DNA from: Hermatobates lingyangjiaoensis
Taxonomy: Eukaryota; Arthropoda; Insecta; Hemiptera; Hermatobatidae
Length of the DNA: 64,000 nucleotides
Assembly (NCBI GenBank): GCA_026182355.1
Contig: JAPFBL010000167.1
Coordinates: forward strand, 186,001 to 250,000
Direction of reading: 5' to 3'
Made by a program: the position numbers and the translations under genes. The notes beneath the pieces were generated by a model, which worked only from the letters and a program-made list of their open reading frames with translations, was not told the origin of the DNA and made no database searches. Below, one piece after another: positions 1 through 64,000 of the stretch (positions within the stretch are counted from its first letter, which is position 1; every line of letters starts with the position of its first letter).

Positions 1-812
1 TACAAATGAGATCTTTGCAATACAACTTATTTTAAAGGTTTAAAAATCCTTCTATTGGGAGACTTTGAATCATAAATTGCAAATATTTTTCCAAAATCTA
101 TAATTATTCTGTATTCTCTGTTTATAATTTGAATAATGAAGACTCCCACATTATACTAATCAATTAATTAAATTGATTATCAATGAATTCGATAATATAT
201 TTACTCACTGTACTGTTGGGTACATACTAGTTTAGTTATTTTTATGTTGTGCACAAATTTTACTATGTACAATATTTTTGTATATGGTCTTTCATTTGGT
301 GAGATTATTTCTATAGTATAATCTTTTATATTAAGTAATAAAAAGATAGTTGTCTAAATGTCCATAGGAATTATATTAATGATTATGGGAAGGATAGCAT
401 ATGAATGTAGTCCATGGACGGCAGTCAAATGTAATATTCACACATGTTTTATTTTAAGATATTTACAAATTTAATATGTTTCATCGAACTTATTCCTGGA
501 AGTTATTTAAAAAAAATGTTTTATTTTAAATTATATCTATTATTCTCAATTCCTTATTAATGTAAACCATATAGCAGTAAGAATAAAATTTATCACTAAA
601 CAGTGTAAAAAGAAAACTCAAACAAAATAACTATCAAGATAATTTCAATTTTTATAAAACATTTAACAAATTTGTTTGATTTTATAATGAAGTAAAAGGA
701 AGTCGTAATGGGGTTGGCCACTCTGTTCTAGGACTGTGTAAGTGAACTCTTGGACTCCCTAAAGTTCTTTGCATGTTCGTGCCTGTCTGCAACTTCCCTT
801 CATCAAAGAATC
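1..812. other. AT-rich flank upstream of the CARS1 copy
   Basis: No coding sequence, RNA gene or recognisable repeat is seen. The last 100 bases are less AT-rich and lie directly before the first ATG of the CARS1 copy, so they may be its former promoter or 5' leader. No TATA box or initiator stands out. Confidence 0.4.
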
Positions 813-843
813 ATGGCGGAAAATGCACTGTGGCTTATGCAAG
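813..843 (+). pseudogene. CARS1: CARS1 pseudogene, putative first coding exon
   Basis: The exon reads MAENALWLMQ and ends in a clean donor (AAG|GTAAAT). It leaves one base, which fits the two-base start of the next exon at 3090 and gives a continuous frame. The N-terminus of CARS1 varies between animals, so the assignment rests on position and phase, not on similarity. Confidence 0.5.
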
Positions 844-1907
844 GTAAATTCAACAATTTATCTTTGTTCGCACATAATGTCACTTGATATTTTCTGTTAA
901 CACTAGTCTTTTAACTATAATTTGACTATATGTCAAAACATATATGTTAAATGATATGCAATAAATTAGAATTTAAATGGTAGTTAAGTTTCTGCTCTAC
1001 TTGTATTAAAATAATTGCTTCTTTTTCATTCACCGATATAAAACAAACGTAGAATACGTGTTATTATTACAAATGGTAATATAAAAAATACATTTTTTCT
1101 ACATTGAACTGAATCAGAGTGCTATTAGTTTTCGACAAAAAAACATGGCCGACAATACACTAAGGTAATATAATGGGAAAGTAATATTAATTTTTTTTTT
1201 TTTTGTTTAGAGATAATACTTAACAGGCTTTCTTCAATTAATTTAATTTAATATTAGATAATTTTTATTTTTGTTTATATTGTCAATTAGGAAATATTAA
1301 TTATAATCAATAAAGAGGAATTACGTCAGAATTATATTAGTTTATTTCAAGAACTATAAATTACTGTTGGTAATTTCAACCGTTGAATGTTCCATCAGTG
1401 CTGACATCTCAAATTGCATTGAAATGCGGAAGTGACAACTAACAGTTACTTAATTCAACGTTCAAAACAAAACTATTTGCAAATTGTTTCCTTTTTTTAA
1501 TTAGGTTAAATTCAATTGCATAACATTTACGTGCCCAAAATAACTACAAATTAGATTAACAACCTCATAATTTATTTATTCTTAATAAGATATATTGAAA
1601 TGGATGAATAAGAATGCTTTGTCATGAGTTAAGTTCATCCTATTAATGTTATTTTTCTTTTTTTTAATAGTTGTTCGCTGAACTTCAATAAACAGTCAAT
1701 TACTGCAAAAGTAATATTGTGGTAATAATAAACCGAGATATAGATACGGAAAATTACATTTAGGTTCAGATGAAAATATAACTGTATTAATAATACAATA
1801 ATAGTATTTTTCTCTCCAAAGTAGGTTTTTCATCATTGTAGCAGTCATTACCACATCTTATCATAGTTATTCTATTATTACAGCATCTCATTGCAGACAT
1901 TTCCTAA

Positions 1908-2125
1908 TTTAGGCATTTCATAAATACAGTATCATAGTACAAACATTATAGTCATTTCATAAATACAGTATCATAGTACAATCATTATAGTCATTTCACG
2001 AATACAGTATTACAGTGCAATCATTATACGATATTAAGTAGTCATTTCTTAAATACAGTATCACAGTACAATCATTAAAATCACTTCATAAATACAGTAT
2101 CATAAATTTCATAAATACAGTATAA
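1908..2125. repeat. Minisatellite, about 40-bp unit, five copies
   Basis: Degenerate direct repeats built on the phrase CATTTCATAAATACAGTATC followed by ATAGTACAATCATTATAGT. One longer spacer unit lies near 2020. The array sits in the first intron of the CARS1 pseudogene. No other structure is seen between 844 and 3089. Confidence 0.8.
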
Positions 2126-3089
2126 AAATACTGATGGTGTTTAAAGTTTGTATACATTATTGTCAGTTTTTGTATGTAAAAATAAATAATAAATTTAACT
2201 ATTAATGTAGAAAGGTTTATTTCTTAAAGAATATTTTATAAATATTCCCTAAATAATACTAAATTTAATATATATAATATTAAATAACAGAACTAATCAG
2301 AGTTTAATTTAGGTTTACACAGATGAAGGAGTGTTGGAAGTTTTTAAATAACTGTTACCAGTTTTTAATTTTAAAATAGCCACATTTCTCATGTGGCGAA
2401 AGAGAATCGTGAAATTGAATCTTGCTGACAGTTTTGTTTGTAATGACATAAAAATTTCAAATAATGGTTTCATTTTTAATAAATTTTAATATTAAAAACA
2501 TATTATACAACTCTTTACTGTTCTATTATTCTTTAAGTATCGTTATGGATTATGGTGTTGACGATCAGTTCTGGGATATAAATCATTAGTATTTTTTGAA
2601 GTATTGTTATTCGAATTCCATTATTCATTATAGAGTGGGTTTATTTTTTTTAAAGTGAAATAAATATAAAATTGTTTGAATTGATATTATTTTAGTTTCT
2701 ATAATTTAGGGTAATCAAGGTGATAGTTTGGTAACGTTGTTTAGCGTGATAAAAACCTCTTCGAAAACAGTACACATGGCAGTTTGAATTTACTCATTGA
2801 TAAAGTTTATTAGTTTAACTTTACTTTAGTTTGAAGTTTATTGTGATCATATTTAAGTGGTCGTATGAAGGTAGATTTTAATTAGTTTATGGTGCTTTAA
2901 AGAAATTTCTGCTATCACTAAGTTTTTTATATTTCTTAATTTGTTGTATTTTTATAATTGAACATTTTGTAACCAATGTCTTTGCTTTGATATGAAACAC
3001 TCATAAATATTTGCTGACGCCAGGGAACTAATATAAATTTTCAATTTAAAATTCTAGGTTTACTTGAATTCTAAAATCATAACCTTCAG

Positions 3090-3222
3090 ATCGGCCTGAA
3101 CCAAAGCTGTACAATAGTTTTACTCGTCAGAAAGAGTTTTTCAAACCAAAAACTGGCAATACTGTACTATAGTACAGCTGTGGACCTACAGTTTACGATT
3201 CTTTCCATATGGGCCATGCAAG
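3090..3222 (+). pseudogene. CARS1: CARS1 pseudogene exon 2 (HIGH motif), premature stop
   Basis: Acceptor CTTCAG, donor AAG|GTAAAA. It encodes the N-terminal KLYNSFTRQKEFF stretch and then the catalytic YSCGPTVYD with a zinc-ligand Cys and HMGHAR, the class I HIGH equivalent. The codon before YSCG is TAG at 3170-3172, where CysRS proteins have Trp (TGG to TAG, one transition). The exon leaves AG, which joins the G opening the next exon to complete the conserved Arg. Confidence 0.85.
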
Positions 3223-4403
3223 GTAAAATTGTATCTTCCATTTCTATTGATTATTTTTTTACTGTTGTCAGATTTTCTTCTACTATTCATTATGCTCACT
3301 TATAATTTGTTTTGTATGTATTTCTGTTATATAAATGTTCTACTGCTTGTAAGAGTCTTTAACTGAATCCTTTCAGTCCAGTGATTTACAAATAGACTAA
3401 AAAGTTATTTTTGTAAGATCCTAGACACCACTATCGAAAAAAAAAATACATTTTGTTTGAGTTACACGAGGACAAAAACTGATCTTAGTTTTTGTTTAAA
3501 ATGTCATTTATCATCATACAAATGGAGCAAATCTGGACTTTGTTTCATTATGACTGATTTTTGTTTTTGTTTCAAGGACTTGAAACATGACAAAATGTTG
3601 ATACTTACCAGTTATATAAGTAACATTGTGATACTGTTCTAAATATTATTAAAAATAAAATTATATTTTAGAGATTGTTAAAGGTAAACCAGTGGTCGAG
3701 TTTTATGTATAATATTTTGAAGACTGATACTAATACCAAAGGAAGTATTTGCCTCAAATTTGTGAGCTCTTTCATTAATCAAAGTTCATGAGTCGAAGAC
3801 GAAGTAGGTAGTTACTGCTTCTCTCAAACTGTAAACAACGTAAGGATATGAAAAAACATGAAGCTATTTTAGTAAATTATTATAGTAAAGCTACTTCGTG
3901 AATTTTTAATTTTGTTACTCAAGTTTAATAGAAATAATTTTTAAATGACTAGACTCTGGCAGTTTCTAAGGGATGGTTGGCACAAAATGTTCAATCTCGT
4001 GTTATTCACATTCGTGAAGTGAAGTTATTCACTTGAATTCTCTAACACAAGTCTTTGGTCAGAGTACTTGTTTATTTGGGTCCATTGATACTTCATGTCC
4101 ATTAACAAATCAATATTTCTTCCATTAAACAACAAGTTTTGGTTTGATGTTTTAGCGCTCGACAAGTTTCGTAATTTTGCTAGATATGCCCTCACGTAAC
4201 TGTGTTGATATTTTAATGATTTAGATAGTCATTCTTGTCTAGTAGTCTACTTCTAGAGACTGTAGGAAATGAAATTTCTTTTATGTTTATCAACCGGGAT
4301 CATTTGTTAGATTAGAATCTTTACTCTTAGTTTTAGTGGCAGTATGTTGATGTTTAGAACAGATCAAATCTGATTTCCCTAAGAGGTGCTTAACAATATT
4401 TAA

Positions 4404-4690
4404 CAAAAGGACTAGCATAAGCAAGTACTTTATGTGCTCGGTTCTCAATTGGAAGATCCGGAGTTCGATACCAGCTTGGGCCCTTGATTTATTAATCAGT
4501 AGGGGAAAAAATTTTGTGCGTATCGGTCCCGAGGCTATACAATTTCGAGTACTTGTTAAAGCTCGCTGCATAAAATACTCTTGAGTTATGCAAAATGTAA
4601 GACTCCCAATGTATAATATCATTAATAGTTAATATTTTGCCTATGTGTGTTCTCCCTTGAAACGGTCGCTGCAACTAGCCTATTATTTAA
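4404..4690 (+). mobile_element. tRNA-derived SINE, old copy
   Basis: Matches the better-preserved copy at 53125-53448 along its length: B-box-like GAGTTCGATACC near 4462, the middle motif CGGTCCCGAG, TTGAGTTATGCAAAATGTAAG, and the tail phrase GCCTATGTGTGTTCTCCC. It is strongly diverged and lacks a clear A box. Confidence 0.7.
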
Positions 4691-4734
4691 CAATTGGAAT
4701 AAGTTGAAATTGTGTGCTTTCCAATTCTAACACC

Positions 4735-5065
4735 GTTAGTCGTTCACCTTAAGTGCTATTACAAAGGCAGAAATGTGGCTCATTTGTTATATGGATCCCA
4801 TTATAATCAAGGGCGAGAGCCACATTACCGGGTTCCTTCTACATTGGTTGTCCTATATTTTATCTCACTCAAATGTATTACAGTAGTGATATTTAACCAA
4901 GTATCTTACACCGTACACGCTGTAGACAGACAAATTTACGTCCTACTCGAGGGATTATGTTCACAAGATTTTGAATTTCCCGCATGAAAAATTTAGGGTT
5001 ATGACCAAGATTCGAACCTACAATCTTCAGACAAGCATGTTACCTGTTATCTCTGATCCTGATTT
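4735..5065 (-). mobile_element. tRNA-derived SINE, heavily decayed
   Basis: Read on the minus strand it runs from a B-box relic (GGTTCGAATCTTGG, about 5012-5025) through the SINE middle to a tail relic near 4735. Only scattered 10-15 base blocks match the copy at 53125. It follows the plus-strand SINE at 4404 closely, so two insertions landed side by side in this intron. Confidence 0.5.
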
Positions 5066-5230
5066 AACATGTACTGAAAACAGTGATTATAGTGAAATAC
5101 TGTATTACTTGAAATAAAAATGTTCAAAACTTCAGATTACAAGGAAATATTTGTTTAGTTTATTTGAACTGACTTGTTTGTACGAAGTTGCCCTTGAAAG
5201 TATTTTATGATAGATCGCTTTACGTTTCAG

Positions 5231-5441
5231 GTCATACATAACGTTTGACATTCTCAGACGGATTCTCAGTGGTTATTTTGGTTACGATGTCGTCTACGTT
5301 ATGAACATAACGGATATTGATGATAAAATAATCAAGCGAGCCAGACAGAACTACCTGTATGCCCAATACCAAACTAAGAGCCTCGAGCACATTCTGACGG
5401 ACACTAAAGAAGCACTTCAGTATGAGATCAACAAGCTCAGG
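5231..5441 (+). pseudogene. CARS1: CARS1 pseudogene exon 3, intact frame
   Basis: Acceptor GTTTCAG, donor AGG|GTAATG. The open frame encodes [12 protein letters not shown], then [18 protein letters not shown], the signature that follows the HIGH region in eukaryotic CysRS, and a coiled linker rich in charged residues. No stop or shift is present here, and the exon phase matches both neighbours. Confidence 0.85.
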
Positions 5442-5769
5442 GTAATGTCACCTTTAATCTTGATAACACTGCTAATTATAGTTAACAGGTTATATCCACT
5501 GAGGTTAGTAATATTATCCATCATACTTCGTATAATATCTGGAAAGCTCGACCGGTTTCGTGTCCTTCTGGTTCCCATCTTCATGTGCAACTGATTGTGG
5601 ATTTCATGTTTCCGATAACCTACACCTGCAACGAGTATATTTAGGTATATTGATAATGTTGACACCACAGGGGTTAGTGCAAGTTAAATTAACAAAGGAG
5701 ATATCATCTTACCTCGTGTACTGATGTTCCTTCCATTCCCACACTGTCCATCTTCAAGAGTGTAACTCA

Positions 5770-6250
5770 CTTGAAGAAGAGGAGTTGCACAAGTTTTTTT
5801 TTATTTATTATTTGTGGGTGACTAGAGCACTGCATCTTAAAAACTATTGTGCTTCCCCCCTTTTGTACTAAAGTACCCCAGCAATAAGCTTCAAGAAGCT
5901 CAGCACTTTTGCTAGGATCAGCGGTAAAAGTTTTCCTATGGATTTATTGAGTGTCCCGAAGCACCTACCTCTGTGAAGCAGTGTGACCTGAAGGCCAAAC
6001 AGTAGATGCAGTGATGTTTCATCCAATTCTTTGTAGAATTTTCACAAACCATCATTGATAATCCCCATTCAGGCTCCCTACATTTCGGGAGAAAGTGACT
6101 TCCTTTCTCCCTTCGGAACATTCTTCTTCGAGTCTTTAGGTGCACTTGTGGGAGGTTGGCTTCCCACTAGTTACCGCTTTTGGACCCTCTGCGCTTCCGT
6201 AATATGTTCTCCTTACTTCTTTTTGCAAAGTTACCTAATGTTTTGAATAA
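5770..6250. other. Unassigned, more GC-rich segment in a CARS1 intron
   Basis: Less AT-rich than its surroundings and open in several frames on both strands over 60-70 codons. No encoded protein is recognised and no terminal repeats were seen. It may be a fragment of an unidentified mobile element. Confidence 0.3.
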
Positions 6251-6769
6251 AATAACAATTTAAAAAGTAGGTGAAGTGTGCTAGTTGAAATTTAAAAGTG
6301 TATTGCAAAAGTTTTCTTTTGAAAAAAAAATAATTTATATAAGAAATAAGAATTAATTTGTAAATAAAGTGGCACAATTCGGCGTTATAAATTTACGAAT
6401 GTAGGTAAATAAAATTGAGAAATGGAGTCTATCGATGTTGGACCTATCCGTCTTCAAGTGAGTTGCTGTTGAAAACGGATATGATACGATTCCATTTCTA
6501 GTTTACTTATATTTGTAAGGTTATAATTTTAAATCGTACCATTTTCTTTATAAAATGATCCTTTTTTCTTTTGTCATGAGAAATATACTTTTAAATCTCA
6601 ATGAACATATTACCTACTTCTTACATTTTATATTAAATATAATGTGCTGTATCTTTGACATCTCCCTAAAGCCACCATGGTTGGATATTGTCAGATATAC
6701 CATAATATACCATACAGGAGTATACCATAGTACTAAGGTGTGATATTCTCCTAATTTCACAAGTTTGTT

Positions 6770-6816
6770 GGATAAACATACCCCTTGTAATGAACATACA
6801 AGGAGTATGTTTATCC
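6770..6816. repeat. Perfect-stem hairpin, 20-bp arms
   Basis: Arms GGATAAACATACCCCTTGTA and TACAAGGAGTATGTTTATCC pair with one mismatch around a 7-base loop. It is isolated in an intron. It could be the centre of a small foldback element or a fortuitous palindrome. A microRNA precursor is possible in size, but nothing else supports it. Confidence 0.6.
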
Positions 6817-7368
6817 TCTCAAGTGTGGGGTAGAAAGTATGTTGCATCATGAGATACTACGACTATTATGATCATTGCAAATTCAAATCAATGAAAATAC
6901 TTTATCATGGAACTAAAACTCATAGTCATTCTGGCGTTTCTTTTTTGGTAAATTTTGAATGGTTAGATTGAAAAAATGTTTTTAAAAATTTGTAACTACT
7001 GTTAAAATTGCTCTGAAACTTCTTAATATAGCCCGTGATTCTACCATTTATTTAAGAAAAAAAAATTACCCAAATACTCATAATAATAACTGAATAACGG
7101 TCATTCTGCAGTATCAGAGTCTCAAGAACTACCAACTGAGATTAGTTCTGCCAGTTGCTGCTTCGCCACGATTGATTTTCAAGTGGTTCTCATCTTTTAA
7201 GAAAGTCTTATTAAAATTAATAATATAAAATAAAAGGTGGCGTTTTGTTTAAAAGGATTAAAATTTATCAATGTATATTCATGAAGGCAGAGTGAAACCA
7301 GAGTATTAACACTCAAACATCTTGTAAATCAGCATAAAACAACCTATTTGATTTTTAATCCTTTTCAG

Positions 7369-7494
7369 GTAGCTAATAATCCAGAATTAGAACCACTGGT
7401 TAAAAAATTAACATCAGAAGTGAACGAGGCAATTGTTAATCTTGAGAAAGCTATGTTGTCAAATGATACGGAGAAAATTGAATCCTACACTAAG
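7369..7494 (+). pseudogene. CARS1: CARS1 pseudogene exon 4, GC-type donor
   Basis: Acceptor CTTTTCAG. Forty-two codons start VANNPELEPLVKKL and end IESYTK, the variable insertion region of eukaryotic CysRS. The boundary expected from the family is AAG|GCAAAT, so the donor starts GC instead of GT. GC-AG introns exist, but here a GT-to-GC mutation in a dead gene is equally likely. Reading past this point meets a stop within a few codons. Confidence 0.75.
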
Positions 7495-7596
7495 GCAAAT
7501 TTTAAGTCATGCAGTTAGTATGTATGTGACCTCATTTATTCCAAATTATTAATAGTTTTAACTGCCTTTTTAAATGTCAGCGTGTTTTTTAAACAG

Positions 7597-7737
7597 GCTT
7601 TATTGAAATCTGCTAAAAATCCACTATCAGACTTCCCAGATTATAAAGAAGGGAACAACATTACTGATAATAGTATTTTTTCTGCTCTTCCAAGACATTT
7701 TGAGAATGAATTTAGTAAAGATATGACCACTCTTGAC
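7597..7737 (+). pseudogene. CARS1: CARS1 pseudogene exon 5, intact frame
   Basis: Acceptor TTAAACAG, donor GAC|GTAAGT. Forty-seven codons run from ALLKSAKNPLSDF through NITDNSIFSALPRHFE to MTTLD. This is the well-conserved DxTDNSIFxxLP block of CARS1. There are no internal defects. A piggyBac-type element begins 67 bases downstream in the following intron. Confidence 0.85.
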
Positions 7738-7803
7738 GTAAGTAAATTTTTTGTTAAGTTTTTTCAACTAAAAATTGAAAGTCCTTTCTTGTTTCGTAAC
7801 ATT

Positions 7804-8517
7804 TTAACCCTTTCGTGGTCCACCAAGCAAAACTCGCCGTGCACAAAAGCGACAGACGTCTATATCCGTCCTTTTCTTAGCCTGCATAAAATGACCCAGA
7901 CGTGCCATGCCGTCGTGTTCCAATGCTATTTAGGGCCAAGATATTAAAGGTGTGTATGTTGTTCACTGCTTTAGCCCACTCAGTGGGAATTTTGTACAGA
8001 TTTCAGTAGCAACTATGTCATTTCTCCTAAACGATTAGAAGTATGTGGCATCACAAGGTCAATGCGCTCTCAGCTATTGATGGGTGGGGTTGTTCTACCC
8101 GTATCAACCTTTGTTGTTGTTTCACAAGAAGTAACCCGGTTTATCATCTGAATTTTGACGTATACATTTTAAATTACTAATTTTTTTCTATTTTATAGAT
8201 ATTTTATCAATTATAAACCTAGAATGATGGCTAAAAGAAGTCTAAATGATAAAGAAATGAGTGAAATGTTATTGAAATTATCAGATGTAGACGACTCCGA
8301 CAGTGACAAAACTTTTGAGCCAAATGAGAGCAGCAGTGACAGCACTGATGTATCAGAGGATTATTAATTTGTTAAATTAATTATTGATATTAATTAGTTT
8401 ATCAATGTGACAAAAAAATACTTGTTGGCATCTGTTATAAATGCATGTAATGAAGTGGCATCAATTGTGCAAAATGGTGACGACGGTTATAGCCGTCGTG
8501 GACCGCGAAAGGGTTAA
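7804..8517 (+). mobile_element. piggyBac-type element, internally deleted
   Basis: Both ends are TTAA (7804-7807 and 8514-8517) followed inward by inverted repeats CCCTTTCGTGGTCCAC and CCCTTTCGCGGTCCAC, differing at one base. TTAA duplication with CCC-starting ends is the piggyBac superfamily hallmark. The interior is about 700 bp, far below an autonomous copy, and holds only an N-terminal transposase remnant at 8224. It sits in a CARS1 pseudogene intron. Confidence 0.85.
8224..8367 (+). pseudogene. piggyBac transposase N-terminal remnant
   Basis: A 47-residue frame opens MMAKRSLNDKEMSEML and continues as an acidic, serine-rich stretch with DDSDSDKTFEP and SSSDSTD before a stop. PiggyBac transposases begin with this kind of acidic disordered tail. 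No catalytic core follows, so this is a truncated relic useful only to assign the element. Confidence 0.65.
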
Positions 8518-8701
8518 ATGACGAAATGGTTGGTAATAACTTACTTCACAGTTTGAGAAGTCGTTTGGTTCAATCATTTCACCTTTTCTTATATCATCCT
8601 ACCAGTTTGTATCTTATCTATTGTGATAATGTTTACTTACTATACATGTTATTTTATATGAGAATTTTCCACATAAACAAGTTTTTATGCATTAATAGAA
8701 T

Positions 8702-8731
8702 AACGCATTTCGAACATATAGTGTTCTTCAG
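8702..8731 (-). ncRNA. Hammerhead-like module, decayed
   Basis: Minus-strand reading keeps CUGA, the pairing of AGAACAC with UGUUC, and GAAAUGCGUU. Three bases of the core are missing compared with the copy at 43169, so it is probably dead. The flank resembles the terminal repeat of the 15.6 and 43.1 kb copies. Confidence 0.45.
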
Positions 8732-8943
8732 GTAAATTACTAAGGTTTTGTTATTGGATAGGATAATTCCTGTCATGTTTTTGATATATATTTTAAATAT
8801 AGCTAAATAAAGAGAACTACTTGTTCAAAACTCATTATTTTATTAATTAAACTTCTTTTTTGTAATTTCCTTTATAACTCCCAAGAATGAGTAAATGCCA
8901 CATTGTAATTGACTGCACTTATGCATGTATATATGTATACACT

Positions 8944-9050
8944 CAATGATCAAACCACATTATGAAATGGGGAAAAAAGACTAAGATCTTTTAACTATAA
9001 CAAGCAGTCTTAGGCTTGTTTTCCCATTTCATATTGTGGTTTGATCATTG
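8944..9050. repeat. Inverted terminal-repeat fragment, AGATCTT family
   Basis: Arms CAATGATCAAACCACA and TGTGGTTTGATCATTG enclose a worn copy of the module found intact at 18113, here without its CUGA core. The same end sequence recurs at 17.6, 25.6, 57.6 and 63.96 kb. Confidence 0.65.
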
Positions 9051-9762
9051 ATTGATATTTCACGTGTTTATATAAAATCTTTATATATGTATACACACAT
9101 GTATGAGATACAGACGGAAGAGGTGCGTGTGTAAATTGACACATGAGAGAGGCGTGTGTATATGAGAGAGTCGTCCGTATTTATATATATGTTTCTAATT
9201 TAAGTTACAACCTAGAAAACACAAAAAAGAGACTGACACTGATAATTCTCCATCATTTCGACTTTCTTGTTGTCTTCAAGAGAGGAAAAGAAAAACACAG
9301 AAGAGGAAAGGGAAGTGTGTTGTGGAAAGGTTCACCGACCGAAACAACTCATGTATATATGTTTCGATTCATAAGTGAGGAAGGCCTGGGATGTTTACTT
9401 AAAAATACAAACAAGGGTACATACACATAATATTGAAATGTAAGAATTAGTCCTTCCGGAGTTTAAATATATTCGTTTTTGTGAATGTTCCTTTCCCCTT
9501 CCCTACCATCCTATCCTACCATTCTTGAAGCCCTGCAGTCCTAACCTATGATATTTTCTCCCTCTCACTTCCCCATAACTAGCTGTGGCTTTGTATGCTT
9601 TAATTTATTTTGACTAATATACCTGTGACCTGAAGTGTTGGAATCGTATTTGGTTGTATAACGTTTTGTGTGGAGGCTGTAATTTTATCATTATGACTGG
9701 GAATTGTTCACTGACAGTACATACGAATTTATTTTCAACAAGTTACATAATTTGTTTGACAG

Positions 9763-9974
9763 ATTCTCCAACCCCATGTGTTGACTAGAGTTAGTGAATA
9801 AATACCAGAAATCATAGCTTACATAGAGAAGATCATAAAGAATGGCATGGCATATGAATCCAATGACTCTGTTTACTTTGACATAATGTCCTTAGATTCA
9901 TGCCAGAATCACCACTATGCCAAACTCGTCCTGAAGCATATGGGGATACCAGTATCTTGCAGGTCCTGCTGAAG
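9763..9974 (+). pseudogene. CARS1: CARS1 pseudogene exon 6, stop and frameshifts
   Basis: Acceptor TTTGACAG, donor GAAG|GTAAAC. The frame reads ILQPHVLTRVSE, then TAA at 9799-9801 where the family has Tyr, then IPEIIAYIEKIIKNG and SNDSVYFD. Near 9929 one base is missing: the family sequence KLVPEAYGD resumes only after a shift. A second shift follows before the exon end to reach the GELS frame of the next exon. Three independent lesions in one exon. Confidence 0.85.
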
Positions 9975-10242
9975 GTAAACTTTCTATTTCTCTTGATATG
10001 ATGATTTTTATCAATTAAAATTAACTAACTCACCTTTTTCTTTATGCCATGTACAGTTTTATAAGTCTTTTTTTTTTTACTAAACATACAACTTAACAAT
10101 ATATTAAATATTACTTTGAACATTTTATATATTGATTCATTATATATCACAATGTTTATAAAAATTTCGATCAGTTATCAGTTTTGATCAAAATACAATG
10201 GAATTTTTAGATGACGAGGTAATTGAATTATTTTATTTGCAG

Positions 10243-10470
10243 GTGAGTTAAGTGCGAAGGGCGAGAAGAGATCAGCCACTGACTTTGTCCTGTGGAAGGC
10301 GTTCAAGAGTGGAAAGCCGTGTGGGAAGCCCTTGGGGCAAAGGGCGGCCTGGCTGGCACATCGAGTGCTCGGTTATGGCTTCAGAAATCTGTGGAGATTC
10401 ACTCGACATTCACACTGGAGGAGTTGACCTTAAATTTCTCCACCATGACAATGAAATCGCTCAGGCTGAG
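10243..10470 (+). pseudogene. CARS1: CARS1 pseudogene exon 7, frameshifted zinc-site region
   Basis: Acceptor TTTGCAG, donor GAG|GTAACT. The first part reads [21 protein letters not shown], then the frame changes: [16 protein letters not shown] and [18 protein letters not shown] lie in another frame. The pattern fits two one-base losses between 10312 and 10330. The zinc ligands Cys and His of HIECS and HHDNE survive. The usual FPHH reads FLHH. Confidence 0.85.
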
Positions 10471-10518
10471 GTAACTTACATTCACTTCAAGCAGTATTCG
10501 TTTTTCCAAACCCCATCA

Positions 10519-10800
10519 ACGACCAATGAATATATCTGCGCACTATAGTGCACATCGTAACTAGCAGTTCCAGAACAGAGGCCTTCTACTACTTGATTAC
10601 TATGCTACTATAACTTATGATAACATGAACGGTCAGTAATTCATGTCAGATATTAAGTTCGTTAGTACAGTAATGACGTCGTATTCGTGATCATGTGGTC
10701 TTGTTAGTCATGGTTTTCAATGTTTTTAGTCATATGTTGGAAAAAAAATCAGTGAATGAAGTAATTGTTGAGTGAGGTTGAGGAAGGTTGGTGGCAGGAT
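10519..10800 (-). mobile_element. Jockey-like LINE, 3' end fragment
   Basis: The reverse complement matches 59880-60158 closely over about 280 bp, including the CGTTGGTCGTTG end. At 59.7 kb the same family carries the C-terminal end of a reverse-transcriptase ORF, which assigns this piece. It begins about 50 bp after a CARS1 exon, where the next exons would be expected. Confidence 0.75.
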
Positions 10801-10822
10801 TGAGAGCGAAGTTTGATGAGTA

Positions 10823-11676
10823 CAGGGGTGGCGAACAAGTTCGACAAAAAGAGCCAAGATTTTAAACTGTGAGAGTCAGAGAGCCACACCACACAAAATT
10901 ATATAATTTTAACAATAATATATTAAACACATAATATAACATGCTCAGTCAGGTGTTCTTTGTTACCTTGTTGGAGTGATGGGATGATAATCTCAATGGG
11001 ATTTCTGGCATTTTCGTTTTCAGTAATCTTCTGCAAATCAGGTTTGTATTCAGTTGTAGCCACTCGGAGCAGTTCCTTTACATGAGTGTCAGTCAGAATG
11101 GACCGGTGCTTTGATTTTACGTGTTTCAAACTAGAAAACAGCTTTTCACAGACGTATTTTGACGAGAACATAGACAGCAGCTTGAGAGCGGCTCTTTTTA
11201 CACACGGGTATTTTCAGTTGGCACAGCTCTCCAAAACATAACATGGCCTTCCTTCAAAAGAGATTTCAGTCTATCGTCCTCGCGTAGCTCAATCATTTCT
11301 AGTTCACTCGCTGCCTCATCAGTAACAAGTGGGGTTTTCAGGCAGTCGATGTCAACATTAAACGGGTCGATGAGAAATGTACAGCTGATTAGTATATGCC
11401 ATTATTACTGTAAGAACTAAATCTTGTCATTTATAAAAGACTTGTAAAAATCTCTTCTTTTTTGGTAGAAGGTACTCAGAACTTACACCTTGAGGGAGGT
11501 TTCCCTTTCCTCTAACTTGTGACATAGAAATGAGTATCAAAAGACGATGTATCTAAAACAAAATCCAAACTTGGCAAAGAGCCACAGTATACAAAATAAT
11601 GATAAGAGGCAATGAGCCGCATTCATTTTGGCCCGGAGCCGCATGCGGCTCGAGAGCCGCGTGTTCGCCACCCCTG
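10823..11676 (-). mobile_element. hAT element, truncated, with 8-bp target duplication
   Basis: Terminal repeats start CAGGGGTGGCGAAC and end with its complement (GTTCGCCACCCCTG). Flanks GATGAGTA (10815-10822) and GATAAGTA (11677-11684) are an 8-bp target duplication with one change, as expected for hAT. On the minus strand, 10923-11171 encodes a fragment with CEKLFSSLKHVKSKHRS and LRVATT, typical of the C-terminal region of hAT transposases related to those domesticated in GTF2IRD2. Most of the transposase is missing, so it could move only with outside help. Confidence 0.8.
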
Positions 11677-12205
11677 GATAAGTAGGTAGTTTGTTGTGTT
11701 TATTGGTCAAACCCCATGTTTCATTCATTCAGCTCGATTCATACAAATATTTAAAATTAAACTTAACTTATGAAAGAGTAAGGCGTTGTCTACTGATAAC
11801 TGACTTCTATTGGTTGTTGGAATTATTGTCCTAAGAGTGTCATTGATATCAAAAATCGCCATATTTGATAGTTCCCCATCTTATCTAGACAGGCCTGATA
11901 AGTCAGGACTATAAACATCCGACTCCAACTTCGAGATGTTTGAAAGTACTGACCCTGATTAGATATTTATACATATACCATTTTCGTGATGTATGTTATC
12001 CATCAACCATAATGGTATTTTACAATGCCAAATGAATCGTATGGCTAATTAGAAGTTGTAATTAACTTTAATGCTATAGCTCTACCTTTTTGCATTCTTT
12101 TTATTAACTTTCTTAAAAAATATATAATTTGAGTTTGTAAGTGTGTTTCTTTACTTTCTGTGCTACCTATCCTCAATTTTGAACTGTTTATATATATATA
12201 TATAT

Positions 12206-12330
12206 ATATAGTTCAATATAAACAAAGAAACATAGAGAAATCAGAAGAACACACTTACAGTCTCTACTTAGAGACTGTAAGTGTGTTCTTCTGATTTCTC
12301 TATGTTTCTTTGTTTATATTGAACTATATT
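12206..12330. repeat. Near-perfect palindrome, ribozyme-family end without core
   Basis: Arms beginning ATATAGTTCAATATAAAC fold back completely around AGAGACTG. The same arms surround intact hammerhead-like modules at 29381-29568. Here the module is lost and the two arms are joined directly. AT microsatellite flanks both sides. Confidence 0.8.
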
Positions 12331-13022
12331 TGTCCGTTTTGGATCGTATTTCCAACGAAAAAAAGTGTATATATATATATATAGATATATTGCGATAGCT
12401 TCTCGACAACTGATTGTTCAAATACTAATTTAGCTGTTATTGATGATTAGGTCGAAATTAATATCTTATTCCAAGTCGACGGTAGCCGAAAATTGTTTCA
12501 CATTCTCAAGGCTTATTGAAAGATTTTACAAAGCATTATCTACTGCTCTTCTTTTTGTTCTATATATTATACCATATTGTAACCTCCCTGTATTTTCTGT
12601 CTCTTATGGTATTTATTAACAAATCATTTGTGTTTTGGTAATAAACCAAACCATAAAACACCAAATAAAGTTAAGAAACCAAAAAATAGCCAGTGTTATT
12701 GTTTTTTGTTTTAAAGAAACCATGTGTTATTTAAACATAATTATTTATTATTACTTAATTAGGCCAAACACAATTTTAAACAGAGAAGTTATATTGCAAA
12801 ATAATTATGCGAGGATAAAAACAAGAACACTGGCTATTTTGTTGTTTTCTTTTAGTTTATTTCGTGTTTTATGGTTTGGTTTATTGTGTTTTTTTTTGTT
12901 GGTTGATATTCCGCGGATGTATTTGTTTTCACTACTTATATAATTAGTATACATGTACTTATGATACTAATGAACATATACTTATGTAGTAGTACATAAA
13001 AACATTTATAAATTGTTTTTAG

Positions 13023-13055
13023 TCTCGAAAATGCCAAACAATTTTCGTCGAAACG
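13023..13055 (+). ncRNA. Hammerhead-like module, variant B, decayed
   Basis: Contains CGAAAATGCC, then GAAACGTC after a weak hairpin. It resembles the variant-B modules at 58088 and 61394, whose core reads UUGAAAAU. GAA is followed by self-complementary ACGU and a C, the expected cleavage-site residue in a hammerhead. The core is not canonical, so activity is doubtful. Confidence 0.4.
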
Positions 13056-13084
13056 TCATACAAATCGACGTGGACACGCACTTC

Positions 13085-13170
13085 TATATTTAGACAGACC
13101 TTCATTTATGCACGTCTTTAAAAAAAAATTAATGCCTATTTTTAAAAGAATAATTCTTGGTCTCTAGCAA
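13085..13170 (-). pseudogene. Penelope-like element ORF, N-terminal fragment
   Basis: The minus-strand reading includes LLKIGINF and a worn TC-x-EGL stretch. It is related to the clearer fragments at 63341-63775 (KLKIGIEFNKTCINEGLLPK). Such a segment precedes the reverse-transcriptase domain in Penelope-like proteins. Only this short piece is present. Confidence 0.45.
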
Positions 13171-13769
13171 TCAATTTAATCAGTTTGGATAAAATTTTAT
13201 AGTTATTATCTATATTTTAATTCATTTTACTAATATCTGAGTCAGAGTAAGACTGTATTTACGATACAGTTTCTAAACTTTTAACACTAAAAGACAATTT
13301 CAACGCTGATCGCACACTACACATACTAAATATCAACTAAAAAGTCAGAACTAATGTGATTTTGACCAACATTTTGTAGTGACTAGATTTCTATGAAATA
13401 AAAAAAAAATTCCAGTTAAAACTACTGGCTAAAAAAGTTCATTATTGGGGGGTGAACTTACTGTTGAGTCTCGGAGCTGAATTGTAACTTAAATATGGAA
13501 TTTGGCGATAGTAATCCTTTTTTAGAGATACCTGCCTCATAGAAAAGGTAATTTACAAAACATCTGTTTTATTGGATTCAGGAGAAATCAGAACCTGTAT
13601 TTCCATTCATAATTCGTAATCTTTTACAGGTGTAAAGTGCTTCATATGTTTATATTTCATATAGAAAATGAAAGAAAGTACAAATATGCTCAAACAATCA
13701 CACAGTATTATAATTACACTGCTGAGAAGTTGATGTTTAAGAGAATAAAAGGTGATCTCTGTTTTTCAG

Positions 13770-13913
13770 GGCATACCAACATACCAACACTTAATGCCCA
13801 GGACAAAAAAATAAGTAAAGGGCAAGTTAAAGTTACAGAAAGCACAAGCTGCACAAAAGGTGAAATACGAAGAGTACATCCCATCTCTCCCTAACAGTTG
13901 GTTCAACATTTAA
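13770..13913 (+). pseudogene. CARS1: CARS1 pseudogene last exon
   Basis: Acceptor TTTTTCAG, then GIPT followed by an 8-bp tandem duplication of TACCAACA that shifts the frame, then LNAQDKKISKGQ. A two-base loss near 13830 shifts it again. The final frame reads LQKAQAAQKVKYEEY and ends at TAA 13911-13913. The ISKGQ-KKLQK type tail is specific to eukaryotic cytosolic CysRS, so this is the true 3' coding end. Confidence 0.8.
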
Positions 13914-14443
13914 CTACATCTTTATTTATATTTATTTATTAAATGAATTTATTTATTTTTGATAGAAATATTTTTTTTCTACCTCATATATAATTTTGGT
14001 TTAACATGGATAAAGAAAGAATAATGAGTTTCTTTTTTACAGACATATTTTTTTTTCTACTTCTTATAATTTTGGTTTAAAATAAATGAAGAAAGAGTAA
14101 AGAGTTTATTTATTTTTTATAGAAATATTTTTTTACCACATCTTATAATTTTGGTTTAAGATAGATAAAGAAACAGTTATGGATTTATTTTTTCTACCTG
14201 TTATAATTTTGGTTTAAAATAGATAAAGAAAGAGTAATGAGTTGATTTATTTTTTACAGAAATATTTTTTTCTACCTCTTATAATTTTGGTTTAAGAATT
14301 TATAAAGAAACAGTTATGGATTTATTTTTTTCTACCTCTTATAATTTTTGTTCAAAATGTATAAAGAACGAGTTATGAGTTTGTTTATTTTTTATGGAAA
14401 TATTTGTTTTCAACCACTTATAATTTTGGTTTAAATAGATAAA

Positions 14444-15174
14444 AAGTAGACCAATTGCCAAAGAAAGCAGCCATGGAACCTTTGAAGATAAGTACTTTTC
14501 CCATTAAGTTATTCAGGCAAGTATGCAGAGGAAGGGCCTTAAAAATCCAAATGGAAGTATTCTCCGAATGGGGCTAAACAAAAAAGTTCTTTCCTACTGT
14601 ACAATACGTCTCAGGTCTGATGTAAGATGTGACAGGATGACTCAGATGCTCAGCGGGCATGGAAGTGCAATGAGTATCTGAGTCGTTTAAAATGTACAAA
14701 ACTCTTTGTCTTTGTGGGTCGGCTTGTCAGACTGGATCACTTGTTGTTTGACTGTAAACTCTTGGAAGGAATAAGAGTGACCTTGTCAAGAGGTGCTGAC
14801 CTCAGGTGGTACATGGCCTGAGAAACACAGTGAAATTTTGAAAAACTTTATGGACAATTCCATAAATTAGTGAATAATATAGACTTAGACGTGTACAATT
14901 TGTAAAATTCTTGTTTATTACTATTAATTTAAGTATGTATAAATATTACTTCATGTTAGGCAAAGATAAATTTGATATATTCCTATAATTAATAAGATTA
15001 TTATTGTATATAATTAGATATAAGATATATTAAAGTTTGATAAATTGTAATTAGTAAATGTGTAAAATGTATAATTGTATATAATTATTGTAATCTATAA
15101 GGGAACCATTGTAAATATACGGTTGATGCAGGGTTACTGTGTTGGGAAAAAAAAAAAAAAAAAAAAAAAAAAAA
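14444..15174 (+). mobile_element. Non-LTR retrotransposon 3' end with poly(A), I/R1-like
   Basis: Contains a worn C-terminal reading frame with SGHG and CNEYLSRLK, and DHLLFDC, the Cys/His pattern at the end of I- and R1-group LINE ORF2 proteins. A 28-base A run (15147-15174) ends it. AAATAGATAAA occurs at 14433-14443 and again at 15172-15182 as target duplication inside the satellite. It is 5'-truncated and frameshifted. Confidence 0.8.
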
Positions 15175-15694
15175 TAGATAAAGAAAGAGTAATGAGTTTA
15201 TTTATTTTTTTATAAAAATATTTGTTTTCTACCTCTTATAATTTTGGTTTAAGATAGATAAAGAAACAGTTACGGATTTATTTTTTTCTACCTCTTATAA
15301 TTTTGGTTCAATATGCATAAAGAAAGTGTTATAAGTTTATTTATTTTTTATAGAAATATTTTTTTACATCTTATAATTTTGGGTTAAGATGGATAAAGAA
15401 ACAGTTATAGATTTATTTTTTTCTACCTCATAATTTTGGTTCAAGATGTATAAAGAAAGTGTTATAAGTTTATTTATTTTTTATAGAAATTTTTTTTACT
15501 ACATCTTATAATTTTGGGTTAAGATGGATAAAGAAACAGTTATAGATTTATTTTTTTCTACCTCTTATAATTTTAGTTCAAGATGTATAAAGAAAGTTTT
15601 ATGAGTTTATTTATTTTTTATAGAAATATTTTTCATTGTAGGGTAAAGATCTAATGAATTGGTCTCCACATATAAAAATTTTAATGATATAAAC

Positions 15695-15727
15695 AACGCG
15701 TTTCGAACACGTAGTGTTCTTCCTCAG
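15695..15727 (-). ncRNA. Hammerhead-like module
   Basis: Minus-strand order: CUGAGGA core, one extra A, stem II GAACAC/GUGUUC with loop UAC, GAA, then self-complementary ACGCGU and U. Stem I is weak (two pairs). Confidence 0.6.
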
Positions 15728-15796
15728 GCATTAACTAAGGATGTGTGCCTCTGAATAAGACAGTCTTATTCAGAGGCACTCATCCTTAGTTAATGC

Positions 15797-15829
15797 CTGA
15801 GGAAGAACACTACGTGTTCGAAACGCGTT
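15797..15829 (+). ncRNA. Hammerhead-like module
   Basis: Same module as 15695-15727 on the opposite arm of the palindrome: CUGAGGA, extra A, perfect six-pair stem II, GAA, ACGCGU. A transcript through the whole palindrome would instead pair the arms to each other. Confidence 0.6.
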
Positions 15830-16060
15830 GTTTATATCATTAAAATTTTTATATGTGGAGACCATTTCATTAGATATTTACCCTACAATGAGTAAACACC
15901 ACATAATAACTGATTGCACTACATTATAAATATTTTTTTACTACATCTTATAATTTTGGTTTAAAATAGATAAAGAAACAGTTATGAATTAATTTTTTTC
16001 TACCTCTTGTAATTTTGGTTTAAGATGGATAAAGAAAGAGTTTAGATTTAAAACTAAAAT

Positions 16061-16930
16061 CTAAGGGAAAAGTCCCTTACTAATGTTTCCAAAAGTATAC
16101 AATATACTCTTTACTATATATAATTATATATAACTGAACTTTACTATATACAAACTAGTTTTGGTTCAAGAACTAGTTGTTGCTTCTTTTAGACCAAGTT
16201 TAGTAACTTTTTTTTACTGAAAGAGGCCCAAATTAAATATTTTCAAATGTACTTCATAGAGAGTTATGCCATTTTGATTCATTAAATACTATATTATTGA
16301 ATGAATGCATTTTTTTTTTTTTTTTGAAGAGACCAATAATTTAGGAGTATAAAAGGTTTTGAATTTTTCATTATGTTACGGTGTAGCCTACCAATAATAA
16401 ATTGAACTTTTTGAAACTGTGGGTTTTGAAAATTTATCTTGCTTGAAAAATACAGTTATGTATACTATACAAACGCTGCCTTGACCCAAGAGGTCAAGAG
16501 GAGTCTGCTATATTGTATAATAAGGTTTAGTTGAGAAAATAAATACTTCATACTTGACTTCGCTAAAAATATTGTTTCAACCTTGGCTGTTACTGAAAAA
16601 GAACCTTTGATGAAGCAGTCAGATCTGTCTCGCGATCTTAGGTTCCCCATATATTTCACATTCTGGACATTATTTTGAAACAGAGAAACAGAAGGTATAT
16701 TTTCTTTATCCATTTCTTTAGAAGAATGCATTAATATATCTATCTGTTTATAAATGCATAATACGTCGAATATTCCAAGTTTTACTTGTTTTTTTTCCCG
16801 AAATAATCGTTAACATGTTATTTATCAACCTAAAATGATACTTTTTTGACGTGCATAACTAAAAATGATGGTAAGTTGCTTAATAACTTAGAAGGTCTCT
16901 CTTTCGTTCAACAATTTTTATTCAACTTTA
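16061..16930. other. No gene or element recognised
   Basis: AT-rich, with a T run near 16310. An 88-codon minus frame (16465-16731) shows no family features and is probably chance. Confidence 0.4.
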
Positions 16931-17060
16931 TAACACATTGTAATTCATACTGGGGTAAATGGATAAATCAAAGTCTCCACACATAAAAAAAAGAAGTTTT
17001 TTCGTGGAGAAAACACGACGTGTTCATCGTCAGGATGTTGTCCACAATTGTTATGGATAA
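16931..17060 (-). ncRNA. Hammerhead-bearing terminal repeat, decayed
   Basis: The end sequence AATCAAAGTCTCCACACATA matches the 38.3 kb copy. At 17011-17033 the minus strand reads CUGACGA, extra U, then GAACAC/GUGUUU, but GAAA is displaced by an insertion, so the core is broken. Confidence 0.45.
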
Positions 17061-17587
17061 CTTTCTTTTATTATGTATGAAGATAATCATTTTGTATTAA
17101 TTTTTTATTAAATCATTTCAAATATACTAAAAATAATAAAGCAAAAATGAATTATTTTTACCACAACTGTATCTTGTTAAAAGTTTACTGGATTCATTAT
17201 ATGAAACTACTCCTGTAGGATTCAAGTTGGATGTTAAATGTGCCACTCAATTTCAGTAAATAAGTTTGCGACGCTCATCGAGTGACACTGCCTCAGTAAT
17301 ATGATTGGCACCGCTCGCAGGAAAAAATTATTTTCTTATTTTTATTAGCAAGAAATTGCCCCTGAATTTAGTTTTAAAAGTATTTCCAAATGCCCCATAG
17401 GTTTGAAGATATACATGGCAACTCATTCGTTTCATATGGTATCAAAGCTTTAATGAAATTAATTTCATCCTGATAAGTTAATATTTGTACGTTTTAAATA
17501 AAAATAAAAAAATATGAAATTATATAATTAAAAAAAAAAACTTTTATTCGTTAGAAATCCAGCTATAGGAATACAAGTAATAGTGAA

Positions 17588-17662
17588 TGATCAAACAACA
17601 ATAAGAAATGGGAAAACAAGACTAAGATCTTTCAGCCGAAACAAGCGGTCTTCGTCAGAGTC
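17588..17662 (-). ncRNA. Hammerhead-like module, inverted to the tandem array
   Basis: Minus-strand module at 17621-17662: GACU stem I strand, CUGACGA, extra A, GACCG with CGGCU (one mispair), GAA, AGAUCU, U, AGU. It faces the tandem array at 17695 head-to-head across a short GATCC-rich spacer. Confidence 0.6.
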
Positions 17663-17694
17663 AATAAGATCCGATCCGATCCGATTGGGTTTTT

Positions 17695-18226
17695 GACTCT
17701 GACGATGACCGCTTGTTACGGTTGAAAGATCTTAATCTTGTTTTCCCATTTCATATTTTGGTTTGATCATTGATTGTTATTTCACGTGCTTATGTGAAAT
17801 CTTTATATATATCAATGATCCGATTGGGTTTTTGACTCTGACGATGACCGCTTGTTACGGTTGAAAGATCTTAATCTGGTTTTCCCATTTCATATTGTGG
17901 TTTGATCATTGATTGTTATTTTACGTGCTTATGTGAAATCTTTATTTATATCAATGATCCAGTTGTGTTTTTGACTCTGACGAAGACCGCTTGTTACGGT
18001 TGTAAGATCTTAATCTGGTTTTCCCATTTCATATTGTGGTTTTGATCATTGATTGTTATTTTACGTGCTTATGTGAAATCTTTATTTATATCAATGATCC
18101 AGTTGTGTTTTTGACTCTGACGAAGACCGCTTGTTACGGTTGAAAGATCTTAGTCTTGTTTTTCCATTTCATATTGTGGTTTGATCATTGATTGTTATTT
18201 CACGTGTTTATGTGAAATCTTTTTAC
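17695..18226 (+). repeat. Tandem array of four 139-bp ribozyme-bearing units
   Basis: Modules start at 17695, 17834, 17973 and 18113, giving periods of 139, 139 and 140 bp. Each unit has the module, then TTTTCCCATTTCATATT, TGGTTTGATCATTGATTG, TTATGTGAAATCTTT and a TCAATGATCC junction. Copies differ by a few substitutions and one 1-base insertion. Tandem hammerhead satellites are known in newts, schistosomes and cave crickets, so this arrangement has precedent. It may arise from tandem Penelope-like terminal repeats. Confidence 0.85.
18113..18155 (+). ncRNA. Hammerhead-like module, best copy of the array
   Basis: Stem I GACU (18113-18116) pairs AGUC (18152-18155). Core CUGACGA, one extra A, stem II GACCG/CGGUU with a seven-base loop, GAA, self-complementary AGAUCU, then U. 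Copies at 17695, 17834 and 17973 read AAUC in the 3' strand, breaking one stem I pair, and 17973 has GUAA instead of GAAA. Confidence 0.7.
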
Positions 18227-18577
18227 AAGTAATAGTGAGTTGAGTAAGAAAATTTACTAGAAACAAGAGAGGGGAAACCATTCCTTTATTTCTTTTTTGG
18301 TTTAACTTTTTTTTTCTTCTCGATATTTACCTGATAAAAATCTATGTATCATTTAATATTGAAATTAATTTTATCAGTACTAGGTAATAAGTCTCTGACC
18401 CGACAATTCTACACCTTTCGCAGGGAGAATAGTTTCGGTTTTATATTGGTAGGTAAGAATTTATGAAACTTTGGGAATGGTCTTATTTCGTGAACAAAAT
18501 TGAGTTCATTACGGATGGTATCATTAGAAGCATAGATTATCTTTTAGATAAGGTGTTGCAGTGACATTCTGACAAGA

Positions 18578-18864
18578 GAAGGCAGAACATTGGCCCTTTG
18601 TGATAACAAACAATGAACAACCTACATTGGGAGTCCTAAATTTTTTCTAACTCAAGTGTATTTAAAGTAGGGGATTTTTAACGAGTATCTGACGACATCG
18701 TACAGGCTCGGGACTGACAGCTTAACGTTCTCTCCTAAGGACGACGTGCTCAGTTTTTCTCAACTCCCGCGTGAATAAATCGAGGGCCAAGCGTAGATAT
18801 TGAATCCCCGGATCTACTAGTCCAGAGGCGAGCACATTGTCAGTGGGCTGCCCGGGCCCTTTCA
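18578..18864 (-). mobile_element. tRNA-derived SINE
   Basis: Minus-strand copy: tRNA-like head near 18864 to 18780, the middle motif (as CTCGGGACTGACAGCTTAACG on plus), and the tail phrase GGCCCTTTGTGATA near 18590. Diverged from the 53125 copy by scattered substitutions and short indels. Confidence 0.8.
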
Positions 18865-19147
18865 TTGAAGCATAGTATAGTACTTAAACGATTTTTTAAA
18901 GCATAATGGATTCTGTTCTTGGATTTGTAGGATTTCGAAACGCATGGTTGATTACCTACATTTTCAGTCTGTACTACAAAAAAGTTTCATTATAGTGTGT
19001 ATCTGTCTTTTGTTTTCGAAAGTTTAGTTCCATAGTTTGTCTTGAAGTATGATTCATGTCATGAGATGGTATAGTGTCTCACCAAATCTTGTGGTTTGAT
19101 CATTGATTGTTATTTCACGTGTTTATGTGAAATCTTTTTATATATAT

Positions 19148-19576
19148 ATCTGATTGGTTGATGCAGGACCAAATAAGCTTGACTCATTTTTTTTGGGTGC
19201 TGTTTTCAAAGTTGAAGGCTTCTAGCTCTGATCGAAGTCACGTACAGCGGTTCTTCTCTTCCATGAAGTCATCTCCGCCGACGCAGCAAATAGTCCGGTC
19301 CTGAAAAAAGCCATAAGACTGCCACTGCTATCTTGTTGAGACTAGTCACAGCATGATGAAACCGCTACCGGCCTGCCAGGAAAGGATAAGGGCTCGCACT
19401 CCCTCAGGAAACACAAATACTGGCACTGGGCATTGGGACCCCACTATGCAGCGAGGTCTCATTAGTTGTTTTTTTGGTTGGTAGGTTGGTTGTTTGTGTT
19501 TGAACAGCTATTTCTTTGAAAACAGCACCCAAAAAAATGAGTCAAGCTTATTTGGTCCTGCATCAACCAATCAGAT
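19148..19576. mobile_element. Foldback element, 63-bp inverted ends
   Basis: The first 63 bases, beginning ATCTGATTGGTTGATGCAGG, recur inverted at the end with about one base difference. The 300-bp interior is more GC-rich and has no coding features. No clear target duplication is seen, so the superfamily is open. The flank at 19090-19140 is a fragment of the ribozyme array unit. Confidence 0.7.
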
Positions 19577-19647
19577 ATTAGAACCAGACCCCTCATGTAG
19601 ATTTCAGTATATAAGGACCATCGTCTGGGCCCCAAACCACCCAAGAA

Positions 19648-19691
19648 TTTGCCTGAAAATGACTGTAGACACAGTCGAAATATGTCGCAGA
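19648..19691 (+). ncRNA. Hammerhead-like module, variant B
   Basis: Stem I UUUGC pairs GCAGA over five positions (one G-U). Core CUGAAAA plus U, stem II GACUGU/ACAGUC perfect, GAA, AUAUGU, C, so all three helices and the favoured C at the cleavage site are present. Residue 8 of the core is A, not the G that hammerhead catalysis needs, so it is probably inactive or uses different chemistry. Confidence 0.5.
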
Positions 19692-19739
19692 AAAATAACT
19701 CATGATGAAAAACAAGAATCTTCGAATAATTTCCACTAG

Positions 19740-20160
19740 CACTAACAACCTATGGAACAATAGTATGGAGACCTCACTGCACAGTGAGGCTAATGTCCAG
19801 TGCCTTAGAGGCTCTCATGACTAGCACAGACCAGGTGGCGTTTAGCCAACGAGAGATTTGTAATCCCTCTTTATGAATCGTTTCTCTTGAGGTACTAACA
19901 AAACTCCTCACAATGACGCCCTGATGGGGTTGGATGAACTACTAGCAGCAAGCCCTTGTCCCGGGTATTGCTTTCTTCGGAGAGGGACGACCAAGTTCAG
20001 AAGTACACTAGGATAGTCCAAAAACTGCAAGGCATTGTAGGTTAACCTGACCACAGTAATAAATAGGAAGGCAGGTTTTTCTTCCGAGTTAAAGTCCTGT
20101 AGATGGGAGAGAGAGTCACTGATAGATCCGATTGAAGTTACCAGTATAACGGTGGCTACT
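19740..20160. other. Unassigned GC-richer segment
   Basis: Less AT-rich than its neighbours. It contains GGAGACCTCACTGCACAGTG, similar to a phrase near 19437 in the foldback element, so both may belong to one larger, worn element. No protein or RNA gene is recognised. Confidence 0.3.
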
Positions 20161-23100
20161 TGTCAGGATTACTGATCCTCATTACTTTTGAATCCTTTGC
20201 TACAAAACACTCAGAACTACTAACATTACTGAAATAATAAAGTGAAATACAAGGGATAAGTAAATAAACAAACTTTGCATTTACGAAGTTAATATTTATT
20301 GCATTTTTATAATTCTTTTTTTTTTTTTTTTTTTTTTTTTGAAATATACTGGTATGCATTTTTAGTTGACATAACACCACACATGGTCAAATATTAAGTA
20401 TACCCAAGTTAAAACATTTCAACAAGTTTACGTACGTTTTATTCTACATGTTACGTTTATTGGGTTAATGCGGTTACACAATAATGCGATACAATCAGTC
20501 TGACAAGCCGCAGAGTTTTACTGTTCCCAATAATTTTACTAGGTCTTTTCAAAAAGGCTTTTTTACTTTACTCAAGAACACTAAGTTTTGGTGTTTTAAG
20601 TTATAAGATAAATAATATAGAGTAGGATAGGATTATAAAAACAATCAATATTACCTTTAATAACCCGTATTCCTTGTTTCATAAAATGTATCAATTATTC
20701 AAACTTAATGTATTTTTTTTCAAAAAAATTTTTGAAACAAAATGTTTCAAGAATAGAAATAATAATTCAAGTAAACTGTAGTAAATTTATCAAGATTTTA
20801 AACAGAATATATACCAAAGGCTTTCAATCTGACTGTGTCACATTCATTCTAAAAACATGAAGTCATACAATATTGTTCAAAGTTGCAATAAATTTTCCAA
20901 AAATGGTTAATTGTTTTAATTTTTGCCAAGGGATTATCACACTGCAACCAAAAACCAACAAAGACACAAATCTATGTTTTACTTATTTACACGGATTCCT
21001 ACTAAAGCCTAACACATCCACATAACCATTAATCATGGATGGCTTCAAGCTGCAAGTGACAATTCTCTGGACAAATTTTTTTTTTTTAAGACATGTGTTT
21101 TTTTTATCTGGTTTTTATTTATAACACTATTCTACAAAAAAGGCCTCAAAGTACACAACCAGTCACTATCTAAAATATCTATTATTTTTTTTTTGTAGAT
21201 ATTTAAATAAAAATATATATGTATATATCCAAACGAAGTCACGAAGAGTAAACATCACATCTATTATAAAGGGAATTCCTAAAGCATGAATTATCATATA
21301 TCACATAAAATCAGCATCAGCTGACGATATAATTCTTAGAGGGCTATTTATTTGTTTTTTAAAATCCATCAAACGAATACTAATATTTATTGTAAAACAC
21401 AAACTGATCCTTCTTAATAACAGCGCAATATTACATTGTCTACTTAAGGGAGTAGAATACATATATTTCAAAGAAAATGAAATTTTGTTGATTAAATTTT
21501 TAAAATTTTCTTGTTGGTTCAGAGGAGTGGTTCTTTATTTGTTTTGTTCTTAAAACTTCTTATTTGTTTTAGTGAAGTAATCAGAGGAATAAATGAAGAA
21601 TATGATTTAAAACAAGTTTTGTTAATTGAAATGACCAATATAGAATTTGTTTTCTGACAGTTAAGTATTTCATACTTTAAGGGAGATGAAACATTAGTTC
21701 TGAACTTGACTATCTGACGATTCAAAATGTTTTAGCATTGTATTCATCTATCATCAATTTGTAACTATTAATTGTTAGAAATGCACGAATGGTAACTATT
21801 TAACGAAATCCCAAACTTTAGCGATTATCGTTGCAAGAGTTGAGGGAAGTGGGTTCAGAAGAATCTGGACTAAAGCAGAAAAAATTATTGGGAAACCAAT
21901 CATTCTAAGCTGCCAACTATAGATCTGATCATAGAAGAACATTTTTACATCACTGTAGAAGAAATACTACATAATAATGTATTTATTCTAAAAGGAGAAG
22001 AAGTACAAAACTGGTGAGAAGATCCAAAGTACAAATCAAGACGAGTTTATGTATATACAATTAAAAATAGCTTCTTCTTCAACAACTTTACCCGATATTC
22101 TATAGTTGCTAGTGTATTTATCGCCAAGTAGTTAATCTGAAATGTATTAAAAAATATCGTTTCCCTGTAAAAGTTCATCGTACTATATAAAAGGAGCTTT
22201 TTTTTTTTTTACAGTTAACTGCGGATCTGACCAGAAAATGGTAAAAACTCTAAACAGTGCACTAGACTATCAGTTGCTGACGAAGTGAATTGTTCTCCTA
22301 TCTCCCACCAAAGCAAACTAGGATTAAATATCCCGGAACTAATTATTGAGATTGTTACACAATTTTTTTTCACTTTTTAATAAAATATACTTGCTAACAA
22401 TAAAAATAATTTTATTTTTAGCATTTAATCTAATACTCTAACGTTAAACGATAGAATAAACTTCAAGGATGCAATCAATTATAACAGAACCACTGCCTCT
22501 GAACATTTTTTTGTTGATCTGATTAACTAAAAAAATGCAATAGATTAACTAACAAATTGTCTACCACCCTCATATGAAAAAAAAAAGCTAAAAGAAAAGA
22601 AAATATCAGAAACTCTAATACAATGAAATTTAAACTACCCAATATTTATTAAATCCAAAAATCCCACCTATTAAAAAGTGTACAAGACGAAGAATATTAC
22701 GTGTTAAGAACCAAACGTACGACAGCAAGCAAGGCCGATAGACTTATAAATGAATGTTAATAATCAAGAAATCCTATCCTCCAACACTGATTAGTTATTT
22801 GGTGCCATTGAAAGATACAAATGTGTTAAACATTGACTGTACTTACAGGATAACAACTTCAATATATGTATATAATATAATATTTACGCTGACAAACATT
22901 TTTACTACTTGAGGCCAAACAATGAAATCACATTCATCTAATTATTTGTTAAGGTTTTCGTTAGGTTAGGTTTCGGCAATAAGATTATTGTAAATGTTTT
23001 TTGTTCCAAGAAATGATTATAGTTTAAATTGTTATTTTTATTTGAAAAAAAAAAACAACAACAATTCTTTGATATTTTAATTTTCTTACAACTTGAATGA

Positions 23101-25000
23101 AAATATTAATAAAATATATGGAAATCTCCTCTTGGAACAGATAACAAGTTCATTCTATTTTTAGTACCCTTGTAAAGAGATGTATAAAATTTTAAAGTGA
23201 CACTCTGATGGAACACGAATAGACTACTGTTTTTTTTTTGTTTATATGACAAAATATATTACACCAATTATGAATGACACGCACATCCTAATATTAGATC
23301 ACTTCGGATAATGCTATACATATATGATATAAACTTTCGAATAGGCAGCAGACAAGGGGTTAAACTAATCACTGCGTAGTATAAAAAAATCCACAATTGA
23401 GTTATCCCGTACATAAACACACATACATATAATTATTTACAATCCCTTATATACATAATGAATGAAAGAGAAGTCTGTACTAAACCACTAATGTACAAGG
23501 AAACAATATAAGTTTAATAAAAATAAACATGATGCAAAATAAACTGGCCTAAATTATATAGTTCAAGAAAAAAAATTACTAAAAGTACTCTAAAGATACA
23601 TTATCTAAAGTAAAAAAAAATTAGTATAAAAATATCACACAATAGAAAGTACACACTGAATTGAACCAGATAACCAAAGTGAATAAATTTTACTGAAAAA
23701 CCTTACAATATACTGTACATCTTTGTGAAGTTAGGAAAATTTATTTACAATTGTTAAGAGTGTTATATACAAAGTCTAGATTATTAGAGCTCAAGGAACA
23801 CGTAGCGAAAAAAATAAATGAGGTAAACATTACATATAGTAAATAATAAATGAGCAATTAAAGGGGAAAAATAAATTTGAAAGAAATATTGATGGCAGTG
23901 AATAGTAGAATAAAAGAAAGTGAACTAGAACAATGTAGTGAGAGTCGACTGACTTAAACTGCCTTGTGTTTCTAAAGAGACCAAGCCAACTCTAAACATG
24001 GAGAGCCCAACAACAAAGTACATTCTAAAAGTACATGAGATCTTTGGAAATACAAAAATCCATTTTAGTATGAGTCCAACATCATTTAAGATTAAAATTT
24101 TTAAAGATTTACAATAAAAGACCAGAAAGTTGATATAATAATGGAAATACTTGCAGTTAATTTGCAGTAAAAAGATACGGCCTCTAATACTGAGTACAGG
24201 AAATCTTTTAGGCCCACATACATAGCATATGCGATTGCAAAAATTTAAATGTATATTTTTTTTTACAACACATAAAATAATAGTCCACAAGCCCACAGTT
24301 AAAATATATACAATTTCTAAAAAAAATGTTTTTTTAAAATAAAAAAATCACCAAAAATAAATGTAAAAACCCTTAAAAATAATGTGTTCTTACCTAGGTA
24401 AACCCCGAAGTACCGTAAATATATAAGTCTTCATTTACAAAGATAATTCTAAAAACAGTCAGCTAGAACTCTAAACATGAGGCCAAACCAAAACACCTAA
24501 GGCGTTAAAGATTCCAATATCAGAAGGCTCTGATTGGAGCAGCTGCTGAAAAGGCAGCCTCTGAAGAGTCTTTTAATAATGCTACACTAAAATAAATATC
24601 ACTCATGTTACGCCTTTACACAAATAACATGTAATGTGCACAAAATATGTTCTTTTTTTTTTTGAATAGTATGAGAATTACATTGAATTTAACATTTTTT
24701 TGTTTAGTAAGTGTGATTATAACATTTTTTTTTTATAATTATATCAAATATGTGTGTATTTATTTTACAAATGCCTCATTGATAATTAAAAAAAATCCTA
24801 CATAACTAATAATAGACAGTCACAAAAAAAAAGTGAAAAAAAACTTAAGAATTACAAATGAAAGACGATAGATAAGAAAAGCATATTGATGAAGATGAGG
24901 CGAGAGGTGAGGTGGGGGGAGAGAGCACCTAGTCAGCCACTCAGCTAGACAGAGAAAACAAGCATATGAGTGCAGCGAGTCATTATAAATATATATCGAC
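20161..25000. other. AT-rich stretch, nothing recognised
   Basis: Contains a T run at 20318-20340 and many short A or T runs. Minus-strand frames such as 23925-24296 lack family features, Kozak context or splice logic. If NLK has a long 3' untranslated region it could lie here, but the last coding exon was not found, so this is a guess. Confidence 0.35.
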
Positions 25001-25044
25001 TAGGCTAAAGGAAAGAACACATACAAAACAGATACAGAAACCAA

Positions 25045-25077
25045 CTACTATATTTCGACTGCGTCGTCATCAGGTAG
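25045..25077 (-). ncRNA. Compact hammerhead-like module, all helices intact
   Basis: In 33 nt on the minus strand: stem I CUAC pairs GUAG; core CUGAUGA; one extra C; stem II GAC/GUC with loop GCA; GAA; self-complementary AUAU; A at the cleavage position. Every stem is perfect and every core residue canonical except the extra base after the core. A mirror copy starts near 25127 on plus but is decayed after its core. Confidence 0.7.
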
Positions 25078-25199
25078 AGAGATAAAGAAGTATTGGTCGG
25101 TATCTGTCTTCGGAGTGACTCACTTATATCTTCCTGATGACGACTATCAGCTAATTTTGGTGATATTTTTAATTATGTATATATATAAAATCAATTATC

Positions 25200-25342
25200 A
25201 AACCACAATATGAAAAGAAAAAAAAACTAAGATCTTAGTCACTTTTTCTTTTTCATATTTGGTTTTATCACTGATTGTTATTTCACGTGTATATGTGAAA
25301 TTTTGTTGTATATATATAACAAAATGTATATATATATACAAA

Positions 25343-25385
<43 letters not shown>

Positions 25386-25430
25386 TTATATATATATATA
25401 TATATAATATATATATACCATGATAAACGA
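25200..25430. repeat. Worn terminal-repeat fragment and TA/CA microsatellite
   Basis: 25200-25280 is a palindromic remnant of the AGATCTT ribozyme family with only ACTAAGATCTTAGT left at its centre. 25310-25420 is (TA)n with a CA run. Confidence 0.7.
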
Positions 25431-25450
25431 AAAACGGTCCGGCAGGACAA

Positions 25451-25598
25451 ATAACAATTAAAATAAGCAGTGACACATAAACAGAAACACAACAAAGACT
25501 CACTTTTCAATATTTCGACCGCCATTACGGTCGAAATATTGAAAAGTGAGTCTTTGTTGTGTTTCTGTTTATGTGTCACTGCTTATTTTAATTGTTAT
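25451..25598. repeat. Palindrome closed at the ribozyme stem II
   Basis: The two arms are complementary almost base for base and meet in GACCG/CGGTC followed by GAAATATTG. The CUGA core has been lost because the fold point lies inside the hairpin. It looks like two inverted terminal repeats joined at the module. Confidence 0.8.
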
Positions 25599-25721
25599 AT
25601 ATGTATATATATATATATACAAGATTTCACATGAACACATGAAATAACAATCAATGATCAAATCACAATATGAAATGGGGAAAAAGACTGTGGGTGAAAA
25701 AGTAGCTTTTTGACTCTGACG

Positions 25722-25764
25722 AAGAGCGCTTGTTACGGTTGAAAGATCTTAGTCTTCTTTCCCA
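25722..25764 (+). ncRNA. Hammerhead-like module
   Basis: Stem I GACU/AGUC intact, CUGACGA, extra A, stem II GAGCG/CGGUU with one mispair, GAA, AGAUCU, U. It is a dispersed copy of the array unit at 17.7 kb. Confidence 0.6.
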
Positions 25765-25802
25765 ATTCATATTCTGGCTTCATCATTTATATATGTATGT
25801 AT

Positions 25803-26290
25803 ACTTAAAATAAAGTAAACTTAAAATAAACTGTGACACATAGAAAGAAACGTAACAAAGAACTCAATTTTCACTATTTCCACCGTTATGGCGGTCGTCC
25901 TTTGGAGAAGTGAATTGACGGAGGGACGACAGTCAACTGAAGAACTCTCTGGTAAGAGGGCTAAAGCAGTGCTGTCGCGAAGGAGTAAATAAAAATACAC
26001 TAAGGAGTTAAGAATGAAAGAAATTTATAGAAGAAAATTCTTTAAAGAATTTTTCTCTAACATTTTTTCATTCTTGAGTCCTTAGTTTATTATTTTTCAT
26101 TTTCTCCTTCGCGGCAGCACTGTTTTAGCCCTCTTATCAGAGAGTTCTTCAGTTGACTGTCATCTTTACGTCAATTCACTTCTTCTCCTTAGGATGACCG
26201 CCAAAACGGTTGAAATATTGAAAACTGAGTTCTTCTTTACGTTTCTTTTTATGTGTTACAGTTTATGTTAAGTGTTATCAATCCTTCTGG
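25803..26290. repeat. 490-bp inverted repeat with a worn ribozyme on each arm
   Basis: Arms of about 230 bp include CTTCGCG with GCAGCACTG, and AGAGAGTTCTTCAGTTGACTG. Each arm has a module in which the core reads CUUAGGA or AAAGGAC before GACCG hairpins and GAAATA. It is probably two Penelope-like terminal repeats head-to-head. Confidence 0.65.
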
Positions 26291-26419
26291 ATGGCATTTC
26301 GTTTATCACACATATATATAACCTCAATAAAGAAAATCAGAGGACTATGATCTTTCAACCAAAACCAGTCGACTTCGTCAAAGTCTCACTCATGTAGTAT
26401 CAATGAGATACTGTTTACT

Positions 26420-27250
26420 ATTTTTTCTGATTTTCTAACTGTTTTTAGATGTTTATATATATTAAAGAAATCATCAAAGTATTATACATGTATTCAAAGA
26501 TTTCACATGAAAAAAATCAATTAAATCTAAAAAAATATAAACTACATTAAGACATTCAGAAATGCCGTTTTTGAATATAATTGTATCTACCATTTTTTAA
26601 GAAATAAAACTTAAATTTTAAACATTAACAAAATAGAAAAGAAGAAACGTTCAAAGTTTTTCAGTTTGTTTTAATATAATAATATTTTTAAATAGTGGTT
26701 TCTTTTACTGTTTATCAGACGTCCTTATATATTATTCATCATGGACCAGTTCCATATGAAACAATATTTTCACAAAATTATTAGCAACAATGTGTTTTCA
26801 ATTTTATGTAATCATCGTAAACTGTTGATTGTTTTTGTATACAATTTTACAGAGTGCAAGTTTACAAGTACATACTAGTTTACAAATGTAGACAGTCAAA
26901 TTTGTTTTACTTTATACGTCTTAAGTAACACTATTCAAATTCTTAACATCGCAAATATAGTTAAGATTACCAGCTGTAATGTTTACTTTATGAAAATCCA
27001 AAGGTCGGCCCTCATTAAGCACATAAAAATATTACAACTGAGCGTAGAGACCTACAATACCCTGAAGAACAAACTTAAACTCGTAATATAATTTTACTTG
27101 TATCTTTTTTTTTTTTTTTTGAAATAATCAATAAAAATGGTGTTACAGCGCATCGACGAAGTGACGGATGGGACAACTGTATGCATGGCAATAGTGGTGA
27201 ATACATCGACATCTTGTTGTAAGTTAATCAATCGTCAATGTGAGTGGTTA
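26420..27250. other. AT-rich, nothing recognised
   Basis: No coding or repeat structure beyond a T run at 27105-27120. Confidence 0.4.
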
Positions 27251-27257
27251 GAATTGA

Positions 27258-27347
27258 TCCCCCCCGATGTGCCTTCACCTTGTCGTGGTGGGGGGGCTTA
27301 ACACGCCTGGGTGATTGCACTCTCATGGCGTGAACTAAGAAAGGCAC
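27258..27347 (+). ncRNA. HDV-like self-cleaving ribozyme candidate
   Basis: The five helices of the HDV fold occur in order. P1: C run 27258-27264 with G run 27290-27295. P2: UGUGCCUU (27267-27274) with AAGGCACA (27340-27347), eight perfect pairs. P3: CACC (27275-27278) with GGUG (27286-27289), loop L3 UUGUCGU. P4: CACGCC (27301-27306) with GGCGUG (27326-27331). The joining strand AACUAAGA (27332-27339) would carry the catalytic C, probably 27334. Cleavage would fall just before 27258, the apparent 5' end of the retrotransposon. Ribozymes of this class cap R2, RTE and LOA-type LINEs and release their 5' ends. Confidence 0.75.
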
Positions 27348-27917
27348 AACTGGACGGAAGCTTAGCTTGGGTAGGAGTCAAAGTGTGGAAAGTCCGTCTT
27401 GGGACGGACTTGGGTATCAGTCCGTCCATCCCACCCATATTAGTCAGATGTGGCTAACACCTGCCTTTTTTTAAAGATTTCTTTCTCACTGAGGTGAGAC
27501 GACAGTGGCTTTAGCTACTAGCTTGGGGTTCCTGATCTTTTGCTGGTGTCTGCGGGTGTAAAGTCCACTCAGTCACACAATGGATCGTTATTAGCTGGGT
27601 CCCAATCTTCCTGATTGCGATTGTCTTTTTTAAGACATCTTCTTGCCCCCAGTAATCCAGCATCTTTGTTTGCTTATGATACCCAAGGTTTATTCGGACG
27701 ATGCTAGTTGCGGCTGGTCATGGAGGACTCGTTGCCTGGCCGGTCACAATGTTAGCGTCTGCAATCTTCTCCCTCCTCCAAGTTTTCAAGTAATCACTGA
27801 TTTCTTACATTATTTACCGATTCTTTCCTATATCTCAACTCCCTACTATTGACTGCTACTCTATTTTTTCCATTTGTAATTCTTCATGATTTCTTTCATC
27901 AAGTAATCATCAGTCTT

Positions 27918-28089
27918 ACTGGTATGAGGGATCTGTCTAGATTTATTGTCTCTCGAAATGGTTCGAGTGAACCAGTGACGGTGGAAAATAGCCCCAATTC
28001 CTCTTTGTGGTATCACAAGGGGCCGGCTTGCGGCCTATGTGTGTTCTCTCTCGGGACGGCCACTGTAACCTTACCTAACCTAACCTAAC
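27918..28089 (+). mobile_element. LINE 3' fragment with CCTAA tail
   Basis: Flanked by CATCAGTCTT (27908-27917 and 28090-28099), a 10-bp target duplication. The body shares GGGATCTGTCTAGATTTATTG with copies at 36812-36998 and 45885-46058. It ends ACGGCCACTGTAACC followed by three CCTAA repeats. The last 70 bp resemble the SINE tail at 53380-53448. Confidence 0.8.
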
Positions 28090-28450
28090 CATCAGTCTTC
28101 TAGAGACTATCAGGCTTATGTTTATGGCTTTTGTTGATGAAGGTCGTGGAAACTCGTCTCTGCCACATTCACCTTGAGCACTTCACGAGAACTGTCTCCT
28201 TTTCCTCAATCGTCAGGAGGTGGTTGGGTGGTTGGTTTCTCGTGACGTAGCAAAAGGATCTATGTTAACAAAACATCAACCTTATTCTGATTTATCATTG
28301 TATGACCGAAAGCCTAATATACATGAATAAGTCAAAACAGGTTGGACTTGGATTGGTGACACCTCAGCCTTTTTCACCCCCGGTAACATGACTCCAATGG
28401 GTGAAGTACCACTCTTTCATCTCTTGTGCTGCTGGAAGGTGTAAGACTCT

Positions 28451-29250
28451 TTTTATAAGGGTTGGCTTTATTTAAGGATCATTTATTTTTATTTTATTAG
28501 TATTATCCTAAGTATTTGTTTGTGTTGCTTTTACAAGTAATTGCTTTCGTCATATAATTACTATGGTATACATCATATTGAAAGAAATTAAATGTGTAAG
28601 AGAGCATGTAGTATAGTAAACTGCCTCAGTGCAGAGGCCCAACTGGAGGATTTGAAACAGCCAATACTCTTAAGAAAACTTAAAAAAGATTCCCGGTTTG
28701 ACATGTATCAGACCAACAGTCAATGAAAATACAACATGCGCGATGTCCTGATACAGATCCATTTACCTGCTACATATAGTCAAAAAATAAATTCAGTTTC
28801 TGTCCCACAAACATCGACCAAGTACCATCGAAGCGTTAAAGAATACTTTCTTGAACAGATAGCAGAATATCACGAATCAATTGAGGGTGACATCAAAAAT
28901 CGTTTACAACAGTAGATATGAACAGAAACCACCATTTATGAAGAACGTAGTGTTCAGCTTGTTGTTATTTTCTCTTTTTGTTAAAAAAAAAATAAAACAT
29001 GTGGTAGTATTTCTACCACACCTTCAGAAATCATACAGGCGCAATGTCCTCATTGTTATTGTCGAATTATCATTAGTAACCGTACCAGGTTATACATTTA
29101 TAGTCAAATTAGGTAAGAATTAACCCTGATAGCAGTCAGTTATATTAAATAAACAAAAAATCTATACGTACATCGTAGGAAAAAATACAATTTTATTATT
29201 ACTCAGAAAATAATAATTATCTCCGTGCATTAAGAATTAGTTAATAGTGC
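28451..29250. other. Nothing recognised
   Basis: AT-rich. An 80-codon plus frame at 28881 lacks any family feature. Confidence 0.35.
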
Positions 29251-29256
29251 ATTAAA

Positions 29257-29300
29257 AAAACTTGATGATGGTTTTTTGAAGGAACGAAACATGTCGTTTT
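29257..29300 (+). ncRNA. Hammerhead-like module, C-to-U core change
   Basis: Stem I AAAAC pairs GUUUU (five pairs). Core UUGAUGA (C3 to U), extra U, short stem II ending GAAC, GAA, self-complementary ACAUGU, C at the cleavage position. Stem I and stem III are as good as in any copy; stem II is weak. Confidence 0.5.
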
Positions 29301-29434
29301 AAGTAGATAAGTTCAATTGGAAATTAATAGTAATTATAGGATAAGAAAAGAAGTTGGTGTACAAATATTTGGAATATATATATAGTTCAATATAGACAAA
29401 GAAACATAGAGAAATCAAAAGAACACACTTACAG

Positions 29435-29468
29435 TCTCTAATTTTCGGTTTGAACCGTCTTCAGGAGA
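29435..29468 (-). ncRNA. Hammerhead-like module, all helices intact
   Basis: Mirror of the module at 29482: stem I UCUC/GAGA, core CUGAAGA, extra C, hairpin GGU/ACC with loop UCAA, GAA, AAUU, A. Confidence 0.65.
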
Positions 29469-29481
29469 GGATGGATTCATC

Positions 29482-29515
29482 TCTCCTGAAGACGGTTCAA
29501 ACCGAAAATTAGAGA
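29482..29515 (+). ncRNA. Hammerhead-like module, all helices intact
   Basis: Stem I UCUC (29482-29485) pairs GAGA (29512-29515). Core CUGAAGA (29486-29492), extra C, stem II GGU/ACC with four-base loop, GAA (29504-29506), self-complementary AAUU, A29511 at the cleavage position. The stem sequences are unrelated to the 18113 and 25045 copies, yet pairing is complete. Confidence 0.65.
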
Positions 29516-29659
29516 CTGTAAGTGTGTTCTTTTGATTTCTCCATGTTTCTTTGTCTATATTGAACTATATTTGTCCGTTTTGGATCGTATTTCCAACGTA
29601 AAAGTGTATATATATATATCTTTAAATTACATACAACACAACACAGAAAAAGAATAAAA

Positions 29660-32620
29660 AGCACACTTACTAAATTCTCAAAATTTCTAGTTCGAAATTT
29701 TCAACGTTGTTCGTCATCAAGAGTAGAATAGAAGAGAGGACGAAGTGAGAGAGATCTCTCCACTTCAAAGGACAGGCACACATTTTCTGTGTCGTGTTTT
29801 GTATAATTTAAAGTTTTATAGTCCGTGTGGACCGTTTATTCAATTTAATATTAATATATAAATATACAATATTTAAACCACAGTAAGAAATTCCGAAATG
29901 CTATACATGATTATGGTGATTTTATTAACTTTTCCTAGCAAAAATTGTGATTATATTGGCAAAATATTACAAAAATTCAATTGTTTTTTTGTACACCTAG
30001 TCAGTTTTTTTATAACGAAATAAATCTAAAAATCCTGTATGAAATAGAAAAAATCTAGAGTGGCCTACACTCTACTTTACTATAAGTAACTTAATGTCAA
30101 ATTTCTTGAGTATATAAAACATAACGTCTCATTTAAGCATAACGTAAACATCTAAATGGGATATAATTATTAGCCTTTCATTCCTGAGGTAGTACAGATA
30201 GTGATTGAAGGACATATCAATTTATAAGCTTATTTTTGTACATCACAAACATTTATTATTTGCAAATAATTTCATTAGTATAACTACAGCAGTAATAACA
30301 TTTTTGAAAAACCAATGTGAACATTTCTTGAAACGAAATATTATCCTACAAGAGAACATGGCTATTGTTCAAATAGCCAGTAGATTTCTTACATCGTTTA
30401 CTTGACATCCTTCTACATTGAATATTAATGTAAAATTTTCAAATTTGAAACAGTAAAATACCCTTTTTTTTCTCTGAAAAACATCTTAAACAGCCAAGAA
30501 AATGTGTTTTAAGCTGATTTGTTAATTAAAGATGTACGATAATTACAGTTATTAATCTCTAAACAAAAGATTTATATTTTGAATTATCTTTTACATTTTT
30601 GGTTTTTAACAGAATTATTATACTGGGAATTTTATGGCTTTTTAGTATTTAATAAGGCCATTTTCCTTCCCCTTTGTCAAATAACATATATACGAATTTT
30701 TTTTTAATGAGTGTTATCATTTACCTATACAATATTATTCCTCTTACATCTCTTATAAGTCAATAATATATTTTCATTTTTCCATTAGAACATCAATTTT
30801 ATCTCAGTGGATTCGCTCAAAAAATTTCTAAGTCAATGTAAACAATGTAAAAAAATACAAGAAATTCGACAAGTATAGCAGGTGATCTCTTAATCTAAGA
30901 TAAACAAAGAGTTTTTATATCGTTATTGCTCTTTCCCGTAATTGAAACTTCATGATTTTTTTTTTGTTAATTGCTAATTTTTTGTTCCATTTTTGGTCAA
31001 ATTTTCATTATTTTTTAACGAGCCGTTTAGCGTCAAAAAAACATTTTCTGAAAACACAAATCGTCCTGTAACGACCCTTTAGCGAATGTAATTTTAGAAA
31101 AAAATATCTCAACTCATTTTCCATATAATGTTCTATTTATAGGCATAGTTTCATTCTTGTCCGTCAAACAGTATGGCTTGTATCGCTCTCACAAGGTTTG
31201 AGATTGAATTGTTAGTCAAAATTTGTACATTTTATTGAAAAAAAAAATATTTCCTGTTGATATAAAATTCTGAATATATTTTTCGTTTGTTGCATTTGAA
31301 ACCTCAAAGATAATGTCAAAATTTCAAAACTCTAGGGTTATCAGTTTAGGAGAAATAAATGTTTTAAAAAAAACGGTTTTTGGCAAAAAAAGTGACTTTC
31401 CCATCATGCATAATTCTTCCCAAACAATAGGGATCTTCGTCTTTATGAGGCCCATTTTTGTGTAAAATATCAACTTGATCCATCAAAGATTCTGGACCGT
31501 AGCGTGGTAACAAGCAATGCTAACACACTCATCCACCCACCCACCCACCCACCCACACACACACAGACATCATCGTAAAAACGTCATAAAACGACTTCTG
31601 GGACCTCAAAACATGTAATTCCGTCAAAATCTCGAGATCGAATTTTTTCACGATCACTATACTTTACTTATAGTAAAGTAAAAATGAGATATTTACAAAA
31701 ATGATATATGCGTAATTGTTTATTAAACAATGAAATTTATTTATTTTTTAAAAATTAAAGGAGTTGGATAATTTACAATTTATACAAGATCTATGACATA
31801 CTTGGATAATTTGAGGAAAAATTTGTATCGCGTATTTAATATTAAGGTTAATTGGGGAAGTTGAACAACGCTGAAACAGAAGTTGAAATGCCAACTGCCA
31901 ACAATATTTCAGTCTTTTAACAATAGGAAAATAAATGATCGTGTATCTAAAAGAAGTTTTGATTTTAAATATCATTGGGATCCAATTTCTCTGTCTGTTT
32001 AAATTGCCTTTAGATGGTTGATAAGAAAGTGTCAACTTTCTTGGGAACAGTGGCTTCTCAGACCACATCGAAGTATGGCCTCTTCCCAACCTCTAATGGA
32101 GAGAGAGAGAAAAATAAGAGAGAATTCTAGAATGTCTGTACTGAATTAAATCAGTTTTAGTAAATACATTCTCTTAAAAGAAATTTGTATTCAACAAATA
32201 TTTTTTCTTAAAAGTAATTTTAAATATGAATATTATAAATCAAAATATTTTTTGCACTAAGTTACTTTCTTGTATCAATTTACATAAAAATACATATAAT
32301 ATTGAATAAATTTTTCAAAAAGAAATTTATTTCCTGAAAAAATAATTTTTCTGGAAAAATAAAAAAATTATTTTCTTGAAGAAATTTTGGTGAAAGAAAA
32401 TTTGATCTTTGTAGTATTTGTTTTGTTTCCAGAAATATATCACTCTGCTGTTTTTTATTTGTAATTTGATAGCTTTATTGAATAGTGTGATAGGAATTTG
32501 GTAGCCGACAATGTCAAGAGTTGATCAAATTTTTTTAAAAAAAAATTGAGCATTTAATTAAAAAATAGGGGGATTTTATTTAAAATATCGCTATTTCACT
32601 TTATAGAAATTAATTGATAA
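29660..32620. other. AT-rich stretch with repeats of unknown type
   Basis: 29670-29790 holds a worn ribozyme-family fragment (minus-strand UUGAUGACGAAC). 31530-31568 is a CACCC/CA microsatellite. ACTTTACTATAAGTAA at 30074 recurs inverted at 31664, which could mark a 1.6-kb inverted-repeat element, but the motif is partly self-complementary. No gene is recognised. Confidence 0.35.
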
Positions 32621-32682
32621 CCAGCCATGATTAGAAGAAAAGAAACACTAAGTCTATCGACACAAAAAGGATTTAATTATAT

Positions 32683-32715
32683 AACGCGTTTCGAACACTT
32701 AGTATTCATCGTCAG
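32683..32715 (-). ncRNA. Hammerhead-like module
   Basis: Core CUGACGA, extra U, stem II GAAUAC/GUGUUC (one wobble), GAA, ACGCGU, U. A mirror copy on plus near 32738-32770 has lost its core (AAGGUUAU) but keeps the hairpin and GAAAUGC. Confidence 0.55.
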
Positions 32716-33103
32716 GTTACACTGCTTCCGTAAGGTTATGAACACTAAGTGTTCGAAATGCTTGTCATTAAATCTTTTTTCTGTAGGAAGACTTAGTGTT
32801 TCTTTTCCTCTCTAATCATGAGTAAATACCACACAATGACTGCTTGCATAGTTCGTGAGTTAATTGATAACTAACTAGAGAATGTCTCTTCTTCTTCTTT
32901 TTTTTGGGGATGTTTCGACTACAATTAAATGTATTTAGAATTAATTTTGTTTCAGGGTTACTACTTTAGCTTTTTGATTTTGTAGTGGAAATCGGGTGGA
33001 CCGGGAGAAACAACCGCCTTTTTTTTTTTATAAAAAAAAAAAAAAAAAATTGTAATGTTCAGAAGTATCGGAAATCTACTGATGCTAACTTCAACCCGTA
33101 GAC

Positions 33104-33555
33104 TAGTGTTTCCCAAACTTTTTCAAGCGACCGCCCCCTTGGGTCCGTAAACCTATACTCAACACTCCTCAATAATCAGAATCTTAGACTAAATAACGAA
33201 ATGAGTAACATTTTAATAATTAAATTAATATAATGACTAATCGAATATTTCTTTATAATCCAATATATGTATTGTTTCATAGCATATATATGCAGAAGAA
33301 TTAACACACAATAAAAGAAACTTAGATGAGAATATCCTTTTAACATAAAAATAAATTATCAAAACAAATAATTTTAAGAAACCTTTTCCTAGAAGTTTAC
33401 ATGTAGTGTTTTCACTTAAATTTAGAAATTATATTGCATGAACATTTTCAATTTATGGAAATAGAATCCCAACTCCTTTTTGCATTAGCGCCCCCCGATA
33501 TCAAAGCACCGCCCCCAAGGGGGGCGGGCGGTACCACCCATTTTGGGAAACACTG
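33104..33555. mobile_element. Non-autonomous hAT element
   Basis: Ends AGTGTTTCCCAAAC and GTTTTGGGAAACACTG-like complement are classic hAT termini. Flanks CCGTAGAC (33096-33103) and CCGTTGAC (33556-33563) are an 8-bp target duplication with one change. GC-rich subterminal stretches with CCGCCCCC frame an AT-rich core with no transposase. Confidence 0.75.
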
Positions 33556-33876
33556 CCGTTGACCATACTAACTCAATATATTTGAAGATACATTTCAAAG
33601 TCCTATTTGACCAACTTTAAAGCAATATATTTCTTATGCACTCAACCTTCAATCAATAATACACAATAGATAAACATAAATTAATTTTAGGAAAAATCCA
33701 ATAGTTTGATGATAGTCTCAATTGAGTCCTTTGAAAATACCAGACTTAAGGATTGGATTATTTTAAAGTTATTGTTTTTTTGATGGGATTAATGTGGGAG
33801 AGGGGTGACATGCATTATGACAGAGTATAGCTACCTGTAGACGACTGGAGCTCAGACAAAAGGCTGCCAATCTTAC

Positions 33877-33970
33877 CTGGCAAAGGTCTTGAACGCAGCC
33901 GAGTGGGGATTGATACAGAGAGGCACTCGGGAAGTGTTCAACTGGTCCGTGATAAACTTGTACATCTCCT
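33877..33970 (-). CDS. NLK: NLK exon, C-terminal tail
   Basis: Acceptor GATTACAG, donor CCAG|GTAAGA on the minus strand. With the base carried from the 45-kb exon it reads EEMYKFITDQLNTSRVPLC then INPHSAAFKTFA. This matches the conserved tail after the NLK kinase domain. The exon leaves AG, which would complete a Ser codon in the final exon (family ending SSTVAHPSELPPSP). That last exon was not found below 33877. The longer open frame over this interval is the wrong one; the splice-consistent frame is the conserved one. Intact and probably functional. Confidence 0.9.
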
Positions 33971-34185
33971 CTGTAATCAAACATTTCATGAAGCATCTTG
34001 CTTTAACAATATGATACAATCTGCAGTATTCAGGCATTAACAGTACATCGGGTTAGAATTCCCACTCACAGCTGGCAGGTTACATTGCAATCTATGGACC
34101 TTTGCATTGTTTACGACATCATGAAAGCATCAAGAAATAACATGAAAATTAATAATTTTCACTCATTTCATGAATAATTTTTTAA

Positions 34186-35182
34186 CCACATGAGAACTGA
34201 AATACTACTACTGTATCTCAACGTAATTAAATATCTAAATGTAATGATATAATGAAATGCACAGCAACTGTTACTGTAACTGAACGGCATTAAAGATCTA
34301 AATGTAAAGATATAATGAAATGCACGGCGACTATCTCTGAAACTGAACGGCATTACAGATCTAAATGTAAAGATATAATGAAATGCACAGAGACTATCGC
34401 TGAAACTGAACGGCATTACAGATCTAAATGTAAAGATATAATGAAATGCACAGAGACTATCGCTGAAACTGAACGGCGTTACAGATCTAAATGTAAAGAT
34501 GAAATGTACAGTGACTATCGCTGAAACTGAACGGCATTAAAGATCTAAATGTAAAGATATAATGAAATGCACGGCGACTATCTCTGAAACTGAACGGCAT
34601 TACAGATCTAAATGTAAAGATATAATGAAATGCATAAAGACTATCGCTGAAACTGAACGGCGTTACAGATCTAAATGTAAAGATGAAATGTACAGTGACT
34701 AACGCTGAAACTGAACGGCATTAAAGATCTAAATGTAAAGATATAATGAAATGCACGGCGACTATCTCTGAAACTGAACGGCATTACAGATCTAAATCTA
34801 AAGATATAATGAAATGCACGGCGACTATCTCTGAAACTGAACGGCATTACAGATCTAAATGTAAAGATATAATGAAATGCACAGAGACTATCGCTGAAAC
34901 TGAACGGCGTTACAGATCTAAATGTAAAGATGAAATGTACAGTGACTATCGCTGAAACTGAACGGCATTAAAGAAATAAATCTAAAGATATAATGAAATG
35001 CACGGCGACTATCTCTGAAACAGAACGGCATTACAGATCTAAATCTAAAGATATAATGAAATGCACAGCGACTATCTCTGAAACTGAACGGCATTACAGA
35101 TCTAAATCTAAAGATATAATGAAATGCACGGCGTCTATCTCTGAAACTGAACGGCATTACAGATCTAAATGTAAAGATATAA
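34186..35182. repeat. 63-bp minisatellite in an NLK intron, about 16 copies
   Basis: Unit core AAATGCACGGCGACTATCTC, TGAAACTGAACGGCATTACA, GATCTAAATGTAAAGATAT. Some units lack ATAT and are about 59 bp. The short variants recur in blocks (34452, 34640, 34890), a higher-order pattern made by block duplication. Because 63 is a multiple of three, frames stay open on both strands; this is not evidence of a protein. Confidence 0.95.
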
Positions 35183-35184
35183 AC

Positions 35185-36800
35185 AAAATTAATTTTGATT
35201 AGGACTACCGAATTCAATTATTATTAAAATAACACTTGGTAAATTTTGTGTAGGGTTATCTGATCTAAAAATTCAACTGCTATTCCCAAGTTTTGATTTT
35301 TTTTATTTTATCAAGCATAAAAGAAAACATATATAAAATTATTGTAATTAAGCTAACATGGAAAAAGAAATGAGGTGGCAACACTGAGGGAGGTTGATGA
35401 AGAGTGAGGTGATGCTGCCATCTTGGATGGCCCTCGATTCTTCGTGTTTTGCGGGTTTATCACCGAGTTTGGCTTGGCCAGATCCCCGTCTCACAAATGT
35501 ATTTATCATTGTATAATTTCATAGTGATTGTAATTGCTTCTTGACAAAAAATTATTTTATAGTGATTTATTAGAAATAATATAGATTAATTAATGTTTTT
35601 TTGTCATAAGACAGATACAAGCTTTGCATAGATATCAGTAAGAAATATAAGTGATAACATTAAAAAAACATTTGCATTGCATATAGAAGTTAGAGCACTG
35701 GGTTTCACTAAACTAAAACGTAGTTCTAGAGTAGATTGCACAACTCTTACAGATATAACAGGCAAATAATTGATAATTTTAGATAATTGATAAACACAAT
35801 AAAATTAAGAAATGTTAATACAATGAATATGAAGAAATACATTGGGTACCTAAATTTTAACGAGTTAATATTGCGTAATGACTTAATATATGTTTACTTG
35901 TAGCCTTGATAATGGAAATTTAAATTTTTGAAATGTCAGATTATAAGAGGTGAAATCTCCAGATAACGTAAATTTCAAAGAAACCTCTACTTTATAATTT
36001 TCACTGAACATAAATTAGAGATGAATGCATTAAATTACTGCCATGGGAGGTAAATATCTAAAAAATTGGCATATCCTTAGTTAAAAGGAACGATATAAAA
36101 TAATGAATGTTTTTTTTTAAAAAAAAATGAAGTGATAATGCTGAATAGTTCTGTGGATATTCAGCATTATCAGAAGACGAGGATATCTCGTCTTCAGTTA
36201 ACGTAATTGGTAATGACAACGAACAACTCACCACTTCATGTACATACTATTGAAATAATTTTCTATGAAAATTCATAGAAATTTCTATATTTCTTCATAT
36301 TTTCTAGGAATATATTTTCCTTCATATCAATATTTAATATTTTATTTTGATTTTTCAGAATAAAACTTAGTTTTTTTTTTTTTTTTATTTGTATAAAACC
36401 AATTCGCCTAACATGCCTTTTCTGAGAAACGTTCCTCCTGTCTGATATGAGGTTTGACTGAGTAAATTTCACTTTAGCGTAATTTTAGCATTTTCTGTTG
36501 ACTTTTAACAATTGTAGATTCATTATTAATAAGAGTATACTGTATGTTCAAAATACGGAGAATTACTTAGTAATGTCTTTGCATTGGGAATATGTCAATA
36601 TTCCCAATATTGGGACATTGGGAACAGTCACCAAGAATGTTCAAAAAGTATTAGAAATATCATAAAATAAACTACAAGCAAACTTTTTTTTTAAGGATTA
36701 GATTTACACATACATGTAGAATGTGCAAGAAAAGAACAAAATGGTATCGTAGAAACATCCTTATATTTGAATGAGAAAATAATTAAAAAAACATCTCATC
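35185..36800. other. AT-rich intron sequence with two hairpins
   Basis: GATAATGCTGAATA (36134-36147) pairs TATTCAGCATTATC (36158-36171); GAAGACGAG and CTCGTCTTC pair at 36173-36195. They may be a collapsed ribozyme-family palindrome, since CUGAAGACGA also opens the module at 37547. Nothing else is recognised. Confidence 0.45.
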
Positions 36801-36811
36801 TTGAATTGATG

Positions 36812-36998
36812 CTAGGTTAGGTTACACTGGCCGTCCCGAGAGAGAACACATAGAGGCCGCAAGTTGGCTCTTTGTGATACCACAAAAGAGAAATTGGGGC
36901 TATTCTCCCCCGTCTCTGGTCCACTCAAACCATCTCGAGAGAACAATAAATCTAGACAGATCCCTGATACCAGTGGATGCTAAGTTCTCAAGATTGTC
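36812..36998 (-). mobile_element. LINE 3' fragment with CCTAA tail
   Basis: Minus-strand copy of the 27918 and 45885 fragments: shared start AATCTTGAGAACTTAGCATC with the 45.9 kb copy, body with CTGTCTAGATTTATTG, end GTAACCTAACCTAGC. Confidence 0.75.
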
Positions 36999-37546
36999 AA
37001 AGAAATATTCTCCTAATGCTTCTTTCCTTCTTTGAGCCAAACTAGGGCATTGAATTGATCCAAACAAAAAAAACCCAGCATTGTCTAAAAACCAAAAGAT
37101 AAATATAACTATTATATTCTGATTTTATGTTAGGATAGTATACTGAGGAATTTTAACAATTTCAATGCTTATTATACTTGATTTTAGGAAAAGTTGAAAA
37201 ATTAAAGAATACTATAGAATGGGTACTTCCAAGAAAACTATTCATTAAAAACATGTCGCTAAACAAGTATACTAAATACATTTTAAAATATTTTTAAATC
37301 CGAACAAGTTCACAAGAGTTATTGCAAAATGTGACTCATTCTACTAAGCGCTTTATGGAACTTAATAGTCAGTTTATCGTGTGTAGGATAGGGGAATATG
37401 ATTTTGCATATATTAAACTGCATTCAAATACTAAAATTGTTTGTAGATTATGATGTTACGTGACTAGGAATATACAGACATTAAATTAATAAGCGAATGG
37501 GAAAATTGAAGAAATCCGTTTTTAAACAAATAACAGCATCAATACT

Positions 37547-37579
37547 AATGCGTTTCGAATACTTACTCTTCGTCTTCAG
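37547..37579 (-). ncRNA. Hammerhead-like module
   Basis: Core CUGAAGA, extra C, stem II GAA...UUC with partial inner pairing, GAA, ACGCAU, U. Stem III self-complementarity is broken at one position. Confidence 0.45.
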
Positions 37580-37907
37580 AATACCTCTGTTTGTAAGAGT
37601 TTGTGGAACAGGACAGATGCTAAGGCAAAGTTCTTAATTTTCTTATTATGATTAAGAGAATCATCGTATAAGGAGTAACGGGCTGTGATAATCTGGGAAG
37701 GTGAAATCGATAAAATGTAAGTACGATCCGAAGGATAAAACTTTCCCACTTATCCTGTGGAATAAATGAATTCGTCTACAGAGAGGACGCACAAAATGAA
37801 GTATCTCAGCAGGTTATGTATGTAGGAACACAGTTTAAAAGTAAGATTCAAAATAGGTAAAGTGACTCTCTTGCCACAGAATGTCATGCAAGTTGGAGTA
37901 ACAGATG

Positions 37908-38222
37908 ATAGGTTAGGCTTGGTGAGATTGTAGGGAACGCACAAAGGCTGAACATTGGCCCTTTGTCGTATCATACAATGATGATTCTACATTTGAGAGT
38001 CCTAAATTTTGCCTAACTCAAGTGTATTTAGAGTAATGATCTGTAACGAGTACTGACATCAGATAGCTTCGGGACTGACGGCTTAACGTCCTTTCCAAGG
38101 GACGACGTGCTCGGAATTATTCACCTCTGACGTGAAGAAATCGAGAGCCAGAGTGGGTATGAACTTGGGACCTACAAGTCCAGAGGGGAGCATGTTGCCA
38201 CTGCGTGAACCTAACTCCCAAC
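37908..38222 (-). mobile_element. tRNA-derived SINE
   Basis: Minus-strand copy with the tRNA-like head near 38215 (GGGAGTTAGGTTCACGCAGT), middle CCGTCAGTCCCGAAG, and tail near 37910. A tail TAGGTTAGG block is present. Confidence 0.75.
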
Positions 38223-38388
38223 AAATGACAACCGAGAACGTAGCAGTGGCAGTTTGTCTCTATCACTTAACATAACTATTATTATATCACTAGTTGTGCA
38301 ATCCGTAATTGTGTGGTATTTACTCATTCTGAGGTAAAATGGATAAATAAACAAAAGTCTCCACACAAATTAAGTTTTATTCAACAGC

Positions 38389-38421
38389 AACGCGTTTCGA
38401 ACACTTTGTGTTCATCATCAG
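38389..38421 (-). ncRNA. Hammerhead-like module
   Basis: Core CUGAUGA, extra U, perfect stem II GAACAC/GUGUUC with AAA loop, GAA, ACGCGU, U. Stem I is weak. Confidence 0.6.
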
Positions 38422-38680
38422 GAAGACATTATATCTAATGATAATCTAATCAGTTACAAAATTAGAGTGAAATAATAAAATTAAATTAAGATAATTCAAG
38501 ACATACCCAAGGATGTGGTGCTGACGAGTTGGTCCAGTGAAATCTATTTCCTACTTGTTTTCACTGGACCAACCCGTCAGCACCACATCCTTGGGTATGT
38601 CTTGAATTCTCTTAATTGAATTTTATTATTTCACTCTAATTTTGTAAGTGATTAGATATAATTTGTATTATAGTGTCTTC

Positions 38681-38713
38681 CTGATGATGAACACAAACTG
38701 TTCGAAACGCGTT
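38681..38713 (+). ncRNA. Hammerhead-like module
   Basis: As 38389-38421 but one G-to-C change mispairs stem II. Confidence 0.5.
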
Positions 38714-39221
38714 GCTGTTGAATAAAACTTCATTTGTGTGGAGACTTTTGTTTGTTTATACATTTTACCTCAGAATAACTATTATTATATTTAGCGATAC
38801 TATTATTGTTATTGTTACAGTTTACCATTATGTTAGCAGAGTATTCTAGTTTTTACTGATATCTCTCAATATTATTTTTTTTTTATAACGCAATATAATT
38901 AAAAAACAATATGTAAGATTGCAAAAAAAAAGAACGAGATCGGTAGAGGAGATGTAAAATACACTGTGCAACGCTGTATACGAGGGAATCCTAAATAAAT
39001 GGTTCATTCATTCTGTTTGTTTTCATCGGGAAAACAGATGACAACCTTAGAATTAAAGCAACACTTACAACATGGATATTTATATTAAGGCTAATAAGTG
39101 GTTTGTTTATTGGTTTAATTACGAGGTTCACACAATAAAGCATTCAGTTAAGTTCCAGAGACGGGAAGTTTGATTGATTTGTCATTTGACACCAATTTTA
39201 GCCATGACACCTACATTATTC

Positions 39222-39425
39222 TACATCAGGAGTCATACATTTTACCTCACTCCAGTTCACATACAGCAGGGACCATTAATGAATATCTTACATCAAACAG
39301 GCTCGGGACCCGATACATTACATCCTGTCCGATGGACGGGATGTTTAACATTTCCAATTCTTTACATGAAAACTAGGGATCATGGTTGATATTCGAACCT
39401 GCAATCTGCAGGAAGAAAGAGTAAA
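39222..39425 (-). mobile_element. tRNA-derived SINE, worn
   Basis: Minus-strand GGTTCGAATATCAACC B-box relic near 39395 and the middle motif (plus-strand AGGCTCGGGACCCGATAC). Both ends are missing. Confidence 0.6.
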
Positions 39426-39429
39426 CACT

Positions 39430-41950
39430 TTATTTATTGGTAATGATTAAAGAGACCTGAATCCACAACTAAAAAAAAAATTATTCCTTTCAAATGATTA
39501 AAGTTTGTCATCAATAAAATCGATAAATTATGAGATTTAATAATGGGATAAATCGGAGTAATTTTTTTCAAGTTCACTTAACAAGAGTTGAATGGGGTTC
39601 AGGAATGCTGATCTAAAACACGGTTTATTGCTCTGCAGGAATGATTGCACTCTTTGCCATGAGTGAGTAGTCTTTTCATGATTCTACGCCTAATAGAACA
39701 CTTGAAGAGTTAATGGAGGAAAGGACAGTGTCAGGAGTCTCGTCAGATGTGACTGTAACCATGGCAACCGCTAATAAACGTGCTGAGTCATTATTAATAG
39801 CCTTGCTGACAGATGGGATTTGTATGGAGCTGTTGCCCAGAGGTGTAAAGCACAATTCTATTTATGGGTCAAAAACAGCTCTATGGGCTTCAAATCAACC
39901 ACACATCAAATGAGAAATCTCTCCCATTAAAAGATTAATTGCAAATGATAAAGTATTTGGAGACAATGATTAAAAGGGGCAAGTGAAAAGAAGATTTATT
40001 CTCCTTGTTTTTTTTTATGCCTATTGGAGAGGATGGTGTTCTAATGTACACTGAAATGCCTTCTCATCAAACGCCGTGGTTTCGGATACTAAGAAATAGG
40101 AAGTGCCAATCCATTTCATTATAATGCCGACATTCAGTGACTCATGTCATGTCAGTATCTAATCCCCTTCAAGACGAGTAGATGAGCTTCTTCATCGTAA
40201 GTCAGCCTCTTCGTCATAGTAAGAGCAGGGACAGGTCCTCGTCTTCTTACTAATGATGACAAATCATATATTTTACTGCAATAATTACAAACTGTGTAAA
40301 CCTTGTTACTATGGACTTTGCTCTAAATATCGCAACAATTTTCTTCTAAAAAAGTTATTAAACGAGAGATTTTTCAAATTTCAATAGATATTCGGTGTCA
40401 TTGCAAGCGTCGACAGTCAAGGTTATGAAGTTGCTCGCATTAATATATGCTTGTAAACTAATATTTATTCATTCTCGAAAGTTATTTGAATAGATAAATT
40501 TAATTTATTTCAGCTCTCTTAGAGGATTTGAGGGGTCATGATAAAAGTGTTTCAGGTGTCATGCAGGGAAGGAATTGTACACGCCTGCTGAAGGCTCACT
40601 CCAAGGAAGTACTAATTGCGATACCGTCATGAAGCTCTACCTTGCACAAGTAATTAAGTTTCTTCCCTAATTGCATGTTTAGCTAATCACTTATGTGGAG
40701 TAGGTTCCCTGAGGTCTAAGAGTCTCTCACCTCACATCTGTACTGCCGTTGAGTAACTGGATAAATATCTCCTCATACAGAGGAGTCTCAAGGCCAAAGG
40801 CAGAGGGCTAAAAATGGCCTAACAGCCTGCACTGCCTCAGGCAATATAATTACAGGTCTGACTATGTGTATCACCCTAATGCACATTTAAACACAGTCAG
40901 TGCCGCAGGGCGGAGTATAGCTCTACCTCCTGTCACTGTGCCCGTCATATAGTTGGCTCTGGTTGTCTTGACCACCATTGGTATCAATCATATTGAAGTC
41001 AGTTGCTTCAATTATTTCTTCATGTGTTTCTAAGTGTTTTCCTTTGTAATTTGAAGCGTTTGCGTTTCACATTTCTTCAAATGCATATAAAAAGATTTCT
41101 CAATGAACATTTGAAATAAAAATCAACATTTAAATCACAGTAATAGAATAGTAATAAGTTCCATTTGTGAATACAAATGGTACTAACACCTTACAAACAA
41201 AATAACTGGACATCTTCTGAGCCACACATTGAGTCAGTTGATTAAAGTCACCAGCTATTTTAGAACAATTTAACAAAGATATTTTAAACCGATTTTTTTC
41301 GAGTATTTTTTTTGGACAGTTTCTGGATGGAAAGTAATTTTCCCACGGGTCATGAGTCATATCAAAAAGTCATTTATGTCTTCCATTCATATTAAGTAAA
41401 TCAAATCACAATAAGATAAAGGAAACGTTAATACTATTGAAAGATAAACTGAAAATATAGTAGATTGAGAACCATAAGTAATGGAATGAGTCTAAAGCTT
41501 TTATAGGGAGTTTGAAATGTCATAAATTAGAAGAATGTGTTCGTTTGGTCAAGATTGGTGCCAAAGATTCATCGTTGTTGGTTTAATGTCAACCACGCCC
41601 ATTGTTAGGAAGAAATACTGCTTCACAGCAGGCAAGATCGAGAGTTCGTGGAGTGCTAATGTTTGGTGTTAATAACTAAATTGATTTATGAGTACATAAG
41701 ACTCTTGTCAACCAGTATGGTTAAAACTAACAACAGTATAGTTAATATGAGCTTTATTTCTCCGTCATTTAATCCCATTCGTCTCTTTAGAGAATGTACG
41801 AGTATATGGTAAGAGTCAGCTCTTTTATCGGGATGAGACTTTTTATCCAGGATAAGTCCACTTATCACTTATTTCACACCAAAAGTTTGACTGGTTTTTG
41901 CAATGACTAAATTTTTCCACATAGAAGATGGGAAATCTCGCAGTTGGCAT
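39430..41950. other. No gene recognised
   Basis: Mixed composition, with slightly GC-richer parts at 39700-39910 and 40690-40990. A 66-codon plus frame at 39713 has no family features. No conserved exon or repeat end was found. Confidence 0.35.
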
Positions 41951-41955
41951 ACTTA

Positions 41956-42247
41956 GGAGGGCAGGGTAGCCCAGTGGCCTGTATGCTGACCTCAGAACTG
42001 GCAAATCCAGAGTTCGATATCCAGTTTGGCACTCGATTTATTTACGCAGCAGGTGAAAAAAAGCCATCTGTCCCGAGCCTGTACGATGTTAGGTACTTGT
42101 TCAAGATACTATAAATACATTTGAGTTAGGCAAAATATGGGACTTTAAATGTAGAATGTTCATTGTGTGGCATCATAAAGGGTCACAACTGGTAAGTTTG
42201 GCCAATAATGTGTACTCTGGCTGGACGACCACTCAGCCTAACCTACC
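41956..42247 (+). mobile_element. tRNA-derived SINE
   Basis: Head with TAGCCCAGTGGCCTG (A-box region) and GAGTTCGATATCC (B box), middle CTGTCCCGAGCCTGTACGAT, TTGAGTTAGGCAAAATAT, and end CAGCCTAACCTACC. Confidence 0.85.
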
Positions 42248-43062
42248 ATGGCTGAGAGAGCACGATAATCAGACAGTAGCTATGCCTCTGTTAGATCACA
42301 AATAGCCTTAAGCCCTACGAATATTCCCCTCTTAACAACAGCCATTATAACCCAAAGATTGTTAACCTACCTACTCCTCCCAACAATCGCACACATAGAA
42401 CTAATTTCTGCCTCACAAAAGCAAAAGTAACACTTAATTAGCTAATTTACTAGAAGTCAAAGATAACACAAAACTGTTACAAGATGATTTTCTTAGACTT
42501 GGAACTAATACTTGCCACTTATTGATTCTTATAATATTTTAACTGATTTTGACATCAATATTGAACAGCTTCTATTGCTTACGACTTTTACAGACTTATA
42601 ATCATCCAGACAGAACTATTCAAGACGTAAATAACGATGCAACTCTAGTCTATTAGTATTCTATACACAAGACGTATGACACTATTGAAAAAAAAGAGCC
42701 AAAGTTTAATTTCTTTTAGAATAATACTTTATTTACAGGTACTGGATTTGCAAAAATTTTTTAACCGAAAACTTTTCTAGGAAAATTACAAGAACATTAT
42801 ACTTCTATGATTCAATTTGAATTTCACTTAGCCATTTCTATAGCGGAATCGTACACCGACATATGGGTACTTAATTAATATGCTACTGAAGATTTCGTTA
42901 TTTAGTTATAAACTATGGGTTTTTCAAAATACCTAAAGCTTCAGAAATATTTGAATATAGTTATGAAAGAAAATAAATATATTTAGTTTTTAAAACTGTA
43001 CCTTTAATCTTATGTTAAAAATGATGGTTTTTTATATCATTTCAAAATATATTAATACTAAT

Positions 43063-43260
43063 GTAGTGCAATCAGTTATTATGTGGTATTTACTCATTGT
43101 AGGGTAAAAAATCTAATGAAATGGTCTCATAAGAGTCTTATTCAGAGGCACTCATCCTTAGTTAATGCCTGAGGAAGAACACTACGTGTTCGAAACGCGT
43201 TGTTTATATCATTAAAATTTTTATATGTGGAGACCATTTCATTAGATTTTTACCCTACAA
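43063..43260 (+). repeat. Penelope-like terminal repeat with ribozyme
   Basis: Starts GTGCAATCAGTTATTATGTG, with a short inverted stub of the CATTGTAGGG end, then the full arm seen in the 15.6 kb palindrome. It looks like an older palindrome whose left arm was mostly deleted. Confidence 0.7.
43169..43201 (+). ncRNA. Hammerhead-like module
   Basis: Identical in structure to 15797-15829: CUGAGGA, extra A, GAACAC/GUGUUC, GAA, ACGCGU, U. Confidence 0.6.
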
Positions 43261-43269
43261 TGATATATT

Positions 43270-44430
43270 AATACATAATTCATAACATATAAAAGTAGAA
43301 ATATATTTGTCAAGGAGAAGAATTGTTTGTGATTGGTTACATTTTGTCGTAACTTTAATTATAGTTTTCAATAATGAGTAAATATTACATAATGATTACT
43401 GCATGACTAACGAATCATTTATTAACTTTAACAGTTAAATTTAAAACTTATACTTTTTCATTAAGAGACTCAGAGTACTGATTTAATTGTTTTATATTGG
43501 GGAAATAGGGTGTGGATAGTCCAAACTTCCTAAAACAACATATACTTTTGGAGAATCTTATACAACATATACTTTTGGAGAATATTATAACATGTTATAC
43601 TCAGCGTGACACATGTTTGTAAACTATTCAATAAACTCCCAACCAGCAGGGGTACTGCTGGGTGAAAAAAGAAAAAAAAAAAACCTTTTGGAGAATCGAA
43701 AGATTAAAAAAAGACATTGCTAATATTATTTAAATGTAATGCTTCACCATTTTTGTCGAGAAAAACATTTTTTTGTTCCCTTGCCAAACAGGTGTATAAC
43801 AAAATGTAAACAAACACAAGCCAATAGCATCTTTTTGTTATGTCTGAAAAGACATTAACTTTTTGGTTTGAAATTAATTTTTTCTTACTTTAAACCTTCT
43901 CCGAGTCAACCTGAATTAATAAATGGATAATCTTGATGAATATGTGATGGTAAACAGATAGACGTACAGAGATTTGTTTTTTTGTGACTAGATTTGTGCA
44001 GTTGATACAGAAACGGTTTTTAGCGCCTGAAACAGCTATCGTCCTTCAATTAATCAGCTTCTGCGGAGCCATGTGGTCATCGTTATCTCAAGGCCGTTCT
44101 GAATACAGTCCCACAATAGGTTCATATGATTTAATTCCAAAACAACTTCTAACACTTAGGTTATAAAAATAAAAAAAAAAACAACAGTTGAAATGAAAAT
44201 TGAGAAGATTTTTACAAATTACAGAATGAGCAAATATCTGAAATGAATATGAAATGAATTAAGCTCACCATTATACTTTGTAACCCTCTTCAGAAAGGGA
44301 CCAATACTGAATTCAAAAGAAATTAATTTACATAAATTTAACAAACAGACAGAGGAATGGATAAAGTGAAAAAAAAAGAATTGCCACTCCACCCACGTGT
44401 CTCTGTTCGGTAATATAAATTTCATAATGC
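43270..44430. other. AT-rich NLK intron, nothing recognised
   Basis: Only a short direct repeat (ACAACATATACTTTTGGAGA at about 43537 and 43563) and A runs are seen. Confidence 0.4.
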
Positions 44431-44431
44431 C

Positions 44432-44520
44432 GTCGAGATGTGCCTTCACCTCATCGTGGTGGTGGGGGTTAACCTTTCTATGTCTTTTTCCTCAAGGCAG
44501 GAACTAAGGGACGGAATGTT
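44432..44520 (+). ncRNA. HDV-like ribozyme, decayed copy
   Basis: Keeps GATGTGCCTTCACC, the P3 stem CACC/GGUG with loop UCAUCGU, a following G run and the joining strand GAACUAAGG. The 5' strand of P1 (C run) and the 3' strand of P2 are lost, so it cannot fold fully. What persists is the L3/P3 and joining-strand core of the 27258 copy. Confidence 0.6.
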
Positions 44521-45125
44521 TTTGGCTAGCATAAAATAGTCGAAATACTTTGATGAAACTATTTAGAAAGTTTAAGATTAAGATTTTAGTATTGGGATTT
44601 TTGAAAACAATTGGGAGTCGGAGTTAGACAAAAAAAAAAAAAGAGACCCTAGGAGTCGAAGTGATACCTCCATCATCCAAAATGGCAACCATCTTATTAT
44701 TAGTCCAGAGAAAGGGTCACCAAACGGGCTCTTTTCGCGAACTCCTAGCATGCTGCACTCGCAAACCTTTCTGATCTGCCAATAAAGAACGGAAAATAGT
44801 TCCTTTTTTAACTTAGAAATCTTATTCTATTCCACTGTAATGTTGCTTTCAACTGAATATGCATCTATTCACAGGCACATTAATTCTTAGTATACAGAAG
44901 TCTATAGCTTCAAAACACTGTGGATAGGAGCCTATACTAATATTACGTCTTATCCATATGGTCATATATTACCTCCTGAAAGCTCCAACTAAGAATGATA
45001 AAGGAGACGGAACAAAATCACCGACTTATTGGTATTCTTAAAAAGACCATTGCACTAATCATCAAGGCAGTTCTCTTATGTATACAAACTTTCAAAATGG
45101 AATATCTCATAAAAACAAATCGTAC

Positions 45126-45327
45126 CTTTAACTTGTTGTATGGAGACAAGTTTCTTTTCCCATCTGTCGTCAAAGGTGGAAGTGGGAACTGGTTCGAAGT
45201 CCATGATATATTGTCGCATGCCATTGGGCATGGTGAAACAACATTTGCACATGCACGAGTGATAGCGCAATCGGCCTTCTTCAAGGTAGGGATGTGCTAA
45301 AGCATCCACCACGGAGATCCTCTTCTC
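45126..45327 (-). CDS. NLK: NLK exon, end of kinase domain
   Basis: Acceptor GTTTCAG, donor AAAG|GTACG. It follows the 53-kb exon in phase 0 and reads EKRISVVDALAHPYLEEG, then RLRYHSCMCKCCF, MPNGMRQYIMDFEPVP and FDDRWEKKL to IQQVK. The RIS Arg closes kinase subdomain XI. The Cys-rich MCKCCF and the FDD-WE-L motif are diagnostic of Nemo-like kinase, which phosphorylates TCF/LEF and other factors in Wnt and Notch signalling. There are no stops or shifts. The last base G joins AG of the 33.9-kb exon to give Glu. Intron downstream 11.2 kb, upstream 8.1 kb. Confidence 0.95.
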
Positions 45328-45884
45328 CTGAAACAGAACATTATTTTACAAAAAGAATCCAGCATCTCCAACCACACTAAAAGGCTAAGACGAACCACAT
45401 ATTAAAGCTTTTACTAAGCACAATATACCTAGTTTTTTTTTCCTCCAAAGTAGTACCCCTACTTGGAAGGAGTTTATTGTAATATTTTCACATGCTCCAT
45501 AATATATTTAGTATGCCAAAAAAAGTAACGGAATGACATAAACCGGTAAATGAAACTACACTAAAAGTCAGTCTTCTACTAATGTAAATAGTGAAGATAA
45601 TTCTTTTACTTAGCACAACGTACTAAGTATGATACATCAACAAAGTTTACGTAAAATGTTTGTAAATGCCAAAAATCCACCTTATCAAACATTCTACAAG
45701 ACAGCCGGCTACGAATTCAGCTAAGGTTATTAATAAGCATAACGCACTTAGTACGTTAATAATGCATACGCAAAAATGTTAGAAATAGCATATACTGGTA
45801 AATAAAAACACAGTGCAATCAGCCTACTACTGATGAAAATAAAACTTTTATTAAGAACAACGCACATAAGCTAAAACTATTTCA

Positions 45885-46058
45885 TAAATCTTGAGAACTT
45901 AGCATCCACTGGTATCAGGGATCTGTCTAGATTTATTGTGTCCTCTCGAGGTGGTTCGAGTGGACCAGGGACGGGGGAGAATAGCCCCTTTGTGGTATCA
46001 TAAGGGGCCGGCTTGCGGCCTATGTGCGTTTCTCCTGGGACGGCCACAGTAACCTAAC
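45885..46058 (+). mobile_element. LINE 3' fragment with short CCTAA tail
   Basis: Shares CAGGGATCTGTCTAGATTTA and GGGGCCGGCTTGCGGCC with the 27918 copy and ends GACGGCCACAGTAACCTAAC. Confidence 0.75.
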
Positions 46059-46254
46059 TTAAGCTAAAGCTATGACTAAGCACAACCCACTTAGTATGAA
46101 AACAAAGCATACACAAAATGTTTAACAATTCCAAAAGTCCAGTAAATATACCAAGCTACAGTCTCCGTACTGCTAATTAAGTTAAGGATTTTACGAAGCA
46201 CACGTACTTAGTCCCAAGTATTTTCACATTATATATATATATATATATAAGGCT

Positions 46255-46400
46255 AATTAAAAACTAGCCTTAGATATAGGCCCTCTCCATAAGCATAATG
46301 GACCTGTCCATCTGAGCTTATGCTACCTACATAAGACTTTTATGTGGGACACAGAAACGTTTTCATAGCGTCACTCGGACAAGCCGTTATAGTAAATTTA
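46255..46400 (+). repeat. Dispersed repeat, copy 1
   Basis: About 140 bp starting ATTAAAAACTAGCCTTAGAT recurs at 49592-49735 with a 3-base difference in the CTCTCC run and few other changes. It contains a short hairpin (ACATAAG...TTATGT) and ends GGACAAGCCGTTA. Type unknown. Confidence 0.8.
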
Positions 46401-46446
46401 CTAAGGCTAGAAATTTAACACTCTATATAATCTCGGATTAAAAACT

Positions 46447-46760
46447 ATATGAAAAACAATAACACAGTCGACATGCATAATGGTTACATAAATAAGGGAG
46501 GTTACAATAAGGCTCTGCTGACTTAATTGAAACAGTTTAAACTAGATATTTGTCCCTAAGGCTAGGCCTAATTTCAAATATCTTCTGCATTCCTGCTCGC
46601 TGACTCCTCTATATGTAGCTTCAAAATTCTTGAAATTAGGCCTAGCCTTAGGGACAAATATCTAGTTTAAACTGTTTCAATTAAGTCAGCATAGCCTTAT
46701 TGTAACCTCCCTTATTTATAACCATTATGCATGTCGACTGTGTTATTGTTTTTCATATAT
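46447..46760. repeat. 314-bp palindrome, no recognisable ribozyme
   Basis: Arms of about 130 bp beginning ATATGAAAAACAATAACACA are nearly perfect, with a 45-bp spacer. A few substitutions (for example GCTCTGCTG against CAGCATAGC) show some age. No CUGANGA/GAAA module is present. Confidence 0.85.
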
Positions 46761-48410
46761 ATATGTTAAATTACAATTTTTAATGTATATATAACATGAT
46801 CCAAAATATAGATGCTGACTTACTTCTTTTGTATTATGTCAAGTTCTTTCTTAGATAGAAAAAGTAAGAATCCATTTTGTTGAATACATTTATACATGAC
46901 CTATGTGACTTAAAATCGACAGCATTATTCTTTGTTCATGTTTACTTGTCCCCACGATCATTTTTTGATGGTGTTCTAGCTAAGGATGGTACTTCACTGT
47001 TGTCTGCTATTTTGAAACATAAATGCATCTTTTCTATTCTCTATATATCCAACTCTATTGATGTAAGTTGTATCCACTTTTCGAGTAGATGTCGTAATTT
47101 ATTTTATTACATTTTAAAACTCAGTAACTCCTTGGATGATCCAATACTATTCTGTATACTGACAGGAATACGTTTCAAGTTTTTCTACGTAATTCTAATA
47201 TTTATAACAACACGCTCACTAGTAGCCAACTGGTTGTTCACATTTTTGCATTGACTATGTAGTATTTACTCATTATTGGGAATTATTGAAAAATTCTCCA
47301 CATAAAGCAGTTTTATTAACAAAACGACACTAGAACAGGTAGATTCACCTTGAGGTTTATCTGCATTTCCTTCTCCCATTATACTATCATCACTTAATTA
47401 TGGTTATATAACCTATAACTGTTTCTACCTCACTACTATAAGCTACGCTGTTATGATTTTGTCATTGACTGAGTTGTAACTCTTTTAAAATTTTTCTTGC
47501 ATGTATGCCTAAGGAAGAAAATCTGATCATGTCGTCCTTTGAAAAAGAATTTAAGTCCGAGTCTGTATAATGTCGGATGCTAGTTAAAGATTTATACTCT
47601 AAATGAACTTTAAGTTAGGCTAAATCAAGGACTCGCAATGCATAATCAATTGGGAGACACAATATTCTTTGAGGAATCAGTGTCAGAGTATAGGATTCAA
47701 GCAATCCCTCAATCCTACCAAAAGAAAAAAAGTTAGTCCTATAAAAGACAAGTTTGTTTCTCCTTTTGCTGCAGCTAAGTATTTAACGGTTAAACTTACT
47801 CCGCAAACAGACACTGTTCTGAGTAAATCACTTCGCTTTCTGCCTCAAAAGTACAATTAATGGGTTTCCGCACGAGTTTTTCATTACATTCGTAATTATG
47901 CCATCTCTAAATATCAACTTGAACTATAACATAAACTGGCGGTAGTTATTTAAACTGTCTTTTAAAATTAATATATATTTGTTACAACATCCTTAAAGGG
48001 CCTTAGCGCCGTTTTGGTTGCAGAAGGAACAAAATTTTGGCTTATTTTTGATTTGACATCCAAATGGGTAAACCACTAGAGTTTAATTGGTATCACTCAT
48101 CCAAGCATTAACAATGCCTCATAGTGCTTAACTTTGGTAAGCTAACAGGAACCACTATATTCAACATGGCCATGTCCGTTGGTAATATATAAAACATTAT
48201 AATGAATTAAAAGCATGATATAAATCGAGAACGCCGGGATCTGGGCAAGAGGTATTGATAGTTATTGTAATCAAATCAAATGAAAAGGTAAACCACTATT
48301 TTTTTCTAAGTCTATTTCAAACACAAAGTCGATTTTTGGTCTTAATATAAATTAAAATTAAACTAAAAAAACAAAAGCATTAAACATAAGACACATGTTT
48401 CACTAACATT
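46761..48410. other. No gene recognised
   Basis: A 125-codon hydrophobic frame at 46877-47254 has no family features. The T-rich composition explains its membrane-like look. 47250-47330 is a worn ribozyme-family end (GTAGTATTTACTCATTATTG). Confidence 0.4.
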
Positions 48411-48412
48411 AG

Positions 48413-48600
48413 CATGTTGGTGCTAATGTTAGTGGTTCTGTTCATATTGGCAGACGTGTTGATGGTTGTATGGTATTTTATGTTATTTCCACGTACCACC
48501 GGTTCTGTTCGTATGGGTACTTGTTCGTTATTCTTAGATATCCTGATTATTGGAGTCATTACAGAGTCATTAATTGGATAGTAAGTACCAGTGTTTTTGA
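48413..48600 (+). repeat. GT-rich repeat, copy 1 of two blocks
   Basis: Related to 49835-50150 through GTTAGTGGTTCTG, GGTTCTGTTCGTAT and GGATAGTAAGTACCAGTGTT. Confidence 0.75.
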
Positions 48601-49450
48601 TTGTTGTATGTGGTTAGCAAATATAAACTATAAATATAAACTTTAGCGAAAAAACGGTTGGGAATAAAGTTTTAACTTAAACTATCCGTTATAAACGACC
48701 AATAACTTGGAAAATTTAATACAGGTATGTGTGAATTGTAGAAGGAGAAACCTGATTCACCTCGTAAAAACCCTTTATAACTTTGGCCTTATAATCAGCG
48801 TTATGGGACTTTACTCAATATAAACAGATCGGCCACAGGAGGTATTACTCACTGTAAAGACTTCCAATTTTATATTTTATATAAATTGTTAAGATAAAAT
48901 AGAGATTCTGTCATACCTCGTAAAAGTGGAAAATTTTTCCACTCTAGCTAAGATTGTATACATCTTGAAGCATCGATCGATGAGTTTATTTGACTTTATT
49001 ATTAAACCTGGTTCAGATGAGTTCTTCGTTGTATAGAATGTACTAGGTAGCGATATATATGTCATCTGATAGTGCGACAGACAGCTATGCAATCAGGTGA
49101 GGCATTCGTGTTCCACATTTCACCCAAGAGTACTCAAGGAGAAAGGCAGATGTAAAGATCTTCTCGATTTTAATTTAAACGGATATTTTTACACAAGACA
49201 TATATCATAATAATGTGAATCAAAAATCGACGCACTGTTCATTATTACAATTTTGAAATCCTAATTTTCAAAATGGGAATCTCAACAATTTGGCAAGATG
49301 GCTTACTCTGATTACCCAAAACGGCAGTCCGTTCACCTCTTAGACATCTGTGTTGACTAAATTTGATATCTGTGACATTAAAAGATATTAAACTAGTAAC
49401 TTTTCATTTAAGCCAAAACAACTGGTCTTTGACATCATCACACCGAATAA

Positions 49451-49485
49451 CTGACGAAGACCATTCGTTTGGGTGAAACATATCA
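49451..49485 (+). ncRNA. Hammerhead-like module, dispersed
   Basis: CUGACGA, extra A, hairpin GACC with GGGU (one mispair), GAA, ACAUAU, C. No flanking inverted copy is seen. Confidence 0.45.
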
Positions 49486-49591
49486 GCCGTTTCTGGAATT
49501 TGGTGTCTAATGAAATATTTTAAAAATTTATATCTATCATTAAAACATATTAAACTATTGCAGTTTAAAAATCTATTAAAAAAAAAATTAA

Positions 49592-49735
49592 AAACTAGCC
49601 TTAGATATAGGCCCTCTCCTCCATAAGCATAATGGACCTGTCCATCTGAGCTTATGCTACGTACATAAGACTTTTATGTGGGACACAGAAACGTTTTCAT
49701 AGCGTCACTCGGACAAGCCGTTAAAGTTGTTTGGT
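49592..49735 (+). repeat. Dispersed repeat, copy 2
   Basis: Second copy of the 46255 repeat in the same orientation, sharing both ends. Confidence 0.8.
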
Positions 49736-49834
49736 CTGTTCAATTTCAGGTATTCTTTAAAGACCCCGCTTCCTTAAAAACTTCAATAAGATCAAATTTA
49801 ATACTTTAAATATAGAATAAACCCGATGAATCAT

Positions 49835-50150
49835 ATTGGTAGGCATATCGATGATTGTGTGGTGTCCATGTGATGTGATGTTTTGTCCATGTTGGTGTTA
49901 ATGTTAGTGGTTCTGGTGATATTGGTAGGCATGTCAATGATTGTGTGGTGTCCAGGTCATGTTATGTCCATGTTGGTGCTATATCATATTGGTAGACGTG
50001 TTGATGATTATATGACATTTTATGTTATTTCCACTTTATCACTGGTTCTGTTCGTATTAGTACTTGTTTCGTTTGTCTTATGTATGCTGATTATTGACAT
50101 CAGTATAGAGTCATTAAACTGGATAGTAAGTACCAGTGTTGGTGATTAGC
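49835..50150 (+). repeat. GT-rich tandem repeat, copy 2
   Basis: Contains two to three partial internal repeats of ATATTGGTAGGCATGTC and TGTGGTGTCCA, then the 48413 segment. The 88-codon open frame here follows from its stop-poor composition. Confidence 0.75.
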
Positions 50151-50680
50151 AGAAAACAGTGTTGGTGGTTAGCAGCCCATTTCTGATATATAACGGATAA
50201 TGAATAGTACAATATCATAATAACCGGAGTACTATATAGCTGTAAATAATTCTGTTTTATAAGAAGAGAAGATGGTAGAAGTAACTAGGAAGTTTCGTTC
50301 AAAAATATGTCATTGATTTCAATTAAACAAAGCAAGTCAGATAAGAAACACTTGGTCAACAGAACCAAGGAATCCATTGTAGTTACTCACAATAGCAACA
50401 AGATATTATTGTAATAACAGCCATTTTATTCCAATGCAATGGAAAACCGATGACGGTGGAACTAGAGCATTACATAAGAGGTCAACAATTCAACAATAAT
50501 GGAATCTCAAAATCTAACCTTTGTTTAAATGGCATTTTAACATATTGAGATTAACTCTCCAAAACATCTTTTAACAGGAATTTAAGCTAGGCATGTCGAT
50601 AGCTTTCTGGATAACAAGCTTTCTTCAGCCATAGAATTGTCTGTTCAATGCCCTCATCACGTGTGATTTATTTACGTGTG

Positions 50681-50987
50681 GTTATGTTAGATTTCAGGGG
50701 CCATCCTACGTGAGAACACACATAAACCAAACATAATGAACATTTTACATTGGGAGTTCTAAAGTTTGCTTAACTCAAGTGTATATAAGCAGGGATCTTT
50801 AACGGGTACCTGTCATCGTTCAGGTTTGAGACCGACGGCTTATCGTACTTTTCAAGGGACGACATATTTAGATTTTTTTACCTCTGGCGTGAATAAATCG
50901 AGGCTTAGAGTTTAGAGTGGGTATCGAACCCCTGATCTACAAGTCCAGAGGCGAGAAGGTAAGCCACAGGGCTACCCTGGCCCATTA
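50681..50987 (-). mobile_element. tRNA-derived SINE
   Basis: Minus-strand copy from the head GGGCCAGGGTAGCCCTGTGG (near 50987) and B-box GGTTCGATACCC to the tail near 50690. It abuts the tandem block at 51000. Confidence 0.8.
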
Positions 50988-50999
50988 AGTATTATTCGG

Positions 51000-51830
51000 G
51001 AGTATTGAAGATCTGGAAGTATCGTAGATACTGGACGTTACAGTTTGTGGTCAGTAATTAAGCATATCAGATTCACGTTCATTTGAACGTAATGTACTTT
51101 TCAGGACGATTTAGATTTACCTCTGGTAAAACGTAGCTTAGAGTTTATTGAATTATCGAACCCCTGATTTTTCATATTTAAGAGCGAGAATAAACTGAGA
51201 TCTGCCAATTTTTACATGTTATTATATCGTGAGTATTGAAATGGAAGTATCGTAGACTGTCGTCCTCAGTTTGAGATCATTCTTGTATGACACGTCGACC
51301 GATTTTTGGCAACTAGTTTCCTCTGTATAAAACCAGTAGGCAAGATTATCTAGGGACGATGTATCTAGGGTAGGTGATCTTAAGCGAGTCGCTGATATCG
51401 ATCAGGTCTCTAGGACCAACGTCTTAGGTAAACTGCCATCCCGTGAATCATTCTTGTAGACACTCGACCGATTTTTGGCCAACTAGTTCCTCCTATAATA
51501 AATACCCAGGGGCCAAGATATCTAGGGACCGATGTATCTAGGGTAGGGATCTTAAGCGAGTCGCTGATATCGATCAGGCTCAGGACCAACGTCTTAGGTA
51601 AACGCCATCCCGTGAACTCCTTCAACGTTCTTTTAACTAGTTCCTCCTATAATAAACACCCAGAGGCCAAGATATCTAGGAGCCGATGTACCTAGGGTAG
51701 GCATCTTAAGCGAGTCGCTGATATCGATCAGGCTCAGGACCAACGTCTTAGGTAAACGCCATCCCGTGAACTCCTTCAACGTTCTTTTAACTAGTGCCTC
51801 CTATAATAAACACCCAGGTGCCAAGGTACA
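51000..51830. repeat. Tandem array derived from a SINE segment, with a noisy copy
   Basis: Units of about 155 bp start AACTAGTTCCTCCTATAATA at 51479 and 51636, with a variant at 51789. Each carries TCGATCAGGCTCAGGACCAA, which aligns with the minus-strand SINE middle. 51000-51420 repeats both SINE and unit text with many 1-3 base deletions, unlike the clean units beside it. Confidence 0.75.
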
Positions 51831-53100
51831 TTGAGTTATGCAATATTTAGAACTCAAAATGTATCATTAACGGAGAGACACTATTTGGTTGAAGAATCTG
51901 CTTCAGAGATGTAAGTTTTCATCATACTCTCAGTCACACGTGAGAAAAAAAAAAAAATTCAAGAACCAAACTATAATGCCGTTCACCTAGAACTAAAATG
52001 GGTGCCAATTAGCCAATGAACCACACTTTTCACCCCCCAAGACAGCACTAAAGGTAAAAACAAGGCGTTAAAATTAAGCAAACGATTCATCAATAAATTT
52101 AAACAAAGATATTTTCAAATATTAAAGTTGCATGCCTGGTAGAATGAATATATCTTAATTTTCAATTTAACTGTTTGAGTTGTTTTGGAGGAATAGATAA
52201 GGATGGAGGAATAGTTACCTTCACTTGCCAACATCATTGAATCAAGTCATTTAGAAATGCAACAAGTGACTAGCTCACTTAAGAAACACTGCTCAAGAAA
52301 CTTGACACCTACACACATGAAATTAATTAACTCTACCGAGATTTACAGACAGGATCAGTGGAAGAGAAGTTCTCTATACGAGCTGAATCGCAAGTAAATA
52401 AGACTGAATACCACTTTCAACAGGCCTCAAAGCCTTATTAAGAAACCTCTCTGTATCAAGCGCTTCAACAAAACCTTCATTTATATATATTAAAAATTGA
52501 CTAATAACGAAATATATCGTTCGTTTCGTATAACTAGTTGTTTGTTGTTCTTTTTTTTTAGTTTTGTTAGCAGATATGAAAAGAATTTTTTTACATTTAC
52601 AAATCTGTCTTATACGTTGCAGCACACATAAATTAAAAAATTAAAAAAACAAGTGCTAAAACAAACCTAGAGAAACTATATGAAAAATACCACAAATTAT
52701 TAGTTTTTATCTTTTTTATCATTTTCTTCTTAATTCTTTCAATAATTTGTCAAGGTGTTTGATTCTCTAATGTATTTAGATTGTTTTTATTCAAATATTA
52801 AACATTATGAACGGCCTTCGCTTTCACGAATCAGCAATGGCTTTTAACCTGTGTGTAGTCGCCATTTTTTCTGGGCTTAAATGTCATAATAATTATTTAA
52901 AGGGAAGCTTTTGAACTCGTAGGTAATTTATATAATTGTATGAGGAACAAAACACAAAAAATACAAAGGAGCAGATATAAAAATAACAGATGATAGTGAT
53001 AAAAAATCAACTGCTGATTGGACAGCAAATGCAGTTGCATATTTCCGAGGGTTGCGTTTTGGATTACTATTCAGTAAAAAGAATGGTGTTGATACTAGTT
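51831..53100. other. Intron, mostly unassigned
   Basis: 51831-51900 is a worn SINE 3' portion (TTGAGTTATGCAATATTTAG). The rest is AT-rich and shows nothing. Confidence 0.4.
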
Positions 53101-53124
53101 AAAGGTTAGAGCTAGGTGTACTTA

Positions 53125-53448
53125 AGGGGCCAGGCTAGCTCATTGGTTACGTGCTCGCCTCTGAACTGATAGGACCGGGGTTCGATCCTCACCTGGCCCT
53201 CGATTTATTCACGCGGGAGGTGAATAAATCTGAGCGCGTCGTCCCTCGGAGAATAACGTTAAACCGTCGGTCCCGAGCCTGTACGATGTCAGGTACTCGT
53301 TAAAGATCCCTACTCTAAATACATTTGAGTTAGGCAAAATTTTTAGGACTCCCACTGTAGAATTAAATCTTCATTGTATGGTATCACAAAGGGCCAATGC
53401 TCGGCCTACGTGTGTTCCCTTGTGGAACTGCCACTCCAACCTAACCTA
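53125..53448 (+). mobile_element. tRNA-derived SINE, best copy, at an NLK splice donor
   Basis: A tRNA-like head (53126-53199) opens GGGCCAGG and closes CCTGGCCC, with A box TAGCTCATTGG (53136-53146) and B box GGTTCGATCC (53179-53188). A unique body follows, then a 3' part shared with the LINE fragments, ending CCAACCTAACCT. Target duplication CTAGGTGTACTTA lies at 53112-53124 and 53449-53461. The right copy runs into the minus-strand splice donor of the NLK exon, leaving only 14 intron bases between exon and SINE. Confidence 0.9.
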
Positions 53449-53462
53449 CTAGGTGTACTTAC

Positions 53463-53651
53463 AGGGTCAAAGACGAGCATCTGGCAAAGGAGATGGACTG
53501 CCTCGTGCGTGGCCTGCGCCGACAGGGAGTAGAGCGCGGACAGGGCGGGCGGCTTGACCCTGTGCCTCAGCATGTGCGTCAGCGCGCCCTCGCAGGCGAA
53601 CTTCATCTCTTCTTTAGAGGGCGTGCCCAGCAGGTCTGTGATCAGCTCCAG
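53463..53651 (-). CDS. NLK: NLK exon, kinase C-lobe
   Basis: Acceptor TTGTTACAG, donor CCT|GTAAGT. Sixty-three codons read LELITDLLGTPSKEEM, then ACEGALTHMLRH, LSALYSLSAQATHEAVHLL and CQMLVFDP. This is the C-lobe of the Nemo-like kinase, a proline-directed Ser/Thr kinase of the CMGC group. The family residue string around ITDLLGTP and ATHEAVHLLC-MLVFDP is distinctive. It is GC-rich, in contrast to the AT-rich introns, as expected for a constrained exon. The upstream exon, which should end near ILFQAQSP, was not found up to 64 kb. Intact frame and matching phase with the 45-kb exon argue for a live gene. Confidence 0.95.
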
Positions 53652-53929
53652 CTGTAACAAATCACTTCTATAGAGCCTTTTGCAAACAAACAAATTAACA
53701 TTGAAATGTTCATTTTATTCACACTTCAATATTTATGCCTTTGAGCTTATAATTTAACTATTGAATAAATAACAGAATCGAGAGGATAGCTTATGGCAGC
53801 ACTCCGTAACATGATCCAGCATAACGCACAATTTTGGCGTACAAGTTGAGTTCCATAGTAATTTCCTTTTTAACCATCTTGAAGGGTTGTGAAAGAGGAT
53901 AGGCTTTGGTAGGAGTATGCATGACAATA

Positions 53930-54225
53930 GTTTTAGAAGATACTATCAATGAGGATAGGGTTAATGAGGAATTATGAATGAGGATACAGATTATGAATGA
54001 AGATAGAATGTGAGGCGATTATGAATGAGGATAAGCTGTGAGATCATGAATGAGAATAGGATTAGAGGGGAATAATGGATAGGGATTTATATTAAAATGA
54101 GGATAGGACTTGAGGGGAATAGAATAGGGATATATATTATGAATAAAAATAGGATTTCACGTAATTATCAATGAGGATAGTGGTTGATTCAATCATGGAT
54201 GAGAATACTATGAATGAGGAAATGG
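53930..54225. repeat. Degenerate GAATGAGGATA minisatellite
   Basis: Irregular copies of ATGAATGAGGATAG with insertions, 20-40 bases apart, in the NLK intron. Confidence 0.8.
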
Positions 54226-54229
54226 TTTC

Positions 54230-57200
54230 AGTAAGCAGGTTTTGTATTAATTCAGAGACTATACTGAATAATTTATAGCTAATAAAGATGTATCTATTAC
54301 TAACAGAGGAGAATTTAAAATCTTGATGAATTGTTTTGATTGGGACATCTAATGGTTGGTGAGGGAGCTTCCTAAGAATTTTATAGTTAATTTATTTGTA
54401 AACTCAATGAAGTTTACGGAACCTTTAAGTTTATTTCCACCTGACCAGAAAGGTCACTAGATTGTTTTCTTCATATTTTGTCTATAAGTATAGTTTTAAT
54501 TTTGTAAAAAAAAGCCTTATTTCAGGTTTCATCATCTGTTAGTGTCTATTCGTTTTCTTTACTATGAATGTTCTATTCCATATGTGAGTTAAACAGCTAC
54601 CCAAAGGTTTAACTCAATCATAAAGTTTGAACTGGTCTTATTTCACATTTTAATTGACCTGATTCGCACGTTGTCCATCTTCAGGAGCAACTTATAGCAA
54701 GTGTTCAGCTATATTGGTCTATAAAACTTCATAGTAACTAGTCACTAAATTAAGCATCACACTGACGTTTTATTTGGATCTGTAGATATTAAAAGAACAC
54801 AATGAACTTGAAATGAAAGAGAAAAAAATGTAATAAAGCAAATTAATATAGGTAAAAAAAAATTAATAAAACAACATCAAAGAAACGAGAAAATGTATGT
54901 TTTAGTCTGAAATATCAATAGTAGATGAGATAAGATAATAGTCGATCAGATGAGATTCCTTTGAAGATGGTTGATATTATTCGAAGCCGCTGAAGCACCA
55001 CATGCATCTACGATGTAAGACGTTTTCAAACTTTTATGAGTTAACCATTTACTATTGCTGTAAATAGAGCGAAAGGCGCTTCAAACAAGTAATATCCGAC
55101 AGCTTAGAGTGCAGTAAAAACAGCAATATAACTCTTATCGTTTTCACATCTGCTCTCACAACATCTATAATTTCCAAATAACTTCTTCCAGTGGCAATAA
55201 AAATGAATTAATTAAATATATGCAAATAATATTTAATACTACACCCAGAAACCTGATTCGATAAGTAAATATTTAGGCTAATAAAAACAGGAAAGTTTTG
55301 GCTGTTCTTAGTGAATAAAGACATGAAAATTAATGTGCATTAATAAATTATACACTTAAAGGTAATGGAATATACCTTACATATTTCATCATCTTACATG
55401 ATGATGTAAACTCATCAATGCCACTAAATTTTCTTTACCACTCAACCGATTTGGGAACGTGATCATACTTGTGGACTCTTGAAAAGAGACACTTTCCAAA
55501 ACAGTTTGAAATAATAACAATAATAATAATAATGAAAAATTGTATTACATTACTGTTAATATATCATTTACTAGCAAACGTGGCCATCTTTGGCTGGTAT
55601 TTTACAAAAATTCAGAAATGATATGGCATCCCAAAATATTATTAGAAATTATAGAATAGTAGGAAATAGTATTAGTACAGTCCATAACTGTTATTTCATC
55701 TGGAATTTCTTTTACGTTTTGCTGATCAGATGCATAGCTCAATTTTGATTTTATTCTAGGTATACTTCTTATTTATTACGTGGTTCGGTAAGAATCATTT
55801 TTTTTAAAGCGAGCAAATTATGATAAAAGCAAACGAAATTAAAATTTACTAACAATACCTAGTTGCTATAGTAAAAATACCTGTAGATTTTTAGCTATTA
55901 GCTAGCCAAACATGGCTTAAAAGTTCATAACTTCATTTCTAAATTGAATTTCCAATCCATTCAAATCTTAGCTTTTAAGTTAGACAATCATAAATCTATT
56001 GTCACATTTTCAGCTCACTGACTTATGGAGGCTGAGTTTACTTGTAATAAAATCTTTGGGCAAACAAACAGACAGAAATTTTTCTAAGCGGGGATTCGGT
56101 TTCTCTGATATATAAAACGTAAAGATAACTTGAAATGAGTCTAAGCAATGTACAGACAAAACTTTTCTTTGATTTATATAGATACACTACATTAATCTTT
56201 TGTCATACTGTATTCAGTATGTTACGTGTAATTTTTGAATATATCTTGTGCATTTTTGTCTAGCAATATGTTCTTCCTTGGTGACAATGGAATGTTTTGT
56301 TTCACTAATATTTCCTCTTTTTGGTTTAATAGGGAACAGAGATCCGCAGATGTGATGTCAATACTGTGAGGCCCACACAGTGTGTATTATATGTGTGTCT
56401 GACGATGTTTTTGAATTTATACATCCTAATATAGCTGCCACAATACAGGTAATTACATATGTACAGTCATTAGGTTTAGCGAACCATAACAAAACTGGAG
56501 ATATGAACAGTCATTAGAAAAATACCCAACGTAACCCACTAAAAATGACGGTTTTAGTAGTTTTCCGTGGTTTACAAACTTTAGGATCATCTTAAAAAAC
56601 TCCCAGATGCGAGATCAGCTCCTGGACTTAATTTTATAGTATAATATGTTTATTGATTTGATATTTTATTTTATCTGTTTATATTCATTTGCTTCCCTTC
56701 CTTTATTTCTTTCTAATATTTTTTTGCTTTATTTTCCTTAATTTGTGTTTATTTATTTGTATAATGATCTCTTATTTTTTCTTCTGGTTCGTACTTGTAA
56801 ACTTTAATACTGGCAAGTCTTCAGTATCCAATTGCAAGTGTTTTACACTTCAGTATTGCACTCTTCAGTTTTGCACATTCCGTTTTTTCTATTTATGCGA
56901 TCCAGTGCCGAAATAATTATAGAAAAACATGAGCATTCGTTGGTTTTTTTATTCCGAGTTCTTCTTTTAACATAATTAGTATATAAAAAAGATATAAGCA
57001 GTGAAATATATAAAAATACTTTATCACCTTTTGTACCAACTTTGAGTGGATTGTTGTTAGTAACTAAAGCAACAGAACAAGTTTGTAAGGGATAGCAGCT
57101 ATGATGACCTACTTTAAAAATCTAAACTCATTAGAACTTCACTGGAATATCTTTGGGGTAATTGTTTTTCAAAAGGCCACTGGTCATTGGTGCTTTTGTG

Positions 57201-57330
57201 GCGTGACCTCAACTTAACAAGCTAAGTTAATTTAACTTTGCTTCGTGGGAGTGATGAGATTAAAGCTCTGATTTATTTTATATTTCTTCAAGAATAAGAC
57301 GAGTAATTCTGATAACGATCTAACTTTTCA
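54230..57330. other. AT-rich, nothing recognised
   Basis: No exon of NLK or other gene could be read on either strand. A short AAT run lies near 55510. Confidence 0.4.
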
Positions 57331-57540
57331 ATCAATAAATGACTAAAGTATTAGACTTATACTTCTAAACCAGCCATTGTAGTTATTCTACTAATAAGCC
57401 ACTAATGTGATAGACTTATAATTACCTTTGATGAGTAGACTTATTATAGCTATGGGCCAGTAATGGTTTTTTTACTTATGAGTCAATAAAAGGTAATGCT
57501 TATACTTATAAGCCAAATGGTATTTATACCATTATAAAAA

Positions 57541-57700
57541 GATTTCACATAAACACGTGAAATAACAATCAATGATCAAATCAAATCAACAATCAAAACA
57601 CAACTGAGTTGGGTTTTTGACTCAGACGAAGACCGCTTGTTACGGTTGAAAGATCTTAGTCTTGTTTTCCCATTTCTTATTATGGTTTGATCATTTATAC
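57541..57700 (+). repeat. Inverted terminal-repeat element, AGATCTT ribozyme family
   Basis: Begins with the inverted short arm GATTTCACATAAACACGTGA, CAATCAATGATCAAAT, then the full arm with the module and GGTTTGATCATT. Confidence 0.75.
57621..57664 (+). ncRNA. Hammerhead-like module, one core change
   Basis: Stem I GACU/AGUC, core CAGACGA (U4 to A), extra A, GACCG/CGGUU, GAA, AGAUCU, U. The U4 change should abolish hammerhead activity. Confidence 0.5.
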
Positions 57701-58087
57701 CATTATATATAATATATAACCACTATACTAAATACTATATAGTATACTATATACTAGTGGTATATACTATACCACTATACAAGTATAACTCACTGATGTC
57801 ATAGATTTATCACTGTAAGTAAATAGTGGTACTTATAAGTCATTGATATGGTAAACTTATACTTATGAGCAAATAGTGTTAGATTTATACTTATAAGTCA
57901 TTTATATGACACGTTTATTATACTCATGAGGCAATAATGATAGTTATTATACTTATAAGCCACTAATGTGATAGACTTATTATAGCAATCAGCCAATAAT
58001 GATTTTTATACTTATGAGTCAATAAAAGGTAATGATTATACTTATAAGACAAGTGGCAACTTATAAGACAACTTGTATAAGTTTGCC

Positions 58088-58550
58088 TTGAAAATGCCAA
58101 ATAATTTTTGGCGAAACATCGGCGTATAAACAGGAGTTTATACGCCTAAATCCTTAAGAACCCCTTTATTTGAACTTTAGTACTTCGCTTGACTCACATT
58201 TAACAGTAGAAAAAAATAATGACACTGGAGCAATAATGACATTATGCACGTTTAATGATGACGTTTAAACATCATTATGCAATGGTATGATGACGTTTAA
58301 TGAATAGATGATCAAAGTTTTAATGTCAGACAAACGACTTTTCTGATAATGAAACTATGTGATGAAACACTTTGGCAGCTTCATCAGAAGATGTTATTCT
58401 GATTGACCAACTTTTGTAAGAAAATAATATACTAATGTAAAGTTGACATTTTTCCTTCTTTGTTACCTTTTAGTTACATAAGGGGCTATAATAAAATCGA
58501 TGAAATTGCAAAAGTGCACCGAACATGTCACAATTATTCGAGTTCTTTCG
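58088..58550 (+). repeat. Dispersed 460-bp repeat opening with a variant-B module
   Basis: Opens with UUGAAAAU, hairpin GCCA/UGGC, GAAACAUCGGCG. The downstream 310 bp (CATTATGCACGTTTAATG to AAGTGCACCGAACATGTC) recurs at 61394-62005. The reading on minus includes SSDEAAKVFHQIASLSEK, of unknown family. Confidence 0.7.
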
Positions 58551-58923
58551 CCGTTATTGTGGACTTATCAATGTAAGTTAGTAGTGGTACTTACAAGCCA
58601 TTGATAAGGTAAACTTATACTTATGAGCAAATATTATTAGATTTATACTAATAGGTTATTGATATGATATATTTATTATACTCATGAGGTAATAATGGTA
58701 GTTATTATACTTATAAGCCAATTGGTATCTATTATACTTATAAGCAATGACGTGGTAGACCTATAATAAGCTTTAATGTGGTAGAATAATTTACTTTTGA
58801 GCAAACAGTGGTAATTACTATACTTATGAGCGATTGATGTAGACCTGCTGCCCTTATCATTCAATAGTTTTTAAAATTATGTGTAAAATACGAGAAAGTA
58901 ACAGTTAGAAAAGCATGCCTTCG

Positions 58924-58957
58924 CCTCCTGATGACGACGATGGTCGAAATATAGAAG
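58924..58957 (+). ncRNA. Hammerhead-like module, compact
   Basis: Core CUGAUGA, extra C, stem II GAC/GUC with GAUG loop, GAA, AUAU, A. Stem I CCUC/GAAG has one mispair. Same layout as 25045-25077 with a different stem I. Confidence 0.6.
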
Positions 58958-59660
58958 TCTCTGTGCTATCGTATTTTTAATTGGTTTCTAATTAATTACA
59001 AAACTTATATGACCATTTTTTTAAGTAGATAGAGTTTTAGTACTTTATTTTTAACTTGCAAATTCGTTTTAAAGTAAATATTTGGTTAAATTGTTGCAAA
59101 AAGTAATAAAATTTTCAATTTAGTAATGGTTTATGCAAAAAACGCGTTTAGAATAAGTAATATTCTTTTTTCGCAATTACAATCTTTGTCTTCATTTATT
59201 TCTATTTTATGTGTGGTCTAAACAAAAACACTATGTGTTCAAAGCATTAGAAATAATATATTTCTATATTATATTAGAATATTTCTATATAATTCGTACG
59301 TGAGCACTTTTATTTTCCCTCAAGATGTAGTTCATTTGTTATTATATATGAACCAACTAGGAGAAATAATTTAAAAAATTAGAAATATATAAAGGATTTT
59401 ATTTTGTTTAAAAGGAACAGTCAATGAAATACCTTCAGAAATCATTCCAATAACAAAGGTTTTGTTCGAAGAAGTACAGCATTTCTTTGGGGCTGGATTT
59501 GTAATATGAGTAAATATTATATATCAACCGGTTTTGTAATTTTCCAAAAAAAATTTAAATCTAAGAAAAATAATAGCCGAAATTTTTCGTTAAATAATTC
59601 AATGCTCAGCTTATTAAAGTGAATTCATTATTTAAAAAAAAGACGAAGAAAATATTACCA
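58958..59660. other. AT-rich, nothing recognised
   Basis: No structure beyond short A/T runs is seen. Confidence 0.4.
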
Positions 59661-59664
59661 TTAA

Positions 59665-60160
59665 TTCTCCAACGAACAAGGCGTGTATCCAGATTGTTCA
59701 AAATAAGTGTGCCCGCCTTATAGCCAGGGCTCGCTCCTTGGTACGCCCGTAATGTTGATATTCACCATGATTCGAAAATGGAATCCATAGATAGTTACAT
59801 CACTCGACTTACTACCAATGAAGACAACAAACTATCTACTCATCCAAACCTCCTTGTACAAACTCTAAATCCTGCCACCAACCTTCCTCAACCTCACTGA
59901 ACAATTACTTCATCCACTGACTATCTGACTACGTTTCCAACTGATGACCAAAAACATTGAAAACCATGACCTCAACAAGACCACATGACCGCGAATACGA
60001 CATCATTACTGTACGGACGAACTTCATATCTGACATGAATTACTGACATTCCAAGTTATAGTAGCACAGTAATCAAGCAGTAGAAGGCCTCTGGTCTGGA
60101 ACTGCTAGTTACGACGTGCACTATAGAGCGCGGATATATTCGTTGGTCGTTGGTCATTAA
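59665..60160 (+). mobile_element. Jockey-like LINE, 3' end
   Basis: A frameshifted reading shows IQNKCARLIARARSL, then a DIHHDSK-like and ITRLTTN stretch and THPNLL, the usual C-terminal tail of Jockey-group ORF2 proteins after the reverse transcriptase. The 3' untranslated part matches the inverted copy at 10519-10800 and ends CGTTGGTCGTTGG. It is 5'-truncated. Confidence 0.8.
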
Positions 60161-61390
60161 TTCTTCAATAAATTTATTTAAGCAACAAAATACTCGAGTC
60201 ACTTATGCGGTCATCCATCCAATCAAACTTAAGTAACTTGCATAAATTTCATTATAGAAATATTACTAAAACATGTGTAGTAGAATGTAATTTTATTTCA
60301 AATTTTTAAATTCACATTTTCTTAACATCTTGATTTCTTTTCATATATCACAATCAAAAACACTTAACAAAATTTTATCACTATTATACCACTGTTACCA
60401 ACATAAGGAAAAACAACGCAACAAACTGTAAAGTTGTTACAGGAGTTATCATAGATAAAGATTGTCAAAGCAACGTCAGGTTAACACTACTGTTAGATAT
60501 CCCATTCGTACTTATTTACTTAATCGAATTAATCCTGTTTCTATAAAGAAATAGAAAAATTAATGAATTGAACAAATCCATCTTTTCATTTAGTTCTTCA
60601 ATGATTTAAGAACTACAAAACTTAATGTATAGAGTTTGTGAAATTAAACAGAATCAAGCTAGTGAATCCAAGTTCGTAATTATCAGATGCAGCGATTATG
60701 TTTCTTTTATACCATATAATTCATGTACTGATCATATTTTGTTATTATATTTTGAACTGCGTCAACAAATATAAAGATTAGAGAACATAATACACAAGGG
60801 AATATGAGTGTCTGTCATTTACAAATAATAAGCCTCATGTTCTCTTGATGAAAGAGAAAAATCTTTGTAAAATGAAGACCAACAACTCTTCAGTAACAAA
60901 CACATTTGATTAAGGCATCTTTTTATCACGACCCCTTCACGGCCTCTCATATTCTACTCCTACCTAATAAAATAAGTTTTTCAATCTCATTTATCAAAAA
61001 TTCCGGGACCTATAGATCATATCAGCGAAGTTGCAGAGCCATATTTACTTCGTTATTTTACGCGTATTTTTACCATTATAAAGTCTCTCTGAACAGTTTG
61101 ACAGCTTGCTTTTGAAAAATAATAACAGTGCTCATGCGTGAAGCTATATAAGGGTTATATTCCTGTGAATAGTGGCAGTGTAAAGAAAACATATATATAA
61201 CAATAACACATTATATTAAAATGACAATACATAGTAATATTGATATAGCTTCTGGACCACTGAATTATAAAGTTCAAAGAAGGAGTTGCTTGAGGATTTA
61301 AGTCTAAAGAAAATTAAACTCTTCTAAGTATCTGTTATGATGGTGGTAGATAAAAGCATGGACTGTGTAAATAGGGTTTTTCCTCAAAAA
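60161..61390. other. AT-rich, nothing recognised
   Basis: Only a 35-bp segment at 61198-61232 (AACAATAACACATTATATTA) that recurs at 61603-61637, showing a local duplication. Confidence 0.4.
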
Positions 61391-61393
61391 CAA

Positions 61394-62005
61394 GCCTTGA
61401 AAATGCTAAACAATTTTTGGCGAAACATTGGCGTATAAACAGATGACGTTTAAACATCATTATGCAATGGTATCATGACGTTTAATGAATAAATGATCAA
61501 AGTTTTAATGTCAGACAAACGACTTTTCAGATAATGAAGCTATTTGATGAAACATTTTGGCAGCTTCATCAGAAGGCGTCAGTCTGATTGACTAACTTTT
61601 GCAATAACAATAACACATTATATTAAAATGACAATACAAAGGAACTTTACTTGACTCATATGTAACAGCAGAAAAATTGATAACACTGCAGCAATAATGA
61701 CATTATGCACGTTTAATGATGACGTTTAAACATCATTATGCAATGGTATCATGACGTTTAATGAATAGATGATCAAAGTTTTAATGTCAGACAAACGACT
61801 TTTCTGATAATGAAGCTATTTGATGAAACACTTTGGCAGCTTCATCAGAAGATGTTATTCTGATTGACCAACTTTTGTAAGAAAATAATATACTAATGTA
61901 AAGTTGATATTTTTCCTTCTTTGTTACCTTTTGGTTATATAAGGGGCTATAATATAATCGATTAAAATTGCAAAAGTGCACCGAACATGTCACAATTATT
62001 CCAGT
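61394..62005 (+). repeat. Duplicated variant-B repeat
   Basis: Two partial copies (61394-61600 and 61640-62005) of the 58088 repeat. The first keeps the module (UUGAAAAU, hairpin GCUA/UGGC, GAAACAUUGGCG) but lacks the middle; the second lacks the module. Confidence 0.75.
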
Positions 62006-62009
62006 TTTT

Positions 62010-63340
62010 TGCTGTTATTTATCATTTTTTTTAATTATCTGTGCCACCCCCCCCCCCTCTCTCCACTGCATAATTGAAGAATAATTATGCATGTGTAAAT
62101 TTCCAAACAAATATTTGTTTTTAGGTAAATAAAAACTGTAAAATGATATCATTTCATTACATTTACTATAGCATATAAAAGAAATCTTTTTAAAAAAACA
62201 CAATATATTTCTTTATTAACACTTGACAAAGTTGAAATACATAAATTGTAAACAAATCAACTTTGAATATAACATAGTAAATAATTGAAGTTTAAAATTT
62301 TAAAACATTGTAACACTATAATAAACTGACTAGACTATTGGGAATTATGTTTTAATATTGTTTGAATATATTCACACACCACCGTTTGATATATTTTTGG
62401 TTATGCTCAAATACTGTTTTTCCTCGTCGACCTTCCGCAATCCTCTGTGGACCCTTAGAGGTCCATGTGAACCTCGTTGAGAAGCACTGTTATATATGGT
62501 TGCGAGATATTCAGGATAGGCAAGTTTTTCTATTTCAAAATGTACTTTCTGTGGGTGCTGTGCAAATTATTCACTCACTGATTCGATGTAAACCCTCGAA
62601 TGAGCACTTTCGATGCAGTAAGTCCGCAGTGGGCGAACAACGATATAGCAACGTGCAACGGATTACAGTAGTACACCTCCAACCACTATGAATAAAGCAC
62701 TACTTTACATCCATATGAAACCCATCTATGGAAATCGCGGGTGACTAAAGCTATTTGCATTGAGTAAATTAACGTTCTATCAATCAGGAATGGGTTATTG
62801 GAAAATTTCATTCAATTCCTGCAATTTTGGTCCATAATGATACAGTGGTAAAGCTTAATATTGAGTCAGCCGACCGGAATCTCTGGTATGACAATGGATG
62901 ACGTGTCCAGCATCACAACGATTCATATCTAACGATGTCGGCTTATTTAAAACAGTTTGGGAAATATTTCACACACTCTAGTTCTGAATGAAAAGTTATC
63001 TGAGTTCTTTCAGAAGGAAATAAGGCAGGTTCATCATTAACCATGAACTCATAATTATTCATTATCTCTTATGCATGATCTATTATAAAAACTTAGAGGT
63101 GATATTATAGAGTGAGGTCTCATTTTCGTTTCTTTTACAACTTAAGGCCAAGCTTTTCATATGTGTATATTAATAAAAAATAACTTTTCATTCCCTTTAG
63201 TTTTTTATTTAATATTAAGTGTTTAATATTGTATATTTATCGAACTACCTACCCTTATTTGTCTAATTTCTTTAAATTTATTTTTTAATTTCCTTCTACT
63301 CATTTTATTTAATGTTTGTTTACTTTTACTTCTTAATTAT
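62010..63340. other. Mostly unassigned; possible hAT end
   Basis: 62435-62490 (GTGGACCCTTAGAGGTCCAT, GTTGAGAAGCACTG) resembles the end region of a hAT-type element, without a visible partner end. A C run lies at 62047. No gene is recognised. Confidence 0.35.
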
Positions 63341-63767
63341 GTATATATATATATATTTCGGGAGCAGACCTTCGTTTATGCATGTCTTGTTAAATTCTAT
63401 GCCTATTTTTAATTTCACCACTTTTCTACTGGGTTTCTCAATTTCTCTAATGCACTTTCTCCATGTTTGTGGTACAAGATAGATAAGTAGTCCAACATTT
63501 TTATTTTCATAGCCCGACATGTTTCGGTCCTCACTGAATATTATGAATGTTTTCGAATTATGTTTAGTTATGTATGGTTAGTTATGATTTTGTTCAACTA
63601 TATTCCTTGAAAATGATCAGTGAGGACCGAAACATGTCGGGCTATGAAAATAAAAATGTTGGACAACTTATCCGTCTTGTACCACAAACATGGAGAAAGT
63701 GCATTAGAGAAATTGAGAAACCCAGTAGAAAAGTGGTGAAATTAAAAACAAGCATATAATTTAACAA

Positions 63768-63775
<8 letters not shown>
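63341..63775. mobile_element. Two Penelope-like 5' fragments, head-to-head
   Basis: Minus strand from 63537 and plus strand from 63610 each carry a worn variant-B module (ACCGAAACATGTCGGG) and then the same reading frame with SGYENKNVG, LVPQTWRKCIREIEKPSRK and KLKIGIEF/KLKTSI. On the minus side it continues to NKTCINEGLLPK. The KLK-I-F-TC-LLPKYTNI pattern is like the N-terminus of Penelope-like proteins, so it links the modules to this class. No reverse transcriptase or GIY-YIG domain is present. Confidence 0.65.

Positions 63776-63832
<57 letters not shown>
63773..63832. repeat. (TA)n microsatellite
   Basis: About thirty TA dinucleotides without interruption. Confidence 0.95.
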
Positions 63833-63835
<3 letters not shown>

Positions 63836-63842
63836 TATACTT

Positions 63843-63905
63843 TGGGAGCAGACCTTCTTTTAAACATACCTCATTAAAAGTAGCATTCGAAACCTTGAAA
63901 AGGTA
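63843..63905 (-). pseudogene. Penelope-like ORF, N-terminal fragment
   Basis: Minus-strand reading KVSNATFNEVCLKEGLLPKY is homologous to, but clearly diverged from, the NKTCINEGLLPK fragment at 63.36 kb, so at least two lineages are present. It is cut off by the TA repeat. Confidence 0.55.
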
Positions 63906-63961
63906 TGTAAGAAACATACTAAACTTAATGTTGGCAAGATATTTAATGAGGTATATATATA

Positions 63962-64000
63962 TAATTAAACCAAAATATGAAATGAGAAAAAAGACTACGA
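63962..64000 (-). repeat. Start of another AGATCTT-family terminal repeat
   Basis: AAACCAAAATATGAAATGAG and GAAAAAAGACTA match the inverted arm seen at 17.59 and 25.65 kb. It runs off the window. Confidence 0.6.

Follow-up and report, generated by a model that had tools for sequence, protein, structure and literature searches.

Hammerhead-type motifs with a diminished stem III in short, probably Penelope-like insertions

Small hammerhead variants of Penelope-like elements (PLEs) were reportedly described by Cervera and de la Pena in 2014 and by Lunse, Weinberg and Breaker in 2017. According to PMC3846280, PLE traits are pLTRs arranged head to head, a tail that only one of the two carries, and duplications of 8–10 bp. 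Poseidon PAc of Anolis carolinensis, a PLE carrying a hammerhead, has an enzyme which, in the excerpts of PMC11167929, cuts both strands and begins reverse transcription within the RNA at two adjacent sites, with insertion in vitro being independent of hammerhead cleavage. The in vivo activity and role of minimal PLE hammerheads were “still a mystery” in the relevant passage of a 2020 review (PMC7761336). The window, i.e. the whole stretch of 64,000 nucleotides analysed here, features motifs, probably type I hammerheads whose stem III is diminished, that in many cases lie in PLE-like short insertions and are predicted to cleave as dimers.

A preliminary description of this DNA had claimed about twenty dispersed hammerhead-like modules, a count that is borne out (Table 1). 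The simple descriptor of core and stem II (CTGANGA, a hairpin of at least 3 bp and GAAA, scanned on both strands) had 15 matches in the window, where 100 first-order Markov controls gave 0.6 on average and 3 at most; a fuller descriptor (stem I of at least 4 bp, stem II, a short stem III and U-H) matched 6 times, against 0.03 (maximum 1) in Markov controls. Two covariance models were built from 17 training modules (R1, n=9; R2, n=8), eight from the window and nine from contig C1. They found 24 window modules at E≤0.01 (17 and 7, respectively), including the 8 training members. Sixteen of these modules sit inside palindromes or one attached tandem array, and the other 8 lie outside any detected palindrome. 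A search of Rfam returned no hammerhead, neither at gathering scores nor at E≤10, and a scan of viral contigs gave five matches that are uninformative for the hammerhead modules.

Table 1. Hammerhead-like modules and associated insertions in the window (R1, R2: covariance models).
Positions	Strand	Feature	Basis
8694..8739	-	hammerhead-like module, deletion-damaged core	R1 E 6.8e-5
8940..9054	.	family A head-to-head pair; arm starts in stem II / near predicted cut	
9243..9287	-	weak hammerhead-like match	R2 E 6.8e-4
12206..12329	.	family B palindrome without hammerhead; arm starts 2-3 nt ahead of predicted cut	
15633..15891	.	family C palindrome; arms 97% identical; tail on right arm only	
15687..15735	-	family C module	R1 E 5.4e-10
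15789..15837	+	family C module, training member	R1 E 5.4e-10
17575..18222	.	family A, single inverted copy attached to tandem array, 3.9 units x 139 bp	
17678-18222		tandem part of family A array, hammerhead in each 139-bp unit	
17616..17666	-	family A module	R1 E 2.2e-6
17691..17741	+	family A module	R1 E 6.6e-8
17830..17880	+	family A module	R1 E 4.8e-7
17969..18019	+	family A module, GTAA in place of GAAA	R1 E 3.5e-5
18109..18159	+	family A module, intact stem I GACU/AGUC, core 18117	R1 E 9.6e-9
19645..19694	+	family J module, changed core CTGAAAA (core 19653), training member	R1 E 1.3e-8
25041..25081	-	family F1 module, stem I CUAC/GUAG, core 25073, training member	R2 E 2.5e-13
25185..25281	.	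family A head-to-head pair, junction via AAGATCTT	
25451..25598	.	family I palindrome, centre in stem II loop	
25604..25791	.	family A pair; predicted cut at start of left arm	
25708..25758	+	family A module, training member	R1 E 4.8e-8
25819..26273	.	family I palindrome	
26180..26227	+	family I module, core CTTAGGA	R2 E 6.8e-7
29254..29303	+	module with GAAACATGTC; one-base core insertion (CTTGATGA)	R1 E 0.0018
29380..29570	.	family B palindrome, two hammerheads facing outward	
29431..29472	-	family B module	R2 E 1.9e-11
29478..29519	+	family B module, stem I UCUC/GAGA, core 29486	R2 E 3.6e-11
29686..29728	-	weak hammerhead-like match	R2 E 5.2e-4
32675..32723	-	family D module, stem I 1/4 pairs, training member; inside 75% palindrome 32626-32820	R1 E 1e-8
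37539..37587	-	family E module, training member	R1 E 1.2e-8
38326..38776	.	family C' palindrome, intron in arms, tail on left arm only, outer ends a 16-bp direct repeat	
38381..38429	-	family C' module, training member	R1 E 5.1e-10
38673..38721	+	family C' module	R1 E 7.5e-9
43161..43209	+	family C module; inverted partner 43078-43128 shortened	R1 E 5.4e-10
57533..57699	.	family A head-to-head pair, arms unequal	
57615..57665	+	family A module, core CAGACGA	R1 E 3e-7
58920..58961	+	family F module, training member	R2 E 1.9e-14

The window is not special within its genome. Family patterns gave 12,553 to 49,953 matches each in 910 Mb, and one pattern matched the genome 18,142 times, its reversed form only 5 times. 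In a separate BLAST comparison, matches of families F, K, M and N past +25 were mostly to AT-rich tails and were left out. The density of modules, initially called unusual, is ordinary here: a 200-kb stretch elsewhere, on a different contig, held 33 strict modules.

Judged by their sequences, the modules are putative type I hammerheads with a diminished stem III, a kind known from PLEs, in keeping with the initial reading. In the 17 representatives, the core follows the type I pattern (CUGANGA ... GAAA), with U at position 16.1 in 16 and G at H17 in none; individual copies with damaged cores also occur. Stem III consists of 1–3 pairs with a loop that is absent or of two bases, and its strand is self-complementary in 13 of 15 families, which is what dimer action would need. 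Stem I is paired in several families, as first described, but is partly broken in C, C' and D (3/4, 2/4 and 1/4 pairs, respectively). Among the examples originally listed, the core is undamaged at 18113, 29482 and 25045, where stem I forms four pairs; it is changed at 19648 and carries an insertion at 29257.

Compensatory change that keeps stems I and II, also claimed at the outset, was found between families. Covariation scores of 0.719 vs 0.297 and 0.500 vs 0.168 were reached in 0 of 500 shuffles each, for rows that include close relatives (A/A25, F/F3/F58) and had stem II pairing among their selection criteria. Across families, 45 of 60 stem I pairs were observed, vs 30.5 when permuted. For additional pair types in the A3 alignment, 125 of 500 shuffles came up to the real count.

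The link to PLEs drawn in the preliminary description is strengthened by the arrangement of the copies and by their genomic context, and the small mobile elements carrying head-to-head pairs are most likely Penelope-like retroelements. Inverted, head-to-head terminal copies account for 29 of 29 neighbour pairs in family B and 19 of 22 in family C among the first 100 places listed for each. Counting against this order, two neighbour pairs running plus then minus occur among 37 of the 100 exact family A matches listed, one of them being L079/L080, of the same sequence. The 3′ tail is present on just one arm in every one of seven family C/C' palindromes and in 20 of 24 family A pairs, the other four being incomplete or short alignments. 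Direct repeats of 9–16 bp, within the range of target-site duplications (about 8–16 bp), flank all seven family C/C' palindromes; in four they exceed the longest of 200 shuffles, and in the remaining three they do not. Neither the head-to-head palindromes nor the restriction of the tail to one arm had been described before, and the same holds for the self-complementarity of the stem III strand and for an intron.

This intron belongs to family C', of which 3,410 copies have the spliced junction and 2,112 the unspliced donor (control, 0). Arms start sharply at −44 in family C and at −40 in family C'. Such starts were considered as processed RNA ends, a reading rejected for C', in which the position is that of the splice acceptor; from the pyrimidine-AG sequence upstream, we infer that the sharp starts of families C and A may also be splice acceptors. 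In three arms (two in L016 and one in L009), a family C hammerhead is preceded at 350–580 nt, in the same orientation, by a GIY-YIG frame (PF01541, E 2.5e-5). Beyond family C, a single distant match was located upstream of family O, at 960 nt. No such frame was found with families A and B. Against the link, ten loci from two other GIY-YIG lineages, the most frequent ones, showed no clear hammerhead of their own within the next 1 kb; two of the ten contain three modules (two in L120, one damaged in L123) that may or may not belong to them. The 850-aa frame of L114, taken from the PF01541 match list, yielded no Pfam domain, and an exon-like frame found no match in a search of the PDB.

Palindromes at 12206-12329, 25604-25791 and 8940-9054 suggested that such structures might be joined ends of hammerhead-cleaved RNAs, an idea that failed on sampling. 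Truncated family A arms start at most 2 nt from the predicted cut in 5 of 28 cases (perhaps a weak excess), no arm start at the predicted cut was seen by eye in a second family A sample of 40, and cut-to-cut junctions number 0 of 39 among the matches listed. Family A arms mostly run through the uncut site, and the ribozymes appear to be mostly uncut in the sampled inserted copies.

A PLE mode of insertion can be proposed as follows. Sense RNA, often spliced in family C', would be bound in trans by a PLE reverse transcriptase/GIY-YIG endonuclease, which would cut both strands at an AT-rich target. Synthesis of cDNA would start at two fixed internal sites of the RNA, one for each DNA end, on a template mostly with an uncut hammerhead. 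One tailed and one untailed cDNA would result and be joined at their 5′-RNA ends, sometimes via short matches. The RNA is predicted to cleave itself as dimers of two paired copies. The sense template is suggested by the existence of spliced copies; also in favour of this mode, family B centres vary from insertion to insertion, and paired arms there have variants in common. The enzyme in trans, the two-ended priming, the dimer action and the self-cleavage are what we infer.

Self-priming, in which the 3′ end of a single cDNA would turn back and prime its own copying, making both arms products of the same molecule, was proposed for Adineta vaga Penelope elements on an antisense template and is favoured in PMC3846280. 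It would fit the variants common to both arms of a given family B palindrome, the arms agreeing at two diagnostic columns in 20 of 20 and 17 of 19 cases (expected, 10.0 and 9.8), as well as the turn in the stem II loop at 25451-25598 and at 98 family A places with such a centre. Nevertheless, the two arms stop at different fixed 3′ positions, unlike the arms expected from fold-back copying, the AAGATCTT junctions of family A near the cut (22 of 39 identical among the matches listed) are loop-less, and spliced copies indicate a sense template. We regard self-priming as rather unlikely. Retrozyme-like spread, with hammerhead-cut monomers being circularised and copied around into tandem arrays, is less probable still. 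The tandem units at 17678-18222, each with its hammerhead, and the type I hammerheads of metazoan retrozymes in the passages of PMC7229834 speak for it; yet this array is the only one seen in the window, families A, B and C consist mainly of copies paired head to head, most family A arms traverse an uncut site, and the combination of tandem repeats, a canonical type I hammerhead and a stable stem III was not found. An origin as MITE-like DNA transposons, with accidental hairpins in the terminal inverted repeats, could account for the palindromic form, the short direct repeats and the very high copy number, and the identical AAGATCTT junctions could mean that some family A palindromes were copied whole. 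A fixed-ended palindrome moving as a unit was, however, not what the copies displayed: no two of 20 family B centres compared by eye are alike, ends are unequal, C' copies occur both with and without the intron, and hammerhead helices covary, all of which makes this origin highly improbable. Chance hairpins in AT-rich DNA, for which the short motif and low GC content might be invoked, can practically be dismissed given the excess of the simple descriptor over controls and of genome matches over the reversed pattern.

Within the PLE reading, a bolder and doubtful variant is that the hammerhead is primarily a device for pairing RNAs and not a cutter: the stem III strand would dimerise sister transcripts, and the enzyme would copy both, one per target end. 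Such pairing would account at once for insertions in head-to-head order, the single tail, the AGATCT junctions without a loop, the variants shared between arms and the lack of a cut in most ribozymes.

Several unrelated hammerhead families occur in this genome as very many short insertions, which record, in their ends, junctions and splice states, the RNA that was copied. As far as can be read from these fossils, they say that the usual template was probably uncut sense RNA, often spliced in family C', and that both copies in one family B insertion would derive from one RNA sequence. With the fixed, unequal 3′ ends of families A and C/C', the samples directly constrain the movement of the third class of eukaryotic retroelements, and the many thousands of copies in a likely animal genome would make the role of the ribozyme testable.

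Metazoan retrozymes, in the excerpts of PMC7229834, share with these elements the short non-coding repeats and type I hammerheads, and one 139-bp tandem array recalls them here; retrozymes, however, form tandem repeats and circles and have canonical hammerheads, whereas the elements of this genome are mainly paired head to head and their stem III is diminished. Poseidon PAc, in the passages of PMC11167929, is a coding element studied in vitro, as opposed to genomic fossils of short elements. The Adineta vaga Penelope elements of PMC3846280 have in common with ours the head-to-head inverted pLTRs, junction palindromes, a tail on one pLTR and 5′ truncation, and their duplications of 8–10 bp compare with 9–16 bp in family C/C'; those elements are coding and of low copy number, unlike the very many short copies with hammerheads and spliced forms found here. 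The small PLE hammerhead variants (PMC7761336, PMC6155905 and the reference list of PMC10085705) reportedly share the type I core, a missing or minimal stem III, proposed dimer cleavage, many dispersed copies and occurrence in PLE pLTRs. The elements described here may differ in being tied to ORF-poor head-to-head insertions with a tail on one arm, in the C' intron and in the self-complementarity of their stem III strand, and apparently new details are the thousands of spliced and unspliced copies, this self-complementarity and the apparently mostly uncut ribozymes of the sampled insertions.

The preliminary description reported about twenty hammerhead-like modules in the window, a count that is borne out. 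The core CTGANGA, a hairpin of at least 3 bp and GAAA occurs 15 times (0.6 on average over 100 Markov controls), and a fuller descriptor with stem I and U-H added 6 times (0.03 in controls). Two covariance models, split by the spacing from GAAA to the predicted cut after H17 (six or four bases), match 17 and 7 modules, respectively, at E<=0.01, i.e. 24 modules, 8 of which had served as training members. Hammerhead was absent from the matches of an Rfam search of the window. The compensatory change claimed for stems I and II is likewise supported. The six-base class (9 modules) has 26 cells changed on both pair sides (10.0 expected from shuffles) and a covariation score of 0.719 (0.297), and the four-base class (8 modules) 10 cells (3.0) and a score of 0.500 (0.168); none of 500 shuffles attains any of these four values, and slid structures score 0.04-0.21. 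Shuffles attain the observed count of doubly changed pairs in 6/500 and 7/500 cases and, for the four-base class, the count of additional pair types in 125/500. Module picking relied on stem II, and stem I mostly played no part; among 15 families with one cleavage-offset rule, 45/60 stem I pairs form versus 30.5 permuted (53/68 versus 36.2 with families M and N, left out of that test, their offset being set to five bases).

Such a density was thought unusual for 64 kb, a view that does not survive comparison with the 910 Mb assembly. Family C/C'-type cores have 18,142 genome matches versus 5 for the reversed pattern, the end patterns of families A and B 49,953 and 12,553 (<=2 mismatches; controls 0), and another 200 kb holds 33 strict modules and 32 matches at E<=0.01 to the nine-module covariance model; the window is therefore ordinary for this genome. 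Cysteinyl-tRNA synthetase exons mark an intron-split eukaryotic host gene surrounding the elements (see table); the host is presumably an animal. Segment 10517-10806 recurs inverted at 59863-60152. The dispersed repeat (up to ~290 bp, both orientations, copies 74-80% identical) has no kinship to the hammerheads. Exon-like frames at 45079-45345 (-) and 53409-53714 (-), which we take to be reminiscent of a protein kinase (NLK), gave nothing in a Pfam search, nor did the latter in a PDB search.

Features of the window (positions in nt)
Feature	Position	Strand	Remarks
Cysteinyl-tRNA synthetase exon	5214-5591	+	PF01406, E 7.8e-16
Cysteinyl-tRNA synthetase exon	10252-10545	+	PF01406, E 2.4e-26
hAT transposase dimerisation region	10926-11213	-	PF05699, E 4.7e-7
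Dispersed repeat copies	18579-18861, 37944-38203, 42061-42185, 50728-50986, 53124-53407		
Tandem array	34226-35182		63-bp unit, 15 copies, 247-bp higher-order period
Large palindrome	46446-46759		without hammerhead match
Large palindrome	63338-63809		two GAAACATGTC stretches, cores damaged

Thirteen of the 24 modules lie within a palindrome or head-to-head pair, with the hammerheads facing outward, 3 in a tandem array joined to a palindrome and 8 in neither setting. Among the first 100 matches listed for each family, neighbours no more than 2 kb apart are head to head in 19/22 (family C) and 29/29 cases (family B). Family A is represented by 67 arms (reference arm included) in 264 kb and forms 24 such pairs there, of which 20 have one arm ending at +30 to +46 and its partner at +69 to +97, and none has two long arms. 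Family C/C' palindromes that retain two cores likewise bear a single tail (7/7); their outer ends are flanked by 9- to 16-bp direct repeats (7/7), which in four cases exceed the longest of 200 shuffles. The (TA)n repeats at 12176-12219, 25309-25418 and 63771-63832 contain or adjoin several palindromes, which fits a preference for AT-rich targets.

Clues to the RNA that was copied come from introns, arm starts and junctions. In family C' (window 38.3-38.8 kb), CATCCTTGG is followed by GTATGT and, ahead of the hammerhead exon, by TATTATAG, and locus L011 has both exons joined. The joined form has 3,410 genome matches and the unspliced donor 2,112 (<=1 mismatch; controls 0); since spliced copies exist, the template was sense RNA. 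Of 63 family A arms extending at least 20 nt beyond the predicted cut, 35 span the core and everything downstream, 12 begin within the motif, 5 no more than 2 bases from the cut and 11 past it; among 40 arms picked by downstream pattern, the core is present in 28 and the site in 35. Most arms of 20 close family B pairs (out of 29 listed) share about one 5' end, close to GGGTCTCCAACC, and all 20 centres differ, as judged by eye. At two diagnostic columns, partner arms carry the same variant in 20/20 and 17/19 cases (expected 10.0 and 9.8), some arms being misaligned or truncated there (L102, L108, L110); two more variable columns fall on the junction itself. Centres being unlike and arms concordant, each family B palindrome was newly formed from a single RNA sequence.

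Two-ended priming, with initiation once at each DNA end and subsequent end joining, would most likely account for these structures. That the arms end 3' at two fixed positions argues for a separate initiation at each DNA end; variants shared between arms point to one RNA or sister RNAs, and loop-less centres to two strands meeting. Self-priming by fold-back is the main rival, and the 98 family A junctions centred on stem II can be read in this way. Family A junctions near the predicted cut number 254; 22 of the 39 listed with letters are centred exactly on AAGATCTT, and none joins cut to cut. Identical AAGATCTT centres fit annealing through the self-complementary site, and some of these palindromes may have been copied whole.

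A point beyond the preliminary description is that 13/15 families have a self-complementary A15.1-U16.1 strand (12 with Watson-Crick pairs alone). Of eight distinct strands, AGATCT, ACGCGT, ACATGT, ATATGT, ATAT and AATT are self-complementary, and ACGCAT and ACATAT fail; at this composition, a strand of four bases would qualify by chance with a probability of ~0.39 and one of six bases with ~0.15. In the usual model of dimer-acting hammerheads, stem III is built between two molecules, and the absent stem III could form here in this manner. On the boldest reading, the hammerhead dimer itself would be a candidate device uniting the two RNAs.

The suggested link to Penelope-like elements is supported. 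In a 1,617-bp inverted repeat (L016, arms 98.8% identical), a GIY-YIG domain (E 2.5e-5) precedes a family C hammerhead by 530 nt in both arms, and a third arm (L009) has the same order; the frame was not found in the other family C loci examined (L006-L033 without L010, 27 in total). A family O module has a distant endonuclease match (38% identity) ~960 nt upstream on the same strand. At least 142 GIY-YIG matches are present genome-wide, some within frames up to 850 aa. Ten loci of two other lineages show no clear hammerhead of their own within the next 1 kb (L120 has two strict modules, L123 a damaged one). One head-to-head retroelement pair (L114, C354:126500-133200; 99.9% identical over 2.76 kb, 850-aa frame), in which no hammerhead core was found, is apparently a young Penelope-like lineage without the motif. 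A hammerhead-like stretch on a viral contig (L001, ~1943-1972, -) is perhaps a phage hammerhead.

In the accessible literature, from which subscription papers were mostly missing, no paper was found joining one-tailed pairs, intron and self-complementary stem III strand. A full-text search for non-autonomous Penelope elements lists a single paper, with one occurrence (PMC6685494); hammerhead dimers are mentioned in the available text of PMC6155905 and PMC7761336. As far as the available part of PMC11167929 goes, the Anolis element in vitro agrees with a separate initiation at either DNA end. Penelope elements of Adineta vaga have the same one-tailed head-to-head layout, according to the accessible portion of PMC3846280; an antisense template was considered there, whereas spliced copies here indicate a sense RNA template.
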